From positions 1 to 64,000 of the forward strand of contig NZ_JABASU010000002.1 of NCBI RefSeq assembly GCF_016107555.1: a stretch of DNA of 64,000 bases. The letters run 5' to 3'. The notes below the pieces were generated by a model. It saw nothing but the letters and a program-made list of their open reading frames with translations. It did no database searches and had not been told where the DNA came from. Of the stretch, positions 1-64,000 are shown piece by piece (position 1 is the first letter of the stretch; each line of letters begins with the position of its first letter). Source of the DNA: Psychrobacter celer (GTDB lineage: Bacteria; Pseudomonadota; Gammaproteobacteria; Pseudomonadales; Moraxellaceae). Position numbers and translations under genes: made by a program.

Positions 1-9
1 AAGTAGCGT

Positions 10-153
10 TCAATAATATACGTTGTGTCTTACAACTACTTTTGCAAGAGGTCTATTATTGACGCTGCCTGTGGTGGTACAGCCGCCCAAGGCAAACGCA
101 GTCAGTAAGGCAGTAGATGCCAGTATTTTTTTTGTAGGCCCGTGTTTTTTCAC
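10..153 (-). CDS. Small lipoprotein, possibly truncated (47 residues)
   Basis: A GTG start at 153 is preceded by a good AAGGAG ribosome site with 8 bases spacing. The product begins with a lysine-rich n-region, a hydrophobic stretch and a lipobox-like ALGGC around residue 25, so it should be exported and lipidated on Cys25. After TTTGS the sequence turns to an unremarkable basic tail and stops at 10-12. The mature part is only about 23 residues, shorter than most lipoproteins, so the tail may derive from an insertion or frameshift with the rest lying beyond the window edge. Function unknown. The signal and ribosome site are seen; the truncation is inferred. Confidence 0.4.
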   Translation of the reverse strand: MKKHGPTKKILASTALLTAFALGGCTTTGSVNNRPLAKVVVRHNVYY

Positions 154-239
154 AGAATACTCCTTGGTATGGTTATAAAAATAATGGTTGTAAAGACAAA
201 CATGGTGCCACGACAGCCCTAAAAAAGCACATAAAAAAA

Positions 240-272
240 CCAGCGAAGGCCATTTATTTTGGTCTTCGCTGG
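240..272 (-). terminator. Rho-independent terminator downstream of the DUF697 gene
   Basis: Arms CCAGCGAAGGCC (240-251) and GGTCTTCGCTGG (261-272) pair over 12 positions with one G-T/mismatch step. Read on the minus strand the hairpin is followed by a run of seven T. It lies about 110 bases past the stop of the 385..900 gene. Confidence 0.75.
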
Positions 273-384
273 CGTGTTAAGATCGCCAGAGCATCAAAGC
301 GAGACTGAAATAAGTCGATCCCAGTCTAGCGAACTGATGCAGCGTATCTTTTTTGTTTAGTTCTTTTATTTAGTAATGCCGATA

Positions 385-900
385 TTAGACGTTTTTACCG
401 TGCTGCTTTTGCTGAATGTCTTTGGCCAACTTATAGCATTCGTTGATATGATCGGTGGCGATTTTCTTAAAAATGGTATAGCCCATCGTTGCAGCCACCA
501 ACTGCCCACCCAATGGGATAAATTTGGTCACTTGCTTGGCGGCGATACGACCACCAAAACCTTGAATGGTTTTTTTGACGAGACCGCGCGTCGCCATCAA
601 ACCTGCAAAGTCAACCGTACGGTCTCTAATCGCGCTCCAGTGCACTTCGCGTGACTCCAAGTCAATCGCTGACTCACGGTCTTCGATTAAGCCAAAGCGC
701 TCACTGATCTCAGGGATGAGCTGGGTCAACATGCCTGCATCGACTGCCACATCAAAAAACGGCACAGGGACGATGGCGACACCAGCTGAGACTCTGGCAC
801 GTTTTTTGACCAAACCTAGACATTCTTGTTTGACTTTATCGAGATCAAGATTGGGGTCGATAGTATTAGGAAGTTTTTCAGCGACTGGTGTGGTTTTCAT
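385..900 (-). CDS. DUF697-like protein
   Basis: A 171-residue protein with an ATG at 900 and AAGGA seven bases upstream. Residues about 35-65 contain a Val/Ala/Pro-rich hydrophobic segment followed by 'MLTQLIPEISERFGL', which resembles the DUF697 family found next to or fused to GTPases (YcjF type). A second hydrophobic patch (about 130-145, 'FIPLGGQLVAATMGYTIF') could be a membrane or amphipathic segment. No GTPase domain is present in the protein or its neighbours. The family has no firmly established reaction; role in membrane-associated stress or GTPase partnership would be a guess. Transcription ends at the hairpin at 240-272. Confidence 0.6.
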   Translation of the reverse strand: MKTTPVAEKLPNTIDPNLDLDKVKQECLGLVKKRARVSAGVAIVPVPFFDVAVDAGMLTQLIPEISERFGLIEDRESAIDLESREVHWSAIRDRTVDFAGLMATRGLVKKTIQGFGGRIAAKQVTKFIPLGGQLVAATMGYTIFKKIATDHINECYKLAKDIQQKQHGKNV

Positions 901-1243
901 AAAAGGTCCTTGTACGTTTTTTTAGATAATGGAAAATAGGGTTTTTATATCACTCATGGTGAAAATATATTGATTGACATCTATTTTATGGGTTTATCGG
1001 TAGCATACAATCATCGCTTTGTAGCAAAATGCAGAAAATTACAGTCACTGTACACCGTTTTTGTAAATTTAGCCTAAGCCAAAAGTGTGCGCAGACATGG
1101 AGCGCAAGCGCTGTATGATCTGCTGAAGGCTGACAAAGTGTTTTAAACAAGTGTTTTAAGAAGTCAAAAGCAATCGTAAAGAATAAACCTGACCGCTATA
1201 AATTGGCATTGTGACCCTGCATGAAAGCCAGTAGAATACCGTC
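901..1243. other. Intergenic region, divergent promoters of DUF697 gene and recJ
   Basis: No gene was seen. The gap separates divergently transcribed genes and should hold both promoters. A short palindrome AGCGCAAGCGCT lies at 1101-1112; no recognisable operator was identified. Confidence 0.5.
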
Positions 1244-2995
1244 ATGCTAAATTTAACCCCTCGTTATACGAGCACTCGCATCGACGAGTTGCCCGCCACC
1301 TTACAGCCTCTTGCCGCCCAGTCACCGACGCTTGCCCGACTATACGCTGGTCGCGGTATCACCAATCCTGAGCAGCTGGAGATCAGTCTCTCTGGGCTAC
1401 TGCCCGCTGAGCAGCTGCATGGTGTCACCAAAGCTGTGGATCTGTTAGATGCTGCTATTGATAAAGGTCAGCGGATTTTGATCGTCGGCGACTTTGACTG
1501 CGACGGCGCGACCAGCACGGCGCTGATGATGCGTGTGCTCACTAAGATGGGCGCGGTGGTGGATTTTTTGGTGCCAGATCGCTTTAAATATGGCTATGGG
1601 CTGACGCCTGAGATTGTCGAATTAGGAATTGAAACTTATCAGCCTGATTTGATCGTGACGGTGGACAATGGCATCTCCAGTCATGAAGGTGTCGCCCGTG
1701 CGCAAGCGGACGGTATCACCGTTATCATTACCGATCATCATCTAACGACCAAAGCGACGCCGCCGGCTGAAGCTGTGGTCAACCCTAATCAGCTAGACTG
1801 CAGCTTTGATAGTAAGGCTTTGGTAGGAGTCGGTGTCGCGTTTTATGTCTTAGGCAGGCTTGCAAAGCTTAGACGTGAAGCGGGTAAACCGGCGGTGCAA
1901 GTCAGTCAATATCTAGACTTAGTAGCGCTCGGCACGATTGCCGATGTTGGCGTACTGGACAAAAACAACCGTATCTTGGTGCATCATGGGCTAACTGCCA
2001 TTCGTCAAGGGCGCTGCTGCATGGGTATCTTGGCGCTCCTCGAGCAAGCAGGCCGCGATCCAAAGCAGCTGCACGCGCAGGACTTTGGGTTTGTCTTAGG
2101 CCCACGGATCAACGCTGCTGGGCGTATGGACAACATGCGTATCGGTATTGAGTGCTTGTTGACCGAAGACTGGCACACCGCACAGCGTTTGGCGCAACAG
2201 CTAGAACAGCTAAACCGTACGCGCCGTCAGGTAGAAGGCGAGATGCGGGCGCAGGCAGACAATATCGTACAGACGCTAGCAGGCACCGCCAGTAGCACCG
2301 ATAAGCGCAGTATTATTTTGTATCAAGACGATTGGCATCAAGGCGTCATCGGTATCGTCGCTGGACGATTAAAAGAAACGCATTATCTGCCCAGCATTGT
2401 CTTTGCGCCAGCAGATACCGAACGTACGGGAGATGACGACGCAATCAAAGGCTCTGCGCGGTCGATTGCAGGCGTGCATATTCGTGATGCCATTGAGCTG
2501 GTCGCTGAGCGCTATCCTGACTTGATCAGCCACTTTGGTGGCCATGCGATGGCGGCTGGCTTGACGATCAAGCGTCGTCACTTTGACGGGTTTGTGGCGG
2601 CGTTCAATGAGGTCATGGCAGAGATAGATGACGAGGTGTTTGCTGAGCAAAAACTCACCGATGGGCCACTGCAGGCCAGCGACTTTAGCCTATGGTTTGC
2701 CGAGCATTTGGCAGATGCCAGTATCTGGGGTCATGGCTTTGCACCGCCGATATTTGATGGGGTGTTTGAGGTATTAAGCTTTAAGGTTTTAAAAGACAAG
2801 CACTTAAAGCTATCACTGCGCTATCCCGACGTGCAGTATCCGATTGATGCCATTTATTTTAACTTTGATAGCGCGGCGTGGGATTATCGCGCCCAGCAAG
2901 TGCATGTATTGTTTGAGCTCGATATCAACGAGTGGAACGGCAAACAAAGCTTACAACTCATGATCAAAGACTTGGCAGTGGTAGCAGCGGCGTAG
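1244..2995 (+). CDS. recJ: Single-stranded-DNA-specific exonuclease RecJ
   Basis: A 583-residue protein, close to the usual RecJ length (about 577). RecJ is the 5'-3' single-strand exonuclease used in RecF-pathway recombination, mismatch repair and base-excision repair, in the cytoplasm. The DHH phosphoesterase motifs are visible: DFDCDG at 83-88, DNGIS at 141-145 and TDHH at 163-166, all Mn2+-binding. The DHHA1 domain follows with 'SHFGGHAMAAG' around residue 430, and a C-terminal OB-like domain closes the protein. ATG at 1244 is accepted although the ribosome site is weak. It is a single gene, convergent with the TRIC gene; 'GTAAAGCGCTTTTAC' just after the stop is a near-palindrome without a clear T tract. 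Confidence 0.95.
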   Translation: MLNLTPRYTSTRIDELPATLQPLAAQSPTLARLYAGRGITNPEQLEISLSGLLPAEQLHGVTKAVDLLDAAIDKGQRILIVGDFDCDGATSTALMMRVLTKMGAVVDFLVPDRFKYGYGLTPEIVELGIETYQPDLIVTVDNGISSHEGVARAQADGITVIITDHHLTTKATPPAEAVVNPNQLDCSFDSKALVGVGVAFYVLGRLAKLRREAGKPAVQVSQYLDLVALGTIADVGVLDKNNRILVHHGLTAIRQGRCCMGILALLEQAGRDPKQLHAQDFGFVLGPRINAAGRMDNMRIGIECLLTEDWHTAQRLAQQLEQLNRTRRQVEGEMRAQADNIVQTLAGTASSTDKRSIILYQDDWHQGVIGIVAGRLKETHYLPSIVFAPADTERTGDDDAIKGSARSIAGVHIRDAIELVAERYPDLISHFGGHAMAAGLTIKRRHFDGFVAAFNEVMAEIDDEVFAEQKLTDGPLQASDFSLWFAEHLADASIWGHGFAPPIFDGVFEVLSFKVLKDKHLKLSLRYPDVQYPIDAIYFNFDSAAWDYRAQQVHVLFELDINEWNGKQSLQLMIKDLAVVAAA

Positions 2996-3065
2996 CGCGT
3001 AAAGCGCTTTTACCGCCAGTGCTTTGACTGCTTAGCATTGAGACCCGCGTGTCAGCGCCGTGTGA

Positions 3066-3731
3066 TTAATATCGCCATTCTATGGTCGGAAACTGCCAAT
3101 CATAACGTATCGCCAGCATACGCAAAATAAAAATCGTACTCATCGCTGAGACGTCAGCCACCCAAGGCATCACGCCGAGATTGTGCAGCGCAAAGTAGAG
3201 AATGCCGCCTGCCAATGCCGCGGTGATGTAAATCTCTTGCTGCAAAACCAGCGGTATCTCATTGCAGATCATATCGCGGATAATACCGCCGACCACGATG
3301 GTAATCACCCCTAGGAGTAACGCCACTGGCACGTTGGCGCCCATACTGTCTGCGACTTTGATGCCGATGAGGGTAAAGGCTGATAAGCCGATGGTGTCTG
3401 AGAGTTTGAGAAACGTATCGACGCGTCTGGAGTTTGGATGAAAAAATATCTGCATCACCAGTGAAGACAAGGTAATGACGGTCAAGTAGCTCATATCGAC
3501 CATCCAAAACAGCGGATGACGGTCTAAAATGACATCACGTACCGTACCGCCACCGATGGCAGTAACAATAGACACCAGCAGACAACCAAAGACATCGAAG
3601 TTTTTGTGCTTGGCCAGTATCGTACCTGAGACGCTACAAGCGACGATACCGATCATATCAAACAGATATATCAGCGAGCGCGGATCAAACGTGGTGATCA
3701 GAGCAGCAGGGTCTAATGCGATGGTCAACAT
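3066..3731 (-). CDS. TRIC-family cation channel protein (YadS/UPF0126 type), copy 1
   Basis: An approximately 221-residue inner-membrane protein built of two repeated three-helix halves, each carrying a glycine-rich 'GGGTVRD' or 'GGIIRD' motif, the signature of the prokaryotic TRIC/UPF0126 family. TRIC homologues form homotrimeric K+/cation-permeable channels. I prefer ATG at 3731 over an in-frame TTG at 3737, because GAGA sits seven bases before the ATG. A paralogue with the same fold lies directly upstream (3973..4608), separated by about 240 bases containing a diverged repeat, so the two are probably an old tandem duplication with separate promoters. Substrate cannot be told from sequence. 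Confidence 0.85.
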   Translation of the reverse strand: MLTIALDPAALITTFDPRSLIYLFDMIGIVACSVSGTILAKHKNFDVFGCLLVSIVTAIGGGTVRDVILDRHPLFWMVDMSYLTVITLSSLVMQIFFHPNSRRVDTFLKLSDTIGLSAFTLIGIKVADSMGANVPVALLLGVITIVVGGIIRDMICNEIPLVLQQEIYITAALAGGILYFALHNLGVMPWVADVSAMSTIFILRMLAIRYDWQFPTIEWRY

Positions 3732-3825
3732 GCGCAAGTCTCATTAGGTGATGATGGGGCAGCGGGCCGAATCGGTAGAAGAGGATAAAGGCTATCTACA
3801 ATCAATCTGACAATCTGATATTAAT

Positions 3826-3957
3826 GATAGTGAGTTCAGTATAAAAACGATACAGTGGGACTGGGATGAATTTTACGCAGCATCTGTCGGCGTAGGCACA
3901 GCACGCCAGAAAAATTTATACCAGTTCCCCGTTATATTTTATTTAGAATCGACTATA
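3826..3957. repeat. Diverged relative of the 150-bp repeat family
   Basis: The stretch shares the core words 'TTTTACGCAGCATCTG', 'CAGCACGC', 'AAATTTATACCAGT' and the terminal 'ATCGACTATA' with the intact 150-bp repeats at 16833, 29720 and 45268. It is too diverged to define exact ends. Confidence 0.55.
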
Positions 3958-3972
3958 GCCGTTAATCTACCG

Positions 3973-4608
3973 TCAATCAACTAGGCGAATAGACGGCAGA
4001 TGCCAGTCAAACCTCAGTGCCAACATCCGAACAGCAAAAATCACAAACAGCATAATAAATTCATTGATGCCAGCATCGACCCCCAAATACTGCAGCAGCA
4101 GATAGGTCGTAGAGCCTATGATGCTGGCCGTGATATAAATCTCACGCTGTAGCACAAGCGGTATCTCATTACAGATAATATCACGTAATAGCCCACCGAT
4201 AATCGCGGTCCAAACCCCCATCATAATCGCAATGATCGGTGACATATCTTGCGTGAGCGCCACCTTAAAACCAATGACACTAAATGCGGCCAAGCCAATA
4301 GCATCAAAGAGCTTTAGCGCATTATCAATCTTATGATAAAGGTGAAAAAATATCTGTAAAATAAGCGAGGTCAGCGTGATGACGATTACATAATTGAGAT
4401 CCGTCATCCAAAACAATGGATGACGATCAAGCGCCATATCACGTAGTGTACCACCGCCGATGGCATTGACCAGCGATACCAAAATACAGCCTGCAATATC
4501 AAAGCCTTTGTGCTGCGCCAGCAAGGTTCCCGCGATTGCGCAGGCTATCACCCCTACCATATCCAGTAAGTACAACAAGATATCAGGGAAAATCAAATCA
4601 TTAACCAT
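3973..4608 (-). CDS. TRIC-family cation channel protein (YadS/UPF0126 type), copy 2
   Basis: 211 residues with an ATG at 4608. It has the same two-half architecture as its neighbour: 'DMVGVIACAIAGTLLAQHKGFD' near the start, 'GGGTLRD' around residue 55 and 'GGLLRDIICNEIPLVLQREIY' around 135-155, with about seven hydrophobic helices. The two paralogues agree strongly at these motifs ('ICNEIPLVLQ.EIYIT' in both) and differ in loops. Family role is a trimeric cation channel in the inner membrane. Another DMT-type transporter gene lies downstream on the same strand of the chromosome (upstream in transcription), 105 bases away, so cotranscription from 5871 is possible. Confidence 0.85.
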   Translation of the reverse strand: MVNDLIFPDILLYLLDMVGVIACAIAGTLLAQHKGFDIAGCILVSLVNAIGGGTLRDMALDRHPLFWMTDLNYVIVITLTSLILQIFFHLYHKIDNALKLFDAIGLAAFSVIGFKVALTQDMSPIIAIMMGVWTAIIGGLLRDIICNEIPLVLQREIYITASIIGSTTYLLLQYLGVDAGINEFIMLFVIFAVRMLALRFDWHLPSIRLVD

Positions 4609-4713
4609 CGTTATAGTACCAAGTCGTGACCGTCAAAATGAGATGACTGAGCGCAATAAAGGCTATTGCATTCGTCGTGTAGCAAAAACATCAACGAGAC
4701 AGCTGTATACGAC

Positions 4714-5871
4714 TTAGCCATCCTTGGCAAAAAATATCAGCCCGATAATGATCAAACCAATACCGAGCAAACCCATCGCTGAAGGTACCGAGTTACCCAG
4801 TAATAATATTCCACCGATAAGGGCAAATATCACCTCACTGGCTTGGGTGGCATCGACGCCAGCCACTTCGCTTGAGGTCACCGCCTGACCGCGCGCGTAC
4901 AAAAATATAGTAGTAGCCGCCACCCCGGCCAACAAAGCCACCAGCAATGTATTAAACACCTGTGTGCTATCGGGCAGCTCGGGTCGCACTATCATGCCCA
5001 AAAGCAGCCAAAATGGCAAACTCCCCACAGTCATTAGCCAAACTTTGTTAAAGGCATTGTGTAGTAAGGTAGTCTCAATCGAGGGGATACGATGGATCAG
5101 AGTTTGCAGTAGTGACGGCGCAGGTGCGGCGGCAGGCAGAGCATTTAGAGCGGTGCTGGTACCAGTGTCATATAAAGTAGGCGGCAGATCATAAGCTTCA
5201 GAGGTGAGTGGCTCGTCATGGGTGTCGGCAATGCCAGATACGGCGTGCGACTGATCTGCCAAGTCAGCGGGTAACGCTGGCGTGCGGGAGTTATGAGTGA
5301 CTTGCCAGACCAACTGATTGCCAATCGGGTAGCTAAAGGCGGCAATAAGGGCGGGTAGTGCGCCATAGAGCAGCATCTGTGCCATAGGGACGGCAGGGGC
5401 AATATCAGTGTCGGCAAGTGCAGCGGCGTGCAAGCCCTCACTGACATTGACCATCACCACGCCAACAAACACCAAAAGGGCATAAAGGATGAATTTTTTA
5501 TCAAAACGCTGGCCAAAGACCATCAGCACCAATAAGCTGGTCACGACGGTAAACATAAAGGTTGCTGCGACCACCCAGCCTGCCACATGATCGGCGGCAT
5601 AGCAGATACCTGCATAAAACAGCCCAAAGCCAATACTGCCTGTGAGGCACCAAAAAACCCAGTGCTGAAAAAAGACCGCTGTCAAAGCTTTGAGGCACCC
5701 CATCCCTTGCTGAAACAAGATGATGCCGGTGATTATCAGCCACATAAAGACATAGCGCAGACTCGCCGACCAAAACCAGTGGCCGCCTGCCGCGCTCATC
5801 ATCTCATTTAAAATAAATGTCGAGCTAAAAAACGCCCCTGCCAATAAGCCCAGTAGTATTAGCTTGATCAT
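4714..5871 (-). CDS. DMT-superfamily multidrug efflux transporter (PF13536-like)
   Basis: 385 residues with about ten predicted membrane helices in two five-helix halves; 'GLLAGAFFSSTFILNE' at the start is characteristic of the drug/metabolite transporter group annotated as putative multidrug resistance efflux. ATG at 5871. The halves are joined by an unusually long hydrophilic, Pro/Ala/Thr-rich segment (about residues 193-265) with no motif I recognise. The second half ends in 'GGILLLGNSVPSAMGLLGIGLIIIGLIFF'-type helices typical of DMT proteins (written here in part). Substrate unknown. It may be the first gene of a minus-strand unit running into the TRIC genes. Confidence 0.75.
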   Translation of the reverse strand: MIKLILLGLLAGAFFSSTFILNEMMSAAGGHWFWSASLRYVFMWLIITGIILFQQGMGCLKALTAVFFQHWVFWCLTGSIGFGLFYAGICYAADHVAGWVVAATFMFTVVTSLLVLMVFGQRFDKKFILYALLVFVGVVMVNVSEGLHAAALADTDIAPAVPMAQMLLYGALPALIAAFSYPIGNQLVWQVTHNSRTPALPADLADQSHAVSGIADTHDEPLTSEAYDLPPTLYDTGTSTALNALPAAAPAPSLLQTLIHRIPSIETTLLHNAFNKVWLMTVGSLPFWLLLGMIVRPELPDSTQVFNTLLVALLAGVAATTIFLYARGQAVTSSEVAGVDATQASEVIFALIGGILLLGNSVPSAMGLLGIGLIIIGLIFFAKDG

Positions 5872-5987
5872 CTTTGTGCCCTTATCCTTATTTCCGTGTC
5901 GTGTGAGCGATTTATACCGTTTTTCTTGTGCCCTTGATACAGCTGTTTAGCTGTTTATGATAACGCCGAGGCGATGTCCTATCGTTA

Positions 5988-6026
5988 TTTGCCTTTTCAC
6001 TGTTTGCCTTTTCACTATTTACCTTT
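5988..6026. repeat. 15-bp tandem repeat spanning the queE stop codon
   Basis: TTTGCCTTTTCACTG (5988-6002) and TTTGCCTTTTCACTA (6003-6017) are in direct tandem and are followed by TTTACCTTT, a partial third unit inside queE. The queE stop lies in the second unit, so the C-terminal end of the gene appears duplicated downstream. Confidence 0.8.
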
Positions 6027-6746
6027 GGCATCTGCCCAAATGATTTTGTGCAATTGCAGCTGAAAGCGCACGGGCAGGGCGTCGGTCAGTATCCATTCGG
6101 CAAGCTCGCGGGCAAGCACAGGCACCTCTGGACTGACCGCGTCATCGATATCATCTGCAACAGTAAACATCGGCGAAAACCAAACCGTGCCAACGCGTTT
6201 ATCCAGCTGATGCTCAATGAGTGTGGCTTTTGCCCAGTCATAGTCAGTGCGGTTCATAATGACAAACTTAATCTGATCATGCTGGGTTAAGTGGTCAAGA
6301 TTTGACCAAAGGTTTTTATCAGCTTCGCCTGAGCTTGGGGTTTTGAGATCCATGACTTTGCTGACCGCCGCTGGTACGTCTTTGACACTCAGCGCCCCTG
6401 CCGTCTCAAGGGAAATCTCATAGCCATCGCTGAGCAGGCGTTGCATCAGCTCGATGGCATTGGGCTGCGCCAATGGCTCACCGCCCGTCAGACAAATCCG
6501 CTTGCACGGATAGGTTTTGATCGTCGCTATGATGGCATCTAATGACTGACGCTCGCCACCTGTAAAGGCATACTCAGTATCGCAGTAGACGCATCTGAGC
6601 GGACAGCCGGTTAATCGGACAAATATGGTCGGTAAGCCTGAGGTCAGCGCCTCACCTTGTAGCGAGTAAAAAATCTCTGTCAAACGCAGACCTGCGCTCG
6701 GGTCGGTGACAGGGATGGCGGCGGTGCGTAACGGCGACTGGTTCAT
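6015..6746 (-). CDS. queE: 7-carboxy-7-deazaguanine synthase QueE
   Basis: 243 residues. QueE is a radical-SAM enzyme converting 6-carboxytetrahydropterin to 7-carboxy-7-deazaguanine in preQ0/queuosine synthesis. The cluster motif CPLRCVYC gives Cys48, Cys52 and Cys55, the CX3CX2C spacing of radical SAM enzymes, followed by 'DTEYAFTGG' and the glycine-rich 'CLTGGEPLAQ' near residue 95. ATG at 6746. The gene is alone here; queC, which uses its product, is at 46.2-46.9 kb and yhhQ at 36.4 kb. The last codons form part of a 15-bp tandem duplication that continues past the stop. Confidence 0.93.
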   Translation of the reverse strand: MNQSPLRTAAIPVTDPSAGLRLTEIFYSLQGEALTSGLPTIFVRLTGCPLRCVYCDTEYAFTGGERQSLDAIIATIKTYPCKRICLTGGEPLAQPNAIELMQRLLSDGYEISLETAGALSVKDVPAAVSKVMDLKTPSSGEADKNLWSNLDHLTQHDQIKFVIMNRTDYDWAKATLIEHQLDKRVGTVWFSPMFTVADDIDDAVSPEVPVLARELAEWILTDALPVRFQLQLHKIIWADAKGK

Positions 6747-6956
6747 AATGGTTTCAAATACAATATAGTTTCAACGACAATTAAGAGCTGATAAGGCGAT
6801 AGGGTAATAAAGCGCTCGGCGATAAGCTTGTGCAAAAAGTCAGGTCGTAGGTGCGGCCGTTTTATGCGAGGATAGCGCAAAAAATCACGGTGAATTATAA
6901 CGTAACCAATGATATTACGCTGCGGCTAATACATAAAAAATTAAAATATAAAAAAA

Positions 6957-6981
6957 GATGCTGAAGCCATGCTCCAGCATC
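6957..6981 (-). terminator. Rho-independent terminator for dapD
   Basis: GATGCTG (6957-6963) pairs with CAGCATC (6975-6981); on the minus strand the hairpin is followed by seven T. It lies 235 bases past the dapD stop because a MITE occupies the space between. Confidence 0.7.
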
Positions 6982-7003
6982 TGTATATAAAGTTATTTTA
7001 CTA

Positions 7004-7173
7004 GGGCGTGTCCTCATTTTAAAAATGGTGATAAAAATGAGATAAATCGCAGTCAAACAAGTAAGATATCGCAAGTGATATCGAGATATTAGTCAGCTAT
7101 TTGACACCGTTTGGCCAGATTTAGCCATTTTTAGCCCATTTAGATGGCTATCGATTGAATTGAGGACACGCCC
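7004..7173. mobile_element. MITE-like element A, copy 1 (170 bp)
   Basis: Perfect terminal inverted repeats GGGCGTGTCCTCA / TGAGGACACGCCC flanked by TA on both sides (7002-7003 and 7174-7175). It has no coding capacity. The reverse complement of copy 2 (14954-15123) is nearly identical and of equal length. The TA duplication suggests mobilisation by an IS630/Tc1-type transposase; that link is inference. Confidence 0.8.
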
Positions 7174-7215
7174 TAAAAACGGTTTGGTACAAAAATCAAC
7201 GTATACGCGAGCAGA

Positions 7216-8037
7216 TTAGTCTAAGCGTAGCAGCTCATTAACCGCTGTTTTTGCACGCGTTTGCGCATCAACTTTTTTTACGATAATTGCAGCGTACAGG
7301 CTATGAGTACCATCTTCTGATGGCAAGCTGCCTGGAACGACGACTGAACCTGCAGGGACACGGCCGCGATGAATCTCGCCCGTTTCGCGGTCATAAATGC
7401 GCGTAGATTGACCGATATAGACGCCCATAGAGATGACTGCGCCTTCCTCAACGATAACGCCTTCGACGATCTCAGAGCGCGCACCAATAAAGCAGTTGTC
7501 TTCGATAATAGTCGGGTTGGCTTGTAGCGGCTCAAGCACACCGCCGATACCCACGCCGCCTGATAGATGGACGTTTTTACCGATTTGCGCGCAAGAGCCA
7601 ACGGTTGCCCACGTATCGACCATCGCGCCTTGATCAACATAAGCGCCGATGTTGACGTATGACGGCATCAGTACCGCGCCTGCTGCGACATAAGAGCCTT
7701 TACGAGCGACCGCAGGTGGCACGACGCGTACGCCAGCTTCTTTAAACTGCGCTTCGGTCCAGTCAGCAAATTTGGTCGGTACTTTGTCATAAAACTGCAC
7801 ATGGTCGCCAGCGGCTTGTACGTAGTTGTCGTTTAGACGAAATGACAGTAGTACTGCTTTTTTGGCCCACTGATTGACGACCCATTCGCCATCCTTTTTT
7901 TCTGCTACGCGCAGGCTACCGTTATCTAGTTGCTCAAGCACTTGCTCGATGGCATCGCGCACATCTTGCGGCATGGTGCTTGGGCTATATTCGTTACGGT
8001 TTTCAAAGGCTTGTTCGATGGTTTGTTGTAATGACAT
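7216..8037 (-). CDS. dapD: 2,3,4,5-tetrahydropyridine-2,6-dicarboxylate N-succinyltransferase
   Basis: 273 residues, the normal DapD length. It transfers succinyl from succinyl-CoA to tetrahydrodipicolinate in the succinylase branch of lysine/diaminopimelate synthesis. The left-handed beta-helix hexapeptide repeats are plain from about residue 105 on ('[19 protein letters not shown]', '[19 protein letters not shown]'), and the C-terminal strand ends in '[12 protein letters not shown]'. The ATG at 8037 is chosen because AGGA lies seven bases upstream and the product starts '[14 protein letters not shown]' as in the family; an in-frame extension to 8145 adds 36 residues without homology and overlaps the next gene. 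Confidence 0.95.
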
Positions 8038-8138
8038 AAAGGTTCCTAAAGTTAATAAAAGAGAAATCTTATAACAAAATAAGGGCGTAAATGTGGTGAA
8101 AAAACACGTTCGCTGTATTGTCGCTAATTTGACCGCTT

Positions 8139-9098
8139 TTAGCAAACGTCCGCAGTATTATCTTCTATCCATTCTAGGATATCTTGATAAACGGTTTGAT
8201 GGTCTTTTTCATGGAGCGGCTCATGACGCATATTTGGATAAAGCTGGATATCGACGTTGCTAAAGTTTTGCTGGTTTAAGCGGTTGACGATGCGCCGAAT
8301 GCCGCGACCCATATTGCCGATAGGGTCGTCCTCGCCGCTGATAAAGAGCATCGGAAAGTCCTTGGGAATGGTGGCGGCCCAGTGTTTATTCAGCCCCGTT
8401 TCCATCAAACAAAACAGCGTCATAAAGCCGTTATTGGTAAAATCAAAGCCTGTCAATGGATCAGCCTCATAGTCTGCGATGGCTTCAGGGTTTTGACTTA
8501 ACCAAGCAAACTCAGAGTCTGATTGGCGGTTCTTTAGCTTGCTATTGAGGACTTTATTCATGGCCGTGGAAAATACAGGATTTGGGGTTTTTGGGGCGAC
8601 TTTTGCCAAGAGTTTATTGGCAGGTACCAGCACTTTGGTCAAGGGGTTGGCATCTGCACTGCCCATCAAGATAGCACCTGCAAAGCGATGAGCATGATGT
8701 TTGAGGACATTGCGGACGATAAAGGAGCCCATTGAGTGCCCCATGACAAAGTGTGGCACCTCCGGATGACGCGCTTGTAGCTGATCTGCCATCACGATGA
8801 CGTCTTTTAGCAATGACTGCATAGGATGCTCGTCAGCGAAAAAACCTAAGTCTGCTTGGGTTTTGACGGTTTTACCATGGCCTAAATGGTCGTAAGTGGC
8901 GACGGCGATACCGTGATCGGCCAAAAACTGTGCAAAATCTGCATAGCGGCCACTGTGCTCGGCCATACCGTGTACGACGAGTAGAGTGGCCTTGATATCG
9001 GTTTGCGTATCGCTTGGCACAAAAAACGTATGATGTAGATGGTGGATATTGTCTGAGGACAAAATCTGCTCGTGACTGCTATCGGTGCTACTACTCAT
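8139..9098 (-). CDS. Alpha/beta hydrolase, monoacylglycerol-lipase-like
   Basis: 319 residues of serine alpha/beta hydrolase fold. '[15 protein letters not shown]' near residue 40 and 'DHLGHGKT' near 70 are the marks of the lysophospholipase/monoglyceride lipase subfamily (Hydrolase_4). The nucleophile elbow is GHSMG around 120; 'SGEDDPIG' near 255 supplies the acidic residue and 'MRHEPLHE' near 290 the histidine. No signal peptide is seen, so it is probably cytoplasmic. ATG at 9098 with AGGAG seven bases upstream. It ends about 100 bases before dapD on the same strand, but the physiological substrate is not deducible. Confidence 0.85.
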
Positions 9099-9214
9099 AA
9101 AAAACTCCTATGATTCGGTAAAATACGGGGCGCATGATTGTCTTAAACATAGAGGACAAATCGCACGATATAAGCTGCCTGATATCGTGCATGATGGGCC
9201 ATATCATTTGACTG

Positions 9215-10978
9215 CTATTGTACTGGACGCTGATAAATAGTGTTGCCTTCTTTGATGGTTTTTACTACTTTAATATTGCGGATATCGGCTGGTTTTATGG
9301 TCAGTGGGTTGTTATCTAAAATCACCAAATCCGCGAGTTTACCAGCAGCCAGTGTGCCTTTGGTGTCTTCTTCAAAATACTGATACGCCGCGTTGCTGGT
9401 GATGGCCTTGAGAGCTTGGTACGGCGTGATGCGTTCATCAGCACCGATGACTTGACCTGTACGTGAGGTGCGATTGACCGCTGTCCAAACAGAAAACAGC
9501 GGATCGACTGGCGTGACAGTGTCGTCGGAGTGATTGGTATAAGGGATGCCCATTTTATCAACTGTAGCAAGAGGGCTTAAGGAGTTGGCGCGTTTTTCGC
9601 CCAAGTTTTTGATATGGACATCGCCCCAAAAGTAAGCGTGGTTGGTAAAAAATGACGGCACCATATTGTACTTTTTAAACGCCGCTAGCTGATCTGGTCG
9701 CGCAAACTGCGTATGAATCGGCACGATACGGCGGTCTTTATCAGCGGCTTGCCCCGTTTGTTTGACCGCATATTCGTGCGCTTTGAGGATCATATCAGTG
9801 GCCGCGTCACCATTATTATGAATAAATAACTGATTGTCATTTTTATAGGCTTTGACAAACATCTCATTCATCTTCTCTTGGCTGATACTCGGCAAGCCGC
9901 GGCAGTCGCTCTCGCAGTCTGGTACAGGCGTCAGATAAGGCTGAGTAAAGTAAGCGGTCTTGCCTTGCGGGGAGCCGTCGGCGATGATTTTGGTGCCTTG
10001 TACCTTAAAACCGCTTTGATAGGTTTGCCATTTAAAGTCTTTATCGGCCAAGTTTTCGTCCAAATCACTAACCCCTGCCAAGGAGACCAAGTCGATTTTT
10101 AGCTTACCATTATCGGCTTGTTTTTGGAAAAACTGAATAGCATCACGGGTAGTAGAGCCGTCTTGCGCTGTGGTCACGCCGTACTTGGCGTAGTAGTCTT
10201 GGGTTTGATCAAAAAACTGCGCTTGCTTGGGCTCAAGCGTCTTAAGCAGTTGATACATAAGCGGATACATCGCTGTCTCTTGTAGCAGACCATTTGGCTC
10301 GTTTGAGCCTTTGATTCGGGCGATATTACCGCCTTCAGGTGACTGGCTATCGGCAGTGATGTCCATAGCAGCCAGCGCACTGGAGTTGGCAACCCCCATA
10401 TGACCACTGGTATGCTGCAAATACACTGGATTGTTTGGCAAAACGCTATCAATCTCTTCTTTGGTCGGATGGCGATCCTCAGTGAGCTGAGTCTCATCAT
10501 AACCCCAGCCAAATATCCACTCACCATCAGCGATATTATTGTCTTTTTTATAAGCCTTTAACGCTCGCAGCACTTTATCGATATTGTCTATCTTACCAAT
10601 CGGCGGCGCGCTCAGATCCACCTGTCCCATAGTGTTGGACACCAAGCCAAAATGACTGTGCGGATCGATAAATCCTGGCAGCAGCGTCTGATGTTGCAAA
10701 TCGACGGTCGCGGCGTTTTTATAGTTGTTTTGCGCGTGTTTTAAGCTGCCAACATAAGCAATCTTACCGTTTTGGGTGACCAGTGCTTGCGCCAGTTGCG
10801 GCTGGTCGCCCTCCATGGTAATGATATTGCCGTTGTAATAGATGGTTGCTTGACTGGTCGCTGTTTGTACCGCCACCGCGCTGTCTTGATTGTTTGCTGT
10901 CAGATTTGCTGCACAGCCGATCATACCCAGTAGGCCCATGCCTAATAAGGCCGGTCTTATAAATAGATGTGTGCTCAT
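9215..10978 (-). CDS. Lipoprotein amidohydrolase (YtcJ/Amidohydro_3 family)
   Basis: 587 residues. The N terminus is a signal peptide with the lipobox MIGC (Cys22), so the enzyme should be anchored in the cell envelope. The body is a metal-dependent amidohydrolase: 'LPGFIDPHSHFG' near residue 105 carries the HxH metal ligands, further histidines lie in 'LFIHNNGDAA' (about 390) and 'PIHTQFA' (about 425), and 'YTNHSDDTVTP' (about 485) holds the acidic residue. The C terminus 'AGKLADLVILDNNPL' is typical of the composite beta domain. Substrate unknown; YtcJ-like proteins are annotated broadly as imidazolonepropionase-like or exoenzyme-like. ATG at 10978 with AGGGAAG upstream. Confidence 0.85.
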   Translation of the reverse strand: MSTHLFIRPALLGMGLLGMIGCAANLTANNQDSAVAVQTATSQATIYYNGNIITMEGDQPQLAQALVTQNGKIAYVGSLKHAQNNYKNAATVDLQHQTLLPGFIDPHSHFGLVSNTMGQVDLSAPPIGKIDNIDKVLRALKAYKKDNNIADGEWIFGWGYDETQLTEDRHPTKEEIDSVLPNNPVYLQHTSGHMGVANSSALAAMDITADSQSPEGGNIARIKGSNEPNGLLQETAMYPLMYQLLKTLEPKQAQFFDQTQDYYAKYGVTTAQDGSTTRDAIQFFQKQADNGKLKIDLVSLAGVSDLDENLADKDFKWQTYQSGFKVQGTKIIADGSPQGKTAYFTQPYLTPVPDCESDCRGLPSISQEKMNEMFVKAYKNDNQLFIHNNGDAATDMILKAHEYAVKQTGQAADKDRRIVPIHTQFARPDQLAAFKKYNMVPSFFTNHAYFWGDVHIKNLGEKRANSLSPLATVDKMGIPYTNHSDDTVTPVDPLFSVWTAVNRTSRTGQVIGADERITPYQALKAITSNAAYQYFEEDTKGTLAAGKLADLVILDNNPLTIKPADIRNIKVVKTIKEGNTIYQRPVQ

Positions 10979-11358
10979 TTTCTTCCCTAGTCTTATCTTT
11001 TCTCATGAATGATAGACGTACTGTGCGCTTTGCCAAAGCATACCGATAGAACCAATCTAACTATAATGCCAAATGCGGTCAATATCCTTGGGCGATTTGT
11101 TGCTTTTCTATCCTGTGGGAGCCAGTAGCGCCTAGAGCATGCATTAATGCTGATATGGAATAAGCAGCTAAATTATAGTTGATCCACTATAAAAGAAATG
11201 CAGTAAGACAGGAAAGCATTTTGCGCAGTATCTGTTTGCGTCGGTGCAGGCAGTTTATTTATCATAAGAATTGCTATAGTATTACAGGTCTGTAACGTAT
11301 CTATTTTTAAAGACTATGCGTTTAGAAAAACGTATAAAACATTTCAAGGATGAATGCC
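10979..11358. other. Intergenic region, divergent promoters
   Basis: No gene seen between the amidohydrolase and the TRAP operon. Part of it (about 11174-11279) resembles the 150-bp repeat family: it begins TATAGTTGATC, contains 'TTTTGCGCAGTATCTG' and ends 'AGAATTGCTATAG'. Confidence 0.5.
11174..11279. repeat. Diverged relative of the 150-bp repeat family
   Basis: Left end TATAGTTGATC and right end GAATTGCTATAG are imperfect inverted repeats, and the interior shares 'GCGCAGTATCTGTTTGCGTCGG'-like wording with the stretch at 3860-3895. It is shorter than intact copies, so internally deleted or only distantly related. Confidence 0.45.
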
Positions 11359-12372
11359 ATGCTCAACTCTTCAAAATCTCCTTTGCTTTTATCGGCGATG
11401 TTAAGTGCTATTTTAGGCCTAACCGCGTGCTCTTCTCCAAGCTCAGAAAACACAGACAATGCAGCGGTAGAAAGTAGTGCCACTGCAGACGATAAGCTGG
11501 ACACAAAGTTTGTCACCATCGCCACAGGCGGCGCATCTGGCCCTTATAATATTATTGGTACAGCACTGTCTGAGGTTTATGCCAAAACCTTTGGGGTCAA
11601 CTCAAAGACGCAGACCACAGGCGCTTCAGTTGAAAACGTCAATTTATTAACCCAAGGCAAGGTAGATATGGTATTGGCGCTGAGCGATGTCGTCACCGAT
11701 GCCGTCGATGGCAAAAATAACTTTGAGCAGCCAATTGACAATATTCAGCAGATCGCTGTGTTATACCCCAATGTCGTGCAAATCGTGACGTCGCAACAGT
11801 CTGGTATCAAAAATATCGAAGATCTGCGTGGTAAGCGTATCGCGGTTGGTGATCAAGGTTCAGGCACAGAGGTGAATGCGCGCACCCTATTAGAAGGCTT
11901 TGGTATTACTTATGATGATATCACCGTCGACTATTTAGGCTTTGCTGAAGCGGCTGATGGTATGAAGGCTGGCAAAATCGAAGCGGCGTTCTTTAGTAGT
12001 GGTCTACCAAACTCGTCATTGATGGAGCTAGAGCAGGGCTTGGATTTGCAGCTGGTCACTATCGATCAAGACAAGTTGAATGAGATCATCGCCACCAAAC
12101 CGTACTTTAAAACCTTTGAGATACCAGCGGGTACTTACGGCAACGAGGCCGCGATACCGACGGCCGCGATTATGAATGCGTTGTTGGTGCGTTCGGATTT
12201 ATCTGAAGACGATGGTTATAAGCTGACTAAGGCTTTGTTTGATAATTTGGACGGCCTAAAAACCGCGCATCAAGCAGCCAATGATATCAGCTTAGAGTCT
12301 GCCAACACTGGTATGGTAGCCCCAATCCATCCTGGCGCTAAAAAGTACTACGATGAGCAAGCAGCCAAGTAA
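11359..12372 (+). CDS. TAXI-type TRAP transporter substrate-binding lipoprotein
   Basis: 337 residues from the ATG at 11359, which has AAGGA eight bases upstream; the in-frame ATG at 11350 overlaps that ribosome site. A lipobox LTAC follows the hydrophobic signal, so the protein is lipid-anchored in the periplasm. 'FVTIATGGASGPYNIIGTALSEV' is the classic TAXI opening, and 'IEDLRGKRIAVGDQGSGTE' is the conserved middle. TAXI proteins bind small organic acids, commonly dicarboxylates or glutamate-like ligands; the ligand here is unknown. It is the first gene of a three-gene operon with a DUF1850 gene and a fused permease, the standard TAXI arrangement. Confidence 0.92.
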   Translation: MLNSSKSPLLLSAMLSAILGLTACSSPSSENTDNAAVESSATADDKLDTKFVTIATGGASGPYNIIGTALSEVYAKTFGVNSKTQTTGASVENVNLLTQGKVDMVLALSDVVTDAVDGKNNFEQPIDNIQQIAVLYPNVVQIVTSQQSGIKNIEDLRGKRIAVGDQGSGTEVNARTLLEGFGITYDDITVDYLGFAEAADGMKAGKIEAAFFSSGLPNSSLMELEQGLDLQLVTIDQDKLNEIIATKPYFKTFEIPAGTYGNEAAIPTAAIMNALLVRSDLSEDDGYKLTKALFDNLDGLKTAHQAANDISLESANTGMVAPIHPGAKKYYDEQAAK

Positions 12373-12877
12373 ACGTCTATGGTTATTAACTAGCGCGGCA
12401 CTGATGGCTGCGCTAGTTTTTTTTGTGCTATGGGCCAGCGTATCCCAGCAGCCCGTTGTCGAAGTGCAAGTCGATGGCACCACCTGTTATTTTACTGAGC
12501 CAAACTTTGAGCTGCGCTGGATCCATTCTGTAGAAAAGCAGTGGTGGGAGGAGCAGTATCAGCGTACAGACGACGGTCTGCTATTGACCACCACTTATTT
12601 TGAAGCGTTTGGTGCAGGTACGCCGTCGACTGAAGCGCTGGCCCCCATACAAAAACCTGGCTATTTGGGTTATCAAATCAACGAAACGCTGCCTAGTCTT
12701 AATTGGGTAGTGTCTAGATTGACCAAGGGTGAGTTAAATTATGCCGACCATCGGCTTTTGATTCATGAGTGGGCGCCAGATTATTCTGAAGTAGCGATTA
12801 CGCCCAAGACGTATCATTTAATTGACAGATTACAAAAGGACTTTTGTCATGAACTCGCAAGTGACGGATCACGATAA
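12353..12877 (+). CDS. DUF1850 protein of TAXI-TRAP operon
   Basis: 174 residues starting with an ATG at 12353 that overlaps the end of the binding-protein gene by 20 bases, and ending inside the start of the permease gene, so translation is probably coupled. One N-terminal membrane segment (about residues 8-30) is followed by a periplasmic domain with 'LRWIHSVEKQWWEEQY' and 'TYFEAFGAGTPS', the two conserved blocks of DUF1850. The family is almost always encoded with TAXI-TRAP transporters and is presumed to assist them, but its action is not established. Confidence 0.85.
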   Translation: MSKQPSKRLWLLTSAALMAALVFFVLWASVSQQPVVEVQVDGTTCYFTEPNFELRWIHSVEKQWWEEQYQRTDDGLLLTTTYFEAFGAGTPSTEALAPIQKPGYLGYQINETLPSLNWVVSRLTKGELNYADHRLLIHEWAPDYSEVAITPKTYHLIDRLQKDFCHELASDGSR

Positions 12878-14933
12878 TGTGACCACGATGTCAGCCAATC
12901 ATGCTGATCTGCCCATCCATGCCAGCACCCATGCTGCTACCAATGTAGATGCCGAGCTTGACGCGCAAGCTCATAATCAGGCCATATTAGAAAAGTATGA
13001 TCGAGAGTCGATCACCCGTCACATTACTCAAGGTCCAGTTAAGTATTTTATCGCTGGGATTTGCATTTTATATTCTATCTTTCACTTGTATATCACCTTC
13101 AACCCAATGCCAGCACTATTGCAGCGCTCTGTACACGTCGGTGTTGGTTTTGCTCTGATATTTCTGATATTTCCAGCCAGTAAAAAAAGTAGCCGCAATC
13201 ACGTCGCTTGGTATGACTGGATTTGGTTCTTGCTATCATTGTCTGGCATGGCTTATCTGATATACGAGTATCAAGATATCGTGACCTCACGTGGTGGTAT
13301 GGCCAATCCGGTCGATGTGATATTTTCTATTATCACCGTCATTTGTGTGTTAGAGGGCAGTCGCCGTATCACCGGTTGGATTTTGCCGATCTTGGCATCG
13401 ATATTTTTGGCTTATCCATTTGTCAGCCATCTAGATTTTATGCCTGATCGATTGCTCACGCGTCCTTATGATATGGGCGATATCTTTGGTCAGTTGTTTT
13501 TAAAAACGGAAGGTCTGTATTCTGTGGCGATTGGCGCGTCGGTGACGTTTATCTTTTTGTTCATCTTATTTGGCGCGTTTTTGGCGCGCTCTGGTATGGG
13601 TCAGCTGTTTAATGATTTGGCATTGGCTATTGCTGGGGATAAAAAAGGCGGCCCTGCCAAGGTTGCAGTCATCTCAAGCGGCTTTATGGGCAGTATCAAT
13701 GGCTCAGCATTATCGAACGTTGTCAGCACCGGCGCGTTTACTATTCCATTGATGAAAAAAGTCGGTTATCACAAAGACTTTTCGGGAGCAGTAGAAGCCA
13801 GCGCGTCAGTTGGTGGGCAGATATTGCCACCGATTATGGGAGCCAGTGCCTTTATCATGGCGGAGACCACAGGGCTACCTTATAGCACCATTGCTCTAGC
13901 GGCTTTATTGCCGGCAGTGCTCTACTATCTGGGCGTTATTGCTCAAGTGCATTTTCGTGCGGGTCGCCGCGACCTAAAAGGCATCGCCAAAGAAAACCTG
14001 CCCGCCGTCAAAGAAGTATTAAAAGCGCGTGGTCATATGCTACTACCGATTGTGTTTTTGATTTATTTATTGATTGAAAACGTACCCGTCGGCTATGCCG
14101 CGGCCTATACCATTGGCTTCACGGTTGCCATTAGTATGCTACGCAAAGAGACCAGAATGGGGTTTTCGGACATTTTGGGTGCACTAGAAGATGGTGCTCG
14201 CCAGTCGCTGGCAGTGATGGCGGCCTGTGCGGTCGTCGGGGTGATCATTGGCGTTGTCAGCTTAACCAGCTTTGGGACGGTGATGACCTCATCCATCGTG
14301 ACATTAGGAGCTGGGTCGTTATTCTTAACCCTAATATTGACCATGCTTGCCTCTATGGTACTCGGCATGGGGCTACCGTCTATTCCTGCGTATATCATTA
14401 CCGCAACGATGGCAGCGCCTGCACTAGCAGGTTTTGATATTCCTATTTTATCAGCGCATATGTTCGTGTTTTATTTTGGTATTTTTGCCAATATTACGCC
14501 ACCTGTCTGTCTGGCAGCCTTTGCTGGTGCGGGTATATCTGGTGGTGACCCGATGAAGACAGGGTTTTTGTCGTTGAAGCTGGCATTGGCCGGATTTATC
14601 GTGCCATTTATGTTCATCTATAGTCCGACAATGCTGATGATAGATCCCACGGGTCTGGCAGTCACGGCAAAAGACTTTCCGCTGCCGCCTATCCTTGATA
14701 TCGTGACAGTGGTATTTACATCGGTAACAGGGGTTATTGCTTTAGGGGCGGCGCTAGAGGGCTATTTTAGGGGCGCTATGAGTCCACTCACGCGTGGCAT
14801 ATTGGCCATCGGCGCGTTACTACTGATTTATCCTGAACTGACCACAGGCTTGGTAGGTGGGATTATCGTGCTAATTATCGCTGTTTGGAACATAAAAACC
14901 GCTGAAAAGCCCACACCGACATTAACGGTTTAA
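12849..14933 (+). CDS. TRAP transporter permease, 4TM/12TM fusion
   Basis: 694 residues. The ATG at 12849 has AAGGAC nine bases upstream; an earlier in-frame GTG/ATG-type start at 12822 lacks one. After a hydrophilic N terminus (about 60 residues) come a small four-helix part (about 60-190, DctQ-like) and a large part with many helices (DctM-like), including 'GSINGSALSNVVSTGAFTIP' and 'VLGMGLPSIPAYII', hallmarks of the fused TAXI permease. It uses an ion gradient to import the ligand delivered by the 11359..12372 lipoprotein. Transcription ends at the hairpin at 15149-15191, after an inserted MITE. Confidence 0.93.
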   Translation: MNSQVTDHDNVTTMSANHADLPIHASTHAATNVDAELDAQAHNQAILEKYDRESITRHITQGPVKYFIAGICILYSIFHLYITFNPMPALLQRSVHVGVGFALIFLIFPASKKSSRNHVAWYDWIWFLLSLSGMAYLIYEYQDIVTSRGGMANPVDVIFSIITVICVLEGSRRITGWILPILASIFLAYPFVSHLDFMPDRLLTRPYDMGDIFGQLFLKTEGLYSVAIGASVTFIFLFILFGAFLARSGMGQLFNDLALAIAGDKKGGPAKVAVISSGFMGSINGSALSNVVSTGAFTIPLMKKVGYHKDFSGAVEASASVGGQILPPIMGASAFIMAETTGLPYSTIALAALLPAVLYYLGVIAQVHFRAGRRDLKGIAKENLPAVKEVLKARGHMLLPIVFLIYLLIENVPVGYAAAYTIGFTVAISMLRKETRMGFSDILGALEDGARQSLAVMAACAVVGVIIGVVSLTSFGTVMTSSIVTLGAGSLFLTLILTMLASMVLGMGLPSIPAYIITATMAAPALAGFDIPILSAHMFVFYFGIFANITPPVCLAAFAGAGISGGDPMKTGFLSLKLALAGFIVPFMFIYSPTMLMIDPTGLAVTAKDFPLPPILDIVTVVFTSVTGVIALGAALEGYFRGAMSPLTRGILAIGALLLIYPELTTGLVGGIIVLIIAVWNIKTAEKPTPTLTV

Positions 14934-14953
14934 AGCGTTAGGTATCTATATTA

Positions 14954-15123
14954 GGGCGTGTCCTCAATTCAATCGATAGCCATCTGAATGGGCTAAAAAT
15001 GGCTAAATCTGGCCAAACGGTGTCAAATAGCTGACTAATATCTTGATATTATCTGCGCTATTTTCCTTGTTTGACAGCGATTTATCTCATTTTTATCGCC
15101 ATTTTTAAAATGAGGACATACCC
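14954..15123. mobile_element. MITE-like element A, copy 2 (170 bp)
   Basis: Same element as 7004-7173 in opposite orientation, equal in length and nearly identical. Ends GGGCGTGTCCTCA and TGAGGACATACCC, flanked by TA (14952-14953 and 15124-15125). It lies between the TRAP permease stop and its terminator. Confidence 0.8.
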
Positions 15124-15148
15124 TAAGAGATTGGTTCATTTGTAAAAT

Positions 15149-15191
15149 ACAAAAAGGGTGAGTAACAAGATCTGTTACTCACCCTTTTTGT
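15149..15191. terminator. Bidirectional terminator between TRAP operon and lipA
   Basis: A 19-bp perfect stem: ACAAAAAGGGTGAGTAACA (15149-15167) pairs with its complement at 15173-15191 around a 5-base loop. A and T runs on the two flanks let it serve both convergent units. Confidence 0.9.
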
Positions 15192-15234
15192 ATTAAAATC
15201 ACAGGTCAACGGTTGCTCAAACCTGATTCAAGCA

Positions 15235-16278
15235 TTAACAACCAAGTTTACCCTCAGCCTCGAGTGCTTTTTTGCTACGGATGGGCGCCGGGCAATCTTC
15301 ACCGTAATACTGACGATCGGCAAAGTAGCTTGAGCGTACCATCGGGCCTGCCCAAATGCTAAAGAAGCCAATCTTTTTGCCATAATTCATATAGCGCTGA
15401 AACTCGTCTGGATGCACGTAGCGATCAACAGGCGCATGATCCTTACTGGGCTGCAGATACTGACCGATAGTAATCATGTCGACATCATGCGCTTTTAGGT
15501 CATCAAGCAGCGCATAGACCTCCTCTTCTGTCTCACCAAGACCGACCATAAAGCCGCACTTGGTGGCGATATCAGGACGACGCGCTTTGTACAGTTTAAG
15601 CAAATCGAGCGAATGCTGATAATCAGAGCCAGGACGGAACGCTTTGTACAGACGCGGCACAGTTTCGATATTATGGTTAAAGACATCTGGCGGGGTTTCC
15701 GTCAATAAATCAAGCGCAATCTCCATACGACCACGGAAATCTGGCACCAATATCTCGATCAAGCAGTTTGGGCTTAGCGCGCGAGATTCGTTCAATACTT
15801 CTACAAAATGCCCAGCGCCGCCGTCCTTTAGATCATCGCGGTCGACAGAGGTGATCACCGCATATTTAAGACCCAAGCCTTGAATGGTCTCAGCAGTGTG
15901 GCGCGGCTCGTCTTTATCAAGCGCATTTGGACGACCATGACCCACATCACAGAATGGACAGCGACGGGTACAGATATCGCCCATAATCATAAAGGTTGCG
16001 GTACCATCGGCAAAGCACTGCGGTAGGTTAGGGCAGGCAGCTTCTTCACAGACGGTATAGAGCTTTTGTTCGCGCAGTGTGGCTTTGATACGTGCGACTT
16101 CCGCAGGGGAAGACATCTTGACCCGAATCCAGTCAGGCTTTTTTTTGGCCTCGACCGTTGGGATGACCTTAATGGGAATACGGGCAACTTTATCATAGCC
16201 ACGTAGCTTTTCGCCTTGCACTGCTTTTTTGGGTTTGGCCTTGGCAGCAGGGACATAGGTTTGTACAGCAGTAGTCAT
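15235..16278 (-). CDS. lipA: Lipoyl synthase
   Basis: About 347 residues. LipA inserts two sulfur atoms into octanoyl groups on E2 and GcvH proteins. Both Fe-S motifs are visible: '[12 protein letters not shown]' for the auxiliary cluster and 'CTRRCPFC' for the radical-SAM cluster, plus '[14 protein letters not shown]' near the C terminus containing the Ser that ligates the auxiliary cluster. ATG at 16278 is preferred; an in-frame TTG six bases earlier is possible since AGAG lies upstream of both. Length is slightly over the E. coli enzyme because of a Lys/Ala-rich N terminus. lipB is not in the window. Confidence 0.95.
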
Positions 16279-16395
16279 AATCAATGATCTCTTAACCCTT
16301 TATAGTATAAGGGTTTATGGAATTATCAGTATGCTTTATAGGTGTCTTTATTATAGCAGATATTGCGCTCAGGGTTTATTATTCAACCCTTTGTG

Positions 16396-16806
16396 CTATG
16401 GCTTTTTGTTTAAGTTATCAATATCTATACCCATCTCATTAAATACTTCGATAGCCGCGCGAAAAGCCTCTTGGGTAGCAGGCGCGCCGCAGTAGGGCAA
16501 GCTATGCATCAGTACCTCTCGAATCTCGGCAACGCTCGCCCCGTTATTGATGGCACCGCGAATATGGCCTTTTAGCTCGGTCGGGCTTTTTTGTGCGACC
16601 AAAAAGGCGATGGTGATTAAGGAGCGGTATTTGCGCGGTAATACCGAATCATCCTGCCACGTACTGCCCCAAGCATGCTCGATGATCCAGTCTTGCAGCG
16701 GCTGGGTAAAGCCAGTGGCGTTATCTAATGAGCGTTTGACATGTGCTTCGCCCATCACTTCAGTGCGTACTTGTAGGCCGTTTTCATAAGTGGTGTTGTT
16801 TGACAT
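16396..16806 (-). CDS. Carboxymuconolactone decarboxylase-family protein
   Basis: 136 residues. 'SLITIAFLVAQKSPTELKGHIRGAINNGASVAEIREVLMH' cut down to its key parts (LITIA, LKGHIRGA, GAS..EI.EVL) matches the CMD/AhpD-like helical fold; the C-terminal 'YCGAPATQEAF' is as in gamma-carboxymuconolactone decarboxylases. There is no CxxC pair, so it is not AhpD-type. No other protocatechuate-pathway gene is nearby, and many family members have unknown roles, so decarboxylase activity is only a possibility. The start codon lies 26 bases from a 150-bp repeat that may contribute upstream control sequence. Confidence 0.8.
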   Translation of the reverse strand: MSNNTTYENGLQVRTEVMGEAHVKRSLDNATGFTQPLQDWIIEHAWGSTWQDDSVLPRKYRSLITIAFLVAQKSPTELKGHIRGAINNGASVAEIREVLMHSLPYCGAPATQEAFRAAIEVFNEMGIDIDNLNKKP

Positions 16807-17393
16807 ATTGTGGTCGTCTCTGTTGTTTATTGTATAATCAATTGAAAATAAAACTGTTATATAAGTTTAAACGAGCTACTGGTATAAATTTTACTTGCGT
16901 GCTGCGTTCCCAGAGGCTGCGCAACCTACGTTTAAACATAGCATCCCAGTAGCGCTATATTCTTTTTAGAGTGCATCGGCTATATGTGGTATGGATATTT
17001 TAACTTCTTATCTCTGAGATTTTTCGCCGTGTTTTGTATTTAGGTGTATGCGCAGTTTTTCAAGTCTGTGTTGCCCTATAAGCGGCCATCTGTACTTTTA
17101 AAATCGCAGTTGTTATGTCGTTGATGTTGATTATACAGGCAAAAAATAACCTCTAAGACAGCCGATTATTTTTAGACGAATAGGGAGATAATCAGTCCTC
17201 TGATTGATAGTACTATTTTTATAATAAATGTCCAATATGGCCTTATTCTGAGCCTTTTAAAGCCATAGCCATTAACATTTAGAGCGTTTTAAGCTATGAT
17301 TGCACGGATAATTATTTCATCTAGTACACAGACGCAGGCGGTCATGCTGACTCCCACGTATTGTGCTAACCCCAACTGACGAGGACGACTATT
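16807..17393. other. Intergenic region, acnB leader and repeat
   Basis: 587 bases without a gene. The first part is a 150-bp-family repeat (16833-16984). The rest is AT-rich and presumably carries the acnB promoter; I see no certain operator or small ORF. Confidence 0.5.
16833..16984. repeat. 150-bp repeat B, copy 1
   Basis: Imperfect inverted ends TATAATCAATTGAAAATAAA and TTTTTAGAGTGCATCGGCTATA-type. The core 'TTTTACTTGCGTGCTGCGTT', 'CCCAGAGGCTGCGCAACCTA' and 'CATCCCAGTAGCGCTAT' is shared almost exactly with 45268-45417 and, inverted, 29720-29869. Non-coding. Confidence 0.8.
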
Positions 17394-19997
17394 GTGTTAG
17401 AAGCTTATCGTAAACATGTCGAAGAACGTGCCGAGCTAGGAACTGTACCGCTACCACTGAATGAAAAGCAAGTAGCAGAATTGGTTGAACTATTAAAAAA
17501 CCCACCAGCAGGCGAAGATGAGTTTTTGATGAACCTGCTAGAAAACCGTATTCCTGCTGGCGTTGACCAAGCTGCTTACGTTAAAGCTGCATTCTTGGCC
17601 GCTATCGTTAAAGGCGAGGCGAGCTCACCACTTATCGATAAGAAAAAAGCGGTTGAAATTTTAGGTACCATGCAAGGCGGCTACAACGTACAGCCATTGG
17701 TCGCCGCGCTTGATGATGAAGAAGTTGCTCAAGACGCAGCTGAAGCGCTTAAGAAAACTTTGCTCGTATTTGATGCATTCAACGATGTCACCGAAAAAGC
17801 CGAAGCGGGTAACGACATCGCAAAAGAAGTGATTCAGTCTTGGGCTGACGCTGAGTGGTTTTTGAACCGCCCAGAGGTACCAAAGAAATCAACTTATACG
17901 ACGTTTAAAGTCACAGGCGAGACCAACACTGATGATTTATCTCCTGCGCAAGACGCGTGGAGCCGTCCTGACATCCCATTACATGCGCTTGCTATGCACA
18001 AAAACTCTCGTGACGGCATTACTGCTGACGAAGAGGGCGTGCGCGGTCCAATGAAGCTTATTGATGAGCTAAAAGAAAAAGGCTACCCACTTGCGTACGT
18101 TGGTGACGTTGTCGGTACCGGCTCTAGCCGTAAGTCTGCGACCAACTCAGTGCTATGGCTGATGGGCGAAGACATCCCGAACGTACCAAACAAGCGCGGC
18201 GGCGGTCTGGTACTTGGTAACAACATCGCACCGATTTTCTTTAATACGATGGAAGACTCTGGCGCCTTGCCAATCGAAAAAGTAGCGGTCGATAAGCTAA
18301 ATATGGGCGATGTGTTCGACATCTATCCACATGACGGCAAAATCACCAAGCATGACTCAGACGAGATCATCTCAGAGTTCAAACTAAACTCGCCAACGCT
18401 ACTTGATGAAGTGCGTGCTGGTGGCCGTATTCCATTGATCGTTGGTCGTGGTCTGACTAACCGTGCTCGTGAGTACATGGGTCTGGGTCATTCAGACGTA
18501 TTCGCAAAACCTGAAGAGCCAGCCGATACTGGTAAAGGCTTTACCTTAGCACAAAAAATGGTCGGTAAAGCGTGTGGCCTACCAGGCGTACGCCCAGGCA
18601 TGTACTGTGAGCCAAAAATGACAACCGTTGGTTCTCAGGATACTACAGGTCCAATGACGCGTGATGAGCTAAAAGACTTGGCATGCCTAGGTTTCCAAGC
18701 AGACCTCGTCATGCAGTCATTCTGTCATACGGCCGCTTATCCAAAGCCAGTTGACGTTGAGACTCAGCACACACTACCTGACTTTATCATGAACCGCGGC
18801 GGCGTGAGCTTACGTCCAGGTGATGGTATCATTCACTCATGGCTTAACCGTATGCTACTGCCAGATACCGTTGGTACTGGTGGTGACTCGCACACGCGTT
18901 TCCCAATGGGTATCTCGTTCCCAGCGGGTTCTGGTCTGGTAGCCTTTGCTGCAGCCACTGGTGTGATGCCACTAGATATGCCTGAGTCTGTGCGTGTCCG
19001 CTTCGTCGGTGAGCGTCAGCCTGGTATTACGTTACGTGACCTCGTGCATGCCATCCCTTATCAAGCCATCAAAGAAGGTTACTTGACGGTTGATAAAAAA
19101 GGCAAAATCAACGAATTCAACGGTCGTATCCTTGAGATCGAAGGTCTAGAAGATTTGACCGCTGAGCAAGCGTTTGAGCTATCTGATGCCTCAGCTGAGC
19201 GTAGTGCTGCTGGTTGTACTATCACGCTATCTGAAGAGTCGGTGACTGAGTATCTAAACTCAAACATTACCTTACTTAAGTGGATGATCTCTGAAGGCTA
19301 TGGCGATGCACGTACCATTAGCCGCCGTATCGAGCAAATGCAAGACTGGCTGGCAAACCCAAGCCTCATGCGTGCTGACGACGATGCAGAATACGCCATC
19401 GATATGACCATCGATATGAGCGAGATCAAAGAGCCAATCCTATGCTGCCCGAACGATCCAGACGATGCAAAAACTTTGGCTGACGTCGCAGGCGACACTA
19501 TTGATGAAGTATTTATCGGTTCGTGTATGACCAACATCGGTCATTTCCGCGCGGCAGGTAAATTGCTACAAGACGTCCCAGCAGGTAGCCTGAAGACGCG
19601 TCTATGGATCGCGCCGCCAACTAAGATGGATGCACGCCAGTTGATGGAAGAAGGTTACTACAACGTCTACGCACAAGCCGGCGCTCGTACTGAGATGCCA
19701 GGCTGCTCACTATGTATGGGTAACCAAGCACGTATCGCACCGAAGTCTACTGCGGTATCGACCTCAACGCGTAACTTCCCGAACCGTCTCGGTCAAGGCG
19801 CAAACGTATACCTAGCGTCAGCTGAGCTTGCTGCAGTCGCTGCAGTACTCGGTAAACTGCCAACCAACGACGAGTACCAGCAGTACGCTGGCATGCTCAA
19901 CAGCATGGGCGATGAAGTGTATCAATACATGAACTTCGATCGTATGGAAGAGTACACTGAAGAAGCGGATAAGATTAACGTTGCTCAGTTGACTTAA
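17394..19997 (+). CDS. acnB: Aconitate hydratase B
   Basis: 867 residues, matching AcnB (865 in E. coli). It interconverts citrate and isocitrate in the TCA cycle; AcnB proteins also often dehydrate 2-methylcitrate-type substrates and bind RNA as apo-protein. The N-terminal HEAT-like domain starts '[16 protein letters not shown]', the swivel domain contains '[13 protein letters not shown]', and the [4Fe-4S] ligands are Cys711 ('[15 protein letters not shown]'), Cys771 and Cys774 ('GCSLCMGNQ'). GTG start at 17394 follows a GAGGA ribosome site. Codon choice looks smooth and strongly biased, as expected for high expression. A strong terminator follows at 20045. Confidence 0.97.
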
Positions 19998-20044
19998 TCT
20001 TTACAGTGGAATGTTTTTAAGTTTCACCACTTTTGTATAAATAG

Positions 20045-20076
20045 AACCCCGTATCAAAATGATGCGGGGTTTTTTA
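20045..20076 (+). terminator. acnB terminator
   Basis: AACCCCG (20045-20051) pairs with CGGGGTT (20065-20071), extended by ATC/GAT, and is followed by six T. Confidence 0.88.
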
Positions 20077-20177
20077 TGAAAATAAAATACCTTGAATAGT
20101 TTGCAAACTTTTTTTTGGAGTTTATACTTTAGTGAACTGGTCAAACTTTTGGTTGGCGACTTAACTCTTACAGATAC

Positions 20178-20633
20178 ATGAAGACAAACCCTATGGAAAA
20201 TAGAAATATGCTCGATAAAGTAACGCCGCCACCTCTGCCAGATGCTGCGGTGAACAATCATAGTGCCGAAGCAAACTATGGCATACTCGATTGGTTTAAA
20301 AAATGTCTTAGAAATTATAGCAACTTCTCTGGTCGTGCTAGACGTAAAGAATATTGGTATTTTGTGTTGGTACAAATGGGTTTGCTGTTTATAGCGATGG
20401 TGTTAGATAGTATGATATTTGATGCAGAAACAGGGCTGTTTTATATCGTAGTGGTACTTGGCCTGTTTTTGCCAAGCTTGGCGGTGACGGTGCGCAGGCT
20501 GCATGATACCAGTCGCTCAGGATGGTGGTTTTTCATCTCTATTTTACCTTTGATAGGCTCTATCATCCTACTGGTATTTTTGGCGAGTGATACCAAGCCT
20601 GAAACCAATCAATGGGGTCCACCCGCCAAATAA
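20178..20633 (+). CDS. DUF805 membrane protein
   Basis: 151 residues. 'NYSNFSGRARRKEYWYFVL' near residue 50 and 'LPSLAVTVRRLHDTSRSGWW' near 105 are the conserved blocks of DUF805 (YhaH/YhaI group), with four hydrophobic helices and the C-terminal 'DTKPETNQWGPPAK' common in the family. The first 40 residues are Pro/Asn-rich and hydrophilic. Start uncertain: ATGs at 20178, 20193 and 20208 are in frame and none has a good ribosome site. An integral inner-membrane protein of unknown function. Confidence 0.85.
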   Translation: MKTNPMENRNMLDKVTPPPLPDAAVNNHSAEANYGILDWFKKCLRNYSNFSGRARRKEYWYFVLVQMGLLFIAMVLDSMIFDAETGLFYIVVVLGLFLPSLAVTVRRLHDTSRSGWWFFISILPLIGSIILLVFLASDTKPETNQWGPPAK

Positions 20634-20695
20634 GCGCTTCTGACCAAACGGTCGATAAGGACAGCTGCTGATTTTTTTATTATTTTAGGTATAAT

Positions 20696-20778
20696 ATAAG
20701 TGCAGGCGGAAACCGTGGCTCTGTACTTTTTTAATTTTTTTATCTCGGGGCGGACCGATACTTTGATTATGCACTTAT
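20696..20778 (+). promoter_or_regulatory. Candidate structured leader or operator before the PACE gene
   Basis: ATAAGTGCA (20696-20704) and TGCACTTAT (20770-20778) are perfect 9-bp inverted repeats enclosing 65 bases with inner CGG/CCG complementarity. TATAAT at 20690-20695 sits directly before the left arm. No known riboswitch consensus was recognised. Confidence 0.4.
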
Positions 20779-20802
20779 CATTCAGGTGCTTTGGAGTCTT
20801 GG

Positions 20803-21249
20803 TTGATTACTTTATCCCCACTCAAACGTCGCCTTGTATATGTGACTGTCTTTGAAATCATTGCGATTATCTCATCCACCTATATATTGATGATGCTCAG
20901 TGGTAGTGATGCCGCAGAGTCGTTACCAGTGGCAGTGATGGTGTCATTGGCGGCGGTGATTTGGAATTTTTTATACAATACCGTATTTGAAGCATGGGAG
21001 CGCCGCCGGCAAGTGGCAGCGCGTACACTGCTGATTCGTAGCGTTCATGCCATTGGGTTTGAAGGCGGACTGGTCTTGATTTGCTTGCCATTGTATATGC
21101 TTTGGTACGATGTTGGTTCGGTGGCAGCCTTTATAATGGAGGCGGCGTTATTGTTGTATTTCTTGGTATATACTTTTATATTTACCTTGGTATTTGATAA
21201 GATATTCACGTTACCACATCACTATAAGCCAGCTGCTACCTCTTCATAA
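20803..21249 (+). CDS. PACE-family efflux transporter
   Basis: About 148 residues with four membrane helices arranged as two bacterial transmembrane pair domains, each opening with a conserved block ('KRRLVYVTVFEIIAI' and 'TLLIRSVHAIGFEGGLVL') and each containing the 'W..N..F..W..RR' pattern in the first half ('WNFLYNTVFEAWERRR'). The PACE family exports biocides such as chlorhexidine (AceI of Acinetobacter); the native substrate may be a polyamine. TTG at 20803 is preferred since GGAG lies six bases upstream; TTG at 20791 is the alternative. Upstream lies a 9-bp inverted repeat that may control it. Confidence 0.85.
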   Translation: MITLSPLKRRLVYVTVFEIIAIISSTYILMMLSGSDAAESLPVAVMVSLAAVIWNFLYNTVFEAWERRRQVAARTLLIRSVHAIGFEGGLVLICLPLYMLWYDVGSVAAFIMEAALLLYFLVYTFIFTLVFDKIFTLPHHYKPAATSS

Positions 21250-21274
21250 AAGCCCGTGTTATCTCATTTCATCC

Positions 21275-21303
21275 AAAAAAGGCTGCCTGATGGCAGCCTT
21301 TTT
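21275..21303. terminator. Bidirectional terminator between PACE gene and enoyl-CoA hydratase gene
   Basis: AAAAAGGCTGCC pairs with GGCAGCCTTTTT around a four-base loop TGAT; A/T runs on both sides fit the convergent genes. Confidence 0.88.
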
Positions 21304-21346
21304 GATGATAGTACTTTTCGAGTGTTATCAGAGCCTTCCTAGCGGA

Positions 21347-22144
21347 TTAGCGACCGATATAAACTGGTTTGCGCTTTTCAATAAATGCGGTAACGCCCTC
21401 AATGAAATCATCAGTTTTAGCTAATCTTGCTTGTTGGTGTACTTCCATATCGAGCGCTTCATTTAGCCCTGCGTAGGCGTGGGTGTTTAGCATATGTTTC
21501 ATGCTGGATAATGCCTGAGCTGGCAGGGCGCTTAGACGAGAAGCGAGTTTTGCTACCGCATCATCTAATTCAGCAGGCGCCACAACTTGATTGACCAAGT
21601 TTAGCTCAGCCATGTGTTGCGCGCTGATTTTGTCGCCCAGCATCACAAGCTCAGTGGTCTTTGCCGGGCCTACTAGCTGGTTTAGTAAATATACACCGCC
21701 TGCATCAGGAACGAGGCCGATGTGGACGAACGCTTGCACGAATTTGGCGTTGTCGGCGGTGATACGAAAGTCACAGGTGAGTGCTAGGTTCATGCCTGCA
21801 CCGGCCACCGCACCTTCTAATTTAGCAATAATCGGCTTATGAATATGGCGTAGCTTTAAGCTGACTTCGCCTGCGCCTTCGACCATGCCCTTTAGTTTGT
21901 TTGAGATGACGGTTTTGTCGATACCTTCAGACAGCATTTCTTTGATATCACCGCCGCTAGAAAAGTTACCGCCAGCGCCTTGTAGGACAATCACGCGAAC
22001 GTCGTCATCAGCGTCGGCTTGCTCAAGGGCGGTCAATACGCTTTTTTTTAGTGGTGTGCTAAAGGCATTGAGACTCTTTGGGTCATTTAGGGTGATGGTG
22101 GCGATATGGTTTTCGCTTTGATACTCAACAAGAGAGGGTGACAT
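21347..22144 (-). CDS. Enoyl-CoA hydratase/isomerase family protein (PaaG-like)
   Basis: 265 residues of crotonase fold. The oxyanion-hole block is 'NFSSGGDIKEM' near residue 65 and the second is 'GAVAGAGMNLALTCDFRI' near 115. The active-site region reads 'VQAFVHIGLVPDAGG', with Asp where hydratases have the second catalytic Glu, as in PaaG-type 1,2-epoxyphenylacetyl-CoA isomerases. It therefore may act as an isomerase or on an unusual acyl-CoA. ATG at 22144. No other phenylacetate genes are in the window, so pathway is open. Confidence 0.85.
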   Translation of the reverse strand: MSPSLVEYQSENHIATITLNDPKSLNAFSTPLKKSVLTALEQADADDDVRVIVLQGAGGNFSSGGDIKEMLSEGIDKTVISNKLKGMVEGAGEVSLKLRHIHKPIIAKLEGAVAGAGMNLALTCDFRITADNAKFVQAFVHIGLVPDAGGVYLLNQLVGPAKTTELVMLGDKISAQHMAELNLVNQVVAPAELDDAVAKLASRLSALPAQALSSMKHMLNTHAYAGLNEALDMEVHQQARLAKTDDFIEGVTAFIEKRKPVYIGR

Positions 22145-22541
22145 TGGATTTCCTTATATGAATGGTCTTATGACGTTGGCTAATTGTATCGCTAGATGAA
22201 TCAGAAGATAAATCAGACACATGGCTAGCGAGCTCAAGCTGCTCAATGAAACGCTTTTTTCTGGCGCACTATGCCTACGCCGCTCGATGCGACAAAAAAC
22301 AACTTATCATCTCGCGGTATCATGTATAGCGATTGACTATATTGGCTTGTAGCGTCCGCCTTTGTAGATGACGGCGGCGTGGATCAGCGGCTTCGATTAC
22401 TTACTATAGCAGCTTGTTCTGATTATAAAAGCAAGTTTTGTGGGCGCTAAAGACACGGCTATATAAAGGTCAAATATGCTAAACTGTCAAAACCCGAAAT
22501 GAGTCACCAACCTCTCTTATTTATCAGACAAGGAAGTGGTT
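22145..22541. other. Intergenic region, divergent promoters
   Basis: 397 bases between divergent genes; no repeat, RNA or small gene recognised. Confidence 0.45.
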
Positions 22542-23354
22542 ATGCCAATGATCCATATCAATAACACAGACATTTATTACGAAGACAGCGCGCCAAATGA
22601 TACGCAAAAACCAGTCATGGTGTTTGCTCATGGTTTGTTATGGAATACGCAGATGTATGACAAGCAAGTGGCATACTTCCAAGAGCATTATCGCTGTATT
22701 GCTTATGATTTTCGTGGTCAAGGCCAATCGCAGATCACCAAGTCAGGCTACGATATGGACACGCTGACAGAGGACACATTAGCCTTGCTGGCGGCGCTAC
22801 ATATCGAAAAGTGTCATTTTGTCGGGCTATCAATGGGCGGGTTTGTGGCTCAGCGTATCGCCATCAAAGCCCCAGAGCGCTTACTATCACTTATCTTACT
22901 GGAGACGTCTGCCGATCCAGAAGACCCAAAAAACGTGCCACAGTATCGCAAGCTGGTCAAGGCCATACGCTGGATGGGTATCAAGCGCGTCAGTAATAAA
23001 GTGATGCCGATTATGTTTGGCAGTAGTTTTTTGGCAGACAAGTCGCGCAAGTCTGAGCGTAAAGAGTGGCTCACGATGCTACAAGGCAATCGTAAGGGTG
23101 GCGTCATCAAGGCGACGATGGGGGTTATTGAGCGCTCAGGTACTTACGATCAGCTAGGTGCGATTACCACGCCGACCTTGATCGTCGTAGGGGATGAGGA
23201 TGCGGCAACGCCGTATGAAAAGGCCGAGCGTATGCATTTTGCTATCAAAGGCTCAAAGCTTGCGATTGTCAAAGGTGCAGGCCATACTGCCACTGTGGAA
23301 GAGCCTGAGCAGGTCAATCGCATCATTGGCCAGTTTTTAGAGTGCTGCGCCTAA
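22542..23354 (+). CDS. Alpha/beta hydrolase
   Basis: 270 residues. The ATG at 22542 has AAGGA seven bases upstream; the in-frame GTG at 22536 overlaps that site. Fold marks are 'FAHGLLWNTQMYDKQVAYF' near the start, 'DFRGQGQS' near 65, the nucleophile elbow GLSMGG near 97, 'VVGDEDAATP' near 215 for the acid and 'GAGHTATVEEP' near 245 for the histidine. It resembles 3-oxoadipate enol-lactonase-like and other carboxylic-ester hydrolases, but substrate cannot be assigned. Ends at a bidirectional terminator. Confidence 0.85.
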   Translation: MPMIHINNTDIYYEDSAPNDTQKPVMVFAHGLLWNTQMYDKQVAYFQEHYRCIAYDFRGQGQSQITKSGYDMDTLTEDTLALLAALHIEKCHFVGLSMGGFVAQRIAIKAPERLLSLILLETSADPEDPKNVPQYRKLVKAIRWMGIKRVSNKVMPIMFGSSFLADKSRKSERKEWLTMLQGNRKGGVIKATMGVIERSGTYDQLGAITTPTLIVVGDEDAATPYEKAERMHFAIKGSKLAIVKGAGHTATVEEPEQVNRIIGQFLECCA

Positions 23355-23387
23355 TATTGCCTTAGCGTTTGCATTGGTACAACACCC

Positions 23388-23424
23388 AAAAAGTCGCTAT
23401 CATAGCTGTGATAGCGGCTTTTTT
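23388..23424. terminator. Bidirectional terminator at the left edge of the Ter island
   Basis: AAAAAGTCGCTATCA pairs with TGATAGCGGCTTTTTT (one G-T/mismatch step) between convergent hydrolase and CitE-like genes. Confidence 0.85.
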
Positions 23425-23492
23425 GATTGATATGTGCGCGCCATTTATCTTGATTTTATCAGTGCATGTACAATAAAGACATGCCCCAATCT

Positions 23493-24569
23493 CTAGAGGC
23501 GAGCGCGATACTCGCTATTGCTATCATCTATCGTGCCAAACACCTCAGCGCGGTTGACGATCTCTGTCGCCCAAGCACGATGCGTGGCAGGCTCGAGCAT
23601 GGTGTTGTTGTACTTAAATACCGCTTTGGCCTCGCTATGCAGTATCGCTTGTGCTTCATCTAAGGTGCTAAGAGAGACGCAGTACGCCTGCTGCACTAAC
23701 GCAATTTGGCTTGGGTGTATGACGGTCTTGCCGACTAAACCCAAGCTGACATCGCGGGTCAGCTCTTGCATAAATAGCGTTGGCTGATCTAGATACTCAA
23801 AGACGGGCGCTGTCAGATAAAACCCGTGCGGTACAAAGCAGCCGAGTAGCTGATAGGCCAGTGTGCCAATAGGGGTATCATAGACGATGCTGTTTTTTGG
23901 GCGACGTAAGCGCAGCGCAGCAAATAAGTCATTGCCGCCGATACGTAGGGCAAAGACTGGCTGATTAAAGGCTTCTTTAAAGCCGATGGCCAGCTCTTGA
24001 TTATGCCGCGGATCAAAGAGCGCTGCAGTCTCGAGCGTCGGCATCAACAGCTGGGTACTGCTAATATTTTGACAAGCCAGCCGCCAGTTGGACAAGCTAT
24101 ACATATCCACTTTTGGCAATACAAAACCATCGATAAGGTCGATATGAGCGTAGTCTGCGAGCTGTTGTAGCATCGCTGGGCTGCGCGGACGCACAAAGAC
24201 CAAGGGGCGTGTCGGCAGCTGGGCGGGCGGCTGGGATTCTAGCGACGCTCGTTTGCAGGGCTGATTGATTGTATCGACATGCTCGGCCCACGTGTTTAGT
24301 AAGTCTTGTAAGCGCTCGAGTGCCAGCTCGACATCGCTATGACCGACAGCGTCCTCTAGACAAATGATAATACTATTAATCGTCGGTAGCTTGTCGCGTT
24401 TGATGACATGCCAGATGTCTTGGCGCGTGGCCGGCATATAAAGGCTAGCACCGAGCTGATAAGGGTGATGCGTATGTGGTCTCACCATGGCATGGCGCTC
24501 GGTGATGAGGTGGGCATAAGATTGAGTATGCCCGTATCGGTTTGATTGGTTTTTGGGTATATCGGACAT
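23493..24569 (-). CDS. HpcH/HpaI aldolase / CitE-like lyase of Ter module
   Basis: 358 residues of CitE/HpcH fold (TIM barrel). 'INSIIICLEDAVGHSDVELA' near residue 60 has the Glu-Asp motif, 'LIDGFVLPKVD' near 140 and 'GLVGKTVIHPSQIALVQQAY' near 290 are the conserved metal and CoA-lyase blocks. In Ter gene neighbourhoods a CitE-like carbon-carbon lyase accompanies two phosphoribosyltransferase-type proteins, a HAD enzyme and an ATP-grasp enzyme, all of which occur here. It is the last gene of the minus-strand block beginning at 28245; a 372-base gap with a MITE and a long hairpin separates it from the StiP-type gene. Reaction unknown. Confidence 0.82.
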   Translation of the reverse strand: MSDIPKNQSNRYGHTQSYAHLITERHAMVRPHTHHPYQLGASLYMPATRQDIWHVIKRDKLPTINSIIICLEDAVGHSDVELALERLQDLLNTWAEHVDTINQPCKRASLESQPPAQLPTRPLVFVRPRSPAMLQQLADYAHIDLIDGFVLPKVDMYSLSNWRLACQNISSTQLLMPTLETAALFDPRHNQELAIGFKEAFNQPVFALRIGGNDLFAALRLRRPKNSIVYDTPIGTLAYQLLGCFVPHGFYLTAPVFEYLDQPTLFMQELTRDVSLGLVGKTVIHPSQIALVQQAYCVSLSTLDEAQAILHSEAKAVFKYNNTMLEPATHRAWATEIVNRAEVFGTIDDSNSEYRARL

Positions 24570-24645
24570 AATGGGTATCGTAGTTGTGATGAATGAAAGG
24601 GTAAAACGTTATCATCGTCTCACTCAAAAAAAACAATACAGGATG

Positions 24646-24704
24646 GCTGGTCTATGTTTTTACTTCTCACACGATAGGCTGAGTAAGCAAAAACGTAGAC
24701 CAGC
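24646..24704. promoter_or_regulatory. Long intercistronic hairpin before the CitE-like gene
   Basis: Arms 24646-24665 (GCTGGTCTATGTTTTTACTT) and 24685-24704 pair at 18 of 20 positions around a 19-base loop. On the minus strand a run of eight T begins about 12 bases later, so it may act as a terminator, attenuator or RNA-stability element. Confidence 0.6.
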
Positions 24705-24746
24705 GTGGCGATGTTATTAGGATAGCGCTTTTTTAAACTGGCTTTA

Positions 24747-24915
24747 GCGTGTGTCTGCAACGGAACTATGAGGTTAAAAATGAGATATATTTTTGTCCAG
24801 CTAGGGTCAGCTCAAAGTTCATATCAGTATATTAGCTAAGAATGAGACACCGTTTGGCATAAATATAGCCATTTTCAACCCGTAAATCACGAAAGTTGTC
24901 ATTGAAGACACGCCC
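24747..24915. mobile_element. MITE-like element A, copy 3 (diverged, 169 bp)
   Basis: Ends TA-GCGTGTGTCT and AAGACACGCCC-TA match the intact copies; the interior 'GAGACACCGTTTGGC..AAATATAGCCATTTT' is recognisable but much mutated. Same orientation as copy 1. Confidence 0.65.
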
Positions 24916-24941
24916 TAGTATAAGCGGTATGACTATGTATA

Positions 24942-26129
24942 TTAACAGTCGTCTTTGCTGCGTTGTTTGATAAGAGTGATGGCGTGATAGGGTAGTATTT
25001 TATCACCTAATACACTGATATGGATATCTCGCTCGTGACATAAATGTCGTAATAGTAGCGTATCGGGATGATCGGCGCAGGCCAGCAAGATACGCTCAGG
25101 GTCTCGGCGTAGTATCGCTCTGGTAGCCTCGGCAATGGTTGGCTTGATGCGATTGCGGTTGGTGATGTGATAATCGGCGGCAATGCTATCGATTAAACCT
25201 GCGGTCCGATAGCGTGGCTGCTGATACATCGGCAAGCACTGCATGGGGCGCTGGAGGGTTTGCCGCGCACGATCGATTTGCTCGATGAAGGCAAGGCTGT
25301 GATCGATTGCACGCAGCTCCTCATAAAACACGCTGCGGTGTAGCCCTGATTGCGGCTCGGTATACAAACTGCGAGAAATCAGCCCCGACACCGTACTGTT
25401 TAATAGTCCCGATGGAATCAGCCAATCCTCACTGCTTGCTGCCAGCCACGCCACCCCTGCAGGGTCGGCCAACGTCAGTAGGGGGACGACGCCTGCGCCT
25501 TGATGAAAAATATTGGCAAAGTGCGGCTGATTGGGTTGATTAAAAGGCCGCAAGCTGCGCTCAAGCTCTCGATAAATCGCGCCTTTGCCCGTCCAGCCAT
25601 CGACAAAGACAATCGGGCTGCTTGGATGCGCGTCCAGTATCATCTGCAGCGCGACAGGGTCAAGCCCGCGATCTCGGATGATACTGATACCATAATGTAC
25701 ACTAGGCAAAGCGTAGCTGCTATCGCTATCTGACCTTTCATCATCTGATAGGGCGCGCTGCAATAACACACCAATGGGCAAACCTGCCCGCACTAAGCTG
25801 ACCAGTACCAGCGGCTGCTCATTATCCACTGTCTGCCCAAAGATATCGTGTAATGTATAAGCCAAATTAGCAATATCGCTAGCCATGCGCGCTTTACCTT
25901 GCTCAAGCGCTTGCAGATATAGCTGCTCATGCTTAGCAGTTGGTGCTTGCTCTAAGGTGAGCATATCGGAGTAGTGCCGCTGCCCACTTTGGATCAGCGC
26001 TTCTTTTTGGCTGACAGGGATATCGGCGACTGCTTGTTTGTCGACGATGTCGAGTAGTACGGTGACATCAGAGGGTAGGTAGCTGCCTGAGCCGTATTGT
26101 GTGAATGTCTGCATGTTGGGATAGGTCAT
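24942..26129 (-). CDS. StiP-type phosphoribosyltransferase-like protein with PELOTA-like tail
   Basis: 395 residues. Matches the family annotated 'cysteine protease StiP' (PRTase_1), which later domain analysis reads as a phosphoribosyltransferase-like fold rather than a protease. Conserved blocks are 'YGSGSYLPSDVTVLL' at the start, 'LVSLVRAGLPIGVLLQRAL' near 108, 'HYGISIIRDRGLD' near 145 and 'FVDGWTGKGAIYRELE' near 175, the last resembling a PRPP loop. The C-terminal 60 residues ('ERILLACADHPDTLLLRHLC') look like the PELOTA-type RNA-binding domain of Ter clusters. ATG at 26129, 53 bases after the HAD gene. Probable role: step in making the Ter nucleoside-like metabolite, inferred from family context. 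Confidence 0.8.
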   Translation of the reverse strand: MTYPNMQTFTQYGSGSYLPSDVTVLLDIVDKQAVADIPVSQKEALIQSGQRHYSDMLTLEQAPTAKHEQLYLQALEQGKARMASDIANLAYTLHDIFGQTVDNEQPLVLVSLVRAGLPIGVLLQRALSDDERSDSDSSYALPSVHYGISIIRDRGLDPVALQMILDAHPSSPIVFVDGWTGKGAIYRELERSLRPFNQPNQPHFANIFHQGAGVVPLLTLADPAGVAWLAASSEDWLIPSGLLNSTVSGLISRSLYTEPQSGLHRSVFYEELRAIDHSLAFIEQIDRARQTLQRPMQCLPMYQQPRYRTAGLIDSIAADYHITNRNRIKPTIAEATRAILRRDPERILLACADHPDTLLLRHLCHERDIHISVLGDKILPYHAITLIKQRSKDDC

Positions 26130-26182
26130 AAAGATAGTTACTTATATAAGCGATTGTCATTATTCACGATATCTACAGGCCG

Positions 26183-27001
26183 TTAGCGGCTAATATTGTC
26201 ATGCATCTGACCGTGATTTGGCATGCCATACCAGTCCAGCAGCTGCAAAAATGGCAAATCGGCCAAGCTGTCCCCAAAGCCAAAGCTAGGGCGCTGAGCA
26301 TCTAAGTGCTGTGCTAATAAAAACTGCACGGCATGACGCTTATGCACCGCATGCGGTAGGATGGCCAAATTATTGGCATTGACATGCACATAGAAGTCTT
26401 GATCAAAGTGTCGTATCAATTTAGGCAACTGCTCAGCGAGCTGTATCAGAGCTTGATGATTTTTTTGCGCGTGTTTGATAGCAAGATAGATGGTCAGTTC
26501 TTTGTTTTCAGTGCCGTTATTAAAATGATCTTTATGCGTGGTAAACTTTAAATGGCTGTTGTCGCTGCTGCTGTGCTGAGTAAATAACTGGCTTAGCTGC
26601 CCCAGCTTCTCTTGCAAGGGCGCAAGCTTGCTATACATGCGCTGCTGCCACTGCGTCTCAAGCTTGCCATCTTGAGTTAAAACAATCGCCCCGTGAGTCA
26701 ATACCTGCCAGCTATCAAAGGGCAGTCTCACCCGTTTGATCTCTTTGCGATCGCGGGCAGTGACCACTATCAATTCAGTACTCGCTAATAACCAATTAAC
26801 AAAGCTTGCTTGTCGCTGACTCATAAAGCTCAGCGGCTCGCCTTGTTTGTTGACGGAGGCGCAGATCAAGTCTTCAGGCGCAGCGGTAGGCAGATGCCAT
26901 GCATCAATTTTGCGCTGAGTTTGAAACAGCGTATCGTCTAGATCCATAAGGGCGTAGGGTTTGACGATATGAGCGCTGGGCTGAAAAAACATCGTGGTCA
27001 T
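26183..27001 (-). CDS. HAD-superfamily hydrolase of Ter module
   Basis: 272 residues. HAD motif I is 'LMDLDDTLFQTQ' near residue 18-29 (Asp nucleophile), motif II 'ELIVVTARD' near 78, and motif IV 'FGFGDSLADLPFLQLLD' near 238-254 (acidic pair), so a phosphatase or phosphotransferase of the Cof-like kind. The ATG overlaps the stop of the upstream PRTase-TRSP gene in an ATGA arrangement, which points to coupled translation and a joint pathway. Within Ter modules this HAD enzyme is predicted to remove a phosphate from the sugar or nucleotide intermediate; no direct evidence here. Confidence 0.85.
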   Translation of the reverse strand: MTTMFFQPSAHIVKPYALMDLDDTLFQTQRKIDAWHLPTAAPEDLICASVNKQGEPLSFMSQRQASFVNWLLASTELIVVTARDRKEIKRVRLPFDSWQVLTHGAIVLTQDGKLETQWQQRMYSKLAPLQEKLGQLSQLFTQHSSSDNSHLKFTTHKDHFNNGTENKELTIYLAIKHAQKNHQALIQLAEQLPKLIRHFDQDFYVHVNANNLAILPHAVHKRHAVQFLLAQHLDAQRPSFGFGDSLADLPFLQLLDWYGMPNHGQMHDNISR

Positions 27002-28245
27002 ATTTTACCACCTACTATCAATACATTGTCCAAATCTTGCCACATCTCATCGACGCTATCAGCCGCAGTTTCCACACACAGTACAATCAAGTCCCACGCC
27101 TTTGGCTCGACGTTATATACAAAGTTGGTCATGCCAAGACCATAATGATCACGAAAGCTTAGCATCGTACCGATCGCGCCGCCAAGAGCAATCGGCGAGC
27201 GTGTCAGCGCGCCAAATTTGACGGTAGCCTGCGTTTGGCTTTCTAGCCACTCTGCCAACAAAAACGGCAACCAAACAAACTCATTACTGCCTAATACCAA
27301 TATGCGCGCAGGCCACTGAGGCAGGCTAGGCGATACCTGCTCGCGAAAGCGTGTAAATACCGTTTGGAAGTGCGCCAAATAACGATCAAACCCCTCTGTA
27401 CTATCGAGCGTTGGGAAGCGCCCCCAATTGCCGGTGTCACCTAACGGCTGGCTACCAGCTTCGGTGGTATCGACGGCTGGCATCGTAATCGGCTCAGGAT
27501 TGGGGGCATCTGTCCAAGTCCACGCGCCAGACAATAAGTGATGACGATAAAAGTCAATATCAGGCAGGCGGCTAGATATAGCGTCCGCAGTATCCGTGGT
27601 GTCTTGCTGTTGGTTGAGTGACCAATCAACCAGCGTGGTTAGATGTACTTGCTCTAACTGACTAAGTCCAGCTTGACGTAGGGCAGTGACGACATTGACG
27701 CAGGTGTTGCCTGTCGAGGCCTCGTCATCGACCATAATAAGTGTCTTACTCGCAAGTAATTGCGCTTGCGTTGCTTGCTCTGCACTTTGGTAAATCAGGT
27801 GCTGGCTGGCGTGACTGTGATCTTCGCTAAAAGTCGTCAGCAGGCAGGCGCTGTCGTTGGGTGCGGCGTCAGCGCTATGCTGGGCGTGACGGGTGGAGTT
27901 GAGCAGTAGCGCGTTGGGGTAGCGGGTTTGCAGCGCTTGATGCACGCCTGCTGATAGACCCACCGCAGTCTCCGCCATACCAATCACCAAAATAGGCTCA
28001 GGCAAATGGCTGGGAATCAACGCGGCCAAATCAGTAAAAGCGGTACGCATGGTGCTGGGAGCGACAGGAATATGGCGACCTAAGACTTTTGAGACAAACA
28101 AAAATGCGCGCTTAGGATTGATGCGCTGAGCAAAGCCCAATAAATCATTTAATTGATACGCTGCATGGCCGTTATGGCTATTGGTCTGATACGTGAGATC
28201 AAGGATACCGCGAGGTAGCTCGATGGTGGTACGCTGCTTTGGCAT
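26998..28245 (-). CDS. PRTase_2 phosphoribosyltransferase with C-terminal TRSP domain
   Basis: 415 residues. The PRPP-binding signature is 'TLIMVDDEASTGNT' around residue 172-185, the form of type I phosphoribosyltransferases. The C-terminal half contains 'FGALTRSPIALGGAIG' near 355, the Thr-Arg-Ser-Pro motif naming the TRSP domain, and ends in 'DNVLIVGGKI'. ATG at 28245 with AAGGA six bases upstream; first gene of the minus-strand block PRTase-TRSP/HAD/StiP/CitE. Such proteins are restricted largely to Ter stress clusters and are predicted to attach a phosphoribosyl unit to a base-like acceptor. Confidence 0.85.
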   Translation of the reverse strand: MPKQRTTIELPRGILDLTYQTNSHNGHAAYQLNDLLGFAQRINPKRAFLFVSKVLGRHIPVAPSTMRTAFTDLAALIPSHLPEPILVIGMAETAVGLSAGVHQALQTRYPNALLLNSTRHAQHSADAAPNDSACLLTTFSEDHSHASQHLIYQSAEQATQAQLLASKTLIMVDDEASTGNTCVNVVTALRQAGLSQLEQVHLTTLVDWSLNQQQDTTDTADAISSRLPDIDFYRHHLLSGAWTWTDAPNPEPITMPAVDTTEAGSQPLGDTGNWGRFPTLDSTEGFDRYLAHFQTVFTRFREQVSPSLPQWPARILVLGSNEFVWLPFLLAEWLESQTQATVKFGALTRSPIALGGAIGTMLSFRDHYGLGMTNFVYNVEPKAWDLIVLCVETAADSVDEMWQDLDNVLIVGGKI

Positions 28246-29000
28246 TCATTTTCCTTTTAGGATTATTCAAATATACTTAGGTTTATATTTGATTTTTATA
28301 CTTGGTTTTTATATTGAAATTTTTACACTCAGGCCTTTTCAACTATGGTGCCCTTGATGGTGATATGAGCCTTGAGCCGCGTTTTTACAATCAATAAATA
28401 TAGCCAATCCGGCATCATATTGGCACACTTTATGTCATGTGCGACTGGCATTCATTTTGCGCGGCATCTGTCGGTGTTGGCACAGCACGCAAGAGAAACA
28501 AATACCAGTAGGACGGTACTGTTTTAAAATAGGTTAACCATAGCCGCATGATAACTGAAATCATATGATAAAGGTGGTAATGCCTGACCTGCGCCACCTA
28601 TCCAATGATAGCAAATCCTCACCAAAGCCATGGTATTCAAGCCTTATGGCGATTTTTAAACAATGAACCCACCCTCAACGTGAGCGTTTAGCCACCTATC
28701 GGATAATCTTGCCATTTATCGGTCAATGCCGGCTATCTGCTTGCGAGACAATATGTATTCGTTGATAATGCAGCCAAAATTACTTCTGTAAAGTAACCAG
28801 ATGGTAACGAGGTTTTGAGCAGCTAATATATAAAAAACCATGTGTTCGCTGGCAATACTGCTATTGCTGATTGATACGTTAAAAAAAGGTGCAAAACAGT
28901 TGTACGTCTGGCGATATTTTGGTGACCTAATCAGCGCCGCAGTTTACCAAAATAACTCAGCACGAAAAAGTTTGGCTGTATTGTTAAAAAGGAGTGAGCT
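28246..29000. other. 755-bp intergenic region between divergent Ter block and V4R gene
   Basis: No gene seen. About 28441-28545 resembles the 150-bp repeat family ('TTTTGCGCGGCATCTG', 'CACAGCACGC', 'ATACCAGTAGGACGGTACTG'). The remainder is AT-rich and should hold the two divergent promoters; no operator recognised. Confidence 0.5.
28441..28545. repeat. Diverged relative of the 150-bp repeat family
   Basis: Shares 'GCGGCATCTGTCGG' and 'GGCACAGCACGC' with 3878-3905 and 'CCAGTAGGACGGTACTG' with 37100-37116. Confidence 0.5.
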
Positions 29001-29738
29001 TTGAGATTTTCTTGTGCACTAGAAACCGCCTCGGAACGCATCCGTTTGGTCAATGTGATTTCACCATTGATCAAAGCTGGCTATCAGCTTGTCTCACAAA
29101 GACAAGAGCCGTCAAGCAATGGCGGCAACATCATACAGGTGGTGGCCAAAAGCCAAGGCGCGAAGACGCAAGCGGATGTGATCGCTGACTTGTCTGCCAT
29201 CGATGGGTGTACGCTGCTTAAGCTGGAAATTGAGGAAGACGAGGCGGCGGCGCCGGTTGCGGCTCCGATACCATCGGCACCTACTGCACCCGCAATAGAT
29301 GAAAAAAGCGTACTGGCCGCTATCGGTGCGCGGTATCCAGACATAGCCGAGGTGGTCACTCAGTACAAAGCCAGTCTGCCGGCCGAAAGACGCGTTAGTG
29401 CCATGCATGAGCTAGGCCGCAAGGTTGGCGGCGGTATCTATCAGCGTGACTATGCGCTCGGTAGTCCGCTCAAGATGTCTGCTGCCATCAGCCGCGAGTT
29501 GGTGCCTGCACTCAAAGTGTTTTCTAAAATCAAGGCCCGTGATCATGTCATTACTTTGGTGAAATGTCCGTTTTGTCAGTCATCCGAGCATTCGCATTCA
29601 GGCTGTCATTTTGTGGTGGGGTATATAGAAGGCTTTTTGGCAAGCAATCCCGCGGTGGGCAGAGTGCGCGCAGAAGAAACCAGCTGCGGTGCGGGCAGTA
29701 CCCATGTTTGCGAGTTTACTATAGTCGATACACTCTAA
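29001..29738 (+). CDS. V4R (4-vinyl-reductase-like) domain protein with N-terminal ACT-like domain
   Basis: 245 residues. TTG start at 29001 with a strong AAGGAG six bases upstream. Residues 1-80 look like a small alpha/beta regulatory fold; a Glu/Ala/Pro-rich linker (about 78-100) leads to a C-terminal V4R domain with 'CPFCQSSEHSHSGCHFVVGYIEGFL' (given in part: CPFC, HSGC, GYIEGFL) and 'AEETSCGAGSTHVCEF', which holds the conserved Cys/His positions of V4R small-molecule or metal sensors. The last five residues and the stop are encoded by the end of a 150-bp repeat. It sits between the Ter biosynthetic block and the MHYT gene, suggesting a sensor role, inferred. Confidence 0.75.
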   Translation: MRFSCALETASERIRLVNVISPLIKAGYQLVSQRQEPSSNGGNIIQVVAKSQGAKTQADVIADLSAIDGCTLLKLEIEEDEAAAPVAAPIPSAPTAPAIDEKSVLAAIGARYPDIAEVVTQYKASLPAERRVSAMHELGRKVGGGIYQRDYALGSPLKMSAAISRELVPALKVFSKIKARDHVITLVKCPFCQSSEHSHSGCHFVVGYIEGFLASNPAVGRVRAEETSCGAGSTHVCEFTIVDTL

Positions 29739-29869
29739 AAATGTCATAGCGCTACTGGGATGCTGTTTTTAAATGTAGGTTGCGCAGCCTCTGGGAACGC
29801 AGCACGCAAGTAAAATTTATACCAGTAGCGCGTTTAAATCTATAACAGTTTTACATTCAGCTAACTATA
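29720..29869. repeat. 150-bp repeat B, copy 2
   Basis: Inverted relative to copies 1 and 3 and nearly identical in the core. Left end TATAGTCGATACACTCTAAA overlaps the V4R gene's final codons; right end is ..TTCAGCTAACTATA. Confidence 0.85.
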
Positions 29870-30008
29870 TCTGGTAAAAATCACTCATGGGTCAAATAAC
29901 ACCTATGACAAAAAAGTAATGAGCGTCTCAAGTACGGCGACTCGTACAAATCTTAAGTGGCTTAAATGGCTTGGGCTCACTGTTTATAAAAATGTAAAGG
30001 GCGAAAAA

Positions 30009-30755
30009 ATGATAGAAGTTGAATATAACCTGATGTTGGTGCTTGTCTCGTATGCCATCGCTGTGTTTGGCTCGTATGTTGGTCTAAACTTGGCCATCCG
30101 AGTTCCGTCTGCTAAGCCTGGCAATGACTTGTACTTTTGGGTAGCGCTGTCTTCGCTCGCCATCGGTGGTGCGATTTGGTCGATGCACTATATCGGTATG
30201 ATGGCCGTGGATATGAAGATGCCAGTGACCTATGATCTGGGCTTGACGATTGTGTCGATGCTGCTGGCGGTACTGTTTGTGGCGGTTGGTGTGGTCATCG
30301 TTGGCCGCGGTGTACCAAGTGTGGCAAAACTGCTCGGCGGCGGGATATTGACAGGTCTTGGCGTGGCCGCCATGCACTATACCGGCATGGCATCCATGCA
30401 GATGGACGCAACCATGTCCTATAACACCCCGCTTTTGCTCACATCGATTGCGATTGCCATTGCCGCATCGATCGCTGCGCTATGGTTGGCCTTTAATCTG
30501 CGTGGCAATCTACAACGTTTTGGCAGTGCCTTTATCATGGGTATTGCGGTGTGCGGGATGCATTACACAGGTATGGCCGCGATGGAGATGCAAATGGTTC
30601 ATACGGGTGAGATGATGTCTATGGCGCATAGCAGCTCAGACGCTTTTATGTCATCGATGCTTATCTTTATCGGCTCGGCCATCGTCCTAAGCTTGCTGTG
30701 GGTGATTGCTTCTAAAAATGCGCCGCAAAAGGCAGCACTGGTATTTGGTGAGTGA
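30009..30755 (+). CDS. Stand-alone MHYT-domain membrane protein
   Basis: About 248 residues. ATG at 30009 has AAGGG seven bases upstream; the earlier in-frame ATG at 29919 lacks a ribosome site and would add 30 unrelated residues. Seven membrane helices are predicted with three MHYxGM repeats (MHYIGMM, MHYTGMA, MHYTGMA) at helix ends, plus many extra Met residues next to them ('MAVDMKMP', 'MASMQMDATM', 'MAAMEMQM'). MHYT domains are proposed copper- or redox/gas-sensing modules, usually fused to GGDEF-EAL or kinase outputs; this one has no output domain, so it must signal through a partner or serve another role. Confidence 0.88.
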   Translation: MIEVEYNLMLVLVSYAIAVFGSYVGLNLAIRVPSAKPGNDLYFWVALSSLAIGGAIWSMHYIGMMAVDMKMPVTYDLGLTIVSMLLAVLFVAVGVVIVGRGVPSVAKLLGGGILTGLGVAAMHYTGMASMQMDATMSYNTPLLLTSIAIAIAASIAALWLAFNLRGNLQRFGSAFIMGIAVCGMHYTGMAAMEMQMVHTGEMMSMAHSSSDAFMSSMLIFIGSAIVLSLLWVIASKNAPQKAALVFGE

Positions 30756-30783
30756 TATCTCATACTGCAGCCCGATGAGATTA

Positions 30784-30822
30784 GGGCGTGTCGTCAGCTC
30801 AATCAATATCTCAATCAATTAA
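30784..30822. mobile_element. MITE-like element A, fragment
   Basis: TA-GGGCGTGTCGTCAGCTCAAT begins like an intact end but no right end follows; only about 39 bases remain before unrelated sequence. Confidence 0.5.
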
Positions 30823-30846
30823 ATTGAAAGCATGCTTTAGACAAAA

Positions 30847-30880
30847 AGGTTTTTAGAGTACGCTCTAAAAACCTTTTTTT
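30847..30880. terminator. Bidirectional terminator between MHYT and ATP-grasp genes
   Basis: AGGTTTTTAGAG (30847-30858) pairs perfectly with CTCTAAAAACCT (30863-30874) and is followed by seven T. Confidence 0.88.
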
Positions 30881-30954
30881 ATGCCGCCACTTTTTTGATG
30901 TTGCCTAATTGTCTTTAAAATAAGGGTCTGCATCAAGGGTAATAGACGGCAGTT

Positions 30955-32079
30955 TTATTTAATTTTGACACTGGTCATCAAAGAGCGCACCTGACAGGGA
31001 GTGATTTGCTCAATGACGTCAGCCAGTTTGGGCTTGTCGCTCAGGCCCAGCCAATAGCCAAAGCCAATTTGAGTCAAGTCGACAGCGCTGTGCGCCGTAT
31101 AGCCGATACCACCTGAGGGGCGGCTGTTGATCTCAAGGACACGGTGCTGGCCGTCGCTATCGGCCTTGGTCTGGACGCTAACGATACCATCGCAGCCAAA
31201 GGCACTAATCAATGGAATCACCACTGCCATCACCTCCTGATCGTAGCCGACATGCTGGATTTTTCCTGTTTTATGGCGTGTAACGGCCGCCAGCACCTCA
31301 CCGTATTCACACACCACGTCGATAGAGTATTCTTGGCCTGATAGATAGGGCATCAGTAGCATAGGGATAGGACGCTCATGCACCATCTGGCTATGGCTAT
31401 ATGCCTGCAAAAACTGCTTGGTGCTGATTTTTTTCTCTTCGGTAAAGTACAGATGCTCAAAGCTGTCATAAAGGTCAGCTGCTGCCTTTCCGGTATCAAG
31501 CCGCCAAAACCCTTGGGCAAAAATACCTGTGACCGGCTTGACACACAGCGGCTGATCGCAGTATTTATCCAGCAATGCTTCAAGCTCGGCTAGGGTATCA
31601 AACCGCCACGCCTCGGCCACAGGAATGTCATGCGCCTGACAGTGCTGCATAAAGGCAAACTTATCATCGATGGACGCTAGGGCGTCGACACTGGTGGCCC
31701 CTGTCAGTAGGCGGATGCCAGCCGCCGCAAACGCGTCGCGCTTTGCTTCGTAGTCTATGCTGTTGCGTCCAGTCAAAAGGACTTTGACCTGCTGCTGCTG
31801 GGCTTGTTCGAGCACAAACTGCCAGCGCGGTACATCAAGAGGGGGCATTTGCTTAGGAACATCACTTGCGGACGCTAAAGGCTCACGATAGACCGTATCG
31901 GCCAGCGAAAAGATTTCAGGTCTATCATGGCGATGTGAGGCAATGATATGCAGTGGCGCGCTCGTTTTGGTTTTTAGAGCTTGCAGGCTAGCGAGCATAT
32001 CGCGCTGGCTGGATTGACCTTCAGCCAACCAGACGGCTAGAGGCGCTGAGTGATGAGTAGCGTTTGCAGGGTTGTTCAT
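30955..32079 (-). CDS. ATP-grasp ligase of Ter module
   Basis: 374 residues. An N-terminal Rossmann-like part (about 1-130) precedes the ATP-grasp fold: 'DDKFAFMQHCQAHDIPV' near 150, 'LCVKPVTGIFAQGFWRL' near 190 (nucleotide-binding Lys), 'MPYLSGQEYSIDVV' near 265 and the Mg2+ motif 'RVLEINSRPSGGIGYT' near 340. ATP-grasp enzymes join a carboxylate to an amine or thiol via acyl-phosphate. Ter gene clusters regularly encode one beside the two PRTase proteins, HAD and CitE-like enzymes, consistent with a peptide- or amino-acid-decorated nucleoside product. Divergent from the TerA gene. ATG at 32079. Confidence 0.85.
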   Translation of the reverse strand: MNNPANATHHSAPLAVWLAEGQSSQRDMLASLQALKTKTSAPLHIIASHRHDRPEIFSLADTVYREPLASASDVPKQMPPLDVPRWQFVLEQAQQQQVKVLLTGRNSIDYEAKRDAFAAAGIRLLTGATSVDALASIDDKFAFMQHCQAHDIPVAEAWRFDTLAELEALLDKYCDQPLCVKPVTGIFAQGFWRLDTGKAAADLYDSFEHLYFTEEKKISTKQFLQAYSHSQMVHERPIPMLLMPYLSGQEYSIDVVCEYGEVLAAVTRHKTGKIQHVGYDQEVMAVVIPLISAFGCDGIVSVQTKADSDGQHRVLEINSRPSGGIGYTAHSAVDLTQIGFGYWLGLSDKPKLADVIEQITPCQVRSLMTSVKIK

Positions 32080-32496
32080 GGGTCTCTCAGATGCTAAGGG
32101 TTAGGGGTAGTATCGTGATCCGATCGTCACTGTTTCTCAAGCACTTTATTATCAGAGCTTTATTTATCAGAGCTTTATGGCATAGGGATAGTGAGCGCAC
32201 TTTAATACCAGTAGCACTGGGCTTATTTTCAACTGACTGCTACTATAGAGCAATGTGTAGGCCATGTCTTCGATTCACGCGATAGCTATCTGAGTGGGCT
32301 AAAAATGGCCAAATCTTGGCAAGCATCGTTAAACGTCGTCAAATAGCAGGTCAATACCCAATATTAACGGCGCTATTTTCCTTGTTTGACCGCAATTTAT
32401 CTCATTTTTATCACTATTTTTGAAATGCAGACACAGCCTAGTATGATCCATTAAGCAATAAAAAATAAGCATTATTACTTATAAGAAGGACAGAAT
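32080..32496. other. Divergent promoter region ATP-grasp / TerA with repeats
   Basis: No gene seen. It contains a 14-bp direct duplication TATCAGAGCTTTAT (about 32150-32177), a word 'GATAGTGAGC..TTAATACCAGTAG' also found at 37081-37106, and a diverged MITE A at 32260-32438. Confidence 0.55.
32260..32438. mobile_element. MITE-like element A, copy 4 (diverged, about 179 bp)
   Basis: Ends TA-GGCCATGTCTTC and GCAGACACAGCC-TA; interior 'GTGGGCTAAAAATGGCCAAAT' and 'TTTCCTTGTTTGACCGCAAT' match copy 2 in the same orientation. Confidence 0.65.
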
Positions 32497-33744
32497 ATGA
32501 GCCAAAACCAACCGCAACAATTGGTGGCGGGTGCCAACGCGCCATTACCCAATGACCATATCAGTATTCGTATCATAAGCCAAAACGCGGTAGATTGCGC
32601 CGCTTATCGCTTAACTAGCGATGGTAAGGTACGCGGTGATGGCGACATGATATTTTATGGTCAGACCCGCAGCGACGACGGCAATGTCAGCTTTCGCGGC
32701 CATGACAGCGATGGGTTTTTTGATATCAATTTGCCCGCGCAGCCTGCCAATATCGACAAGATTGCTTTGGCATTCTCTAGCGAGCAAACGCTGGCGCAAA
32801 TCGGTGATGTGGATATTCAGGTATTGCAGGGCAGCCAAGTATTGTTGACCTGCCAGCTAAATGGTACTGGCCGCTCCGAAAAAGCCATTATCTTGGCCGA
32901 ATGCTACCGCCGGCAGGGCAGTTGGAAGTTTCGTTTTATCGCGCAGGGGTTTAATGGTGGTCTCAAGCCATTATCTGAGCATTTCGGGGTCGAGATTGCT
33001 GATGAAGCGCCAGCCCCAAGCCAAGCAGCACCTCAAGCACAGACGATCAATACACAGAAACCCAATCGACCTGCTCAGGCCACCCCGCCGCCGATACCCG
33101 CCAGTCCTACGGTAAATTTAAACAAAATCACCTTAACCAAAAATCAGTCCAGCATCAATCTAAAAAAACGCGACAATTTTGGCAAAATCGCGGTCAATCT
33201 CAACTGGAACCAGCGGCCAAATGCCGATCAAAAAACGCCCAAAAAAGGGCTATTAGGCGATTTATTTAAGCAGCACAAATCTGGCGGCATCGATTTGGAT
33301 GTCGGTGCGATGATTCATCTAAAAAATGGCGAAAAAACCCTGATTCAAGCACTGGGCAATCGCTTTGGTAGCTTGCAGTCGGCGCCTTATGTGTGCTTGC
33401 GGGCTGATGATAGAACCGGGCAGGTGAGTGACGGTGAATGGCTCGATATCAATGGTCAACAGTGGTCGCAGATTGAGGAGGTGTTTATTTTTGCCTTTAT
33501 TTATGAGGGTGTGCCAAACTGGGCCCAAACTGATGGGGTGGTGACCATTCACGTGCCAGAGCAGCCACCGATTGAGACTCGTCTGACAGAAGGCACCGAC
33601 AACCTGCCTATGTGTGCCATCGCGCGGCTGGTCAATCAGCAAGGCAGCATCAATGTCGAGCGTATCAACCAATACTTTAAAGGTCACCAAGAAATGGATA
33701 AGGCCTTTCATTGGGGCTTTAGCTGGAAGCGTGGACGTAAGTAA
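32497..33744 (+). CDS. terA: TerA-like protein with two TerD-type domains
   Basis: 415 residues, compared with about 385 for plasmid TerA. First TerD-like domain about 10-170 ('DGDMIFYGQTRSDDGNV', 'AIILAECYRRQGSWKFRFIAQGFNGGL'); Pro/Gln-rich linker about 172-225; second domain about 225-415 ('LNWNQ', 'GGIDLDVGAMI', 'VFIFAFIYEGVPNW'). The full Ca2+-binding [13 protein letters not shown] motif of TerD is absent, so calcium binding may be weak or lost. TerA/TerD proteins are cytoplasmic stress proteins thought to assemble at the membrane with TerC. ATG at 32497 with AAGGAC five bases upstream. Convergent with the TerZ-like gene. Confidence 0.8.
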   Translation: MSQNQPQQLVAGANAPLPNDHISIRIISQNAVDCAAYRLTSDGKVRGDGDMIFYGQTRSDDGNVSFRGHDSDGFFDINLPAQPANIDKIALAFSSEQTLAQIGDVDIQVLQGSQVLLTCQLNGTGRSEKAIILAECYRRQGSWKFRFIAQGFNGGLKPLSEHFGVEIADEAPAPSQAAPQAQTINTQKPNRPAQATPPPIPASPTVNLNKITLTKNQSSINLKKRDNFGKIAVNLNWNQRPNADQKTPKKGLLGDLFKQHKSGGIDLDVGAMIHLKNGEKTLIQALGNRFGSLQSAPYVCLRADDRTGQVSDGEWLDINGQQWSQIEEVFIFAFIYEGVPNWAQTDGVVTIHVPEQPPIETRLTEGTDNLPMCAIARLVNQQGSINVERINQYFKGHQEMDKAFHWGFSWKRGRK

Positions 33745-33783
33745 CACCTAATCCCAATCTTCAAGTATCAGTATTCAAATATC

Positions 33784-33822
33784 AATCAGCCCGTCTATGA
33801 TAAATAGACGGGCTGATTTTTT
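33784..33822. terminator. Bidirectional terminator between terA and terZ
   Basis: AATCAGCCCGTCTA (33784-33797) pairs perfectly with TAGACGGGCTGATT (33805-33818), with T and A runs on either side. Confidence 0.9.
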
Positions 33823-33861
33823 GTAAACAAAAACAGTTATAGTAAATACAAGTAGCACCTA

Positions 33862-34470
33862 TTAAGCATGCGGGGTAATCGCAGGCATCAAGTCATGAAA
33901 GGTACGACCAGAGGCAGTCTCTCCGATGGCGTGCATCTTCCACTCGCCGTTATGACGATAGACCTTGGCCATAATCATCGCAGTATGGCCGCCTTGTGCG
34001 GATAAATTATAGCGCGCCACCTCAGCGTTGTTGCTGGCGTTGACGATACGGCAAAACGCATTTTCGACGGTCTCAAACGTCTGACCGGTAAAGCTATTGA
34101 CCGTAAATACCAGTGACGTCACATTGCTTGGGACGCGCGCGAGATCGACGTTGATGACTTCATCGTCGCCGTCACCATCGCCAGTACGATTGTCGCCTGT
34201 ATGGACGATGCTGCCGTCTTTTGATTTTAGCTGGCTAAACCAAATCGCATCGACGGCTTGTTTGCTGCTATCGAACATGATGCAAGAGGCATCAAGATCG
34301 ATAGAGTCGCCGCCGCTACCACCGCCAAACAATTTACCCAAAAACCCGCCTTTTTGTGCTTGAGGCCCTTGAGCCACATCCCAGCCTAGGCCCAGTTTGA
34401 CTTGTGTCAGCTCGCCGCCAGCTTCTTTGCTTAAAGAGATTTTTTGCCCTTTTTGTAGATTAACTGCCAT
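33862..34470 (-). CDS. terZ: TerZ-like TerD-family protein
   Basis: 202 residues. Compared with TerD it carries a Gly-rich insertion 'GGFLGKLFGGGSGGDS' near residue 40-55 before 'IDLDASCIMFD', the arrangement of TerZ. The calcium-binding motif GDNRTGDGDGDDE is intact near residue 92-104, followed by 'VNSFTGQTFETVENAFCRIV'. TerZ and TerD proteins bind Ca2+ and take part in tellurite, phage and colicin tolerance. ATG at 34470 with AAGGA seven bases upstream. It follows the AIM24-family gene by about 46 bases and is probably cotranscribed with it. Confidence 0.9.
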   Translation of the reverse strand: MAVNLQKGQKISLSKEAGGELTQVKLGLGWDVAQGPQAQKGGFLGKLFGGGSGGDSIDLDASCIMFDSSKQAVDAIWFSQLKSKDGSIVHTGDNRTGDGDGDDEVINVDLARVPSNVTSLVFTVNSFTGQTFETVENAFCRIVNASNNAEVARYNLSAQGGHTAMIMAKVYRHNGEWKMHAIGETASGRTFHDLMPAITPHA

Positions 34471-34516
34471 GAGATTGTCCTTATAATAATTGTGAGTAAA
34501 AACGAACAGCGCCGCG

Positions 34517-35269
34517 CTATAAGATATTGTCTAAAAAGCCACCGCCGCCGCCGCGACCGCCTGAGCTGGTGCCTAGGATGCTTTGTAGCCAGCCTTGGTA
34601 GCTGTCACGGTTGCGTGAGCAGATGATGACTTTGCCGCTACCTGAGAAGTTTAGCACCATACCTTCGCCGCTGGTGACGGAGTTGATGATATTGCTCATG
34701 ATGCCTTTTTTCTTACTGGTCGACACCGACAGTTTATAGTCTAAATTTGAGTCCCAGCAGACCACGTGACCATTATCAATGATGACGTCTTTGTCTGGTG
34801 TCACCTCAATCTCAAACAGCGAGCCAAAACCTGATACCACCACTTGACCTTGGCCTTGGGTCTGCATCACCATAAAGCCGCCGGTATCGCCAAATACTGC
34901 GCCGCCAAGGTTGCGCTGAATATTGGCTCTGATATCGACGCCTGTTTGCGCGGCGACAAAAGCTCCATCACTGAGTGTGTATTGCTGCTTGCCGACCTCG
35001 ATGATTTGCATGTCGCCATCTAGCGTTGGTGCAAGCAGGCAGTCTCCTTCGCCGCCCGTCGCTTCTATCTGCTGCTGAAATAGGGATTCGTCATTGGCAA
35101 AGCGGCGCATCAACGACTGCATCAGCCCGCCTTGTAGCTTGCCTTTTAACTCAAGATTGGACTCCATCATGACCATGGCGTTGGCTTCACAATAAATAGA
35201 GTCACCCTTTTTTAGATTGCAGTGCAAAAAAGGCTCAATGGTACCGATTAAGCTAAATGTCGCGGCCAT
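34517..35269 (-). CDS. AIM24-family (TIGR00266-like) protein
   Basis: 250 residues from the ATG at 35269 (AAGGA ten bases upstream; an in-frame TTG at 35278 sits on that site). The beta-helical AIM24 fold shows as 'KKGDSIYCEANAMVMMESNLEL', 'GEGDCLLAPTLDGDMQII' and 'GQVVVSGFGSLFEIEVTPDKDVIIDNGHVVCWD' in part, with a final Gly-rich tail 'GGRGGGGGFLDNIL'. AIM24-type proteins recur in bacterial Ter clusters and are suspected membrane-associated scaffolds; the yeast namesake is mitochondrial. Lies between the TerE-like and TerZ-like genes on the same strand. Confidence 0.82.
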   Translation of the reverse strand: MAATFSLIGTIEPFLHCNLKKGDSIYCEANAMVMMESNLELKGKLQGGLMQSLMRRFANDESLFQQQIEATGGEGDCLLAPTLDGDMQIIEVGKQQYTLSDGAFVAAQTGVDIRANIQRNLGGAVFGDTGGFMVMQTQGQGQVVVSGFGSLFEIEVTPDKDVIIDNGHVVCWDSNLDYKLSVSTSKKKGIMSNIINSVTSGEGMVLNFSGSGKVIICSRNRDSYQGWLQSILGTSSGGRGGGGGFLDNIL

Positions 35270-35354
35270 AGGGGGCAAATCCTTCTTTTAATCTTTTTGA
35301 TAGAGGCGATGTCACAGGGGCTGATTTATAAAGCTTTATGCTGCGTAATAAACA

Positions 35355-35397
35355 TAAAGCCATCAAATGTGAAAAATGAGCACACTTGATGGCTTAT
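35355..35397 (-). terminator. Possible terminator or processing hairpin after the TerE-like gene
   Basis: AAGCCATCAAATGTG pairs with CACACTTGATGGCTT (about 14 of 15) around a nine-base loop. The T tract on the minus-strand exit is short (TTTATG), so termination may be partial. Confidence 0.55.
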
Positions 35398-35452
35398 TTG
35401 CTGCCGCAGTCCTATATAGATGGTGACTGCGACGATGGAGGGTTTAACCTTT

Positions 35453-35516
35453 GATAGATTTAAACCATGATAAGTCTAGATCTTGATAAGTTTAAACCCA
35501 GATAAGGTTAAACGAT
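35453..35516. repeat. Four-unit 16-bp degenerate tandem array next to the TerE-like stop
   Basis: Units GATAGATTTAAACCAT, GATAAGTCTAGATCTT, GATAAGTTTAAACCCA and GATAAGGTTAAACGAT follow each other with exact 16-bp spacing and end four bases before the stop codon at 35521. Confidence 0.8.
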
Positions 35517-35520
35517 GGCG

Positions 35521-36096
35521 TTATACATTTACGCCATAAGAAGCCGCTAATGGGCCAAGACCGCCATTAAAGCCTTGTCCAACCGCGCGGAATTTCCAAT
35601 CGCCGTTGTGACGATATAGCTCACCGAAGATCATAGCCGTCTCGGTGCTACCGTCTTCTGATAGGTCGTAGCGAGCGATTTCGGCTTGTCCATTATCATT
35701 GACTACGCGGATATAAGCGTCGCCCACTTGGCCGAAGTTTTGGTTACGAGCTTGGCCTTCATAGATGATGGCACAGATGGCGACTTTGCTGACATCCGCT
35801 GGGACATTGGCTAGGTTAATTTTGATTTTTTCATCATCGCCGTCGCCTTCGCCAGTACGGTTGTCACCGGTGTGCTCGACCGCGCCGTTGTCTGATTTTA
35901 GGTTGTTAAAGAAGATAAAGTCTTGGTCGTTACGGACTTTACCCACTTCATTCAACAAAAAAGCGATGGCGTCTAAGTCAAAATCTTGACCGTCGGTCGC
36001 CCGCGGATCCCAGCCAAGACCGACTGTGATGTTGGTCAAGCCTGGCGCTTCTTTTGATAAGTTTACGTTGCCGCCTTTTGTTAAGCTAATAGCCAT
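35521..36096 (-). CDS. terE: TerE-like TerD-family protein
   Basis: 191 residues, the TerE length. '[34 protein letters not shown]' in its key parts (GLGWD, DFDLDA) opens the domain; the Ca2+-site motif [13 protein letters not shown] is intact near 80-92; '[19 protein letters not shown]' and 'VGQGFNGGL' close it. The C-terminal 'ASYGVNV' is closer to TerE than TerD. ATG at 36096 with AGGA eight bases upstream. A hairpin and a 16-bp tandem array separate it from the AIM24 gene. Predicted role: cytoplasmic Ca2+-dependent part of the Ter membrane complex. TerD/TerE distinction is by eye. Confidence 0.9.
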
Positions 36097-36409
36097 ATAA
36101 ATATCCTATGAATTAATAATTAAGAGTTTTTGGTGTTATAAGTTAAAAATAGGGCAGTCATGACTATCTGAGCACAAAAGATCAATAAGTCGACCTGTAC
36201 GCCATATCCTGCCTATCGTTACGTCTAACTATACTAAGCGATTGCTGAGTAAGCAAGGCGTATTTTGTGTGACTATACAACATATATCTTTCTGTCTACA
36301 AAGAAGTAAGATTATGACCATATCCATCGTCGTTTCGCTATTTATCTGATTATCATTTATAATAGCGCGCTCAGGTTCCCTCTACCCTGCTGTAAAAAAA
36401 GGCCGATTT
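36097..36409. other. Divergent promoter region TerE / yhhQ
   Basis: 313 bases, no gene. TATAAT at 36358-36363 could be the -10 of yhhQ, 45 bases before its start; no good -35. Confidence 0.45.
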
Positions 36410-37069
36410 ATGAGTATTAGTACTGTTTTGACAACCCCGATCGAACCCATTCGCTATCGCCGCGCGCTATTTTGGCTGGTCAGCCTGCATATCTTTATCA
36501 TCGCCAGTAGTAACTACTTAGTGCAGATACCTGTCGAGCTGTTTGGCTTTATCACCACATGGGGCGCTGTTACTTTTCCCTTTATATTCTTGATTACTGA
36601 CTTGACCGTGCGTATCTTTGGTCAGCATTTAGCCAGACGTATTATCTTTTTTGCGATGATGCCTGCGCTGATGATTTCTTATTATTTTTCTGTGGTGTTT
36701 TCAAATGGTCAGTTTATTGGTCATGAGCATCTGCTGGATTTTAATTTATTTGTCTTTCGCATTGTGTTGGCCAGTTTTAGTGCTTATGTGGTCGGACAGC
36801 TGCTGGATATCCAAGTATTCAATAAACTGCGCCGTTTGAGTATTTGGTGGGTTGCACCGCTCGCATCGACGTTTATTGGCAATTTGGTCGATAGCTTTTG
36901 CTTTTTTGCCATCGCTTTTTATAAAAGCCCAGATCCTTTTATGGCGTCGCACTGGATTGAGATTGGTACGATGGACTATTTGTTTAAGATAGTGATGGGC
37001 GTGTGTGTTTTTTTACCGCTCTATGGCGTGGTGTTGGCAAAACTTCAGAAGATGCTAGCAGGGAAGTAA
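36410..37069 (+). CDS. yhhQ: YhhQ-family 7-deazaguanine (queuosine precursor) transporter
   Basis: 219 residues with six membrane helices. 'ISTVLTTPIEPIRYRRALFWLVSLH', 'WGAVTFPFIFLITDLTVRIFGQHLAR' (key words TFPFIFLITDLTVRIFG) and 'FIGNLVDSFCFFAIAFY' are YhhQ/QPT-family blocks. E. coli YhhQ imports preQ0/preQ1. ATG at 36410 with AAAGG upstream. It is on the plus strand between minus-strand TerE-like and TerC-like genes. The genome also encodes QueE and QueC (both here), so import is a salvage complement or serves another purpose in the Ter island. Confidence 0.88.
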   Translation: MSISTVLTTPIEPIRYRRALFWLVSLHIFIIASSNYLVQIPVELFGFITTWGAVTFPFIFLITDLTVRIFGQHLARRIIFFAMMPALMISYYFSVVFSNGQFIGHEHLLDFNLFVFRIVLASFSAYVVGQLLDIQVFNKLRRLSIWWVAPLASTFIGNLVDSFCFFAIAFYKSPDPFMASHWIEIGTMDYLFKIVMGVCVFLPLYGVVLAKLQKMLAGK

Positions 37070-37080
37070 ACACCAGCAAA

Positions 37081-37140
37081 GATAGTGAGCACCTTAATGC
37101 CAGTAGGACGGTACTGATTTTAAAATAGATTAACGATATC
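37081..37140. repeat. Diverged repeat fragment within the Ter island
   Basis: 'GATAGTGAGCACCTTAATGC' and 'CCAGTAGGACGGTACTG' match 32187-32213 and 28505-28521. Confidence 0.5.
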
Positions 37141-37181
37141 ACGCTAGATAATGAGCGAAGTCTGCAAGCACACATAAAAAA

Positions 37182-37213
37182 ACAGGTTATACCAATTGCT
37201 CGATATAACCTGT
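37182..37213 (-). terminator. Terminator for the TerC-like gene
   Basis: ACAGGTTATA pairs perfectly with TATAACCTGT; the minus-strand exit is seven T. Confidence 0.82.
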
Positions 37214-37261
37214 CATTCGATCACTTAATGAAATCGAATGCTGACACTAAACACAGCTGCG

Positions 37262-38323
37262 TTATTCAAGTGCTTGGCGTTTACGGTAGTTGAGTGATGC
37301 AACAAACGCCCAACCAATAAAGGCGATACCGATAAGACCAGTGATCAGCTCTGGCACGTGGAATTTCACCGACAATAGCATGATGATGGCCAAAGCACCG
37401 ATGGCATAATGCGCGCCGTGCTCTAGATAGACAAACTCATCGAGCGTGCCTTTATCGACTAAGAAAATAGTCATCGAACGGACAAACATCGCACCGATGG
37501 CAAGACCTAGCATGATGACAATCACGTCATTGGTAATGGCAAAGGCACCAATCACACCATCAAAACTAAACGACGCATCAAGGACTTCTAGGTATAAGAA
37601 ACCGATGATACCGCCTTTCATGATGGCGCTGGTGGCCTCAGATCCTGAGGTGCCGCCTTCGTGCTCTAGCTCTTCTTCCAAATCGCCCTCGAGCATACCT
37701 GATACCACTTGGACACCAAGATAGACAAGAATACCCCAGACGCCTGCGATTAATACCGCCGCTGATTGCTCAGCGCTGGCCCATGATACCGCAACCATCA
37801 AAACGATCAGCGCCACAAACACGCTCATGGCATCGACTTTGCCCAGCTTTACCAAACGGCTCTCTAACCATTCAAACCAATGCACTTCTTTATCATCAAA
37901 GATAAAGTTTAAGAACACCAGCAATAAGAAAATACCACCAAAGGCAGAAATCTCTGCATGGTGTGCCATGAGTCTGGCAGAGTATTCTTCTGGGTTATAC
38001 AACGCTAGATTGATCACTTCCATCATACCAAGGTCAGCAGTGACGGCAACGATGACGATTGGGAATACCAAACGCATACCAAATACGGCGATTAAAATAC
38101 CAACCGTTAAAAAGATTTTTTTCCAAAATTCGTCCCAGCCTTTGAGGACTGAAGCGTTGACCACCGCATTATCAAATGATAATGAAATCTCCATGACGGC
38201 CAAAATAGCAGTAATAGATAGGGTGGTTATCATACCGCCCATACCGCCGTGTGAATATCCCCACCATGCTGCGATTGCAAGGGCAATAATGGTAAAGATA
38301 AAGTCTAAATAAAAATGTCTCAT
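37262..38323 (-). CDS. DUF475/TerC-superfamily integral membrane protein
   Basis: 353 residues. ATG at 38323 has AGGA six bases upstream; a longer in-frame ORF to 38404 starts inside the terminator hairpin of the next gene and is rejected. About nine helices. 'MEISLSFDNAVVNASVLKG' near residue 40 and 'LDASFSFDGVIGAFAITND' near 235 are the two acidic 'SFDN/SFDG' motifs in opposed helices, the core of the TerC superfamily, predicted to handle metal ions (Mn2+ or Ca2+). This belongs to the DUF475 branch common in Ter clusters rather than classic plasmid TerC. Probably the membrane anchor for the TerD proteins. Confidence 0.88.
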   Translation of the reverse strand: MRHFYLDFIFTIIALAIAAWWGYSHGGMGGMITTLSITAILAVMEISLSFDNAVVNASVLKGWDEFWKKIFLTVGILIAVFGMRLVFPIVIVAVTADLGMMEVINLALYNPEEYSARLMAHHAEISAFGGIFLLLVFLNFIFDDKEVHWFEWLESRLVKLGKVDAMSVFVALIVLMVAVSWASAEQSAAVLIAGVWGILVYLGVQVVSGMLEGDLEEELEHEGGTSGSEATSAIMKGGIIGFLYLEVLDASFSFDGVIGAFAITNDVIVIMLGLAIGAMFVRSMTIFLVDKGTLDEFVYLEHGAHYAIGALAIIMLLSVKFHVPELITGLIGIAFIGWAFVASLNYRKRQALE

Positions 38324-38380
38324 GACACATCCTGTTTGGTTGCGTAAAGCTAAGGTCGGCCTATTATAGGCACAAACTGC

Positions 38381-38409
38381 AAAAAAGTGGTTATCGCTAA
38401 CCACTTTTT
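38381..38409 (-). terminator. Terminator for the TerD gene, upstream of the TerC-like gene
   Basis: AAAAAGTGGTTA pairs with TAACCACTTTTT around the loop TCGC. It indicates that terD and the TerC-like gene are separate transcription units. Confidence 0.85.
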
Positions 38410-38558
38410 ATGGATAATTTTAAACGAAACCTAAAGTATTGCTAGTCGTTTGCCGATGAAAAATTGTGACTGTTTTGCAACCAAAATTTGTGCGTATCAT
38501 CGTGTCTGACAGTGCGCTATGACTGTCTGATCGCTAGGATAGAGGGTTATACTCAAAA

Positions 38559-39134
38559 TTAGATATCGACGCCATATTGATGACACATCGCCTGCAAGCC
38601 GCCTGAGTAGCCCTGACCGACAGCGCGGAATTTCCATTCGCCATTATGGCGATATACCTCGCCAAATACCATGGCGGTCTCGACCGAGTAGTCTTCTGCT
38701 AAGTCAAAGCGAACGACTTCTGTACCTGTTTCTTCATTAACCACACGGATAAAGGCGTTGGCCACTTGACCAAAGTTTTGATTGCGCGCTGCCGCATCAT
38801 GAATGGTGACCGTCACCACGACTTTGTCGATATCGGCTGGGACTTGGGTGAGGTTTACTTTGATGACTTCATCATCGCCATCGCCTTCGCCTGTACGGTT
38901 GTCGCCAGTATGCTCCACTGCGCCATTGTCAGATCTGAGCTGATTGTAGAAAATAAAATCATGATCGCCGCGTACTTTGCCCGCGGTATTTAATAAAAAC
39001 ACACTGGCGTCCAGATCAAACTCAGCACCAGAGGTAGCGCGCTCGTCCCAGCCAAGACCGATGAGCAGTTTGGTTAGGTTTGGGTCGGTTTTGGTAAGCG
39101 ATAAGTTACCGCCTTTGTTCAGTGATAAAGCCAT
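38559..39134 (-). CDS. terD: TerD protein
   Basis: 191 residues; closest by eye to plasmid TerD ('DADFIFYNNL' type: here '[19 protein letters not shown]'). [16 protein letters not shown] and [13 protein letters not shown] (Ca2+ ligands) are all present, and '[21 protein letters not shown]' (in key parts [18 protein letters not shown]) closes the fold. ATG at 39134 with AAGGA seven bases upstream. It forms the right edge of the Ter island, and its product likely cooperates with the TerC-like membrane protein encoded just downstream but behind a terminator. Confidence 0.93.
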
Positions 39135-39298
39135 GGGATTGTCCTTATTATTAGAGTAGGGAGGCGCAGGATAAAAGCACGGGCCATATTATGGTACATT
39201 TGAGTAGATTAAGCCGAGCAAAACCTATGATGGGATTGGTATTTGGACAGCCTGCGCTTTTTCGCCGCGTAGTAGTGCTCTATCATAACAACAAAAAA

Positions 39299-39324
39299 TG
39301 GCCCAATCAAAGCCGATTGGGCCA
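39299..39324 (-). terminator. rlmKL terminator
   Basis: TGGCCCAATC pairs perfectly with GATTGGGCCA around AAAGCC; minus-strand exit has six T. Confidence 0.85.
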
Positions 39325-39392
39325 TTGTGATATTTGCTACAAAACACTACGAAAGCTGGGCAAACAAGGCGGGTATAGGCCTTTTTTATGCC

Positions 39393-41690
39393 TTAACGAT
39401 GACGAATCTCAAAGCTTTGGTGGATGGGTTTTTTGATATTAAAATCAAAGCCGATGGTCTTTGGCGTGATATTGACAATATCGTAGCGCTCGCTTAGCTG
39501 CTCGTCCAACTCAAAACGGGTGAAGTTATTAGAAAAATACAACACGCCATCAGAGGTTAAGCGGTTCATGGCGCGGTTGATAAGGGCAGCATGGTCGCGC
39601 TGCACATCAAAGGTGCCTTGGAATTTTTTTGAGTTGGAAAACGTCGGCGGATCGATAAAGATAATATCAAACTGCTCAGTATTGTTCTTGATCCACTCAA
39701 AAATATCGGCAGCGACGAACTGATACTTGCTCCCACTGACATCCAGACCATTTAAGGCAAAGTTTTGCTTGCCCCAGTCGAGATAGTTTTGTGACAGATC
39801 CACGCTAGTGACTTTTTTGGCGCCAGCGAGTGCTGCGTGTACACTGGCCGTACAGGTATAAGCAAATAAGTTAAGTACTGACTTGCCGCGACTGTTGGCT
39901 TTGATACGGGCGCGCATGTTGCGATGGTCGATAAATAGGCCGGTATCGAGATAGTCGGTAAAGTTGACATAAAAGTAAGCGCCATCTTCGCGTGCGATAT
40001 AAAACTTACCGCGCTTTTCGCTACTGCCTTGTTTGCTGTATTGCTCATTACCTGATTGACGGGCGCGGGTTTTGATAAAGACCTGCTCGCGGTTGATATC
40101 AAACACCTCACGGATACCCATCAGGGCGAGGTTGAAGCGTTTTTTTGCGGTCTCAGGCGGGATGGTTTTGGGCGGTGCGTATTCTTGCACGTGCGCATAA
40201 TCACCATACAGGTCAATGGCAACTTTAAAGTCGGGCAAATCAGCGTCATAGACACGAATATTGCTGACATTGTCTTTTTTGGCGAGTTTTTTAAGCTTGG
40301 CGAGGTTTTTTTGTAGACGGTTGATAAAGTCTTGCCCGCCCTCTACCGTGATGTCACGCTTCTCAAAACGACTGACCAGATGGCCTATTTGCCCAGCGAT
40401 AAGGGTACCATAACGAAAATAAACCGTAATGGCACCGTTGTGACAGCGCAGAGTTTTTGGTTCTTTGATTGGTAAGATATCGACCTGTTCGACACGAGCG
40501 GCCAAGATGCCAAGCATTGGATTAATGCCACTACCTGCAAAGCTGTCTTGCAAAATAAGCCCGATTGACTGGTATAAAGGCTTGATAATGTCTTCATCGC
40601 CTAAGCGCTCGCCATAAGGTGGGTTGGTAATGACAAGCGGATTGCTCAAGCGGCCGTCATCGACCAGCGGCTTTAGCACACCGCCTAGTTGATTGAGAGC
40701 GCGCGTCTCGATATCAAGCAGCGGCAACAGTTCTTGCAACCCTGCGGCGATCAGGTTTTTTTCTGTGGCGAGTATCGCACCGCTATCAGCATCAAAACCC
40801 AAAATCAGCGGCAAGGTGTCTGGCTGCTCTTGAGCAATGGCGAGCGCCTCGCGAAAACGGTTTTGGGCATTCTCAATCATCTGCTGCCAGAGCGCATCAT
40901 CATGATGTTGCCATGCATAAAATCCGAATTGATTGGCTGCTTTATCGATACCGACAGCATAATCACAATGCATCAAGAGCGCTTCGATAATAAACGTACC
41001 TGATCCGCACATAGGATCGATAAGAGCGTTATAAAAAGGCGCGTTGCCTGCGTCGTTTTTCTTATGCCAACCTGCGCTATAGAGTAGCGCTGCGGCTAGG
41101 TTTTCTTTTAAAGGCGCGTCGGTCATGGCCACACGATAGCCGCGGCGATGCAAGCTGGTACCCGAGAGGTCTAGATACAGCTCGGCTTGCTTGTCATTGA
41201 CAGTAGCAAACACAGAAAAATCTGGGTTTTTGCTGTCGACGTTGGGGCGGCTGTCATATACTTCATTGAAGGTATCGGCGATGGCGTCTTTGATACGCAG
41301 CATCGCAAACTGCTGACTGACCGCCACGCGCTTATCGACAGACAGACGGATGGCAAAGGTTTGCTCTAAGTCAAACTGCTCAGTCCAGTTGACAGACTTT
41401 GCCAAACCATAGAGCTGCTCGGCCACATCATATTCGGTATTAATGTTTTTGCGTTTGATTGGCAGCAGTACCCGTGAGGCCACGCGTGACCAAAGACAGA
41501 TGGTATACAGATCACGCAAGCCGCCAATGACGGCCAGACGACCGGTGCTTTTGATATCGCTTTGAATACCAAAGCTGGTCAGCTCAGTCTGTAGCGGTGC
41601 TTCGAGCCCATCGGCACAGGTAACGATAAGCTCAAGCGACAACGCTGGCGAAGATGCTGTGGAAGATGCTGGCGAAGTGGTTTCGGTCAT
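39393..41690 (-). CDS. rlmL: Bifunctional 23S rRNA methyltransferase RlmKL
   Basis: 765 residues, near the usual 700-plus for the fused enzyme. The N-terminal half (THUMP plus Rossmann) makes m2G2445 and shows 'LIDPMCGSGTFIIEALLM' near 228 and 'NPPYGERLG' near 360. The C-terminal half makes m7G2069 and shows 'VLNLFAYTCTASVHAALAGA' near 605 and 'DIIFIDPPTFSNSKKF' near 680 in key parts (FAYTC, IDPPTFS). ATG at 41690. The N terminus is a short Ser/Thr-rich stretch. A single gene with its own terminator. Confidence 0.95.
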   Translation of the reverse strand: MTETTSPASSTASSPALSLELIVTCADGLEAPLQTELTSFGIQSDIKSTGRLAVIGGLRDLYTICLWSRVASRVLLPIKRKNINTEYDVAEQLYGLAKSVNWTEQFDLEQTFAIRLSVDKRVAVSQQFAMLRIKDAIADTFNEVYDSRPNVDSKNPDFSVFATVNDKQAELYLDLSGTSLHRRGYRVAMTDAPLKENLAAALLYSAGWHKKNDAGNAPFYNALIDPMCGSGTFIIEALLMHCDYAVGIDKAANQFGFYAWQHHDDALWQQMIENAQNRFREALAIAQEQPDTLPLILGFDADSGAILATEKNLIAAGLQELLPLLDIETRALNQLGGVLKPLVDDGRLSNPLVITNPPYGERLGDEDIIKPLYQSIGLILQDSFAGSGINPMLGILAARVEQVDILPIKEPKTLRCHNGAITVYFRYGTLIAGQIGHLVSRFEKRDITVEGGQDFINRLQKNLAKLKKLAKKDNVSNIRVYDADLPDFKVAIDLYGDYAHVQEYAPPKTIPPETAKKRFNLALMGIREVFDINREQVFIKTRARQSGNEQYSKQGSSEKRGKFYIAREDGAYFYVNFTDYLDTGLFIDHRNMRARIKANSRGKSVLNLFAYTCTASVHAALAGAKKVTSVDLSQNYLDWGKQNFALNGLDVSGSKYQFVAADIFEWIKNNTEQFDIIFIDPPTFSNSKKFQGTFDVQRDHAALINRAMNRLTSDGVLYFSNNFTRFELDEQLSERYDIVNITPKTIGFDFNIKKPIHQSFEIRHR

Positions 41691-41817
41691 ACGGATACCT
41701 GTGGTCTAAAAGGGTAAATGAGGCACATCAGCAATGGCGATGTTTAACCCATGATTTTATCATATTTCCAGGTAGGATGGTTTAAAGTGGTGGGTATTGA
41801 GCAAGATAGTCGCGTCT

Positions 41818-43026
41818 TTACTGCTCATTTTTTGTCAGGGGTAGCGGCTCTGATGACTGTGATACTACCTGCGTGGTGGTGGCAAAGGGCTTAGTGGCGA
41901 TAGGATAATCGACGTCCTTTGGCATCAGCAAACGCATATGTGGATAAGGGGTAGAGATGTTGGCAGCATCGAACGCGCGTTTGATGTCTTCTTTGAGACC
42001 TTCTTTAATTTTTGGCATACGGGCGACGGCAGCAGGTTTTACCCAAAAACGCACGATAAAGAAAACTCCGTACTCACCAATTTCATCGACTGTCGCCGAA
42101 GTCTCAGGACGGCTGAGCACCACATCGGTGTCACTGAGGACTTGTAGGATCTCTTTGCGAGCGGTATCGATATCGTCTTCAAAGGCGATACGCACACGAA
42201 TATCAAACCGTATGAAGTTTTTGGAGGTTAAATTGGTCACCTCAGAGGAGGCAACATTGGAGTTTGGAATAATGACGGTGATGTTGTCCCGCGTCAAGAT
42301 ATGCGTGGTACGCAGGGCGATGAGTACCACTCGGCCTTCATTTTCATTGATATGAATCCAGTCACCTACTTGAAACGATTGCTCAAGCAAGATGGTGATG
42401 CCAGCGATAAAGTTGGCAAGGGTGGACTGAGCGGCAAAGCCTACCGCCAGACCGACGATACCGAGACCGGCGACCAGCGAGACGATATCAAAGCCAAACT
42501 GCGCCATGACACTGGCCAGACCCAGCACCAGTAGCAGCACAGACAAGATGTTTTTTAGCAGCTGCTCTATCGAGGCATTCAGGCCATAATGCTGCAAGAC
42601 TTTGTGAATGATCTGCCCAGATGAGGTCCAAAGCACATAATAAATACCTGCCCATGTGCTGGCCTTGGCAGTGGCTTTGATGGTTTCAGGCTCAAAGTAT
42701 ATCTGACTCATAATGGCAATCAAACTTGCCACAATCCAGATATAGCGCAGTACCGAGCGGACAATCTTGGTGCGCCGCTCATTCAAGTGTAGCTTTGTTT
42801 TGCTTTGCTTGAGAATATAAATCGCCAACCAATAAAAAAACCCAAGTACCGCAAGTAAGATTAGGATTTTGATGGCAGTACTGGCCAAATAGACCACCTG
42901 TGAGGACCAGTCGATTGACTCTTCATCAGCAGAGCCGCCAAGCGCCAAATAAAGGCTAGTATGCAGATCACGAATGATCTCTTGAAAAAAATCGGTAATA
43001 CTAGCGATTGGCATTTTTTGGTCCAT
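41818..43026 (-). CDS. MscS-family mechanosensitive channel
   Basis: 402 residues. Three to four N-terminal helices (about 45-180) lead into the MscS pore helix and beta domain: 'GLGIVGLAVGFAAQSTLANFIAGI' (in part) near 190-212, 'FQVGDWIHINENEGRV' near 225 and 'NSNVASSEVTNLT' near 260. The C terminus after about 365 is hydrophilic and Thr/Ser-rich. Family members open on membrane tension to release osmolytes in hypo-osmotic shock. ATG at 43026. No partner gene evident. Confidence 0.9.
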   Translation of the reverse strand: MDQKMPIASITDFFQEIIRDLHTSLYLALGGSADEESIDWSSQVVYLASTAIKILILLAVLGFFYWLAIYILKQSKTKLHLNERRTKIVRSVLRYIWIVASLIAIMSQIYFEPETIKATAKASTWAGIYYVLWTSSGQIIHKVLQHYGLNASIEQLLKNILSVLLLVLGLASVMAQFGFDIVSLVAGLGIVGLAVGFAAQSTLANFIAGITILLEQSFQVGDWIHINENEGRVVLIALRTTHILTRDNITVIIPNSNVASSEVTNLTSKNFIRFDIRVRIAFEDDIDTARKEILQVLSDTDVVLSRPETSATVDEIGEYGVFFIVRFWVKPAAVARMPKIKEGLKEDIKRAFDAANISTPYPHMRLLMPKDVDYPIATKPFATTTQVVSQSSEPLPLTKNEQ

Positions 43027-43172
43027 GCAGTGATGAGTACATGTAAAGGTATTAAATTACCTGAAATTAGGGAGGCAAGCAAACACAAGATACGCCCTGA
43101 TCGCCTGCAATGCTATCTTTTTTATCAGGGTTTTTATGAGAGCGTGTCCTTTCTGTAAAACAGTCCAAATCC

Positions 43173-44669
43173 TTAAAAATTGTCTTCTTGCGTATCGTGG
43201 TACTGATAAGGGATTTTCATCTTGTGCTGTACATCGCGTAATGCTGTCCGTAGTCCTTCTAATATCGTAGGGTGATAAAATGGCGTGTCGAGCATGTTTT
43301 TGATATTTAAGTCATTGGTAATGGCTGTCGCCAAGATATGACCGATATACTCAGCATCAGGGCCAATCATGCTGGCGCCCAGTATTCTGTCGGTTTTTTT
43401 GCAGCCGTAGATATGGAGCAAGCCACAGTTGACTCCCATCACTCGACTACGACCTTGATTGTCAAAACTGACACGGCCGACGACGTACTCTAACTCTGGG
43501 TCTTGTTGAATCTCAGGAAGCGACATGCCGACGTTGACGATCTGCGGTGAGCAAAACACGATAGAAAAAGGCAGGGCAGGCGGACGTATATAGGCGTCTT
43601 TTTCATTGCCGCAGATCATGTTGCCTGCGCTGTAGCCTTCATCACTAGCAACGTGTAACAAAGGTATGTGTGCATTGGCATCACCCACGATATAGACGTT
43701 TAAGTCGCCAATTTGGCCGGTTTTTATACTGAGGTTTTTTGGTCGGTTTTTATCATCAAGCTCGACGCCCAAGTTTTCAATGCCCAGCTGCTTGATGGTA
43801 TTGCGTCGACCGGTGGCGACCAGTACGTATTCGCCTTGCCACTGGCGCGCTTCGCCGGCACTGTCTTCATAATTGATAAATGCGGTTTGTTCTGGATGGT
43901 CTTGCGTATCGGTATGTCGTGTACCGACGTCTTTGATATCGCTACCTAGGTGCATGGTCAGCTCATGACTCAAGCAATCAATGGCTTTATTGTTGATGTC
44001 GTCGTCTTTGAGACCGGCCACGCGCTTGACACGATTAAATAGTGTGACCTCGACGCCCAACCGAGTAAAGGCTTGCGCAAGCTCAAGACCGATGGCACCT
44101 GCGCCGACGACGGCCAATGATTTGGGTAAGTCATTGAGCTCAAAGACGGTATCAGAGGTAAGCAGGGTCGCACCCAGCTTATCTGCCCAGCCGTCTGGGA
44201 TAAACGTCGAGCTGCCAGTGGCGACGATGATTCTTTTGGCGTCGATTAGCTCGTTATTGACTTCGATCAGGCCTTGCTGGTTGATATAAGCGCGACCATC
44301 GATTTTTTTGTCCTCAGGCCAGCTCTCGACTTGTTTTTTGATATAGCTGGCAAAGTGGCTACGCTCCTCACGGACGCGTTCCATGACCCGTTTGCCATCG
44401 ATTTGAGCGGTGGCATGCACTCCAAAGTCTGCAGAGTGATTGGCCTCATGGGCACGGTCTGCAGCAGCAATCAATAGCTTACTTGGCATACAGCCGCCTT
44501 GGATACAGGTGGTGGTCCAAAACCCTTCATTGATAATGACGATGTCATCACGGGTTTTGCTGGCTTGCCGAAAGGCATTTTGACCAGCTGTGCCCGCGCC
44601 AATCACAGCCACCGATACGGTACGAGTGATTTTTTGCTCGGCACTATCAGCACTAGACGGTTGATTCAT
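43173..44669 (-). CDS. Dihydrolipoyl dehydrogenase-like FAD/NAD oxidoreductase
   Basis: 498 residues. FAD site 'VAVIGAGTAGQNAFRQA' at 20-36, redox disulfide CIQGGC at 55-60 followed by MPSK, NAD site 'SLAVVGAGAIGLELAQAF' (in part) near 195, FAD second site 'VYIVGDANAHIPLLH' near 330 and the C-terminal 'PFYHPTILEGLRTALRD' with the His partner. Residues 1-15 are hydrophilic. A lone class I pyridine-nucleotide disulfide oxidoreductase, not in a pyruvate dehydrogenase operon; could be a mercuric reductase-like or lipoamide dehydrogenase paralogue. ATG at 44669; an in-frame codon at 44714 gives an extra 15 residues. Confidence 0.85.
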   Translation of the reverse strand: MNQPSSADSAEQKITRTVSVAVIGAGTAGQNAFRQASKTRDDIVIINEGFWTTTCIQGGCMPSKLLIAAADRAHEANHSADFGVHATAQIDGKRVMERVREERSHFASYIKKQVESWPEDKKIDGRAYINQQGLIEVNNELIDAKRIIVATGSSTFIPDGWADKLGATLLTSDTVFELNDLPKSLAVVGAGAIGLELAQAFTRLGVEVTLFNRVKRVAGLKDDDINNKAIDCLSHELTMHLGSDIKDVGTRHTDTQDHPEQTAFINYEDSAGEARQWQGEYVLVATGRRNTIKQLGIENLGVELDDKNRPKNLSIKTGQIGDLNVYIVGDANAHIPLLHVASDEGYSAGNMICGNEKDAYIRPPALPFSIVFCSPQIVNVGMSLPEIQQDPELEYVVGRVSFDNQGRSRVMGVNCGLLHIYGCKKTDRILGASMIGPDAEYIGHILATAITNDLNIKNMLDTPFYHPTILEGLRTALRDVQHKMKIPYQYHDTQEDNF

Positions 44670-44748
44670 AGAATTCTCAAGTGTTAAGAAATGATTATTT
44701 AACCTAGATATCACAGATGATGTCAGTGATTATTATCTTGTCAGCTGG

Positions 44749-45246
44749 TTAAGGCGTTAATGTTGCTAGCAGACGATCGGTATAGCCTTTGGCACGCAGG
44801 TTACGCTGTGCATGGGTAAGGGTGCCATTTTTGTCAAACACAAAGGCAGAGCGTACCAGCCCCAAGGTGATTTTGCCGTACATATTTTTTTCTTTGATTA
44901 CATCAAAATACTGGCAAAGCTTTTCGTCAGTATCGCTAATAAGCGGGATGTGTAAGTCATGCTTGGTGATGAATTTTTGATGAGAGTCGATGCTATCGCG
45001 TGAGACGCCAACGATATCATAGCCTAAGTCATCAAACTCGTGGAGGCGCGCGGTAAATTCGGTCGCTTGTGTGGTGCAGCCAGGCGTGTTGTCTTTTGGA
45101 TAAAAGTATAAAATTAGGCCTTTGTCGGTATGGGCGACCATCTCTTTTAGGCTGATGTCATCATGGATGAAGTGACCGTCTAGCGCTCTGACGATGGTAA
45201 CAGGAAAATCAGGTAACTTGATGCTCTCTGTGGTGGGCTTTGCCAT
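44749..45246 (-). CDS. bcp: Thiol peroxidase Bcp-family peroxiredoxin
   Basis: 165 residues. Peroxidatic Cys57 lies in 'YPKDNTPGCTTQATEF', the Bcp motif; the Cys five residues later that resolves the disulfide in E. coli Bcp is replaced (Thr61/Glu62 region has no Cys), so it may work as a 1-Cys enzyme. 'FDDLGYDIVGVSRDSIDSHQKF' follows. Detoxifies peroxides in the cytoplasm. ATG at 45246 with AAGGA seven bases upstream; a 150-bp repeat begins 21 bases upstream of the start and may contain its promoter. Confidence 0.92.
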   Translation of the reverse strand: MAKPTTESIKLPDFPVTIVRALDGHFIHDDISLKEMVAHTDKGLILYFYPKDNTPGCTTQATEFTARLHEFDDLGYDIVGVSRDSIDSHQKFITKHDLHIPLISDTDEKLCQYFDVIKEKNMYGKITLGLVRSAFVFDKNGTLTHAQRNLRAKGYTDRLLATLTP

Positions 45247-45267
45247 GCTAATGTCCTTATGGTGTTA

Positions 45268-45417
45268 TATAGTTAGCTGAATGTAAAACTGTTATGGATT
45301 TAAACGCGCTACTGGTATAAATTTTACTTGCGTGCTGCGTTCCCAGAGGCTGCGCAACCTACATTTAAAAACAGCATCCCAGTAGCGCTATGACATTTTT
45401 AGAGTGTATCGACTATA
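45268..45417. repeat. 150-bp repeat B, copy 3
   Basis: Ends TATAGTTAGCTGAATGTAAA and GTGTATCGACTATA. Same length as copy 2 and near-identical to it inverted; same orientation and same distance class from a start codon as copy 1. Confidence 0.85.
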
Positions 45418-45540
45418 GATGGTTTGTATAGTATACATCGCAAGTATAGCGAGCTTTATCAGCGTTATCATATTCTTATTATAAGCAGATTAGCAAAAAT
45501 GAATAATCAGTTTTACACTTTGTCTATTTATCCTCAACAA

Positions 45541-45566
45541 AAAAGACTGGCAATGACCAGTCTTTT
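45541..45566 (-). terminator. Terminator of the small secreted protein gene
   Basis: AAAAGACTGG pairs with CCAGTCTTTT around CAATGA. Confidence 0.82.
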
Positions 45567-45587
45567 GTACATCGTGCACCCGTTATC

Positions 45588-45917
45588 TTAAGCAGGTTTT
45601 TGTGGCTGCTTGAGGTCTAGACCGACTGTGCATTGCTGTAAGTCTTTTTGCATTTTTTTGACATATGGAAGATTGGAAGGGTCTTTTTTATTCTGTGCGT
45701 AGCTTTCGATTTCCCACATTTGACCGATGGTCATGTTGCTACGGACGTCGATGGTGCAATTGCACAGTTTGGTGGCAGTACTTTTGTCAGCGACTTTATA
45801 TTTGACCGCGCCATTGACACAGGTATTGATATTGTCTTGCTTGATATCAGCCGCGTTTGCTTGGGGCAACGCAAAGATGGCAGCTAGGGCTAGGGGTAAT
45901 ACTGGCAACAACTTCAT
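45588..45917 (-). CDS. Small exported protein of unknown function
   Basis: 109 residues. A signal peptide ends in 'LPQANAAD' (cleavage after ANA near residue 22). The mature part has four Cys ('NTCVNG', 'KLCNCTI', 'QQCTV') that could form two disulfides in the periplasm. I do not recognise the family; it resembles small Moraxellaceae secreted proteins only by architecture. ATG at 45917. Isolated gene with a clear terminator 22 bases past the stop. Confidence 0.75.
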   Translation of the reverse strand: MKLLPVLPLALAAIFALPQANAADIKQDNINTCVNGAVKYKVADKSTATKLCNCTIDVRSNMTIGQMWEIESYAQNKKDPSNLPYVKKMQKDLQQCTVGLDLKQPQKPA

Positions 45918-46166
45918 AAATATCCTCTTACAGATGGCGTTTGTTTTATAAATTTGGTGTGCGTCGCTGTTATCAAGGTACAGCGATACGCGGATGATAT
46001 CGTCACTTAGGTTTTGTAACTAATGTCTTGCAATCAATGCAATCGCACATACCATAGCAAGGATAGGGCGCAAAATACAATGATGACATGCTGTGTTAAT
46101 GCAAGCGAATGTTTCGCAAATGTTGATTGTTGGGCTGCGCGCCTACAAAAACTGCGCTATCTGCGC

Positions 46167-46943
46167 TTAGGGCTGATAGCGGGTAGGGTCGACGACGCCT
46201 GCTTGAGCAAACCCTTGGTGGCGCAGCGCGCAGCTATCACACGTACCGCAAGCCAAGCCATTGGCATCTGCGCGGTAGCAAGAAATCGTCTGAGCATAAT
46301 CGACACCCAGTGATAGACCAAGCTCGATGGTTTTGGCTTTAGACAGCTGCTGCAGCGGTGTCTGAATCGACAAATGATGACCGGTTACGCCCGCTTTGGT
46401 CGCGAGGTTGGCCATGTGTTCAAAGGCCGCGATATACTCAGGGCGACAATCTGGATACCCTGAGTAATCGACGGAGCTGACGCCAATGACGATATGATTG
46501 GCATCGGTCACCTCGGCCACGGCCAGCGCATAGGATAAAAAAATCGTATTGCGTGCGGGCACATAAGTATTGGGAATGGCGTCATTATCGACCTCATCGT
46601 GCTGCTGATTGGTAAATGTGTCGGTAGCGCCATCAGGGATCGTCATACTGTGGTCGGTCAAAGACGAGCCACCCAACTGTGCGATATCGATATCAATGAT
46701 ACGGTGGCTGACCTTGGCAGTTTTGGCGATGGCTTTTGCAGCGACAAGCTCACTGTTGTGGCGTTGTCCGTAGTTAAAGCTGACCGCTGTCACCGAGGCG
46801 TAGCGTGCCTTGGCCCAATACAAGCAGGTTACCGAATCAAGTCCGCCTGATAGTAGTACGACGGCGTTTTGCTGATGCAAATCTGTGACTGGCTCGTCAG
46901 CAGCTTGAGAAGAGGAGGCGGGCGGCAAGGTAGCGTGAGTCAT
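46167..46943 (-). CDS. queC: 7-cyano-7-deazaguanine synthase QueC
   Basis: About 258 residues from the ATG at 46943. QueC makes preQ0 from 7-carboxy-7-deazaguanine, ATP and ammonia. PP-loop 'AVVLLSGGLDSVTCLYWA' near 27; 'PARNTIFLSYALA' in the middle; zinc site 'CYRADANGLACGTCDSC' near the C terminus (four Cys). The first 25 residues are Ala/Ser/Gln-rich; an in-frame TTG at 47015 would add 24 more. queE, the preceding enzyme, is 40 kb away. Overlaps nothing; upstream neighbour ttcA is divergent. Confidence 0.94.
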   Translation of the reverse strand: MTHATLPPASSSQAADEPVTDLHQQNAVVLLSGGLDSVTCLYWAKARYASVTAVSFNYGQRHNSELVAAKAIAKTAKVSHRIIDIDIAQLGGSSLTDHSMTIPDGATDTFTNQQHDEVDNDAIPNTYVPARNTIFLSYALAVAEVTDANHIVIGVSSVDYSGYPDCRPEYIAAFEHMANLATKAGVTGHHLSIQTPLQQLSKAKTIELGLSLGVDYAQTISCYRADANGLACGTCDSCALRHQGFAQAGVVDPTRYQP

Positions 46944-47210
46944 AGTGGCGTCTGTTATTGGTTGTTTTGTTATTGGTTGAGAAATAGTGAGTAGCTTATC
47001 AATGGTGATGAGCAAAAGTAAAGACTAACACCATAGTGATGGAGGCTATCTGGCTATTTTAGCAAAAACACCTGCCTGACAGAACCTTCAGGCGTCTTGT
47101 TAATGATGCGTGCCTAAAGCTAGCCACCGCTCGCGCCTGTGACAAGTTGCGCGGATAAATTAACGTCATCTTTTCAATCTGTTAGCAAACTTTGATATAA
47201 TCGCAGCCGT

Positions 47211-47255
47211 CAGGGCACCTAGGGCATCCAAAGTATCCAAAGTTTCCAAGATATC
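47211..47255. repeat. Five-unit 9-bp degenerate tandem array in the ttcA leader
   Basis: CAGGGCACC, TAGGGCATC, CAAAGTATC, CAAAGTTTC and CAAGATATC in exact 9-bp register, 88 bases before the ttcA start and just after a TATAAT at 47196-47201. Confidence 0.65.
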
Positions 47256-47343
47256 TATGTCAGCGCAGGCTTTAACAAATTGCCGATGAATAGATTGCCC
47301 TTCATGATAGCCATATAATTTTAGTAAAGATATTGAGTAACTT

Positions 47344-48477
47344 ATGACCGCAGCGACCATATTCACGCCAAACGCCATGCCAGAGCTTGTTGATACAGCG
47401 GCCGATGCAGGCTTGGGCAATGATAATTTGTACCCTGAGCACGATAGCATAGAAGATGATGCTGACAATAGCGCGGATGATGACGGTAGCACGTTGGAGC
47501 CTACGCAAACAGCGGCGTTTCGCAAACTACAAAAAAAGCTGCGCCGCCAAGTATCGTGGGCGATTCGTGACTTTAATATGATTGAAGATGGCGATGTGGT
47601 GATGGTATGTGTCTCAGGCGGTAAAGACAGCTACACCCTGCTAGATATCTTGCTGCTACTCAAGCGTATCGCGCCGATTCACTTTGACATCGTGGCGGTC
47701 AATCTGGACCAAAAGCAGCCAGGCTATCCTGAGGATATTTTGCCCGCTTATCTGAACGAGCAGGGCATCGCTCATTATATCTTAGAAAAAGATACCTATA
47801 GTATCGTCAAAAGCGTGGTACCAGAAGGCAAGACTTATTGTTCGGCTTGTTCGCGCCTACGTCGCGGCTCGCTATATGGTTTTGCCAAGCAAATAGGCGC
47901 GACCAAAATCGCATTAGGCCATCATCGCGACGATATGCTCGCGACGTTCTTTTTAAACCTCTTTCATGGGGGCGCGCTTAAATCAATGCCACCAAAACTG
48001 CTCAGTGATGACAAGCAAAACTTGCTCATTCGTCCACTGGCCTATGTCGAAGAAAAAGACATCATCGAGTATGCCAAACTCAAAGCGTTTCCGATCATTC
48101 CTTGTAACTTATGTGGCAGTCAAACCAATCTACAGCGTGCCATCATCAATGACATGCTACGTGAGTGGGACGATGCCCATCCGCAGCGTTTGGCGTCTAT
48201 TTTTAAGGCCATACAAAACGTCGCACCATCACAGCTCGCCGACCGTGAGTTGTTTGACTTTGAGACCTTGAGCCTCGATCGCGATAATGAGGAGCGTCTG
48301 TTTGAGGGGGATAATGTCCAAGCAGGGCAGACTCAGAGCTTGGCCGATATTGGTCTGCCTATCGCGCCTGAGACCCAAACGTTTAATCCTAAGTTTGCCA
48401 GCAAACCGCCAGCAGAGAGACCCACAGACAGCCGCTCTACCGCACAGAAGATTCCAACGATTAATCCTGTGATTTAA
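47344..48477 (+). CDS. ttcA: tRNA 2-thiocytidine biosynthesis protein TtcA
   Basis: 377 residues. TtcA thiolates C32 of tRNA. PP-loop SGGKDS is at 91-96; the Fe-S cysteines are Cys166 and Cys169 ('[11 protein letters not shown]') and Cys254/Cys257 ('CNLCGSQ'); 'ALGHHRDD' lies near 190. An acidic, disordered N-terminal extension (about 1-55) and a Pro/Gln-rich C-terminal tail (about 335-377) make it longer than the E. coli enzyme (311). ATG at 47344. Ends at a bidirectional terminator shared with fixH. Confidence 0.95.
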
Positions 48478-48507
48478 AGAGAGCCGATTCACTCACACCC
48501 GTGTCAG

Positions 48508-48548
48508 AAAAAAACCAGCGCATTATTGATTAATGGCTGGTTTTTTTT
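48508..48548. terminator. Bidirectional terminator between ttcA and fixH
   Basis: CCAGC-CATTA / TAATG-GCTGG nested arms (48515-48540) around TTGAT with A run before and eight T after. Confidence 0.87.
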
Positions 48549-48581
48549 GGTTTTGGCGCCAGTTAAGAGCCAACCCTGTGG

Positions 48582-49163
48582 TTAGCTTTTTGAAAAGACG
48601 GGTAGCGGCTCAAAGCTTACCTCGGAGCGCGGTAGCCGTGCCACATCTTGCATACGCCAGTCATCCTTACCATCATTACTCACTTGTAGATAGTATTTGG
48701 CTTTTACAGGATCGATATCGACATGAGCACGGTATTTATTGCCTTCTTCGTGCTGGAGCACCACATCGCGATCTTTTTTGATATCGGTGGCATGAGAGAT
48801 AGACAGCGCCAGCGTCTCAGGATAGGTGAGAGGTGTGCCGTTTAGGAGCTTGCCCGTCTGTAAGCTTTGCTCAGGATAGTTTAAATAAAACACAATATCG
48901 CCATTATCGGCGAACTGCATTTCGCCATGCAAGTCCAAATCATGCGTGAGCTTATCACGAGAGATATCATGGTAGAGGGTCTTGCCATCCATATACCAGT
49001 CGTCACGTACCACACTGTCACGGATTTGGTAGGAGTAATACACAAACCAGATGCATGCGATCACGACCAGCGCTGGCATACCAATCACAAAGATGACGAC
49101 CATGTAGTTTTTATACCATGGCTGCGTATCTTGATGCTTAAAGTTTGGTGCTGGAGTAGACAT
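48582..49163 (-). CDS. ccoH: FixH-family cbb3 oxidase assembly protein
   Basis: 193 residues. One membrane helix near residues 20-45 ('YMVVIFVIGMPALVVIACIWFVYYS', key part) and a soluble domain outside, 'DSVVRDDWYMDGKTLYHDIS', match FixH (CcoH), needed for stable assembly of cbb3 oxidase. ATG at 49163. It lies 339 bases downstream of ccoG, with an intervening 16-bp tandem array, in the order ccoNOQP-ccoG-ccoH on the same strand; ccoI and ccoS are not in the window. Confidence 0.88.
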   Translation of the reverse strand: MSTPAPNFKHQDTQPWYKNYMVVIFVIGMPALVVIACIWFVYYSYQIRDSVVRDDWYMDGKTLYHDISRDKLTHDLDLHGEMQFADNGDIVFYLNYPEQSLQTGKLLNGTPLTYPETLALSISHATDIKKDRDVVLQHEEGNKYRAHVDIDPVKAKYYLQVSNDGKDDWRMQDVARLPRSEVSFEPLPVFSKS

Positions 49164-49501
49164 AAAATACCTATTAATCAGATAACGGTTTAGCAGATAT
49201 CATATCAGTAGATACCGTAAACGCTATCACTGGATAATCTAATGGCACACTGCTGCCAAGTGACAAATGAGTCATCCGCCAATCGCTAATCAAACCAATT
49301 GTGAGCAACTAACGGATGAGCGTTATAAAAATAGCCGGACCAAATACGGCGTCTTGGTACTTTTGAGCACCGAGCCTTGACTCTCAGTGCTTTGCAGCAT
49401 AAAAGCTTTTGAACCTAAACACTTTTAAATGTAAGTGCTTTTAAGCGTCAGCGCTTTCAAATATAAGTGCTTTGAAAAATCACAGCCTTTAAAGCCAATA
49501 T
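49164..49501. other. Gap between ccoG and ccoH
   Basis: No gene. The half nearest ccoG is a degenerate tandem array (listed); the half nearest ccoH presumably holds the ccoH promoter. Confidence 0.5.
49386..49497. repeat. Seven-unit, about 16-bp degenerate tandem array next to the ccoG stop
   Basis: Units AGTGCTTTGCAGCATAA, AAGCTTTTGAACCTAA, ACACTTTTAAATGTA, AGTGCTTTTAAGCGTC, AGCGCTTTCAAATATA, AGTGCTTTGAAAAATC, ACAGCCTTTAAAGCCA share CTTT at the same place. It ends four bases before the ccoG stop codon. Confidence 0.72.
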
Positions 49502-50911
49502 TTACTGACCTTGAGTGGTAAAAATGTTTTGTTTGCTTACCTGATATTTGCCATCTTCGCTGGTCACGGTCAACGTCACTGGTGTTTGACCAAATTCGAT
49601 CACATCTGGATCGCCATAGATGCTCAGTGGCATATCAAAGCTTTCGCCTGCTTCTAAAGGTACATCGTTAAATCGTAGCGCTAAGCTCAATCCTTCTTGT
49701 GGCACCAAGGCGATCTTATAAGTATGCGGCTCTTGGGTCTTATTGGTCAGTTTGATGATATAGCTGTTTTCGATCATACCCTGACTATTGATAGAGGACA
49801 GCTGGTTGCGGTCACGGCGAATATCAAGCTCTAATGGCACGCGGCCTGTGAGCGCATATACCACACCACCGCACAGTATCGTCAGCAATGCCAGATAAGC
49901 AAACAGGCGCGGGCGCAGTACACGGCTCGGCTCTTTTTCGGTCAATTGACGCTCGGTCGTATAGCGAATCAAGCCACGTGGGTAGCCCACTTTGTCCATG
50001 ATCTCATTACAGGCATCGATACAAGCGGCGCATTGAATACAAGCGACTTGTAAACCATCGCGAATATCGATACCGGTTGGGCACACCTGCACACACATTT
50101 GACACTCAATACAGTCGCCCAAGTCATCAGGGTTGGTGCCTTTTTTGCGAGGGCCACGCGGCTCGCCGCGCTCATAATCGTAAGAGACAATAAGCGTGTC
50201 TTTATCAAACATGACGCTTTGGAAGCGGCCATAAGGACAAATATGTACACACATCTGCTCACGCATATAACCGGCATTGGCATAAGTGGCAAAGGTAAAG
50301 ATAAACATCGAAATCCATACCCACGTTGGCCAATCAGGCACAGGGACAATCCCTATCATTTGCCAGCTTTGATACAGATAGTCAGTGCCCGCGACATAAC
50401 TGACAAAAGTCGCTGCTGTAATCACAGAAAACACAAACCAAATAAAATAGACCAACGCTCGCTTAAATGCTTTTTTTGCGCTCATCGGTTCTTTGTCAAA
50501 CTTGATGCGTTTATTACGATCGCCGATTACCCATTTTTCGACATACTGATAAAGATGTGTCCAAATCGTTTGCGGGCAGGCATAACCACACCAGACGCGG
50601 CCCGCATAGACGGTCACCATAAAGAGGGTAAAGGCGGCAATGATGGCGAATGCTGCTACAAAATAAAAATCTTGGGTCAAAAACGTCAAGCCAAAGATAT
50701 AATAGTGCTGTGAGGGGACATCAAACCATATCGCCTGCCTACCGTTGTATCGCAGCCATGGCAATAACAAAAACGCCGCCAGTAGTGCATACATCGTGAT
50801 GACACGAATATTTTGGTAAAAACCTGTGACAAACCTAGGGTGGACGCGATGCTTGGTGGCGTCGAGGTCTACTTGTTGTACAGGGATCTTATTGGGTTGT
50901 TGTGCTGACAT
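49502..50911 (-). CDS. ccoG: Cytochrome c oxidase accessory protein CcoG
   Basis: 469 residues, CcoG/RdxA/FixG family: five membrane helices in the first 210 residues, then two ferredoxin-like cysteine sets 'CIECQMCVQVCPTG' (near 265) and 'CIQCAACIDACNEI' (near 290), and an Ig-like C-terminal domain. CcoG reduces and handles copper for CuB assembly of cbb3 oxidase. ATG at 50911. It is 405 bases from ccoP and probably separately promoted. Confidence 0.94.
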   Translation of the reverse strand: MSAQQPNKIPVQQVDLDATKHRVHPRFVTGFYQNIRVITMYALLAAFLLLPWLRYNGRQAIWFDVPSQHYYIFGLTFLTQDFYFVAAFAIIAAFTLFMVTVYAGRVWCGYACPQTIWTHLYQYVEKWVIGDRNKRIKFDKEPMSAKKAFKRALVYFIWFVFSVITAATFVSYVAGTDYLYQSWQMIGIVPVPDWPTWVWISMFIFTFATYANAGYMREQMCVHICPYGRFQSVMFDKDTLIVSYDYERGEPRGPRKKGTNPDDLGDCIECQMCVQVCPTGIDIRDGLQVACIQCAACIDACNEIMDKVGYPRGLIRYTTERQLTEKEPSRVLRPRLFAYLALLTILCGGVVYALTGRVPLELDIRRDRNQLSSINSQGMIENSYIIKLTNKTQEPHTYKIALVPQEGLSLALRFNDVPLEAGESFDMPLSIYGDPDVIEFGQTPVTLTVTSEDGKYQVSKQNIFTTQGQ

Positions 50912-51316
50912 AAACGTGCCTCTTTAAAAAAAGAATCAGTCTGCTGGCATGATGAACAAACACCTTGAATAATAAGATGCATGAGTGTGCGATGTTATCA
51001 ATGTCAGTGGGTAGAGGGCAAGACAATCACCTAATCGATGCCAAACCAACTACCAAATGATCGATGGTCAATAGCTAAGAGCCGATAGGCAATGCGGCAT
51101 TCGGGCAAGCCATCAATATCTCTGCCTATCAAGTATATATTTTAGCATTCTCCCTACTATAAATGGGGTAATAATCCTAAAAAGCAATCTACTGATACCT
51201 TATATAGGTGCCTATATATAAAATATATATAAAAGGGAGAACTGCAATGACAGTTCTCCCTTTCTGGTAAATCCATTAAACGATATCAGCAATTGGCTGA
51301 TTAATAACGATTATAA
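50912..51316. other. Gap between ccoP and ccoG
   Basis: No gene. Contains the ccoP terminator and, beside it, an AT-rich palindrome TATATAGGTGCCTATATA (51201-51218). The ccoG promoter should be in the first part. Confidence 0.5.
51232..51263 (-). terminator. ccoNOQP terminator
   Basis: AAAGGGAGAACTG pairs perfectly with CAGTTCTCCCTTT around CAATGA; weak T tract on exit (TTTATATAT). Confidence 0.75.
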
Positions 51317-52462
51317 TCAGTTAGCAGTAGCTTCTACTGGCGCTTCAGTCGTCGCAGCGGTCGCAGTTGCTGTAACAGCTTTGGCTGATTTAACAGGCTT
51401 GTCTGATAAAGAGTAGACATACGCGGCAAGCAGCATGATACGCTCATTACCCAATTTTGTCTGCCACTCAGGCATCACACCAGCACGGCCATAACGTAAG
51501 GTCTCGCGGATGCTTTCGCGATCGCCGCCATAGAGCCAGATATCGTCTGTCAGGTTTGGCGCACCAGTAGAAATCATACCTTTAGCGTCGTCACCATGAC
51601 AAAGCACACAGTTGGTCGGCTCGTTAAAGATGACCTCACCTTGTGCAACTTTAGTCTGATCTAGATCATAACCTTGTTGGTTACCAGAGATCGATAGGAC
51701 ATACTCAGAGACTGCACGTACACCATCTTCACCGATCTGATCACGCCATGCTGCCATGCCACCAACCCGGCCATTATGTAGGGTCGTTAGGATGTTTTCA
51801 GGCGCACCACCATATAACCAATCGTTATCGGTGAGGTTTGGATAGCCCAAAGCGCCCTTGGCGTTAGAGCCGTGACAAACCGCACAGTTTTGTAAAAACA
51901 AACGGCTACCCACTTTCAATGCATTTGGGTTTTCAGACAGCTTTTCGACATATGGCGCCAGCTCTGCAACTTTTTGGTCGATCTGAGTTTGCAGGTCAGC
52001 TGGCGGGTTGTCACTGCGACGCATGGTCGCTTGTAGCTCGTTCAGCGTCGCTAGTGTCGTAGTTGCGCCTGCTGCATCTGCTTTAACCAAGATATTCTTT
52101 TCAAAGTTGTCTGTAAATACTTTGTTGTTGCTCTCAAGCTCACTATATAGCTCGTTTTTAGAGGTCCAAGGCACAGTTTCGCCATCGACTTCTACCGTGG
52201 CAAGACCATTCCATTTCGATGGGAAAATTGCTGGAAAAAATATCCAATAAGCAATTGCCCATACGATTGAACCAAAGAATATGACCAACCACCATTTAGG
52301 TAAGGGCTTGTCGTATTCTTTAATACCATCATATGCGTGGCCTGTCGTACCATCGTCTTCTAGTTCTGGCTTGTACTTCAATACCATTAGCAAGACACCG
52401 AGGATAGCAGCCCAACACATGATACTTAGTATGGTAATCCAAGAACTCCAAAAAAATGTCAT
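51317..52462 (-). CDS. ccoP: cbb3-type cytochrome c oxidase subunit III
   Basis: 381 residues. A first helix (about 8-28) and a second (about 57-77) anchor two covalent c-haems: CAVCH at 193-197 and CVLCH at 285-289, each followed by a distal 'GGMAAW' or 'GVMPEW' Met ligand. The C terminus after about 355 is a low-complexity Ala/Thr/Glu tail. Passes electrons from c-type cytochromes to CcoO. Its ATG overlaps the ccoQ stop (ATGA), the last gene of ccoNOQP. Confidence 0.95.
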   Translation of the reverse strand: MTFFWSSWITILSIMCWAAILGVLLMVLKYKPELEDDGTTGHAYDGIKEYDKPLPKWWLVIFFGSIVWAIAYWIFFPAIFPSKWNGLATVEVDGETVPWTSKNELYSELESNNKVFTDNFEKNILVKADAAGATTTLATLNELQATMRRSDNPPADLQTQIDQKVAELAPYVEKLSENPNALKVGSRLFLQNCAVCHGSNAKGALGYPNLTDNDWLYGGAPENILTTLHNGRVGGMAAWRDQIGEDGVRAVSEYVLSISGNQQGYDLDQTKVAQGEVIFNEPTNCVLCHGDDAKGMISTGAPNLTDDIWLYGGDRESIRETLRYGRAGVMPEWQTKLGNERIMLLAAYVYSLSDKPVKSAKAVTATATAATTEAPVEATAN

Positions 52463-52641
52463 CGTTTATCCTTATTGCGCTGCTCTTCAGACAGAGACTT
52501 TACATCCTCGTCATCAAGCGCAAGTTGTGCATCTTCTTCGAAGCGTTTTTTGTTTTTTGGCGAATACGCCCACCATGCAACACCTACGAAGGCAACAAAG
52601 GCAGAAACGGTCGCAATTGTTTGTAATTCACCAATACCCAT
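52459..52641 (-). CDS. ccoQ: cbb3-type oxidase subunit CcoQ
   Basis: 60 residues: one helix (about 8-28, 'TVSAFVAFVGVAWWAYSP') then a charged, acidic-basic tail. Small subunit that stabilises the oxidase and helps CcoP association. It shares one base with the ccoO stop (TAATG) and overlaps ccoP by four. Confidence 0.9.
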   Translation of the reverse strand: MGIGELQTIATVSAFVAFVGVAWWAYSPKNKKRFEEDAQLALDDEDVKSLSEEQRNKDKR

Positions 52642-53279
52642 TAGCGCTGTCCTTCCATCGCGGTGCCTAGTTGTTGTAAGTAGGCAACCAAAGCATCAAG
52701 CTCAGTGGCACCAAGAACAGCATCTGGCGCGCCTTCGATGTCTTCTTCAGTGTAAGGCACACCAAAGCGATCGCGGAATAAACGCATTTTAGCTTGAACA
52801 TTTGCACCGTTTACTTCATTGGTTGCAAGCCATGGGAAACCAGGCATGACTGACTCTGGTACCAATGAACGCGGTGCGATTAAGTGCTGTTTTTGCCAGT
52901 CTTCAGAGTAGCGTCCACCAACACGTGCCAAATCAGGACCAGTACGTTTAGAGCCCCATAAGAACGGGTGATCCCACGTAGATTCAGCAGCACGCGAGTA
53001 AGGTCCATAACGCTCAACTTCTGCACGTAATGGACGCACCATTTGCGTATGACAAACGTGACAACCTTCACGAATATAAATATCACGACCTTCAAATTCG
53101 AGCGCGGTCCACGGCTCCATAGCAGGCAGGGGAGCATTTACCCCGCCTTCTTCAGGGCTTTTGTTATCATAAATCAGTGGTACGATTTCAACTAGCGTTG
53201 CAAAGCTAATAGCAATAACGATACCGATGACCAACAAGCCTGTATTTTTTTCGATAATTTCATGCGGTGTACCAGCCAT
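52641..53279 (-). CDS. ccoO: cbb3-type oxidase subunit II, mono-haem
   Basis: 212 residues. One N-terminal helix (about 13-35), then '[29 protein letters not shown]' (in part: [12 protein letters not shown]) with the c-haem CHVCH motif and a distal Met in 'MPGFPWL'. Second gene of ccoNOQP, nine bases after ccoN and fused by overlap to ccoQ. Confidence 0.95.
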
Positions 53280-53288
53280 GATCGCTCC

Positions 53289-54770
53289 TTATACGTTAGC
53301 TGTCGATGGTTTTTCGACACTAGGTTCATGATCCGTTGGATCCGCGACATCTACAGGCTTACCTTCTGGCATCTTGAGTGTTTTATAGCAGTTATATGCC
53401 ATGACAAACATACCCGATACGTATAAGAAGCCACCAAAAGCACGACCGATATACGGGAAGTGTGAGAACTCAACCGTATCAACGAAACTATATACCAAAG
53501 TACCGTCAGGGTTGGTCGCAAGCCACATCATGCCTTGGCCAATACCTGAGATCCACATAGATACGATGTAGAAAACTGTTCCAGCAGTTGCCAGCCAAAA
53601 GTGCGTAGTGATTAAGCTGACAGAGTACATTTTTGGTTTGTTATAGATACGTGGTAACAGTACATATAGCGAACCAATGGTAATCATGCCAACCCAGCCA
53701 AGCGCGCCTGAGTGTACGTGGCCGACTGTCCAGTCAGTATTGTGTGATAGTGCGTTCACCGTCTTGATAGACATCATTGGGCCTTCGAACGTCGACATCG
53801 CGTAGAACGACAATGCCACAATCATAAAGCGAATGATCGGGTCGGTACGCAGCTTATCCCAACTACCTGATAACGTGAGTACACCGTTAATCATACCACC
53901 CCAAGATGGTGCAAATAGAATGATGGAGAATACCATTGCCAATGACTGCGTCCAATCAGGAAGCGCTGAATAATGCAAATGGTGACCACCAGCCCACATA
54001 TATGAAGCAATCAATGCCCAAAAGTGAACGATAGACAAACGGTAAGAATAAATAGGACGACCAATCTGTACAGGAACGAAGTAATACATCATTCCAAGGA
54101 ACGCCGCCGTCAAGTAAAAACCTACCGCGTTGTGCCCGTACCACCATTGCACCATCGCATCAGTTGCACCGCCAAATAGCGAATAAGATTTGAACGCACT
54201 AACAGGAATGGCCATGCTGTTTACGATATGCAGTAGGGCAATCGTAATAATAAAAGCAGCAAAGAACCAGTTAGCCACATAAATATGTGAGGTTTTGCGT
54301 TTGATGATTGTACCAAAAAATACGATGGCATAAGAGATCCATACCAAAGCAATTAAGACATCAATAGGCCACTCAAGCTCAGCGTACTCTTTAGTTGACG
54401 TCAAACCTAGAGGAAGGGTAATAACGGCAGAAACAATCACTGCCTGCCAACCCCAAAAGGTAAACCAAGCTAAGTACGGTGCAAATAGGCGCGTTTTACA
54501 GGTGCGCTGAACGATATAGTAAGACGTTGCGAACAGGGCACAGCCACCGAACGCAAAAATGACCGCATTAGTATGTAGCGGTCTGAGACGACTAAACGTC
54601 AGCCATGGAATGTCAAAGTTGAGTGCTGGCCATGCCAACTGTGAAGCAATGAACACACCAAGACTCATGCCGACGATGCCCCATACTACGGCCATGATCG
54701 TAAAAAAACGTACGATAGTGATTTCGTATTCACGGTCCACTGGGGCGACTGCTGTGTTTTGTAAACTCAT
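53289..54770 (-). CDS. ccoN: cbb3-type oxidase catalytic subunit I
   Basis: 493 residues with about 12 helices. Catalytic subunit of the high-affinity terminal oxidase used at low oxygen. His ligands to the low-spin haem and to haem b3-CuB are visible, e.g. '[14 protein letters not shown]' near 67, '[16 protein letters not shown]' near 213, '[13 protein letters not shown]' near 262 and '[15 protein letters not shown]' near 349. ATG at 54770. First gene of a tightly packed operon. Upstream I see no perfect FNR/Anr box (TTGATN4ATCAA), so oxygen control is not shown by sequence. Confidence 0.96.
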
Positions 54771-55643
54771 TGGATGATTCCTTTACAGCCCGAATTATCA
54801 ACAGAATTAACTAACGCTCCGCACCATCTAGAGCTATCTCTTAGATGAACTTAGCGGTACATGCTGTTTTTGGTCTGCCTATTATCCTTAGATTATCACC
54901 TATCTGTCTAAGCTTGCGCTTAATAGCAGCGGGTATTAAAGACCAAAGCGTATTGACGCCAAAGGTTTGTAGCTGCTCGATAGTAGGATTGTTAACAACC
55001 TGTCAAAATAAATAAGCAGATGCGCCGTTTTGAGCATCAAACATCTAATGAGGCAAAGTATTTATCTTAATTATTACTAAAAACGCTGTACCAATGAAGA
55101 TAGATACCAATATCCATAAGGTCCTAAAGCCTACTGACCGTAGATGTATGCTAGCGGCGGCTGACAAAAAAACATGTTTAGGTAATGTTTAGTTAAAACT
55201 CCCGACTCTGTTTAAGGGTATTGTAACGCAATCCTAATCAAATATCATCACACTCATGCGCCAAAATACAAACTCTTTGGTAAAAATCTGAGCAAACAGC
55301 GGAAAATCGCTGTGTCATTTGTGCATTTTATACCCAGTTTTGGGACGGTTCTAAAGGGTGCCTGCGACAAAAAATGCGGTGAATGGTAGGCAAAAACATC
55401 AACGATATCGCCGCAATTATCTTGTATCAGACCCATAATAGTTGCGACTATGCGATTTGAAGTGGCCAGTATTTTTGTAACAATCTCGTCATATGCTGTC
55501 TAAATAGGTTTTACTTATCCGCCGCTCGGCCTTTATAATGTGGCTGAACACAATCGATAACCGCGCACCTTTGGTCGCCTAATCTAAGGTGTGCCCTCGT
55601 TATTGGTACGAGGCGCGTCTTAATAACAATTAAGGATAATAAT
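54771..55643. other. Divergent gap between ccoN and the SCP2-like gene
   Basis: 873 bases with no gene accepted. Left part carries the ccoN promoter (no clear FNR box), right part two stacked hairpins ahead of 55644. A 60-residue minus-strand ORF at 55254-55436 was rejected. Confidence 0.5.
55563..55613 (+). promoter_or_regulatory. Two adjacent hairpins in the leader of the SCP2-like gene
   Basis: GCGCACCTT (55563-55571) pairs with AAGGTGTGC (55586-55594), one G-T step; immediately after, CCTCGT (55595-55600) pairs with ACGAGG (55608-55613). They end 30 bases before the start codon. Confidence 0.45.
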
Positions 55644-56033
55644 ATGGCAGTTTTTTTGACAGATGAATGGTTTGAGCAAGTAGAGCAAATGAGCAATGAC
55701 GCGGGTGAGTTAAACCTGCCGCCTGCCTTGGCAAATATGGTTGTCAATCTAAAAGTGTCTGATGCTGAGCAAGATATCGAGGCCAATTTTGCCAATGGCC
55801 TACTGCACCGCGGTCTAAATGAATCGGCGACAACGACCTTGCTGTTGGATCGTGATATTTTACAATCCATCATCACCGATTTTAATACCAATGAAATCAT
55901 GGGGGCGTTTATGGCAGGCAAGATTCGTGTCGAAGGCGATATGTCACAGCTGATGGCTGTGCAGACCGCGCGTCCAAGTGCTGAGCAAAAAGAGCTATAT
56001 ACTCGTATCAAGTCTATGACGACGATGGCGTAG
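55644..56033 (+). CDS. SCP2 sterol-binding-domain protein
   Basis: 129 residues. 'MAVFLTDEWFEQVEQM' at the start and 'EIMGAFMAGKIRVEGDMSQLMA' near 92-115 (key part AGKIRVEGDMS.LM) are SCP2 landmarks. SCP2-like proteins bind acyl chains or lipids in a hydrophobic tunnel; bacterial single-domain forms are of uncertain role. ATG at 55644 with AAGGA eight bases upstream. Two hairpins precede it. Single gene, ends at a strong terminator. Confidence 0.88.
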   Translation: MAVFLTDEWFEQVEQMSNDAGELNLPPALANMVVNLKVSDAEQDIEANFANGLLHRGLNESATTTLLLDRDILQSIITDFNTNEIMGAFMAGKIRVEGDMSQLMAVQTARPSAEQKELYTRIKSMTTMA

Positions 56034-56090
56034 ATCTTATATTGAGTGGTTTGTACTCAAGCCATTGATATACAATTCACTCAGATATAC

Positions 56091-56119
56091 AAAAGCCCCT
56101 ATTTATTTAGGGGCTTTTT
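56091..56119 (+). terminator. Terminator after the SCP2-like gene
   Basis: AAAAGCCCCTA pairs with TAGGGGCTTTT around a short loop; five T follow. Confidence 0.88.
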
Positions 56120-56213
56120 ATTTGCTCAAACATTCAACTGTCATAGCAGCTGGACAATTATCTGTTTATCGGACAACTGTCTTGTTTCATTAGATTGTAT
56201 CAATTTAATTTTA

Positions 56214-57185
56214 TCAGCTGGCTTTAGACTGCGCCGACGCTTGCTGGTTTTCTTTATAGATGGCGGCTTGGAGCCAAACGTTTGCTTGCACATAGTCGTG
56301 AACAGCAATCGCGGCAGTTTCAGGAGTATTGAGGGCAGCGATACGCACGACGAATGGGTCGGCATCTTGCTCACGTAGGATCACTACATCAAACAACAAA
56401 ATGGATTTGTCATTAAAAGTCGTTTCTTGCTTACCGAGCACTTGACCTTGGCACCAGGCCTCGTCCTCTTGGCCTAAGGTGTCGCCAAATAAATACGCGC
56501 ACATATGACCAAGGTTGATTTCGACAGGTGCCATCTGCTCTTTGGTCTCAGGTTGCCAGTTGCTGATTTGCTCTTGTAGGTCATCTGGGATTTGGCCGTC
56601 ATTGGCAGCGACGATGTCATTAAAAGCACGGTGATAACGAATCGATTCTTGATCCTCTACCATCACCACTTCGTTTTGTTCGCTTAGCTGGATTTCGTGC
56701 GCCCATGCGCTAAAATTGACAAAATAACTGGTGTCTTGCTGATATAAATGGCGATTGGTGGTATAAAGTTGGTCAAAGGCATAAATGATACTGCCATCAG
56801 CCGTGCGTAAGCGCAAAACGGCGTCGTGCGAGTGATCGTTGGCAATGATCCGCTCGATTTTACAATGCAGCCCGTATGGGCTATCGACGCAGGGGTAGGC
56901 ATTGATAAAGCATTCAGGCTTGCCATCTTTCATGGCCAGTACTTGATTGATGTGGCAAGGCTGGTCTTCTGAGAGCAGCAGACAGCTGTCTTTGGCACTG
57001 ATGTTGTTGTTTAGACCTTTGGGCATCGCCGCATGTTCGATCATCTTCTGTAGCCACTCTGGGACGTCGTTACTCATATCGTCTGTCAGAATACGCCAAT
57101 GATCAGCATGGCCGGCTGATTGCTCGTCGCTCAAGGCGACTTTGGTGGGGGACTGGATGTTTTTATATTGGTAGTTGATGGTCAT
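56214..57185 (-). CDS. Conserved hypothetical protein, 323 residues
   Basis: Unrecognised. ATG at 57185. Soluble, acidic, with no signal or helices; Gln/Glu-rich C terminus. Recurring Trp/Tyr/Phe positions ('YFVNFSAWAHEI') and the short blocks 'MCAYLFGDTLGQEDEAWCQG' (in part) and 'LNTPETAAIAVHDYVQANVWLQAAIYKEN' (key: AVHDYVQANVWLQ) may be domain edges. The middle 'YCEA'-type nucleotide motifs are absent. Neighbours: SCP2 gene (convergent) and, after 450 bases, the Lol operon. No function is proposed. Confidence 0.75.
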   Translation of the reverse strand: MTINYQYKNIQSPTKVALSDEQSAGHADHWRILTDDMSNDVPEWLQKMIEHAAMPKGLNNNISAKDSCLLLSEDQPCHINQVLAMKDGKPECFINAYPCVDSPYGLHCKIERIIANDHSHDAVLRLRTADGSIIYAFDQLYTTNRHLYQQDTSYFVNFSAWAHEIQLSEQNEVVMVEDQESIRYHRAFNDIVAANDGQIPDDLQEQISNWQPETKEQMAPVEINLGHMCAYLFGDTLGQEDEAWCQGQVLGKQETTFNDKSILLFDVVILREQDADPFVVRIAALNTPETAAIAVHDYVQANVWLQAAIYKENQQASAQSKAS

Positions 57186-57638
57186 GAGATACTCAAAATT
57201 AAGTCAGCGTGGGGTTTGGACCTAAAGTGACGGGCTTATATACCAATATATCATATCAAAATTGGATGATGATAAGCTGCGACGTTTTAGCGAGAGGTCA
57301 ACAAACCGCAATGAATTAGGGGTTAATGACAATTGTCTTTGGCATATAATATATAGGTATTGCCGCAAGCAATAGCAAGTCCCTCATAAAAAATAATAAC
57401 AAAAGTGAGTTTTTTCGCAAAAAAAATGGACAGTTTGTGCGAATGACTGGCACATATAAGACAAATTGTGTCAAACTAGCTCCCTTTTGACGGCTGCGTT
57501 TGGCTCGTCTGAAACCCTATTTTTGTGTTTGATTTATATGTGGGTATGGTCAGTGTTCTTAGAAAATAGAGCGCGGCACCACCACTTGTTTTTATAACAT
57601 ATATAGAGTCGCACGTAGATAAGATAAAGAGTTTGAAT
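57186..57638. other. Intergenic region before the Lol operon
   Basis: 453 bases, no gene. TATAAT at 57345-57350 and TTGACG at 57487-57492 are not at proper spacing from each other; promoter not fixed. Confidence 0.4.
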
Positions 57639-58874
57639 ATGTTTCGTCCTTTAGCGTTATTTATCGGCTTACGTTATACCCGCGCAGAGCGTAGTAATCG
57701 CTTCATCTCCTTTATATCGCTGATATCCATGATTGGTTTGACGCTTGGCGTTGCGGTATTGATCACGGTGCTTTCGGTGATGAATGGCTTTGATCGTGAG
57801 CTCAAGACCCGTATTTTGGGCATGGTGCCGCAAGCCACGGTGGTGTCATCAGAGATTATGAGTGACTGGCAGGATCTGGCTTCTCAGATCAAAGAAGATC
57901 CTGAGGTCGCAGCAGTTGCGCCATTTATCCAGCTACAGGGGATGCTGACTTCAAACGGCCAAGTCGCGGGTATCATGGTTACAGGTGTCGAGCCTGAATA
58001 CGAAAAAAACGTCTCTATCATCAATGAGCATATGGTCGAAGGCAGTATTGACACCCTACAAAGCGGCGAGTTTAATATTGTGTTGGGTGAGGAGATGGTG
58101 CAATCGCTTGGGCTGCAGCTGGGTGATAAAGTCACGCTGGTATTGCCAGAAGCCTCTCCGTCGCCTGCTGGCGTGATTCCGCGGTTTAAGCGCTTTACCT
58201 TGACGGGGATATTTACCATCAGTCCAGAGGTTGACAGTCTGATGGCGTTTATCCCCATGGGCGATGGCGCCAAACTGCTGCGTCTACCAGAGGGCGCGCA
58301 GGGCGTGCGCATGAAGCTCGATGACATCTTTGCTGCCCCAATGGCAGCAGAAAAAGCGGCGGCCATCGCTCCTGAAAGGCTCTATCCCAGTGACTGGACA
58401 CAGACGCATGGCAATTTGTTTGGTGCCATCCAGATGGAAAAAGCCATGGTCGGTTTGCTGCTGTTTTTGATCATCTTGGTCGCCGCGTTTAATATCGTCT
58501 CAAGCCTTGTGATGCTCGTCACTGACAAAAAAGCCGACATCGCGATTTTAAAGACTTTTGGCGCGTCACCACGTCTGATTACGCAGGTCTTTATGGTACA
58601 GGGTGTGGTGATCGGCTTTATCGGTACTATTGCTGGGACGGTATTGGGTATTATATTTGCCTTGACGGTCAGTGATATCTTGGGCTTTATCAATCAAAGC
58701 TTTGGGCTAAATCTGTTTGATGCCTACTTTATCAATTACTTACCATCGCAGCTGCGTTTGACGGATGTGCTATTGATTACTACGGCCTCGTTTGTACTGA
58801 GCTTTTTGGCCACTATTTATCCAGCACGCCGTGCCGCTAAGATACAACCAGCGCAAACGCTGCGTTATGAGTGA
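57639..58874 (+). CDS. lolC: LolC/LolE-type lipoprotein-releasing permease
   Basis: 411 residues from the ATG at 57639 (TTG at 57633 is also in frame, with AAAGAG upstream). 'MFRPLALFIGLRYTRAERSNRF' is the standard opening (cf. E. coli LolC start 'MYQPVALFIGLRY'); helix 1 near 22-47, periplasmic domain about 48-265, three C-terminal helices with FtsX-type fold. It works with LolD to extract lipoproteins from the inner membrane. Only one permease gene is found beside lolD here, so it may be a homodimeric LolF-like form. Confidence 0.93.
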   Translation: MFRPLALFIGLRYTRAERSNRFISFISLISMIGLTLGVAVLITVLSVMNGFDRELKTRILGMVPQATVVSSEIMSDWQDLASQIKEDPEVAAVAPFIQLQGMLTSNGQVAGIMVTGVEPEYEKNVSIINEHMVEGSIDTLQSGEFNIVLGEEMVQSLGLQLGDKVTLVLPEASPSPAGVIPRFKRFTLTGIFTISPEVDSLMAFIPMGDGAKLLRLPEGAQGVRMKLDDIFAAPMAAEKAAAIAPERLYPSDWTQTHGNLFGAIQMEKAMVGLLLFLIILVAAFNIVSSLVMLVTDKKADIAILKTFGASPRLITQVFMVQGVVIGFIGTIAGTVLGIIFALTVSDILGFINQSFGLNLFDAYFINYLPSQLRLTDVLLITTASFVLSFLATIYPARRAAKIQPAQTLRYE

Positions 58875-58938
58875 TAAACTTACCCAACTGTGCACGATAT
58901 GAAATCAATAGCGATAGCAATAAAATAAAGGAAATACC

Positions 58939-59619
58939 ATGTCTGCCATCTTAGAGGCAAAAAACATCAATAAAATATATGATGAAGGGGCGGTCAGTAC
59001 GCAGGTATTGACAGGTCTGGATTTGACCGTCAATGCAGGCGAGCGTATCGCCATCGTTGGCACCAGTGGCTCGGGAAAAAGCACGTTGCTTCACTTACTG
59101 GGCGGTCTTGATACACCAACCAGTGGTGAGGTTTGGCTACATGGCAAGTTACTCAATAGCATGAATGAGACTGAGCGCGGGGCGATGCGTAATGAGTACT
59201 TGGGATTTATTTACCAGTTTCATCACTTGTTGGCAGAGTTTACCGCGGTCGAAAACGTCGCTATGCCGCTGCTGATGCGCCCAAAAGTATCGACGACTGA
59301 TGCTCGAGATCAAGCCATTGCGATACTAAAGAGTGTCGGTTTGGAGCACCGTTTGACGCACAGACCAGGTGAGCTATCAGGCGGTGAGCGTCAGCGAGTG
59401 GCGATTGCGCGTGCGCTGGTCACCAAGCCCTCACTGATCTTAGCTGATGAGCCAACGGGTAACTTGGACTATGACAACGCCCAGAGTATATTTGGGTTGT
59501 TATCAGAGTTACAAAGCACCATGCAAACGGCGCTACTGATGGTGACTCATGATCGCAGCCTAGCGGCACTGGCAGATCGTCAACTGCTACTGCGTAACGG
59601 TCATTGGGAAGCCTACTAA
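58939..59619 (+). CDS. lolD: Lipoprotein-releasing system ATP-binding protein LolD
   Basis: 226 residues. Walker [10 protein letters not shown] near 40-48, signature LSGGERQR near 145-152, Walker B '[12 protein letters not shown]' near 165-176 and the switch 'MVTHDRSLA' near 203. '[18 protein letters not shown]' is the LolD/MacB-family Q-loop form. ATG at 58939 with AAGGA seven bases upstream, 64 bases after the permease gene, so cotranscribed. Powers release of outer-membrane lipoproteins to LolA. Confidence 0.95.
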
Positions 59620-59727
59620 CGCCCAAGTAGAGGCACACCCAAGCCAATAATAGACTAGAAGAGCTGATATAAAATTCCAATCACAAGCTGATCACTGACA
59701 GCGTTGCTTATAGTTAAAAAGGTGACT

Positions 59728-60048
59728 ATGATGAATAAAGATGACGACCCAATCGCTGCGTTTGGTAGTGCCGAAGAAGGCAATGAGCCGTTGCAGCCGT
59801 ATATCGATCCGGCGCTGTTTGACACCTTAGATAGACAAGCGCAAATAGAGATACTCACACCAATCTTTGATGCGATCACCATCGCAGGCGTGGACTACGA
59901 CCTAAAGGTACAAGACAGCGCCACAGGCAAGCGCTATGTACTGCTCAATGATGACAAAGTGATTGAGGTCTTTATCATGGAAAGTAATCTGACCGACAAG
60001 GTCAAAAACGCCATCGATGCGCACAAAGCGCGTGAAGGCGAGCTATAG
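59728..60048 (+). CDS. Small acidic hypothetical protein
   Basis: About 106 residues. ATG at 59728 or 59731, AAGG five or eight bases upstream. Acidic N terminus ('DDDPIAAFGSAEEGNEPLQP') then a compact alpha/beta stretch 'TIAGVDYDLKVQDSATGKRYVLL' (key VDYDLKV..TGKRYVLL). I do not recognise the family. Follows lolD by about 110 bases on the same strand, so may be a third cotranscribed gene. Confidence 0.65.
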   Translation: MMNKDDDPIAAFGSAEEGNEPLQPYIDPALFDTLDRQAQIEILTPIFDAITIAGVDYDLKVQDSATGKRYVLLNDDKVIEVFIMESNLTDKVKNAIDAHKAREGEL

Positions 60049-60121
60049 CGCGAAGGGCTGGCATGGGACGGCAAATTAGCGGTATTAGCAATAATAGAAG
60101 GACGGTATGACAGAGGCCGTA

Positions 60122-60745
60122 TTAGGGTTTGTCATAAGGCGATTGGTCTGAGGCGTCTTGTTGCCGCTTTTGCCAACTAACGACGGTTTTGTAGCGCCAA
60201 ATAGCCTTGAACGCCAGACCGCAAATAAGACTACTAACCACGGCCAATATCGTCAGGCCAAGACAAAAAGCGGTCAGTGATACTGTGCCTTTATAAGTGA
60301 TAAAGGGGTTGGCACCGTCTGATAATGCCCATAAACTAAAATCAGCAATCATCCGACCGATCAATCGCAGGCTGATCATGGGTACATCGATGATTTTGGC
60401 ACCGATATAATAGCCTGCATAAAATATCGGTAGGCTGGTCACAGGGTTGGTAATCCAAGTCAGGCCAAGCGCCATAGGGACGTTGGCACGAAAAATAAGC
60501 GAGCCGAGTAAGGCCAGCAGCATTTGCCCTGGCAAAGGAAAAAATGCACTGAGTACACCGATATAGACCGCCTTGTTTAAGCTATGGCGGTTAAAATGCC
60601 ATAGACGTGCGTCAGCCAACTGCGGGGCAAACAGTTTTAAGGTACGGCTTTCTAGGATTTTTTCTGGTGTAGGGAGCAGGTCTTTGAGACGTTTTTGGGG
60701 CACAGGATCGCCTTTCATCGTTAACGACAGTCCGCTCAAGCGCAT
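60122..60745 (-). CDS. DUF2062 membrane protein
   Basis: 207 residues. 'RHSLNKAVYIGVLSAFFPLPGQMLLA' in its key parts (VYIGVLSAFFPLPGQM) and 'TWITNPVTSLPIFYAGYYIG' (NPVT..P.FY..Y.IG) are the DUF2062 blocks; three to four helices. Function unknown; often near competence or lipid genes. ATG at 60745 (ATG at 60718 also possible). Convergent with the 59728..60048 gene and divergent from comEC. Confidence 0.85.
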   Translation of the reverse strand: MRLSGLSLTMKGDPVPQKRLKDLLPTPEKILESRTLKLFAPQLADARLWHFNRHSLNKAVYIGVLSAFFPLPGQMLLALLGSLIFRANVPMALGLTWITNPVTSLPIFYAGYYIGAKIIDVPMISLRLIGRMIADFSLWALSDGANPFITYKGTVSLTAFCLGLTILAVVSSLICGLAFKAIWRYKTVVSWQKRQQDASDQSPYDKP

Positions 60746-60939
60746 TGATGGACTGAGATAAAGTAGTATTAATAATAAAAATCAGGCTAAAAGTTTTATT
60801 AGAATATAAAGGCTAACAATGCGAGATCATCCTTAGCGCAATATAGGCAATCAGTATAGGGTAATAGTCGTGTAAATGCTATTGCATGACGTGTCAGTCG
60901 TGATGGGTTTATGATCAAATCCTCGAGCAAGGAGTGCTG

Positions 60940-63930
60940 GTGTATTGGTTGGTAGGTGGTTTGATTATCGTCGTGATGATGGGAGTGCTGGCCGTTGCAG
61001 ATAGCATGCCAAGCGTCTCATCACTGGTTGATACCATTAATCCTTCAGTATTAGCCCTCATACTAGTGATGATGAGCCTTGCGCTTATTATGCTCTCTCG
61101 CCTTTATACACCTGCCACTCCAGCCGCGCAATCAACGCCATTTTCTTCTCAGACCTCCTCACAGTCACCTGTTATTGAGTTATCCATTACCAAACGCCTT
61201 TTGCTCTTTGTCCGTCATATAGTGGTCGTGATACTGGCAGCGGGGCTAATAGGGGTTAGCACGTTACAAGCACTGGTCAGTCACCAACAAGCGGAGTCGA
61301 GCAAAATCACTGCGCCACTACGCGTGCAAGCATTGGTGACAATCGAAGGTATCAGCGATAGTGTTTTGGATGCAGCTGCAGACACTGGCTATCGGCAGGT
61401 GGCAGTCATCACCCACCTCTCGCCTTTGGTCTCTGAGCTGACACCGCAAGATTTGGATAATCTCACCGCTAGCCACTTAGCAGATGTACAATCACATACC
61501 AATAAAAATAGCCTAAGTATTAAAAGCAATTCAATCAATCTTGATACGCTGCACACTGATAGGCATCGCATATTGCTTAGTGCTTATCCTCAATCTTCGC
61601 GTCGGCCAGAGACGGCCAAGCAGTTTGCCAATCTCTCTCAGCTAAAACCAGGGGAGACGCGGTGGATGAGCTTGGCGCTGTCTCCATTGGCGACGGCCAA
61701 GCAGGCAACCAGTAGCCCCTCTGGCTTTGACAGCTATCGCTGGTTGCGCGGTCGCCATATCGATGGAGTGGCGCGTGTACTGGTGACAGCGACGCAGCCT
61801 GTCAGTACTGCTGATACAGATCTGCTCGTGGCACCTTCTTCTCTTTCTCATCTGTCGCGCGTGCGTACGTATATCGATCGCGGACGCTGGCAGCTGCGCC
61901 AGCATTTTTATCAAGGCTGGCATATGCTTACTGGCGATGAGCAACAAGCAAAGGCGGTTACGCTCAGCTTGCTGACAGGAGATAGGAGCCTTATCAGTCG
62001 CGATACCAAAGAGCTATACCAGCTGGCGGGCATCTCGCATTTACTGGCAATATCAGGCACCCACGTTTTGTTTTTGGCCATTGTGTTGGCAGGTGCAGCG
62101 GTGATGATAGTCAATCAGTTATATCCCGCCTTGTATCGTTACGTACCACGCTGGCAAGTGCGCTGGTGGGTGATGATTGGCGCGGCTTTTGTTTATGCGC
62201 TATTTACTGGGTTTGATGTGCCTGCTGCTCGTACCGCCTGGATGCTATTTGCTATAGGGCTGATACGCCTGAGCTTATTGCCTGTTAGTACCATGCGGGT
62301 ATTGCTAGCGCTGGCTGTTCTTATGGCGTGGTGCGATCCTTATGTATTATGGCAGGCAGGCTATTGGTTATCATTTGTCGCAGTGGCGCTATTACTTAAG
62401 TATGAAGACAGATCACATCACCCTCATACATTGGCCAGCACGCAGACAAACACACCATCGTCGTATCAGAATGAGGCTGGCGGCAGGCTATGGCTGCGGC
62501 AGGGATGGGGCGTAGCCAAACGTGTCTTTAAGTTACAGTTTTGGTTGTTTATTGCTTTATTGCCCATCACATTGCTACTCTTTGGCAAGGCCTCATTATG
62601 GGGTCTTATCATCAATATGTTTGCCATCGGTTTATTCGGCTGGGTCATTGTACCGCTGAATTTATTGGCAGGCTTGATTTATCTGCTATCGCCGACGCTG
62701 GCAGATGGTCTATGGTCGTTTGTCACCGCCATTATCCTGAGCTTGCATCAGCTAATCGATTGGTTGACGACATTGCCTGCATTGTCTGCCGCGTGGTTGT
62801 ACACACCCATCAACATGGCTATCGTGCTAATGATGGTATTGGTGATATTGCCTTGGCTGTTGCCACGAGGGCTCATCAGTCGCGGGTTAGCACTGCCGCC
62901 TTTGGTGCTGCTCATGATGACGGTTTATGCCAATCAGCAATCATTGATGACTGTACCGACGCTTTACTTATTGCCGACTGGCGATCAGTATATAAGCGCC
63001 AGTGTGCTGCAATACCCCATGACGGATGACAGTGGGGAGAGTGGTGAAGATGAAGTCAGTTGGTTATTTTTGGCAGAACACAGACCAAGTGAGGCACCGA
63101 CCATGCCAAGTAGGCTTACCGCAGAGGCATTGTCTGCCACTGTGGCGCAGCAGCTGGGTAGCTTATCAATAAAGCGCTTGCACGGTGTCGTTGTACAAAG
63201 TAGCAGCGCCGCTTTGAGTCAAAGACAAATCAATGATGATCCGCCAAAGTCCTTGCAGGCTTCTACCTCTGAGTTGTTGCCTCTGACAGTGCTGCAGCTA
63301 TCGCAGCATTTACCGACTTATCAGTACTGGCAAGCAGGGCGCATCGATAGATGGCCAGCCTTGCAAGCCGCTTATCAAGTCACTCATCCCGCCGCGGCAA
63401 AGTCTTCTATCAGTGCGCAGCGCTGTGAGGAGGGCAAAACATGGCAATCGGCCAATAACAAGTTGTCCATCACCGCGATGACAGGTTGGCGTCAGATAGA
63501 GGACGCTAGCGTGTGGGACTGTACGATAGCGATCGATCTTAGCGGTATAAAGAGTAGCCGTATGCCGATACAAGTGCTTAGGTATAACGCGGCTGCACCG
63601 CTCAAATCTTCTGCTGCTAGCGTGCAAGCACTTCTTGATCGCTTAGCGACTCAGCCGTCTGACTCATCATCGCCGCAGCGCCATACACCACCTGAACGCA
63701 TCATCTTAAATGCCGATAGCCATGCACGAGTCTGGCAGTTATGGTCGCTGATGTGTACAGATGAGCGCGCAACGTCGGCACAGAGTAGGTGGCTCGGTCA
63801 CAGCACGTCGTCTGTCACCGCTGATGTACTAGAGCGCCAGCGTGTCGGGGTAGTTATCACGCATGATGATAAAATATTGCCAGCCGCACTGCCCTTAGAG
63901 ACAAGAGATACAAGTATGGCGTCACCCTAA
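60940..63930 (+). CDS. comEC: ComEC/Rec2-family DNA-uptake channel
   Basis: 996 residues. GTG at 60940 is preferred, since AAGGAG (60929-60934) lies five bases upstream; GTG at 60934 overlaps it. Two N-terminal helices, a DUF4131 OB-type domain (about 60-290), then the Competence domain with about ten helices ('LYQLAGISHLLAISGTHVLFLA' in key form, 'FTGFDVPAARTAWMLFAIGLIRL'). The last 300 residues take the place of the metallo-beta-lactamase-like domain but have no HxHxDH motif. ComEC carries single-stranded DNA across the inner membrane in natural transformation; Psychrobacter and Acinetobacter are often competent. No other competence gene nearby. Confidence 0.9.
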   Translation: MYWLVGGLIIVVMMGVLAVADSMPSVSSLVDTINPSVLALILVMMSLALIMLSRLYTPATPAAQSTPFSSQTSSQSPVIELSITKRLLLFVRHIVVVILAAGLIGVSTLQALVSHQQAESSKITAPLRVQALVTIEGISDSVLDAAADTGYRQVAVITHLSPLVSELTPQDLDNLTASHLADVQSHTNKNSLSIKSNSINLDTLHTDRHRILLSAYPQSSRRPETAKQFANLSQLKPGETRWMSLALSPLATAKQATSSPSGFDSYRWLRGRHIDGVARVLVTATQPVSTADTDLLVAPSSLSHLSRVRTYIDRGRWQLRQHFYQGWHMLTGDEQQAKAVTLSLLTGDRSLISRDTKELYQLAGISHLLAISGTHVLFLAIVLAGAAVMIVNQLYPALYRYVPRWQVRWWVMIGAAFVYALFTGFDVPAARTAWMLFAIGLIRLSLLPVSTMRVLLALAVLMAWCDPYVLWQAGYWLSFVAVALLLKYEDRSHHPHTLASTQTNTPSSYQNEAGGRLWLRQGWGVAKRVFKLQFWLFIALLPITLLLFGKASLWGLIINMFAIGLFGWVIVPLNLLAGLIYLLSPTLADGLWSFVTAIILSLHQLIDWLTTLPALSAAWLYTPINMAIVLMMVLVILPWLLPRGLISRGLALPPLVLLMMTVYANQQSLMTVPTLYLLPTGDQYISASVLQYPMTDDSGESGEDEVSWLFLAEHRPSEAPTMPSRLTAEALSATVAQQLGSLSIKRLHGVVVQSSSAALSQRQINDDPPKSLQASTSELLPLTVLQLSQHLPTYQYWQAGRIDRWPALQAAYQVTHPAAAKSSISAQRCEEGKTWQSANNKLSITAMTGWRQIEDASVWDCTIAIDLSGIKSSRMPIQVLRYNAAAPLKSSAASVQALLDRLATQPSDSSSPQRHTPPERIILNADSHARVWQLWSLMCTDERATSAQSRWLGHSTSSVTADVLERQRVGVVITHDDKILPAALPLETRDTSMASP

Positions 63931-64000
63931 TAAAGATGCTGCCATAAAAACAAGGTTTGGCCGATCAGTGTTACAATATGGTGATATTTCACCGTTATAC

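Follow-up and report, generated by a model that had tools for sequence, protein, structure and literature searches.

A TerB-less, split Ter stress-response locus of Psychrobacter celer with a predicted nucleoside-type biosynthetic cassette and a cargo slot

Group I Ter modules with nucleoside-type biosynthesis were reportedly described by Anantharaman, Iyer and Aravind in 2012. In the accessible text of one paper the Ter system is modeled as the biosynthesis of a signal with TerB and TerD as its readers (PMC7824862); in that of another, plasmid-borne terZ-F alone confers tellurite resistance on Escherichia coli K-12 (PMC8115787), so that the biosynthetic cassette is not needed for this phenotype. 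For Psychrobacter, a ter cluster has been published from P. glacincola BNF20 and its congeners; the accessible portion of that paper assigns it to group I, predicts individual promoters within it, and reports an extra terZ on another contig (PMC5822837).

The locus analyzed here lies in a window of 64,000 nucleotides of P. celer and is the stress-response cluster already described in Psychrobacter in 2018, TerB-less, split and with an AIM24 gene. As in the BNF20 cluster (L065 in our locus set), terA runs opposite to terZ, terE, terC and terD, a TIGR00266/AIM24 gene lies within, and terB is absent; the accessible text of the BNF20 paper nowhere uses the word PRTase (PMC5822837). PRTases, HAD enzymes, TerD paralogues, TerC and AIM24 are shared with group I Ter modules as the available literature text presents them, from which this copy differs in the absence of TerB and in its seven or more transcription units. 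Unlike the classical terZABCDE operon, the locus has no TerB and is not one polycistronic operon.

Between positions 23,493 and 39,134 we counted 14 genes rather than the fifteen of the preliminary description, whereas its eleven Ter-module genes were all recovered by Pfam profile search (Table 1). Every module profile tested matched, with the named families at their expected places, which backs membership of a Ter module with a biosynthetic cassette. Five genes are biosynthetic (PRTase_2-TRSP, HAD, StiP-PELOTA, CitE-like lyase and ATPgrasp_Ter), all above the Pfam cut-offs, including the PRTase, StiP and TRSP profiles singled out beforehand as a check. The other module genes are AIM24, TerC/DUF475 and four TerD-domain genes scoring from 98.8 to 293.9 bits; the V4R protein, the MHYT protein and a queuosine-precursor transporter lie outside the module families. 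This YhhQ-type transporter is a neighbour that probably does not belong to the module, and a queuosine link making it a member is unsupported: of the best 80 of 237 loci, 13 gave a match to it, although many stop short of its place. The PRTase, HAD, StiP and CitE genes share one strand block, the first two overlapping by 4 bases. The split over both strands, published for Psychrobacter in 2018 (PMC5822837, accessible text), is borne out by six strand changes, which imply at least seven transcription units, not the approximately five first proposed. Predicted promoters numbered 32 against a shuffled expectation of 26.0 (sd 4.3), so no argument is built on them, and no Rfam match was found at gathering cut-offs in positions 20,000-43,000.

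Table 1. Features of the P. celer Ter locus (positions in the window).
Position	Strand	Feature	Evidence
23493..24569	-	CitE-like TIM-barrel C-C bond lyase (PF15617)	C-C_Bond_Lyase 327.6 bits
24942..26129	-	StiP (PF11202) with C-terminal PELOTA/L7Ae-like domain	StiP 273.4, PELOTA_1 78.2 bits
26183..27001	-	HAD-IIB-type phosphatase	Hydrolase_3 31.6 bits, cut-off 20.9
26998..28245	-	PRTase_2 with TRSP	PRTase_2 178, TRSP 63.8 bits
28246..29000	.	Gap without long ORF; TerD-trypsin gene here in many relatives	
29001..29738	+	V4R-domain protein, accessory slot cargo	23.5 bits, below Pfam cut-off 31
29919..30755	+	MHYT membrane sensor-like protein, accessory slot cargo	153.5 bits
30955..32079	-	Ter-module ATP-grasp ligase (PF15632)	ATPgrasp_Ter 110.7 bits; carbamoyl-phosphate-synthase-like
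32497..33744	+	TerA-like TerD-domain protein	98.8 bits
33784..33818	.	Terminator-like hairpin between convergent terA/terZ	15-bp stem, then T run; pattern match only
33862..34470	-	TerZ-like TerD-domain protein	190.6 bits
34517..35278	-	AIM24/TIGR00266 protein	AIM24 185.4, TIGR00266 148.3 bits
35521..36096	-	TerE-like TerD-domain protein	288.3 bits
36410..37069	+	YhhQ-type preQ0/preQ1 transporter	NF008406 322.4 bits, cut-off 252
37262..38404	-	TerC/DUF475 membrane protein	DUF475 384.1, TerC 56.7 bits
38559..39134	-	TerD	293.9 bits

PRTase_2 is a type I phosphoribosyltransferase by both fold and loop: its PRPP loop DDEASTGNT is intact, all 21 aligned sequences share the loop residues, and its predicted structure resembles adenine phosphoribosyltransferases (Z 13.2 over 174-176 residues). 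Among the solved structures that the CitE-like profile matches are the citrate-lyase-type enzymes 3qll and 1sgj; E72, D73, R127 and R129 are among the residues invariant in 17 sequences; D20 and D22 of the HAD protein are invariant in 18.

Our comparison models the main domain of StiP as a phosphoribosyltransferase fold, not as the cysteine protease of its current Pfam name. A conserved catalytic Cys is missing there: before residue 298 no column holds Cys in more than 20% of 100 rows (85 distinct sequences), and strong conservation of a Cys is seen only at C364 (92 of 100 rows), inside the PELOTA domain. The AlphaFold2 model (pLDDT 88.6) resembles an HGPRT/PyrR-like phosphoribosyltransferase with a Z of 10.9 over 152 residues at 3.1 Å, which exceeds, though not by far, the top Z of 7 to 8 usually seen when no clear match exists; all 50 listed rows are PRTase-family, in a comparison with good coverage of model residues 64-364 only. 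Foldseek gave a modest match (best E 7e-4, query-normalised TM 0.22). A profile alignment of StiP with PRTase_2 falls at the equivalent loop at a probability of 1.95% only, so the structural comparison decides the fold call. In the StiP loop VDGWTGKGA, D177, G178, W179 and G183 are invariant in 100 of 100 rows, and the canonical PRPP-loop pattern of two acidic residues and TGxT is absent; because DGWTGKG is non-canonical, StiP may not be a transferase. The missing main-domain Cys and the PRTase-fold model thus indicate two PRTase folds in the module.

Among the readings considered for the observed families, predicted folds, intact catalytic motifs, gene linkage and TerB absence, the published signal-and-reader model fits best, and we put at roughly 55% the reading that Psychrobacter here carries its own version of a group I Ter stress system whose nucleoside-like product is read by Ter proteins. 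Under it we infer the substrates and the product, that TerD reads this product, and which physiological stress is involved. A base-like or acyl precursor, built or trimmed by the ATP-grasp enzyme and CitE-like lyase, would be joined by PRTase_2 to ribose-5-phosphate from PRPP, and the HAD enzyme would take off the phosphate. StiP, as a second putative PRTase-fold protein with an L7Ae-like tail, may perform a second transfer, or sense PRPP or nucleotide and bind RNA. TerD-domain proteins would read the nucleoside-like product and, together with TerC and AIM24 at the membrane, may influence metal flux and the state of the envelope. Our literature search found no report identifying the product of the Ter cassette.

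The HAD enzyme admits another chemistry. It is homologous to 6cj0/6d3v (profile E about 7e-79), deposited as trehalose phosphatase, so a sugar substrate suits it as well as a nucleotide, and it weakly matches the S6PP and MPGP families. A sugar-phosphate or compatible-solute pathway, with the HAD enzyme acting as a phosphatase of the trehalose-6-phosphate type and a glycosyl protectant in place of a nucleoside as product, is nevertheless very doubtful: the module Pfam matches include no glycosyltransferase family, the two predicted PRTase-fold proteins point to PRPP chemistry, and 'trehalose phosphatase' is a deposited name for which our literature search found no underlying paper.

TerB was matched by no locus protein in the Pfam search and by none of 24 congeners in a profile search, consistent with the preliminary description and with the absence published for Psychrobacter in 2018 (PMC5822837, accessible text). 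Likewise, the TerB profile at E 1 had no match among ORFs of 80 aa or longer from the best 80 of 237 loci. That profile was built from TerB genes of L118, L120, L121, L124, L128, L130 and two others; it therefore matches there by construction, and TerB in those loci rests on Pfam or annotation. The possibility, raised at the outset, of a TerB gene elsewhere tied to the module is ruled out: the sole TerB match in the genome is an 805-aa TerB_N-TerB-TerB_C ORF on contig C30, which has an ATPase of BrxC/D type and a DEAD helicase as neighbours, the three matching SngA (the TerB protein), SngB and SngC of the Shango (SngABC) defence system. Outside Moraxellaceae, TerB is carried by 7 of 7 Ter-linked bacterial or plasmid islands examined.

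The word 'island' used initially is misleading, as the locus approaches core status in Psychrobacter. With PRTase_2 in 21 of 24 Psychrobacter congeners, a mobile island is ruled out; rather than patchy presence, foreign composition and a tRNA border, we found a GC content of 0.44-0.51, like that of the window, and no tRNA in the window. Relatives were sampled, with the PRTase itself as the criterion of choice, as the best 80 of 237 loci encoding a PRTase relative, 74 of them labelled Psychrobacter; the flanking hydrolase and hydratase genes were found in 61 of these 80. A count of loci reaching from TerD to CitE was set aside because it mixes TerD paralogues. The PRTase, HAD, StiP and CitE genes occur together in 78 of the 80, joined by ATP-grasp in 70, while a Ter-type match is missing in 14, a number of which end early with the contig or fetched stretch. 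TerD paralogues, TerC and AIM24 are linked to the cassette here and in relatives. Four of the five TerD matches of the whole genome fall in these 16 kb, which, with the arrangement recurring across the genus, excludes chance.

Unlinked occurrence in relatives, which the preliminary description had named as counter-evidence, does occur: three Moraxella genomes have the five-gene cassette with no Ter gene in the fetched DNA and TerD genes elsewhere in the genome. Two Psychrobacter loci (L084 and L085) have neither ATP-grasp nor Ter gene in some 8-10 kb before the PRTase. Six further members of the class have PRTase_2 above cut-off; three show no Ter gene in the fetched stretch, two of these three having partial cassettes, and the ATP-grasp profile, built mostly from Psychrobacter, had no match in five of the six. 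Mere adjacency of two independent gene sets, the biosynthetic cassette and the Ter metal/envelope genes, would account for the Moraxella separation and for the whole or partial cassettes with no Ter gene in view in L119, L122, L123, L084 and L085. We consider this very doubtful, because the linkage appears again in other lineages (L118, L120, L121, L124, L128, L130, L135) and in a phage (L129).

Cassette and Ter genes thus stand together in distant lineages and on plasmids. L128, L130 and L135, plasmid-borne ter loci from Duffyella and Pseudomonas, carry ATP-grasp, PRTase, HAD, StiP and CitE in order beside TerD genes and TerC, as here, but TerB is annotated in all three and TerC is annotated as TerC/Alx; the two Pseudomonas plasmids have, unlike this copy, a trypsin-like gene between ATP-grasp and PRTase. 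The Ter system of Acinetobacter jumbo phage ME3 (L129) likewise has PRTase, HAD and StiP-PELOTA beside TerD and TerC/DUF475 (PMC7824862, accessible text), and differs in a TerF-like vWA gene and in the one TerD gene seen; TerB, CitE and ATP-grasp were not found among the 8 of its 20 genes that were Pfam-scanned, absences that are not firm.

The gap between the ATP-grasp and PRTase genes is a cargo slot. Counts cover the 70 loci, from the best 80 of 237, in which both flanking genes were found. A TerD-trypsin fusion fills it in 43 of the 70, and all 43 proteins keep the trypsin triad (His, Asp, Ser); one further locus (L049), outside the 43, has the trypsin gene in pieces. An NYN-LOTUS protein, in some cases ending in TerD, is found in 11 of the 70; six such loci (L027, L033, L035, L036, L082 and L090) match the window TerA gene by tblastn, and in the sole protein Pfam-scanned, that of L033, NYN, OST-HTH and TerD all exceed the cut-offs. 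V4R relatives occur in 24 and MHYT relatives in 24 of the 70, and three loci also carry a DnaJ-like gene and one an Mrr-type gene. The BNF20 slot holds TerD-trypsin and a DnaJ-like gene, whereas the P. celer slot holds V4R-MHYT alone: tblastn (1e-3) detected no TerD-trypsin remnant in the 755-bp gap, and the genome gave two matches only, at 28-32% identity, to the protease part.

This cargo speaks for a conflict or anti-phage system, in which a nucleoside-like alarm signal activates TerD-tethered effectors encoded in the slot. Both effector types, the intact triad, the DnaJ-like and Mrr-type genes, the recurrence of TerD-trypsin in the corresponding position on two Pseudomonas plasmids and in another family, and the jumbo phage genes all agree with it. 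We regard it as unlikely, since 0 of 8 window proteins matched a PADLOC model at E 0.01, both effector types are missing from this copy, TerD-trypsin proteins match the TerD profile in part (two score 25.2 and 24.6 bits against a cut-off of 25.3, a third 35.9), and near-core presence in the genus is unlike a typical defence island. A more elaborate immunity or stress circuit, in which the cassette makes an alarm molecule, TerD reads it, a swappable slot protein executes the response and StiP is a PyrR-like, PRTase-fold RNA-binding regulator, not a protease, is quite unlikely, and so is its corollary that the executor is a TerD-trypsin protease, a NYN-LOTUS-TerD RNase or, here, a V4R-MHYT sensor pair replacing them. 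For the group I reading with Ter proteins as readers, the joining of TerD-like domains of relatives to a protease or NYN protein beside the synthesis genes counts as a point in favor, and such TerD-fused slot enzymes hint at what TerD domains do.

Beyond the preliminary description, the analysis contributes the predicted PRTase fold of StiP, the cargo slot and the separation of biosynthetic and Ter halves in Moraxella. Relatives of this PRTase, all less than 60% identical, occur in 2555 plasmid records, mostly enterobacterial; with this plasmid spread the question of the cassette product reaches widely, and this copy is one more example rather than an answer. Correcting the StiP annotation changes the expected chemistry of the module to two PRTase folds and no protease. 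If the system works in Psychrobacter, TerB would be dispensable to it, and the genus, with a natural TerB-less system in an environmental setting, offers this, the StiP correction and the cargo slot as handles.

The locus at 23493-39134 holds 14 genes, not the fifteen consecutive ones of the preliminary description, and all eleven proteins assigned there to the Ter module were confirmed by Pfam. The genes are indeed divided between both strands, but the six strand changes imply at least seven transcription units instead of about five. The start of the HAD gene falls within the end of the PRTase gene. The hairpin pattern search returned 31 hits against 16.5 expected in shuffles. Two repeats lie among the genes, of which the 132-bp one looks MITE-like.

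Features of the locus and of related stretches; positions are in the window unless another stretch is named (G000, source genome)
Feature	Position	Strand	Remarks
CitE-like lyase, StiP-PELOTA, HAD, PRTase_2-TRSP		minus	single block
StiP gene	24942-26129	minus
V4R, MHYT		plus	after the CitE/StiP/HAD/PRTase block
ATP-grasp		minus	after V4R, MHYT
TerA-like gene		plus	after ATP-grasp
TerZ-like, AIM24, TerE-like genes		minus	after TerA-like gene
Queuosine-precursor transporter		plus	after TerE-like gene
TerC/DUF475, TerD		minus	after transporter
Terminator-like hairpins	33784-33818, 37181-37214, 39297-39326, 23395-23416		pattern matches only
183-bp intergenic repeat	32258-32440; copies at 14952-15125, 7002-7175		at least 41 genome matches including itself; partial copy in StiP-CitE gap
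132-bp repeat between V4R and MHYT	29739-29870; copies at 45267-45398, 16843-16958		at least 42 genome matches including itself, identity up to 99%
Fifth, divergent TerD-domain gene	L126 (G000 contig C2), 3231-3878		away from the locus
SngA-SngB-SngC (Shango) anti-phage genes	L127 (G000 contig C30), 4942-11947		exonuclease-BRCT gene upstream; sole TerB-domain match of the genome
Phage Ter set	L129 (Acinetobacter phage ME3), 2822-8868		TerF-like vWA gene, DUF475-type TerC, TerD, PRTase, HAD, StiP-PELOTA

The source genome (3.02 Mb, 73 contigs) is 99.99% complete. The term island does not hold for this locus, which is a nearly core chromosomal feature and not an acquired one: PRTase_2 was found in 21 of 24 congeners, and the three genomes lacking it include one that is 83% complete. 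Among 80 loci around PRTase relatives (the best 80 of 237, a sample biased towards near relatives), 74 are labelled Psychrobacter; PRTase, HAD, StiP and CitE occur jointly in 78 and are accompanied by ATP-grasp, the fifth gene of the biosynthetic cassette, in 70. Two further genes of the window's type, for an alpha/beta hydrolase and for an enoyl-CoA hydratase, are each present in 61, and most of the loci that show the genes have them in the window's order. A contig labelled Streptomyces cinereus (L093) carries all five cassette genes, with a PRTase 64% identical to the window's, and is possibly contamination by a Moraxellaceae bacterium. In three other stretches (L062, L081 and L083) the cassette is interrupted between PRTase and HAD by an insertion of about 7 kb, whose genes resemble, by eye, those of an oligopeptide ABC transporter.

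The cassette and the Ter genes can part, yet they are repeatedly found together, from Psychrobacter to plasmids of Pseudomonas and Duffyella. Unlinked occurrence in related genomes, named beforehand as evidence against the module, was seen in Moraxella, where L098, L099 and L102 hold the five cassette genes and no Ter genes within the DNA fetched; linkage was found again in stretches L118, L120, L121 and L124 and on the plasmids. All five Moraxella have TerD genes elsewhere in the genome, the other two being M. boevrei (L094) and M. macacae (L097), in which PRTase is present and no HAD, StiP or CitE lies within the stretch fetched. Seven of 184 sampled genomes of the class, G000 included, have PRTase_2 above its cut-off, and 29 more give weak matches below it only. 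Three of the six others have Ter genes beside the cassette (L118, L120 and L121); L119, L122 (a 10.3-kb contig) and L123 show none within the stretch fetched. No HAD could be recognised in L122, and in L123 both HAD and CitE went unrecognised; L118 is the only one of L118-L123 with a recognised ATP-grasp gene. Both Ter genes and a complete cassette are present in L124, whose genome belongs to the same order. In L119, no Ter genes were recognised close by; an NRPS-type gene, an MmeI-like methyltransferase gene and a glycosyltransferase precede the PRTase, HAD, StiP and CitE genes. Relatives of the PRTase occur on 2555 plasmid records, of which the surroundings of three were inspected (L128 from Duffyella, L130 and L135 from Pseudomonas). 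The Ter set of phage ME3 was already noted in a passage of PMC7824862.

TerB is absent from the Ter module, as originally claimed, and the only TerB domain in the genome belongs to another system. In G000 the TerB profile has a single match, to a TerB_N-TerB-TerB_C protein of 805 aa; the next genes encode a BrxC/D-type ATPase and a helicase, and the three match the Shango defence system's SngA (305 bits), SngB (615) and SngC (860). On this evidence, a TerB elsewhere in G000 tied to the module is rejected. The profile matched nothing in the 24 congeners; each of 13 genomes from other families of the order gave at least one match, in context of any kind. In the 80 loci (best 80 of 237) a TerB profile matched no ORF. 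Pfam places TerB beside the Ter-linked islands in L118, L120, L121 and L124 (L120 and L121 belong to the same genus), and the annotation gives it in L128, L130 and L135, making all seven of the bacterial and plasmid Ter-linked islands examined outside Moraxellaceae. No TerB was found among the 8 scanned of 20 genes of the phage stretch. This locus shares its TerB-less form with the ter cluster of P. glacincola BNF20, for which the relevant part of a 2018 report already gives the lack of TerB, a reversed terA, separate promoters, AIM24, assignment to group I and an extra terZ (PMC5822837).

PRTase_2 has an intact PRPP loop, with D173, D174, E175, T178, G179 and T181 invariant in 21 of 21 sequences, and its model (mean pLDDT 86.7) matches adenine PRTases with a Z of 13.2. 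Solved homologues of the HAD enzyme are deposited as trehalose phosphatase; the CitE-like lyase resembles citrate-lyase-type enzymes and the ATP-grasp protein carbamoyl-phosphate synthase. StiP bears the database name cysteine protease, at odds with its PRTase fold and missing conserved cysteine; the lack of any such cysteine in the main domain, together with the fold model, speaks against this function. Every one of the 50 rows listed when its model (mean pLDDT 88.6) was compared belongs to the PRTase family, with hypoxanthine-guanine PRTases and PyrR matching at a Z of up to 10.9 over 152 residues. The motif at the place of the PRPP loop is VDGWTGKGA, in which the second acidic residue is missing; D177, G178, W179 and G183 are invariant in 100 of 100 rows (85 distinct), and the C-terminus is matched by L7Ae proteins. 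Given the model matches, the loop and the absent cysteine, we read StiP as a putative PRTase-fold protein in which the loop is altered and an L7Ae-like domain is attached; it may be a transferase or a regulator. Its family, PF11202, was presumably once named PRTase_1. The fold may have been seen earlier by others, since a passage of PMC7824862 gives the Ter system PRTases in the plural and the ME3 record names its StiP gene phosphoribosyl transferase.

In 70 loci the distance separating the ATP-grasp match from the PRTase match ranges from 41 to 7190 bp, and this slot has varying cargo: 43 loci carry a TerD-trypsin fusion, 24 carry V4R and MHYT, and 11 carry an NYN-type protein. A gene resembling an MFS transporter by eye occurs in 10 loci, a DnaJ-like gene in three and an Mrr-type gene in one. 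The NYN protein of locus L033, the one scanned by Pfam, has NYN, OST-HTH and TerD domains, and six NYN proteins of the slot match the window's TerA gene (tblastn). His-Asp-Ser residues are present in 43 of 43 TerD-trypsin proteins. The TerD match of these proteins is partial, about 45 residues long, and scores 25.2 and 24.6 bits in two of them (cut-off 25.3) and 35.9 in a third. Because this fusion occupies the same place in another family (L118) and on the Pseudomonas plasmids (L130 and L135), it is probably an ancient component of the module, since lost from this copy. The 755 bp before the PRTase gene of the window contain no ORF above 55 aa wholly inside and no TerD-trypsin remnant detectable by tblastn. 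In 2008 a Pseudomonas syringae protein was already listed with TerD-Tryp as a domain pair, and the passage concerned gives no context for it (PMC2605481). Nothing published on this slot or on the NYN fusion came to light in a literature search that stopped short of the 2012 Ter-module paper.

The published Ter model fits best, in which, according to a passage of PMC7824862, PRTases and HAD enzymes would synthesise a signal that TerB and TerD would read. A reader role for TerD agrees with the TerD-like domains fused to enzymes beside the synthesis genes. Tellurite resistance of E. coli K-12 from terZ-F alone, as stated in part of PMC8115787, counts against a necessary link to tellurite. The locus is real but known, a further example of a described system in a genus whose TerB-less form was already reported; the parts worth following are the re-reading of StiP and the slot.
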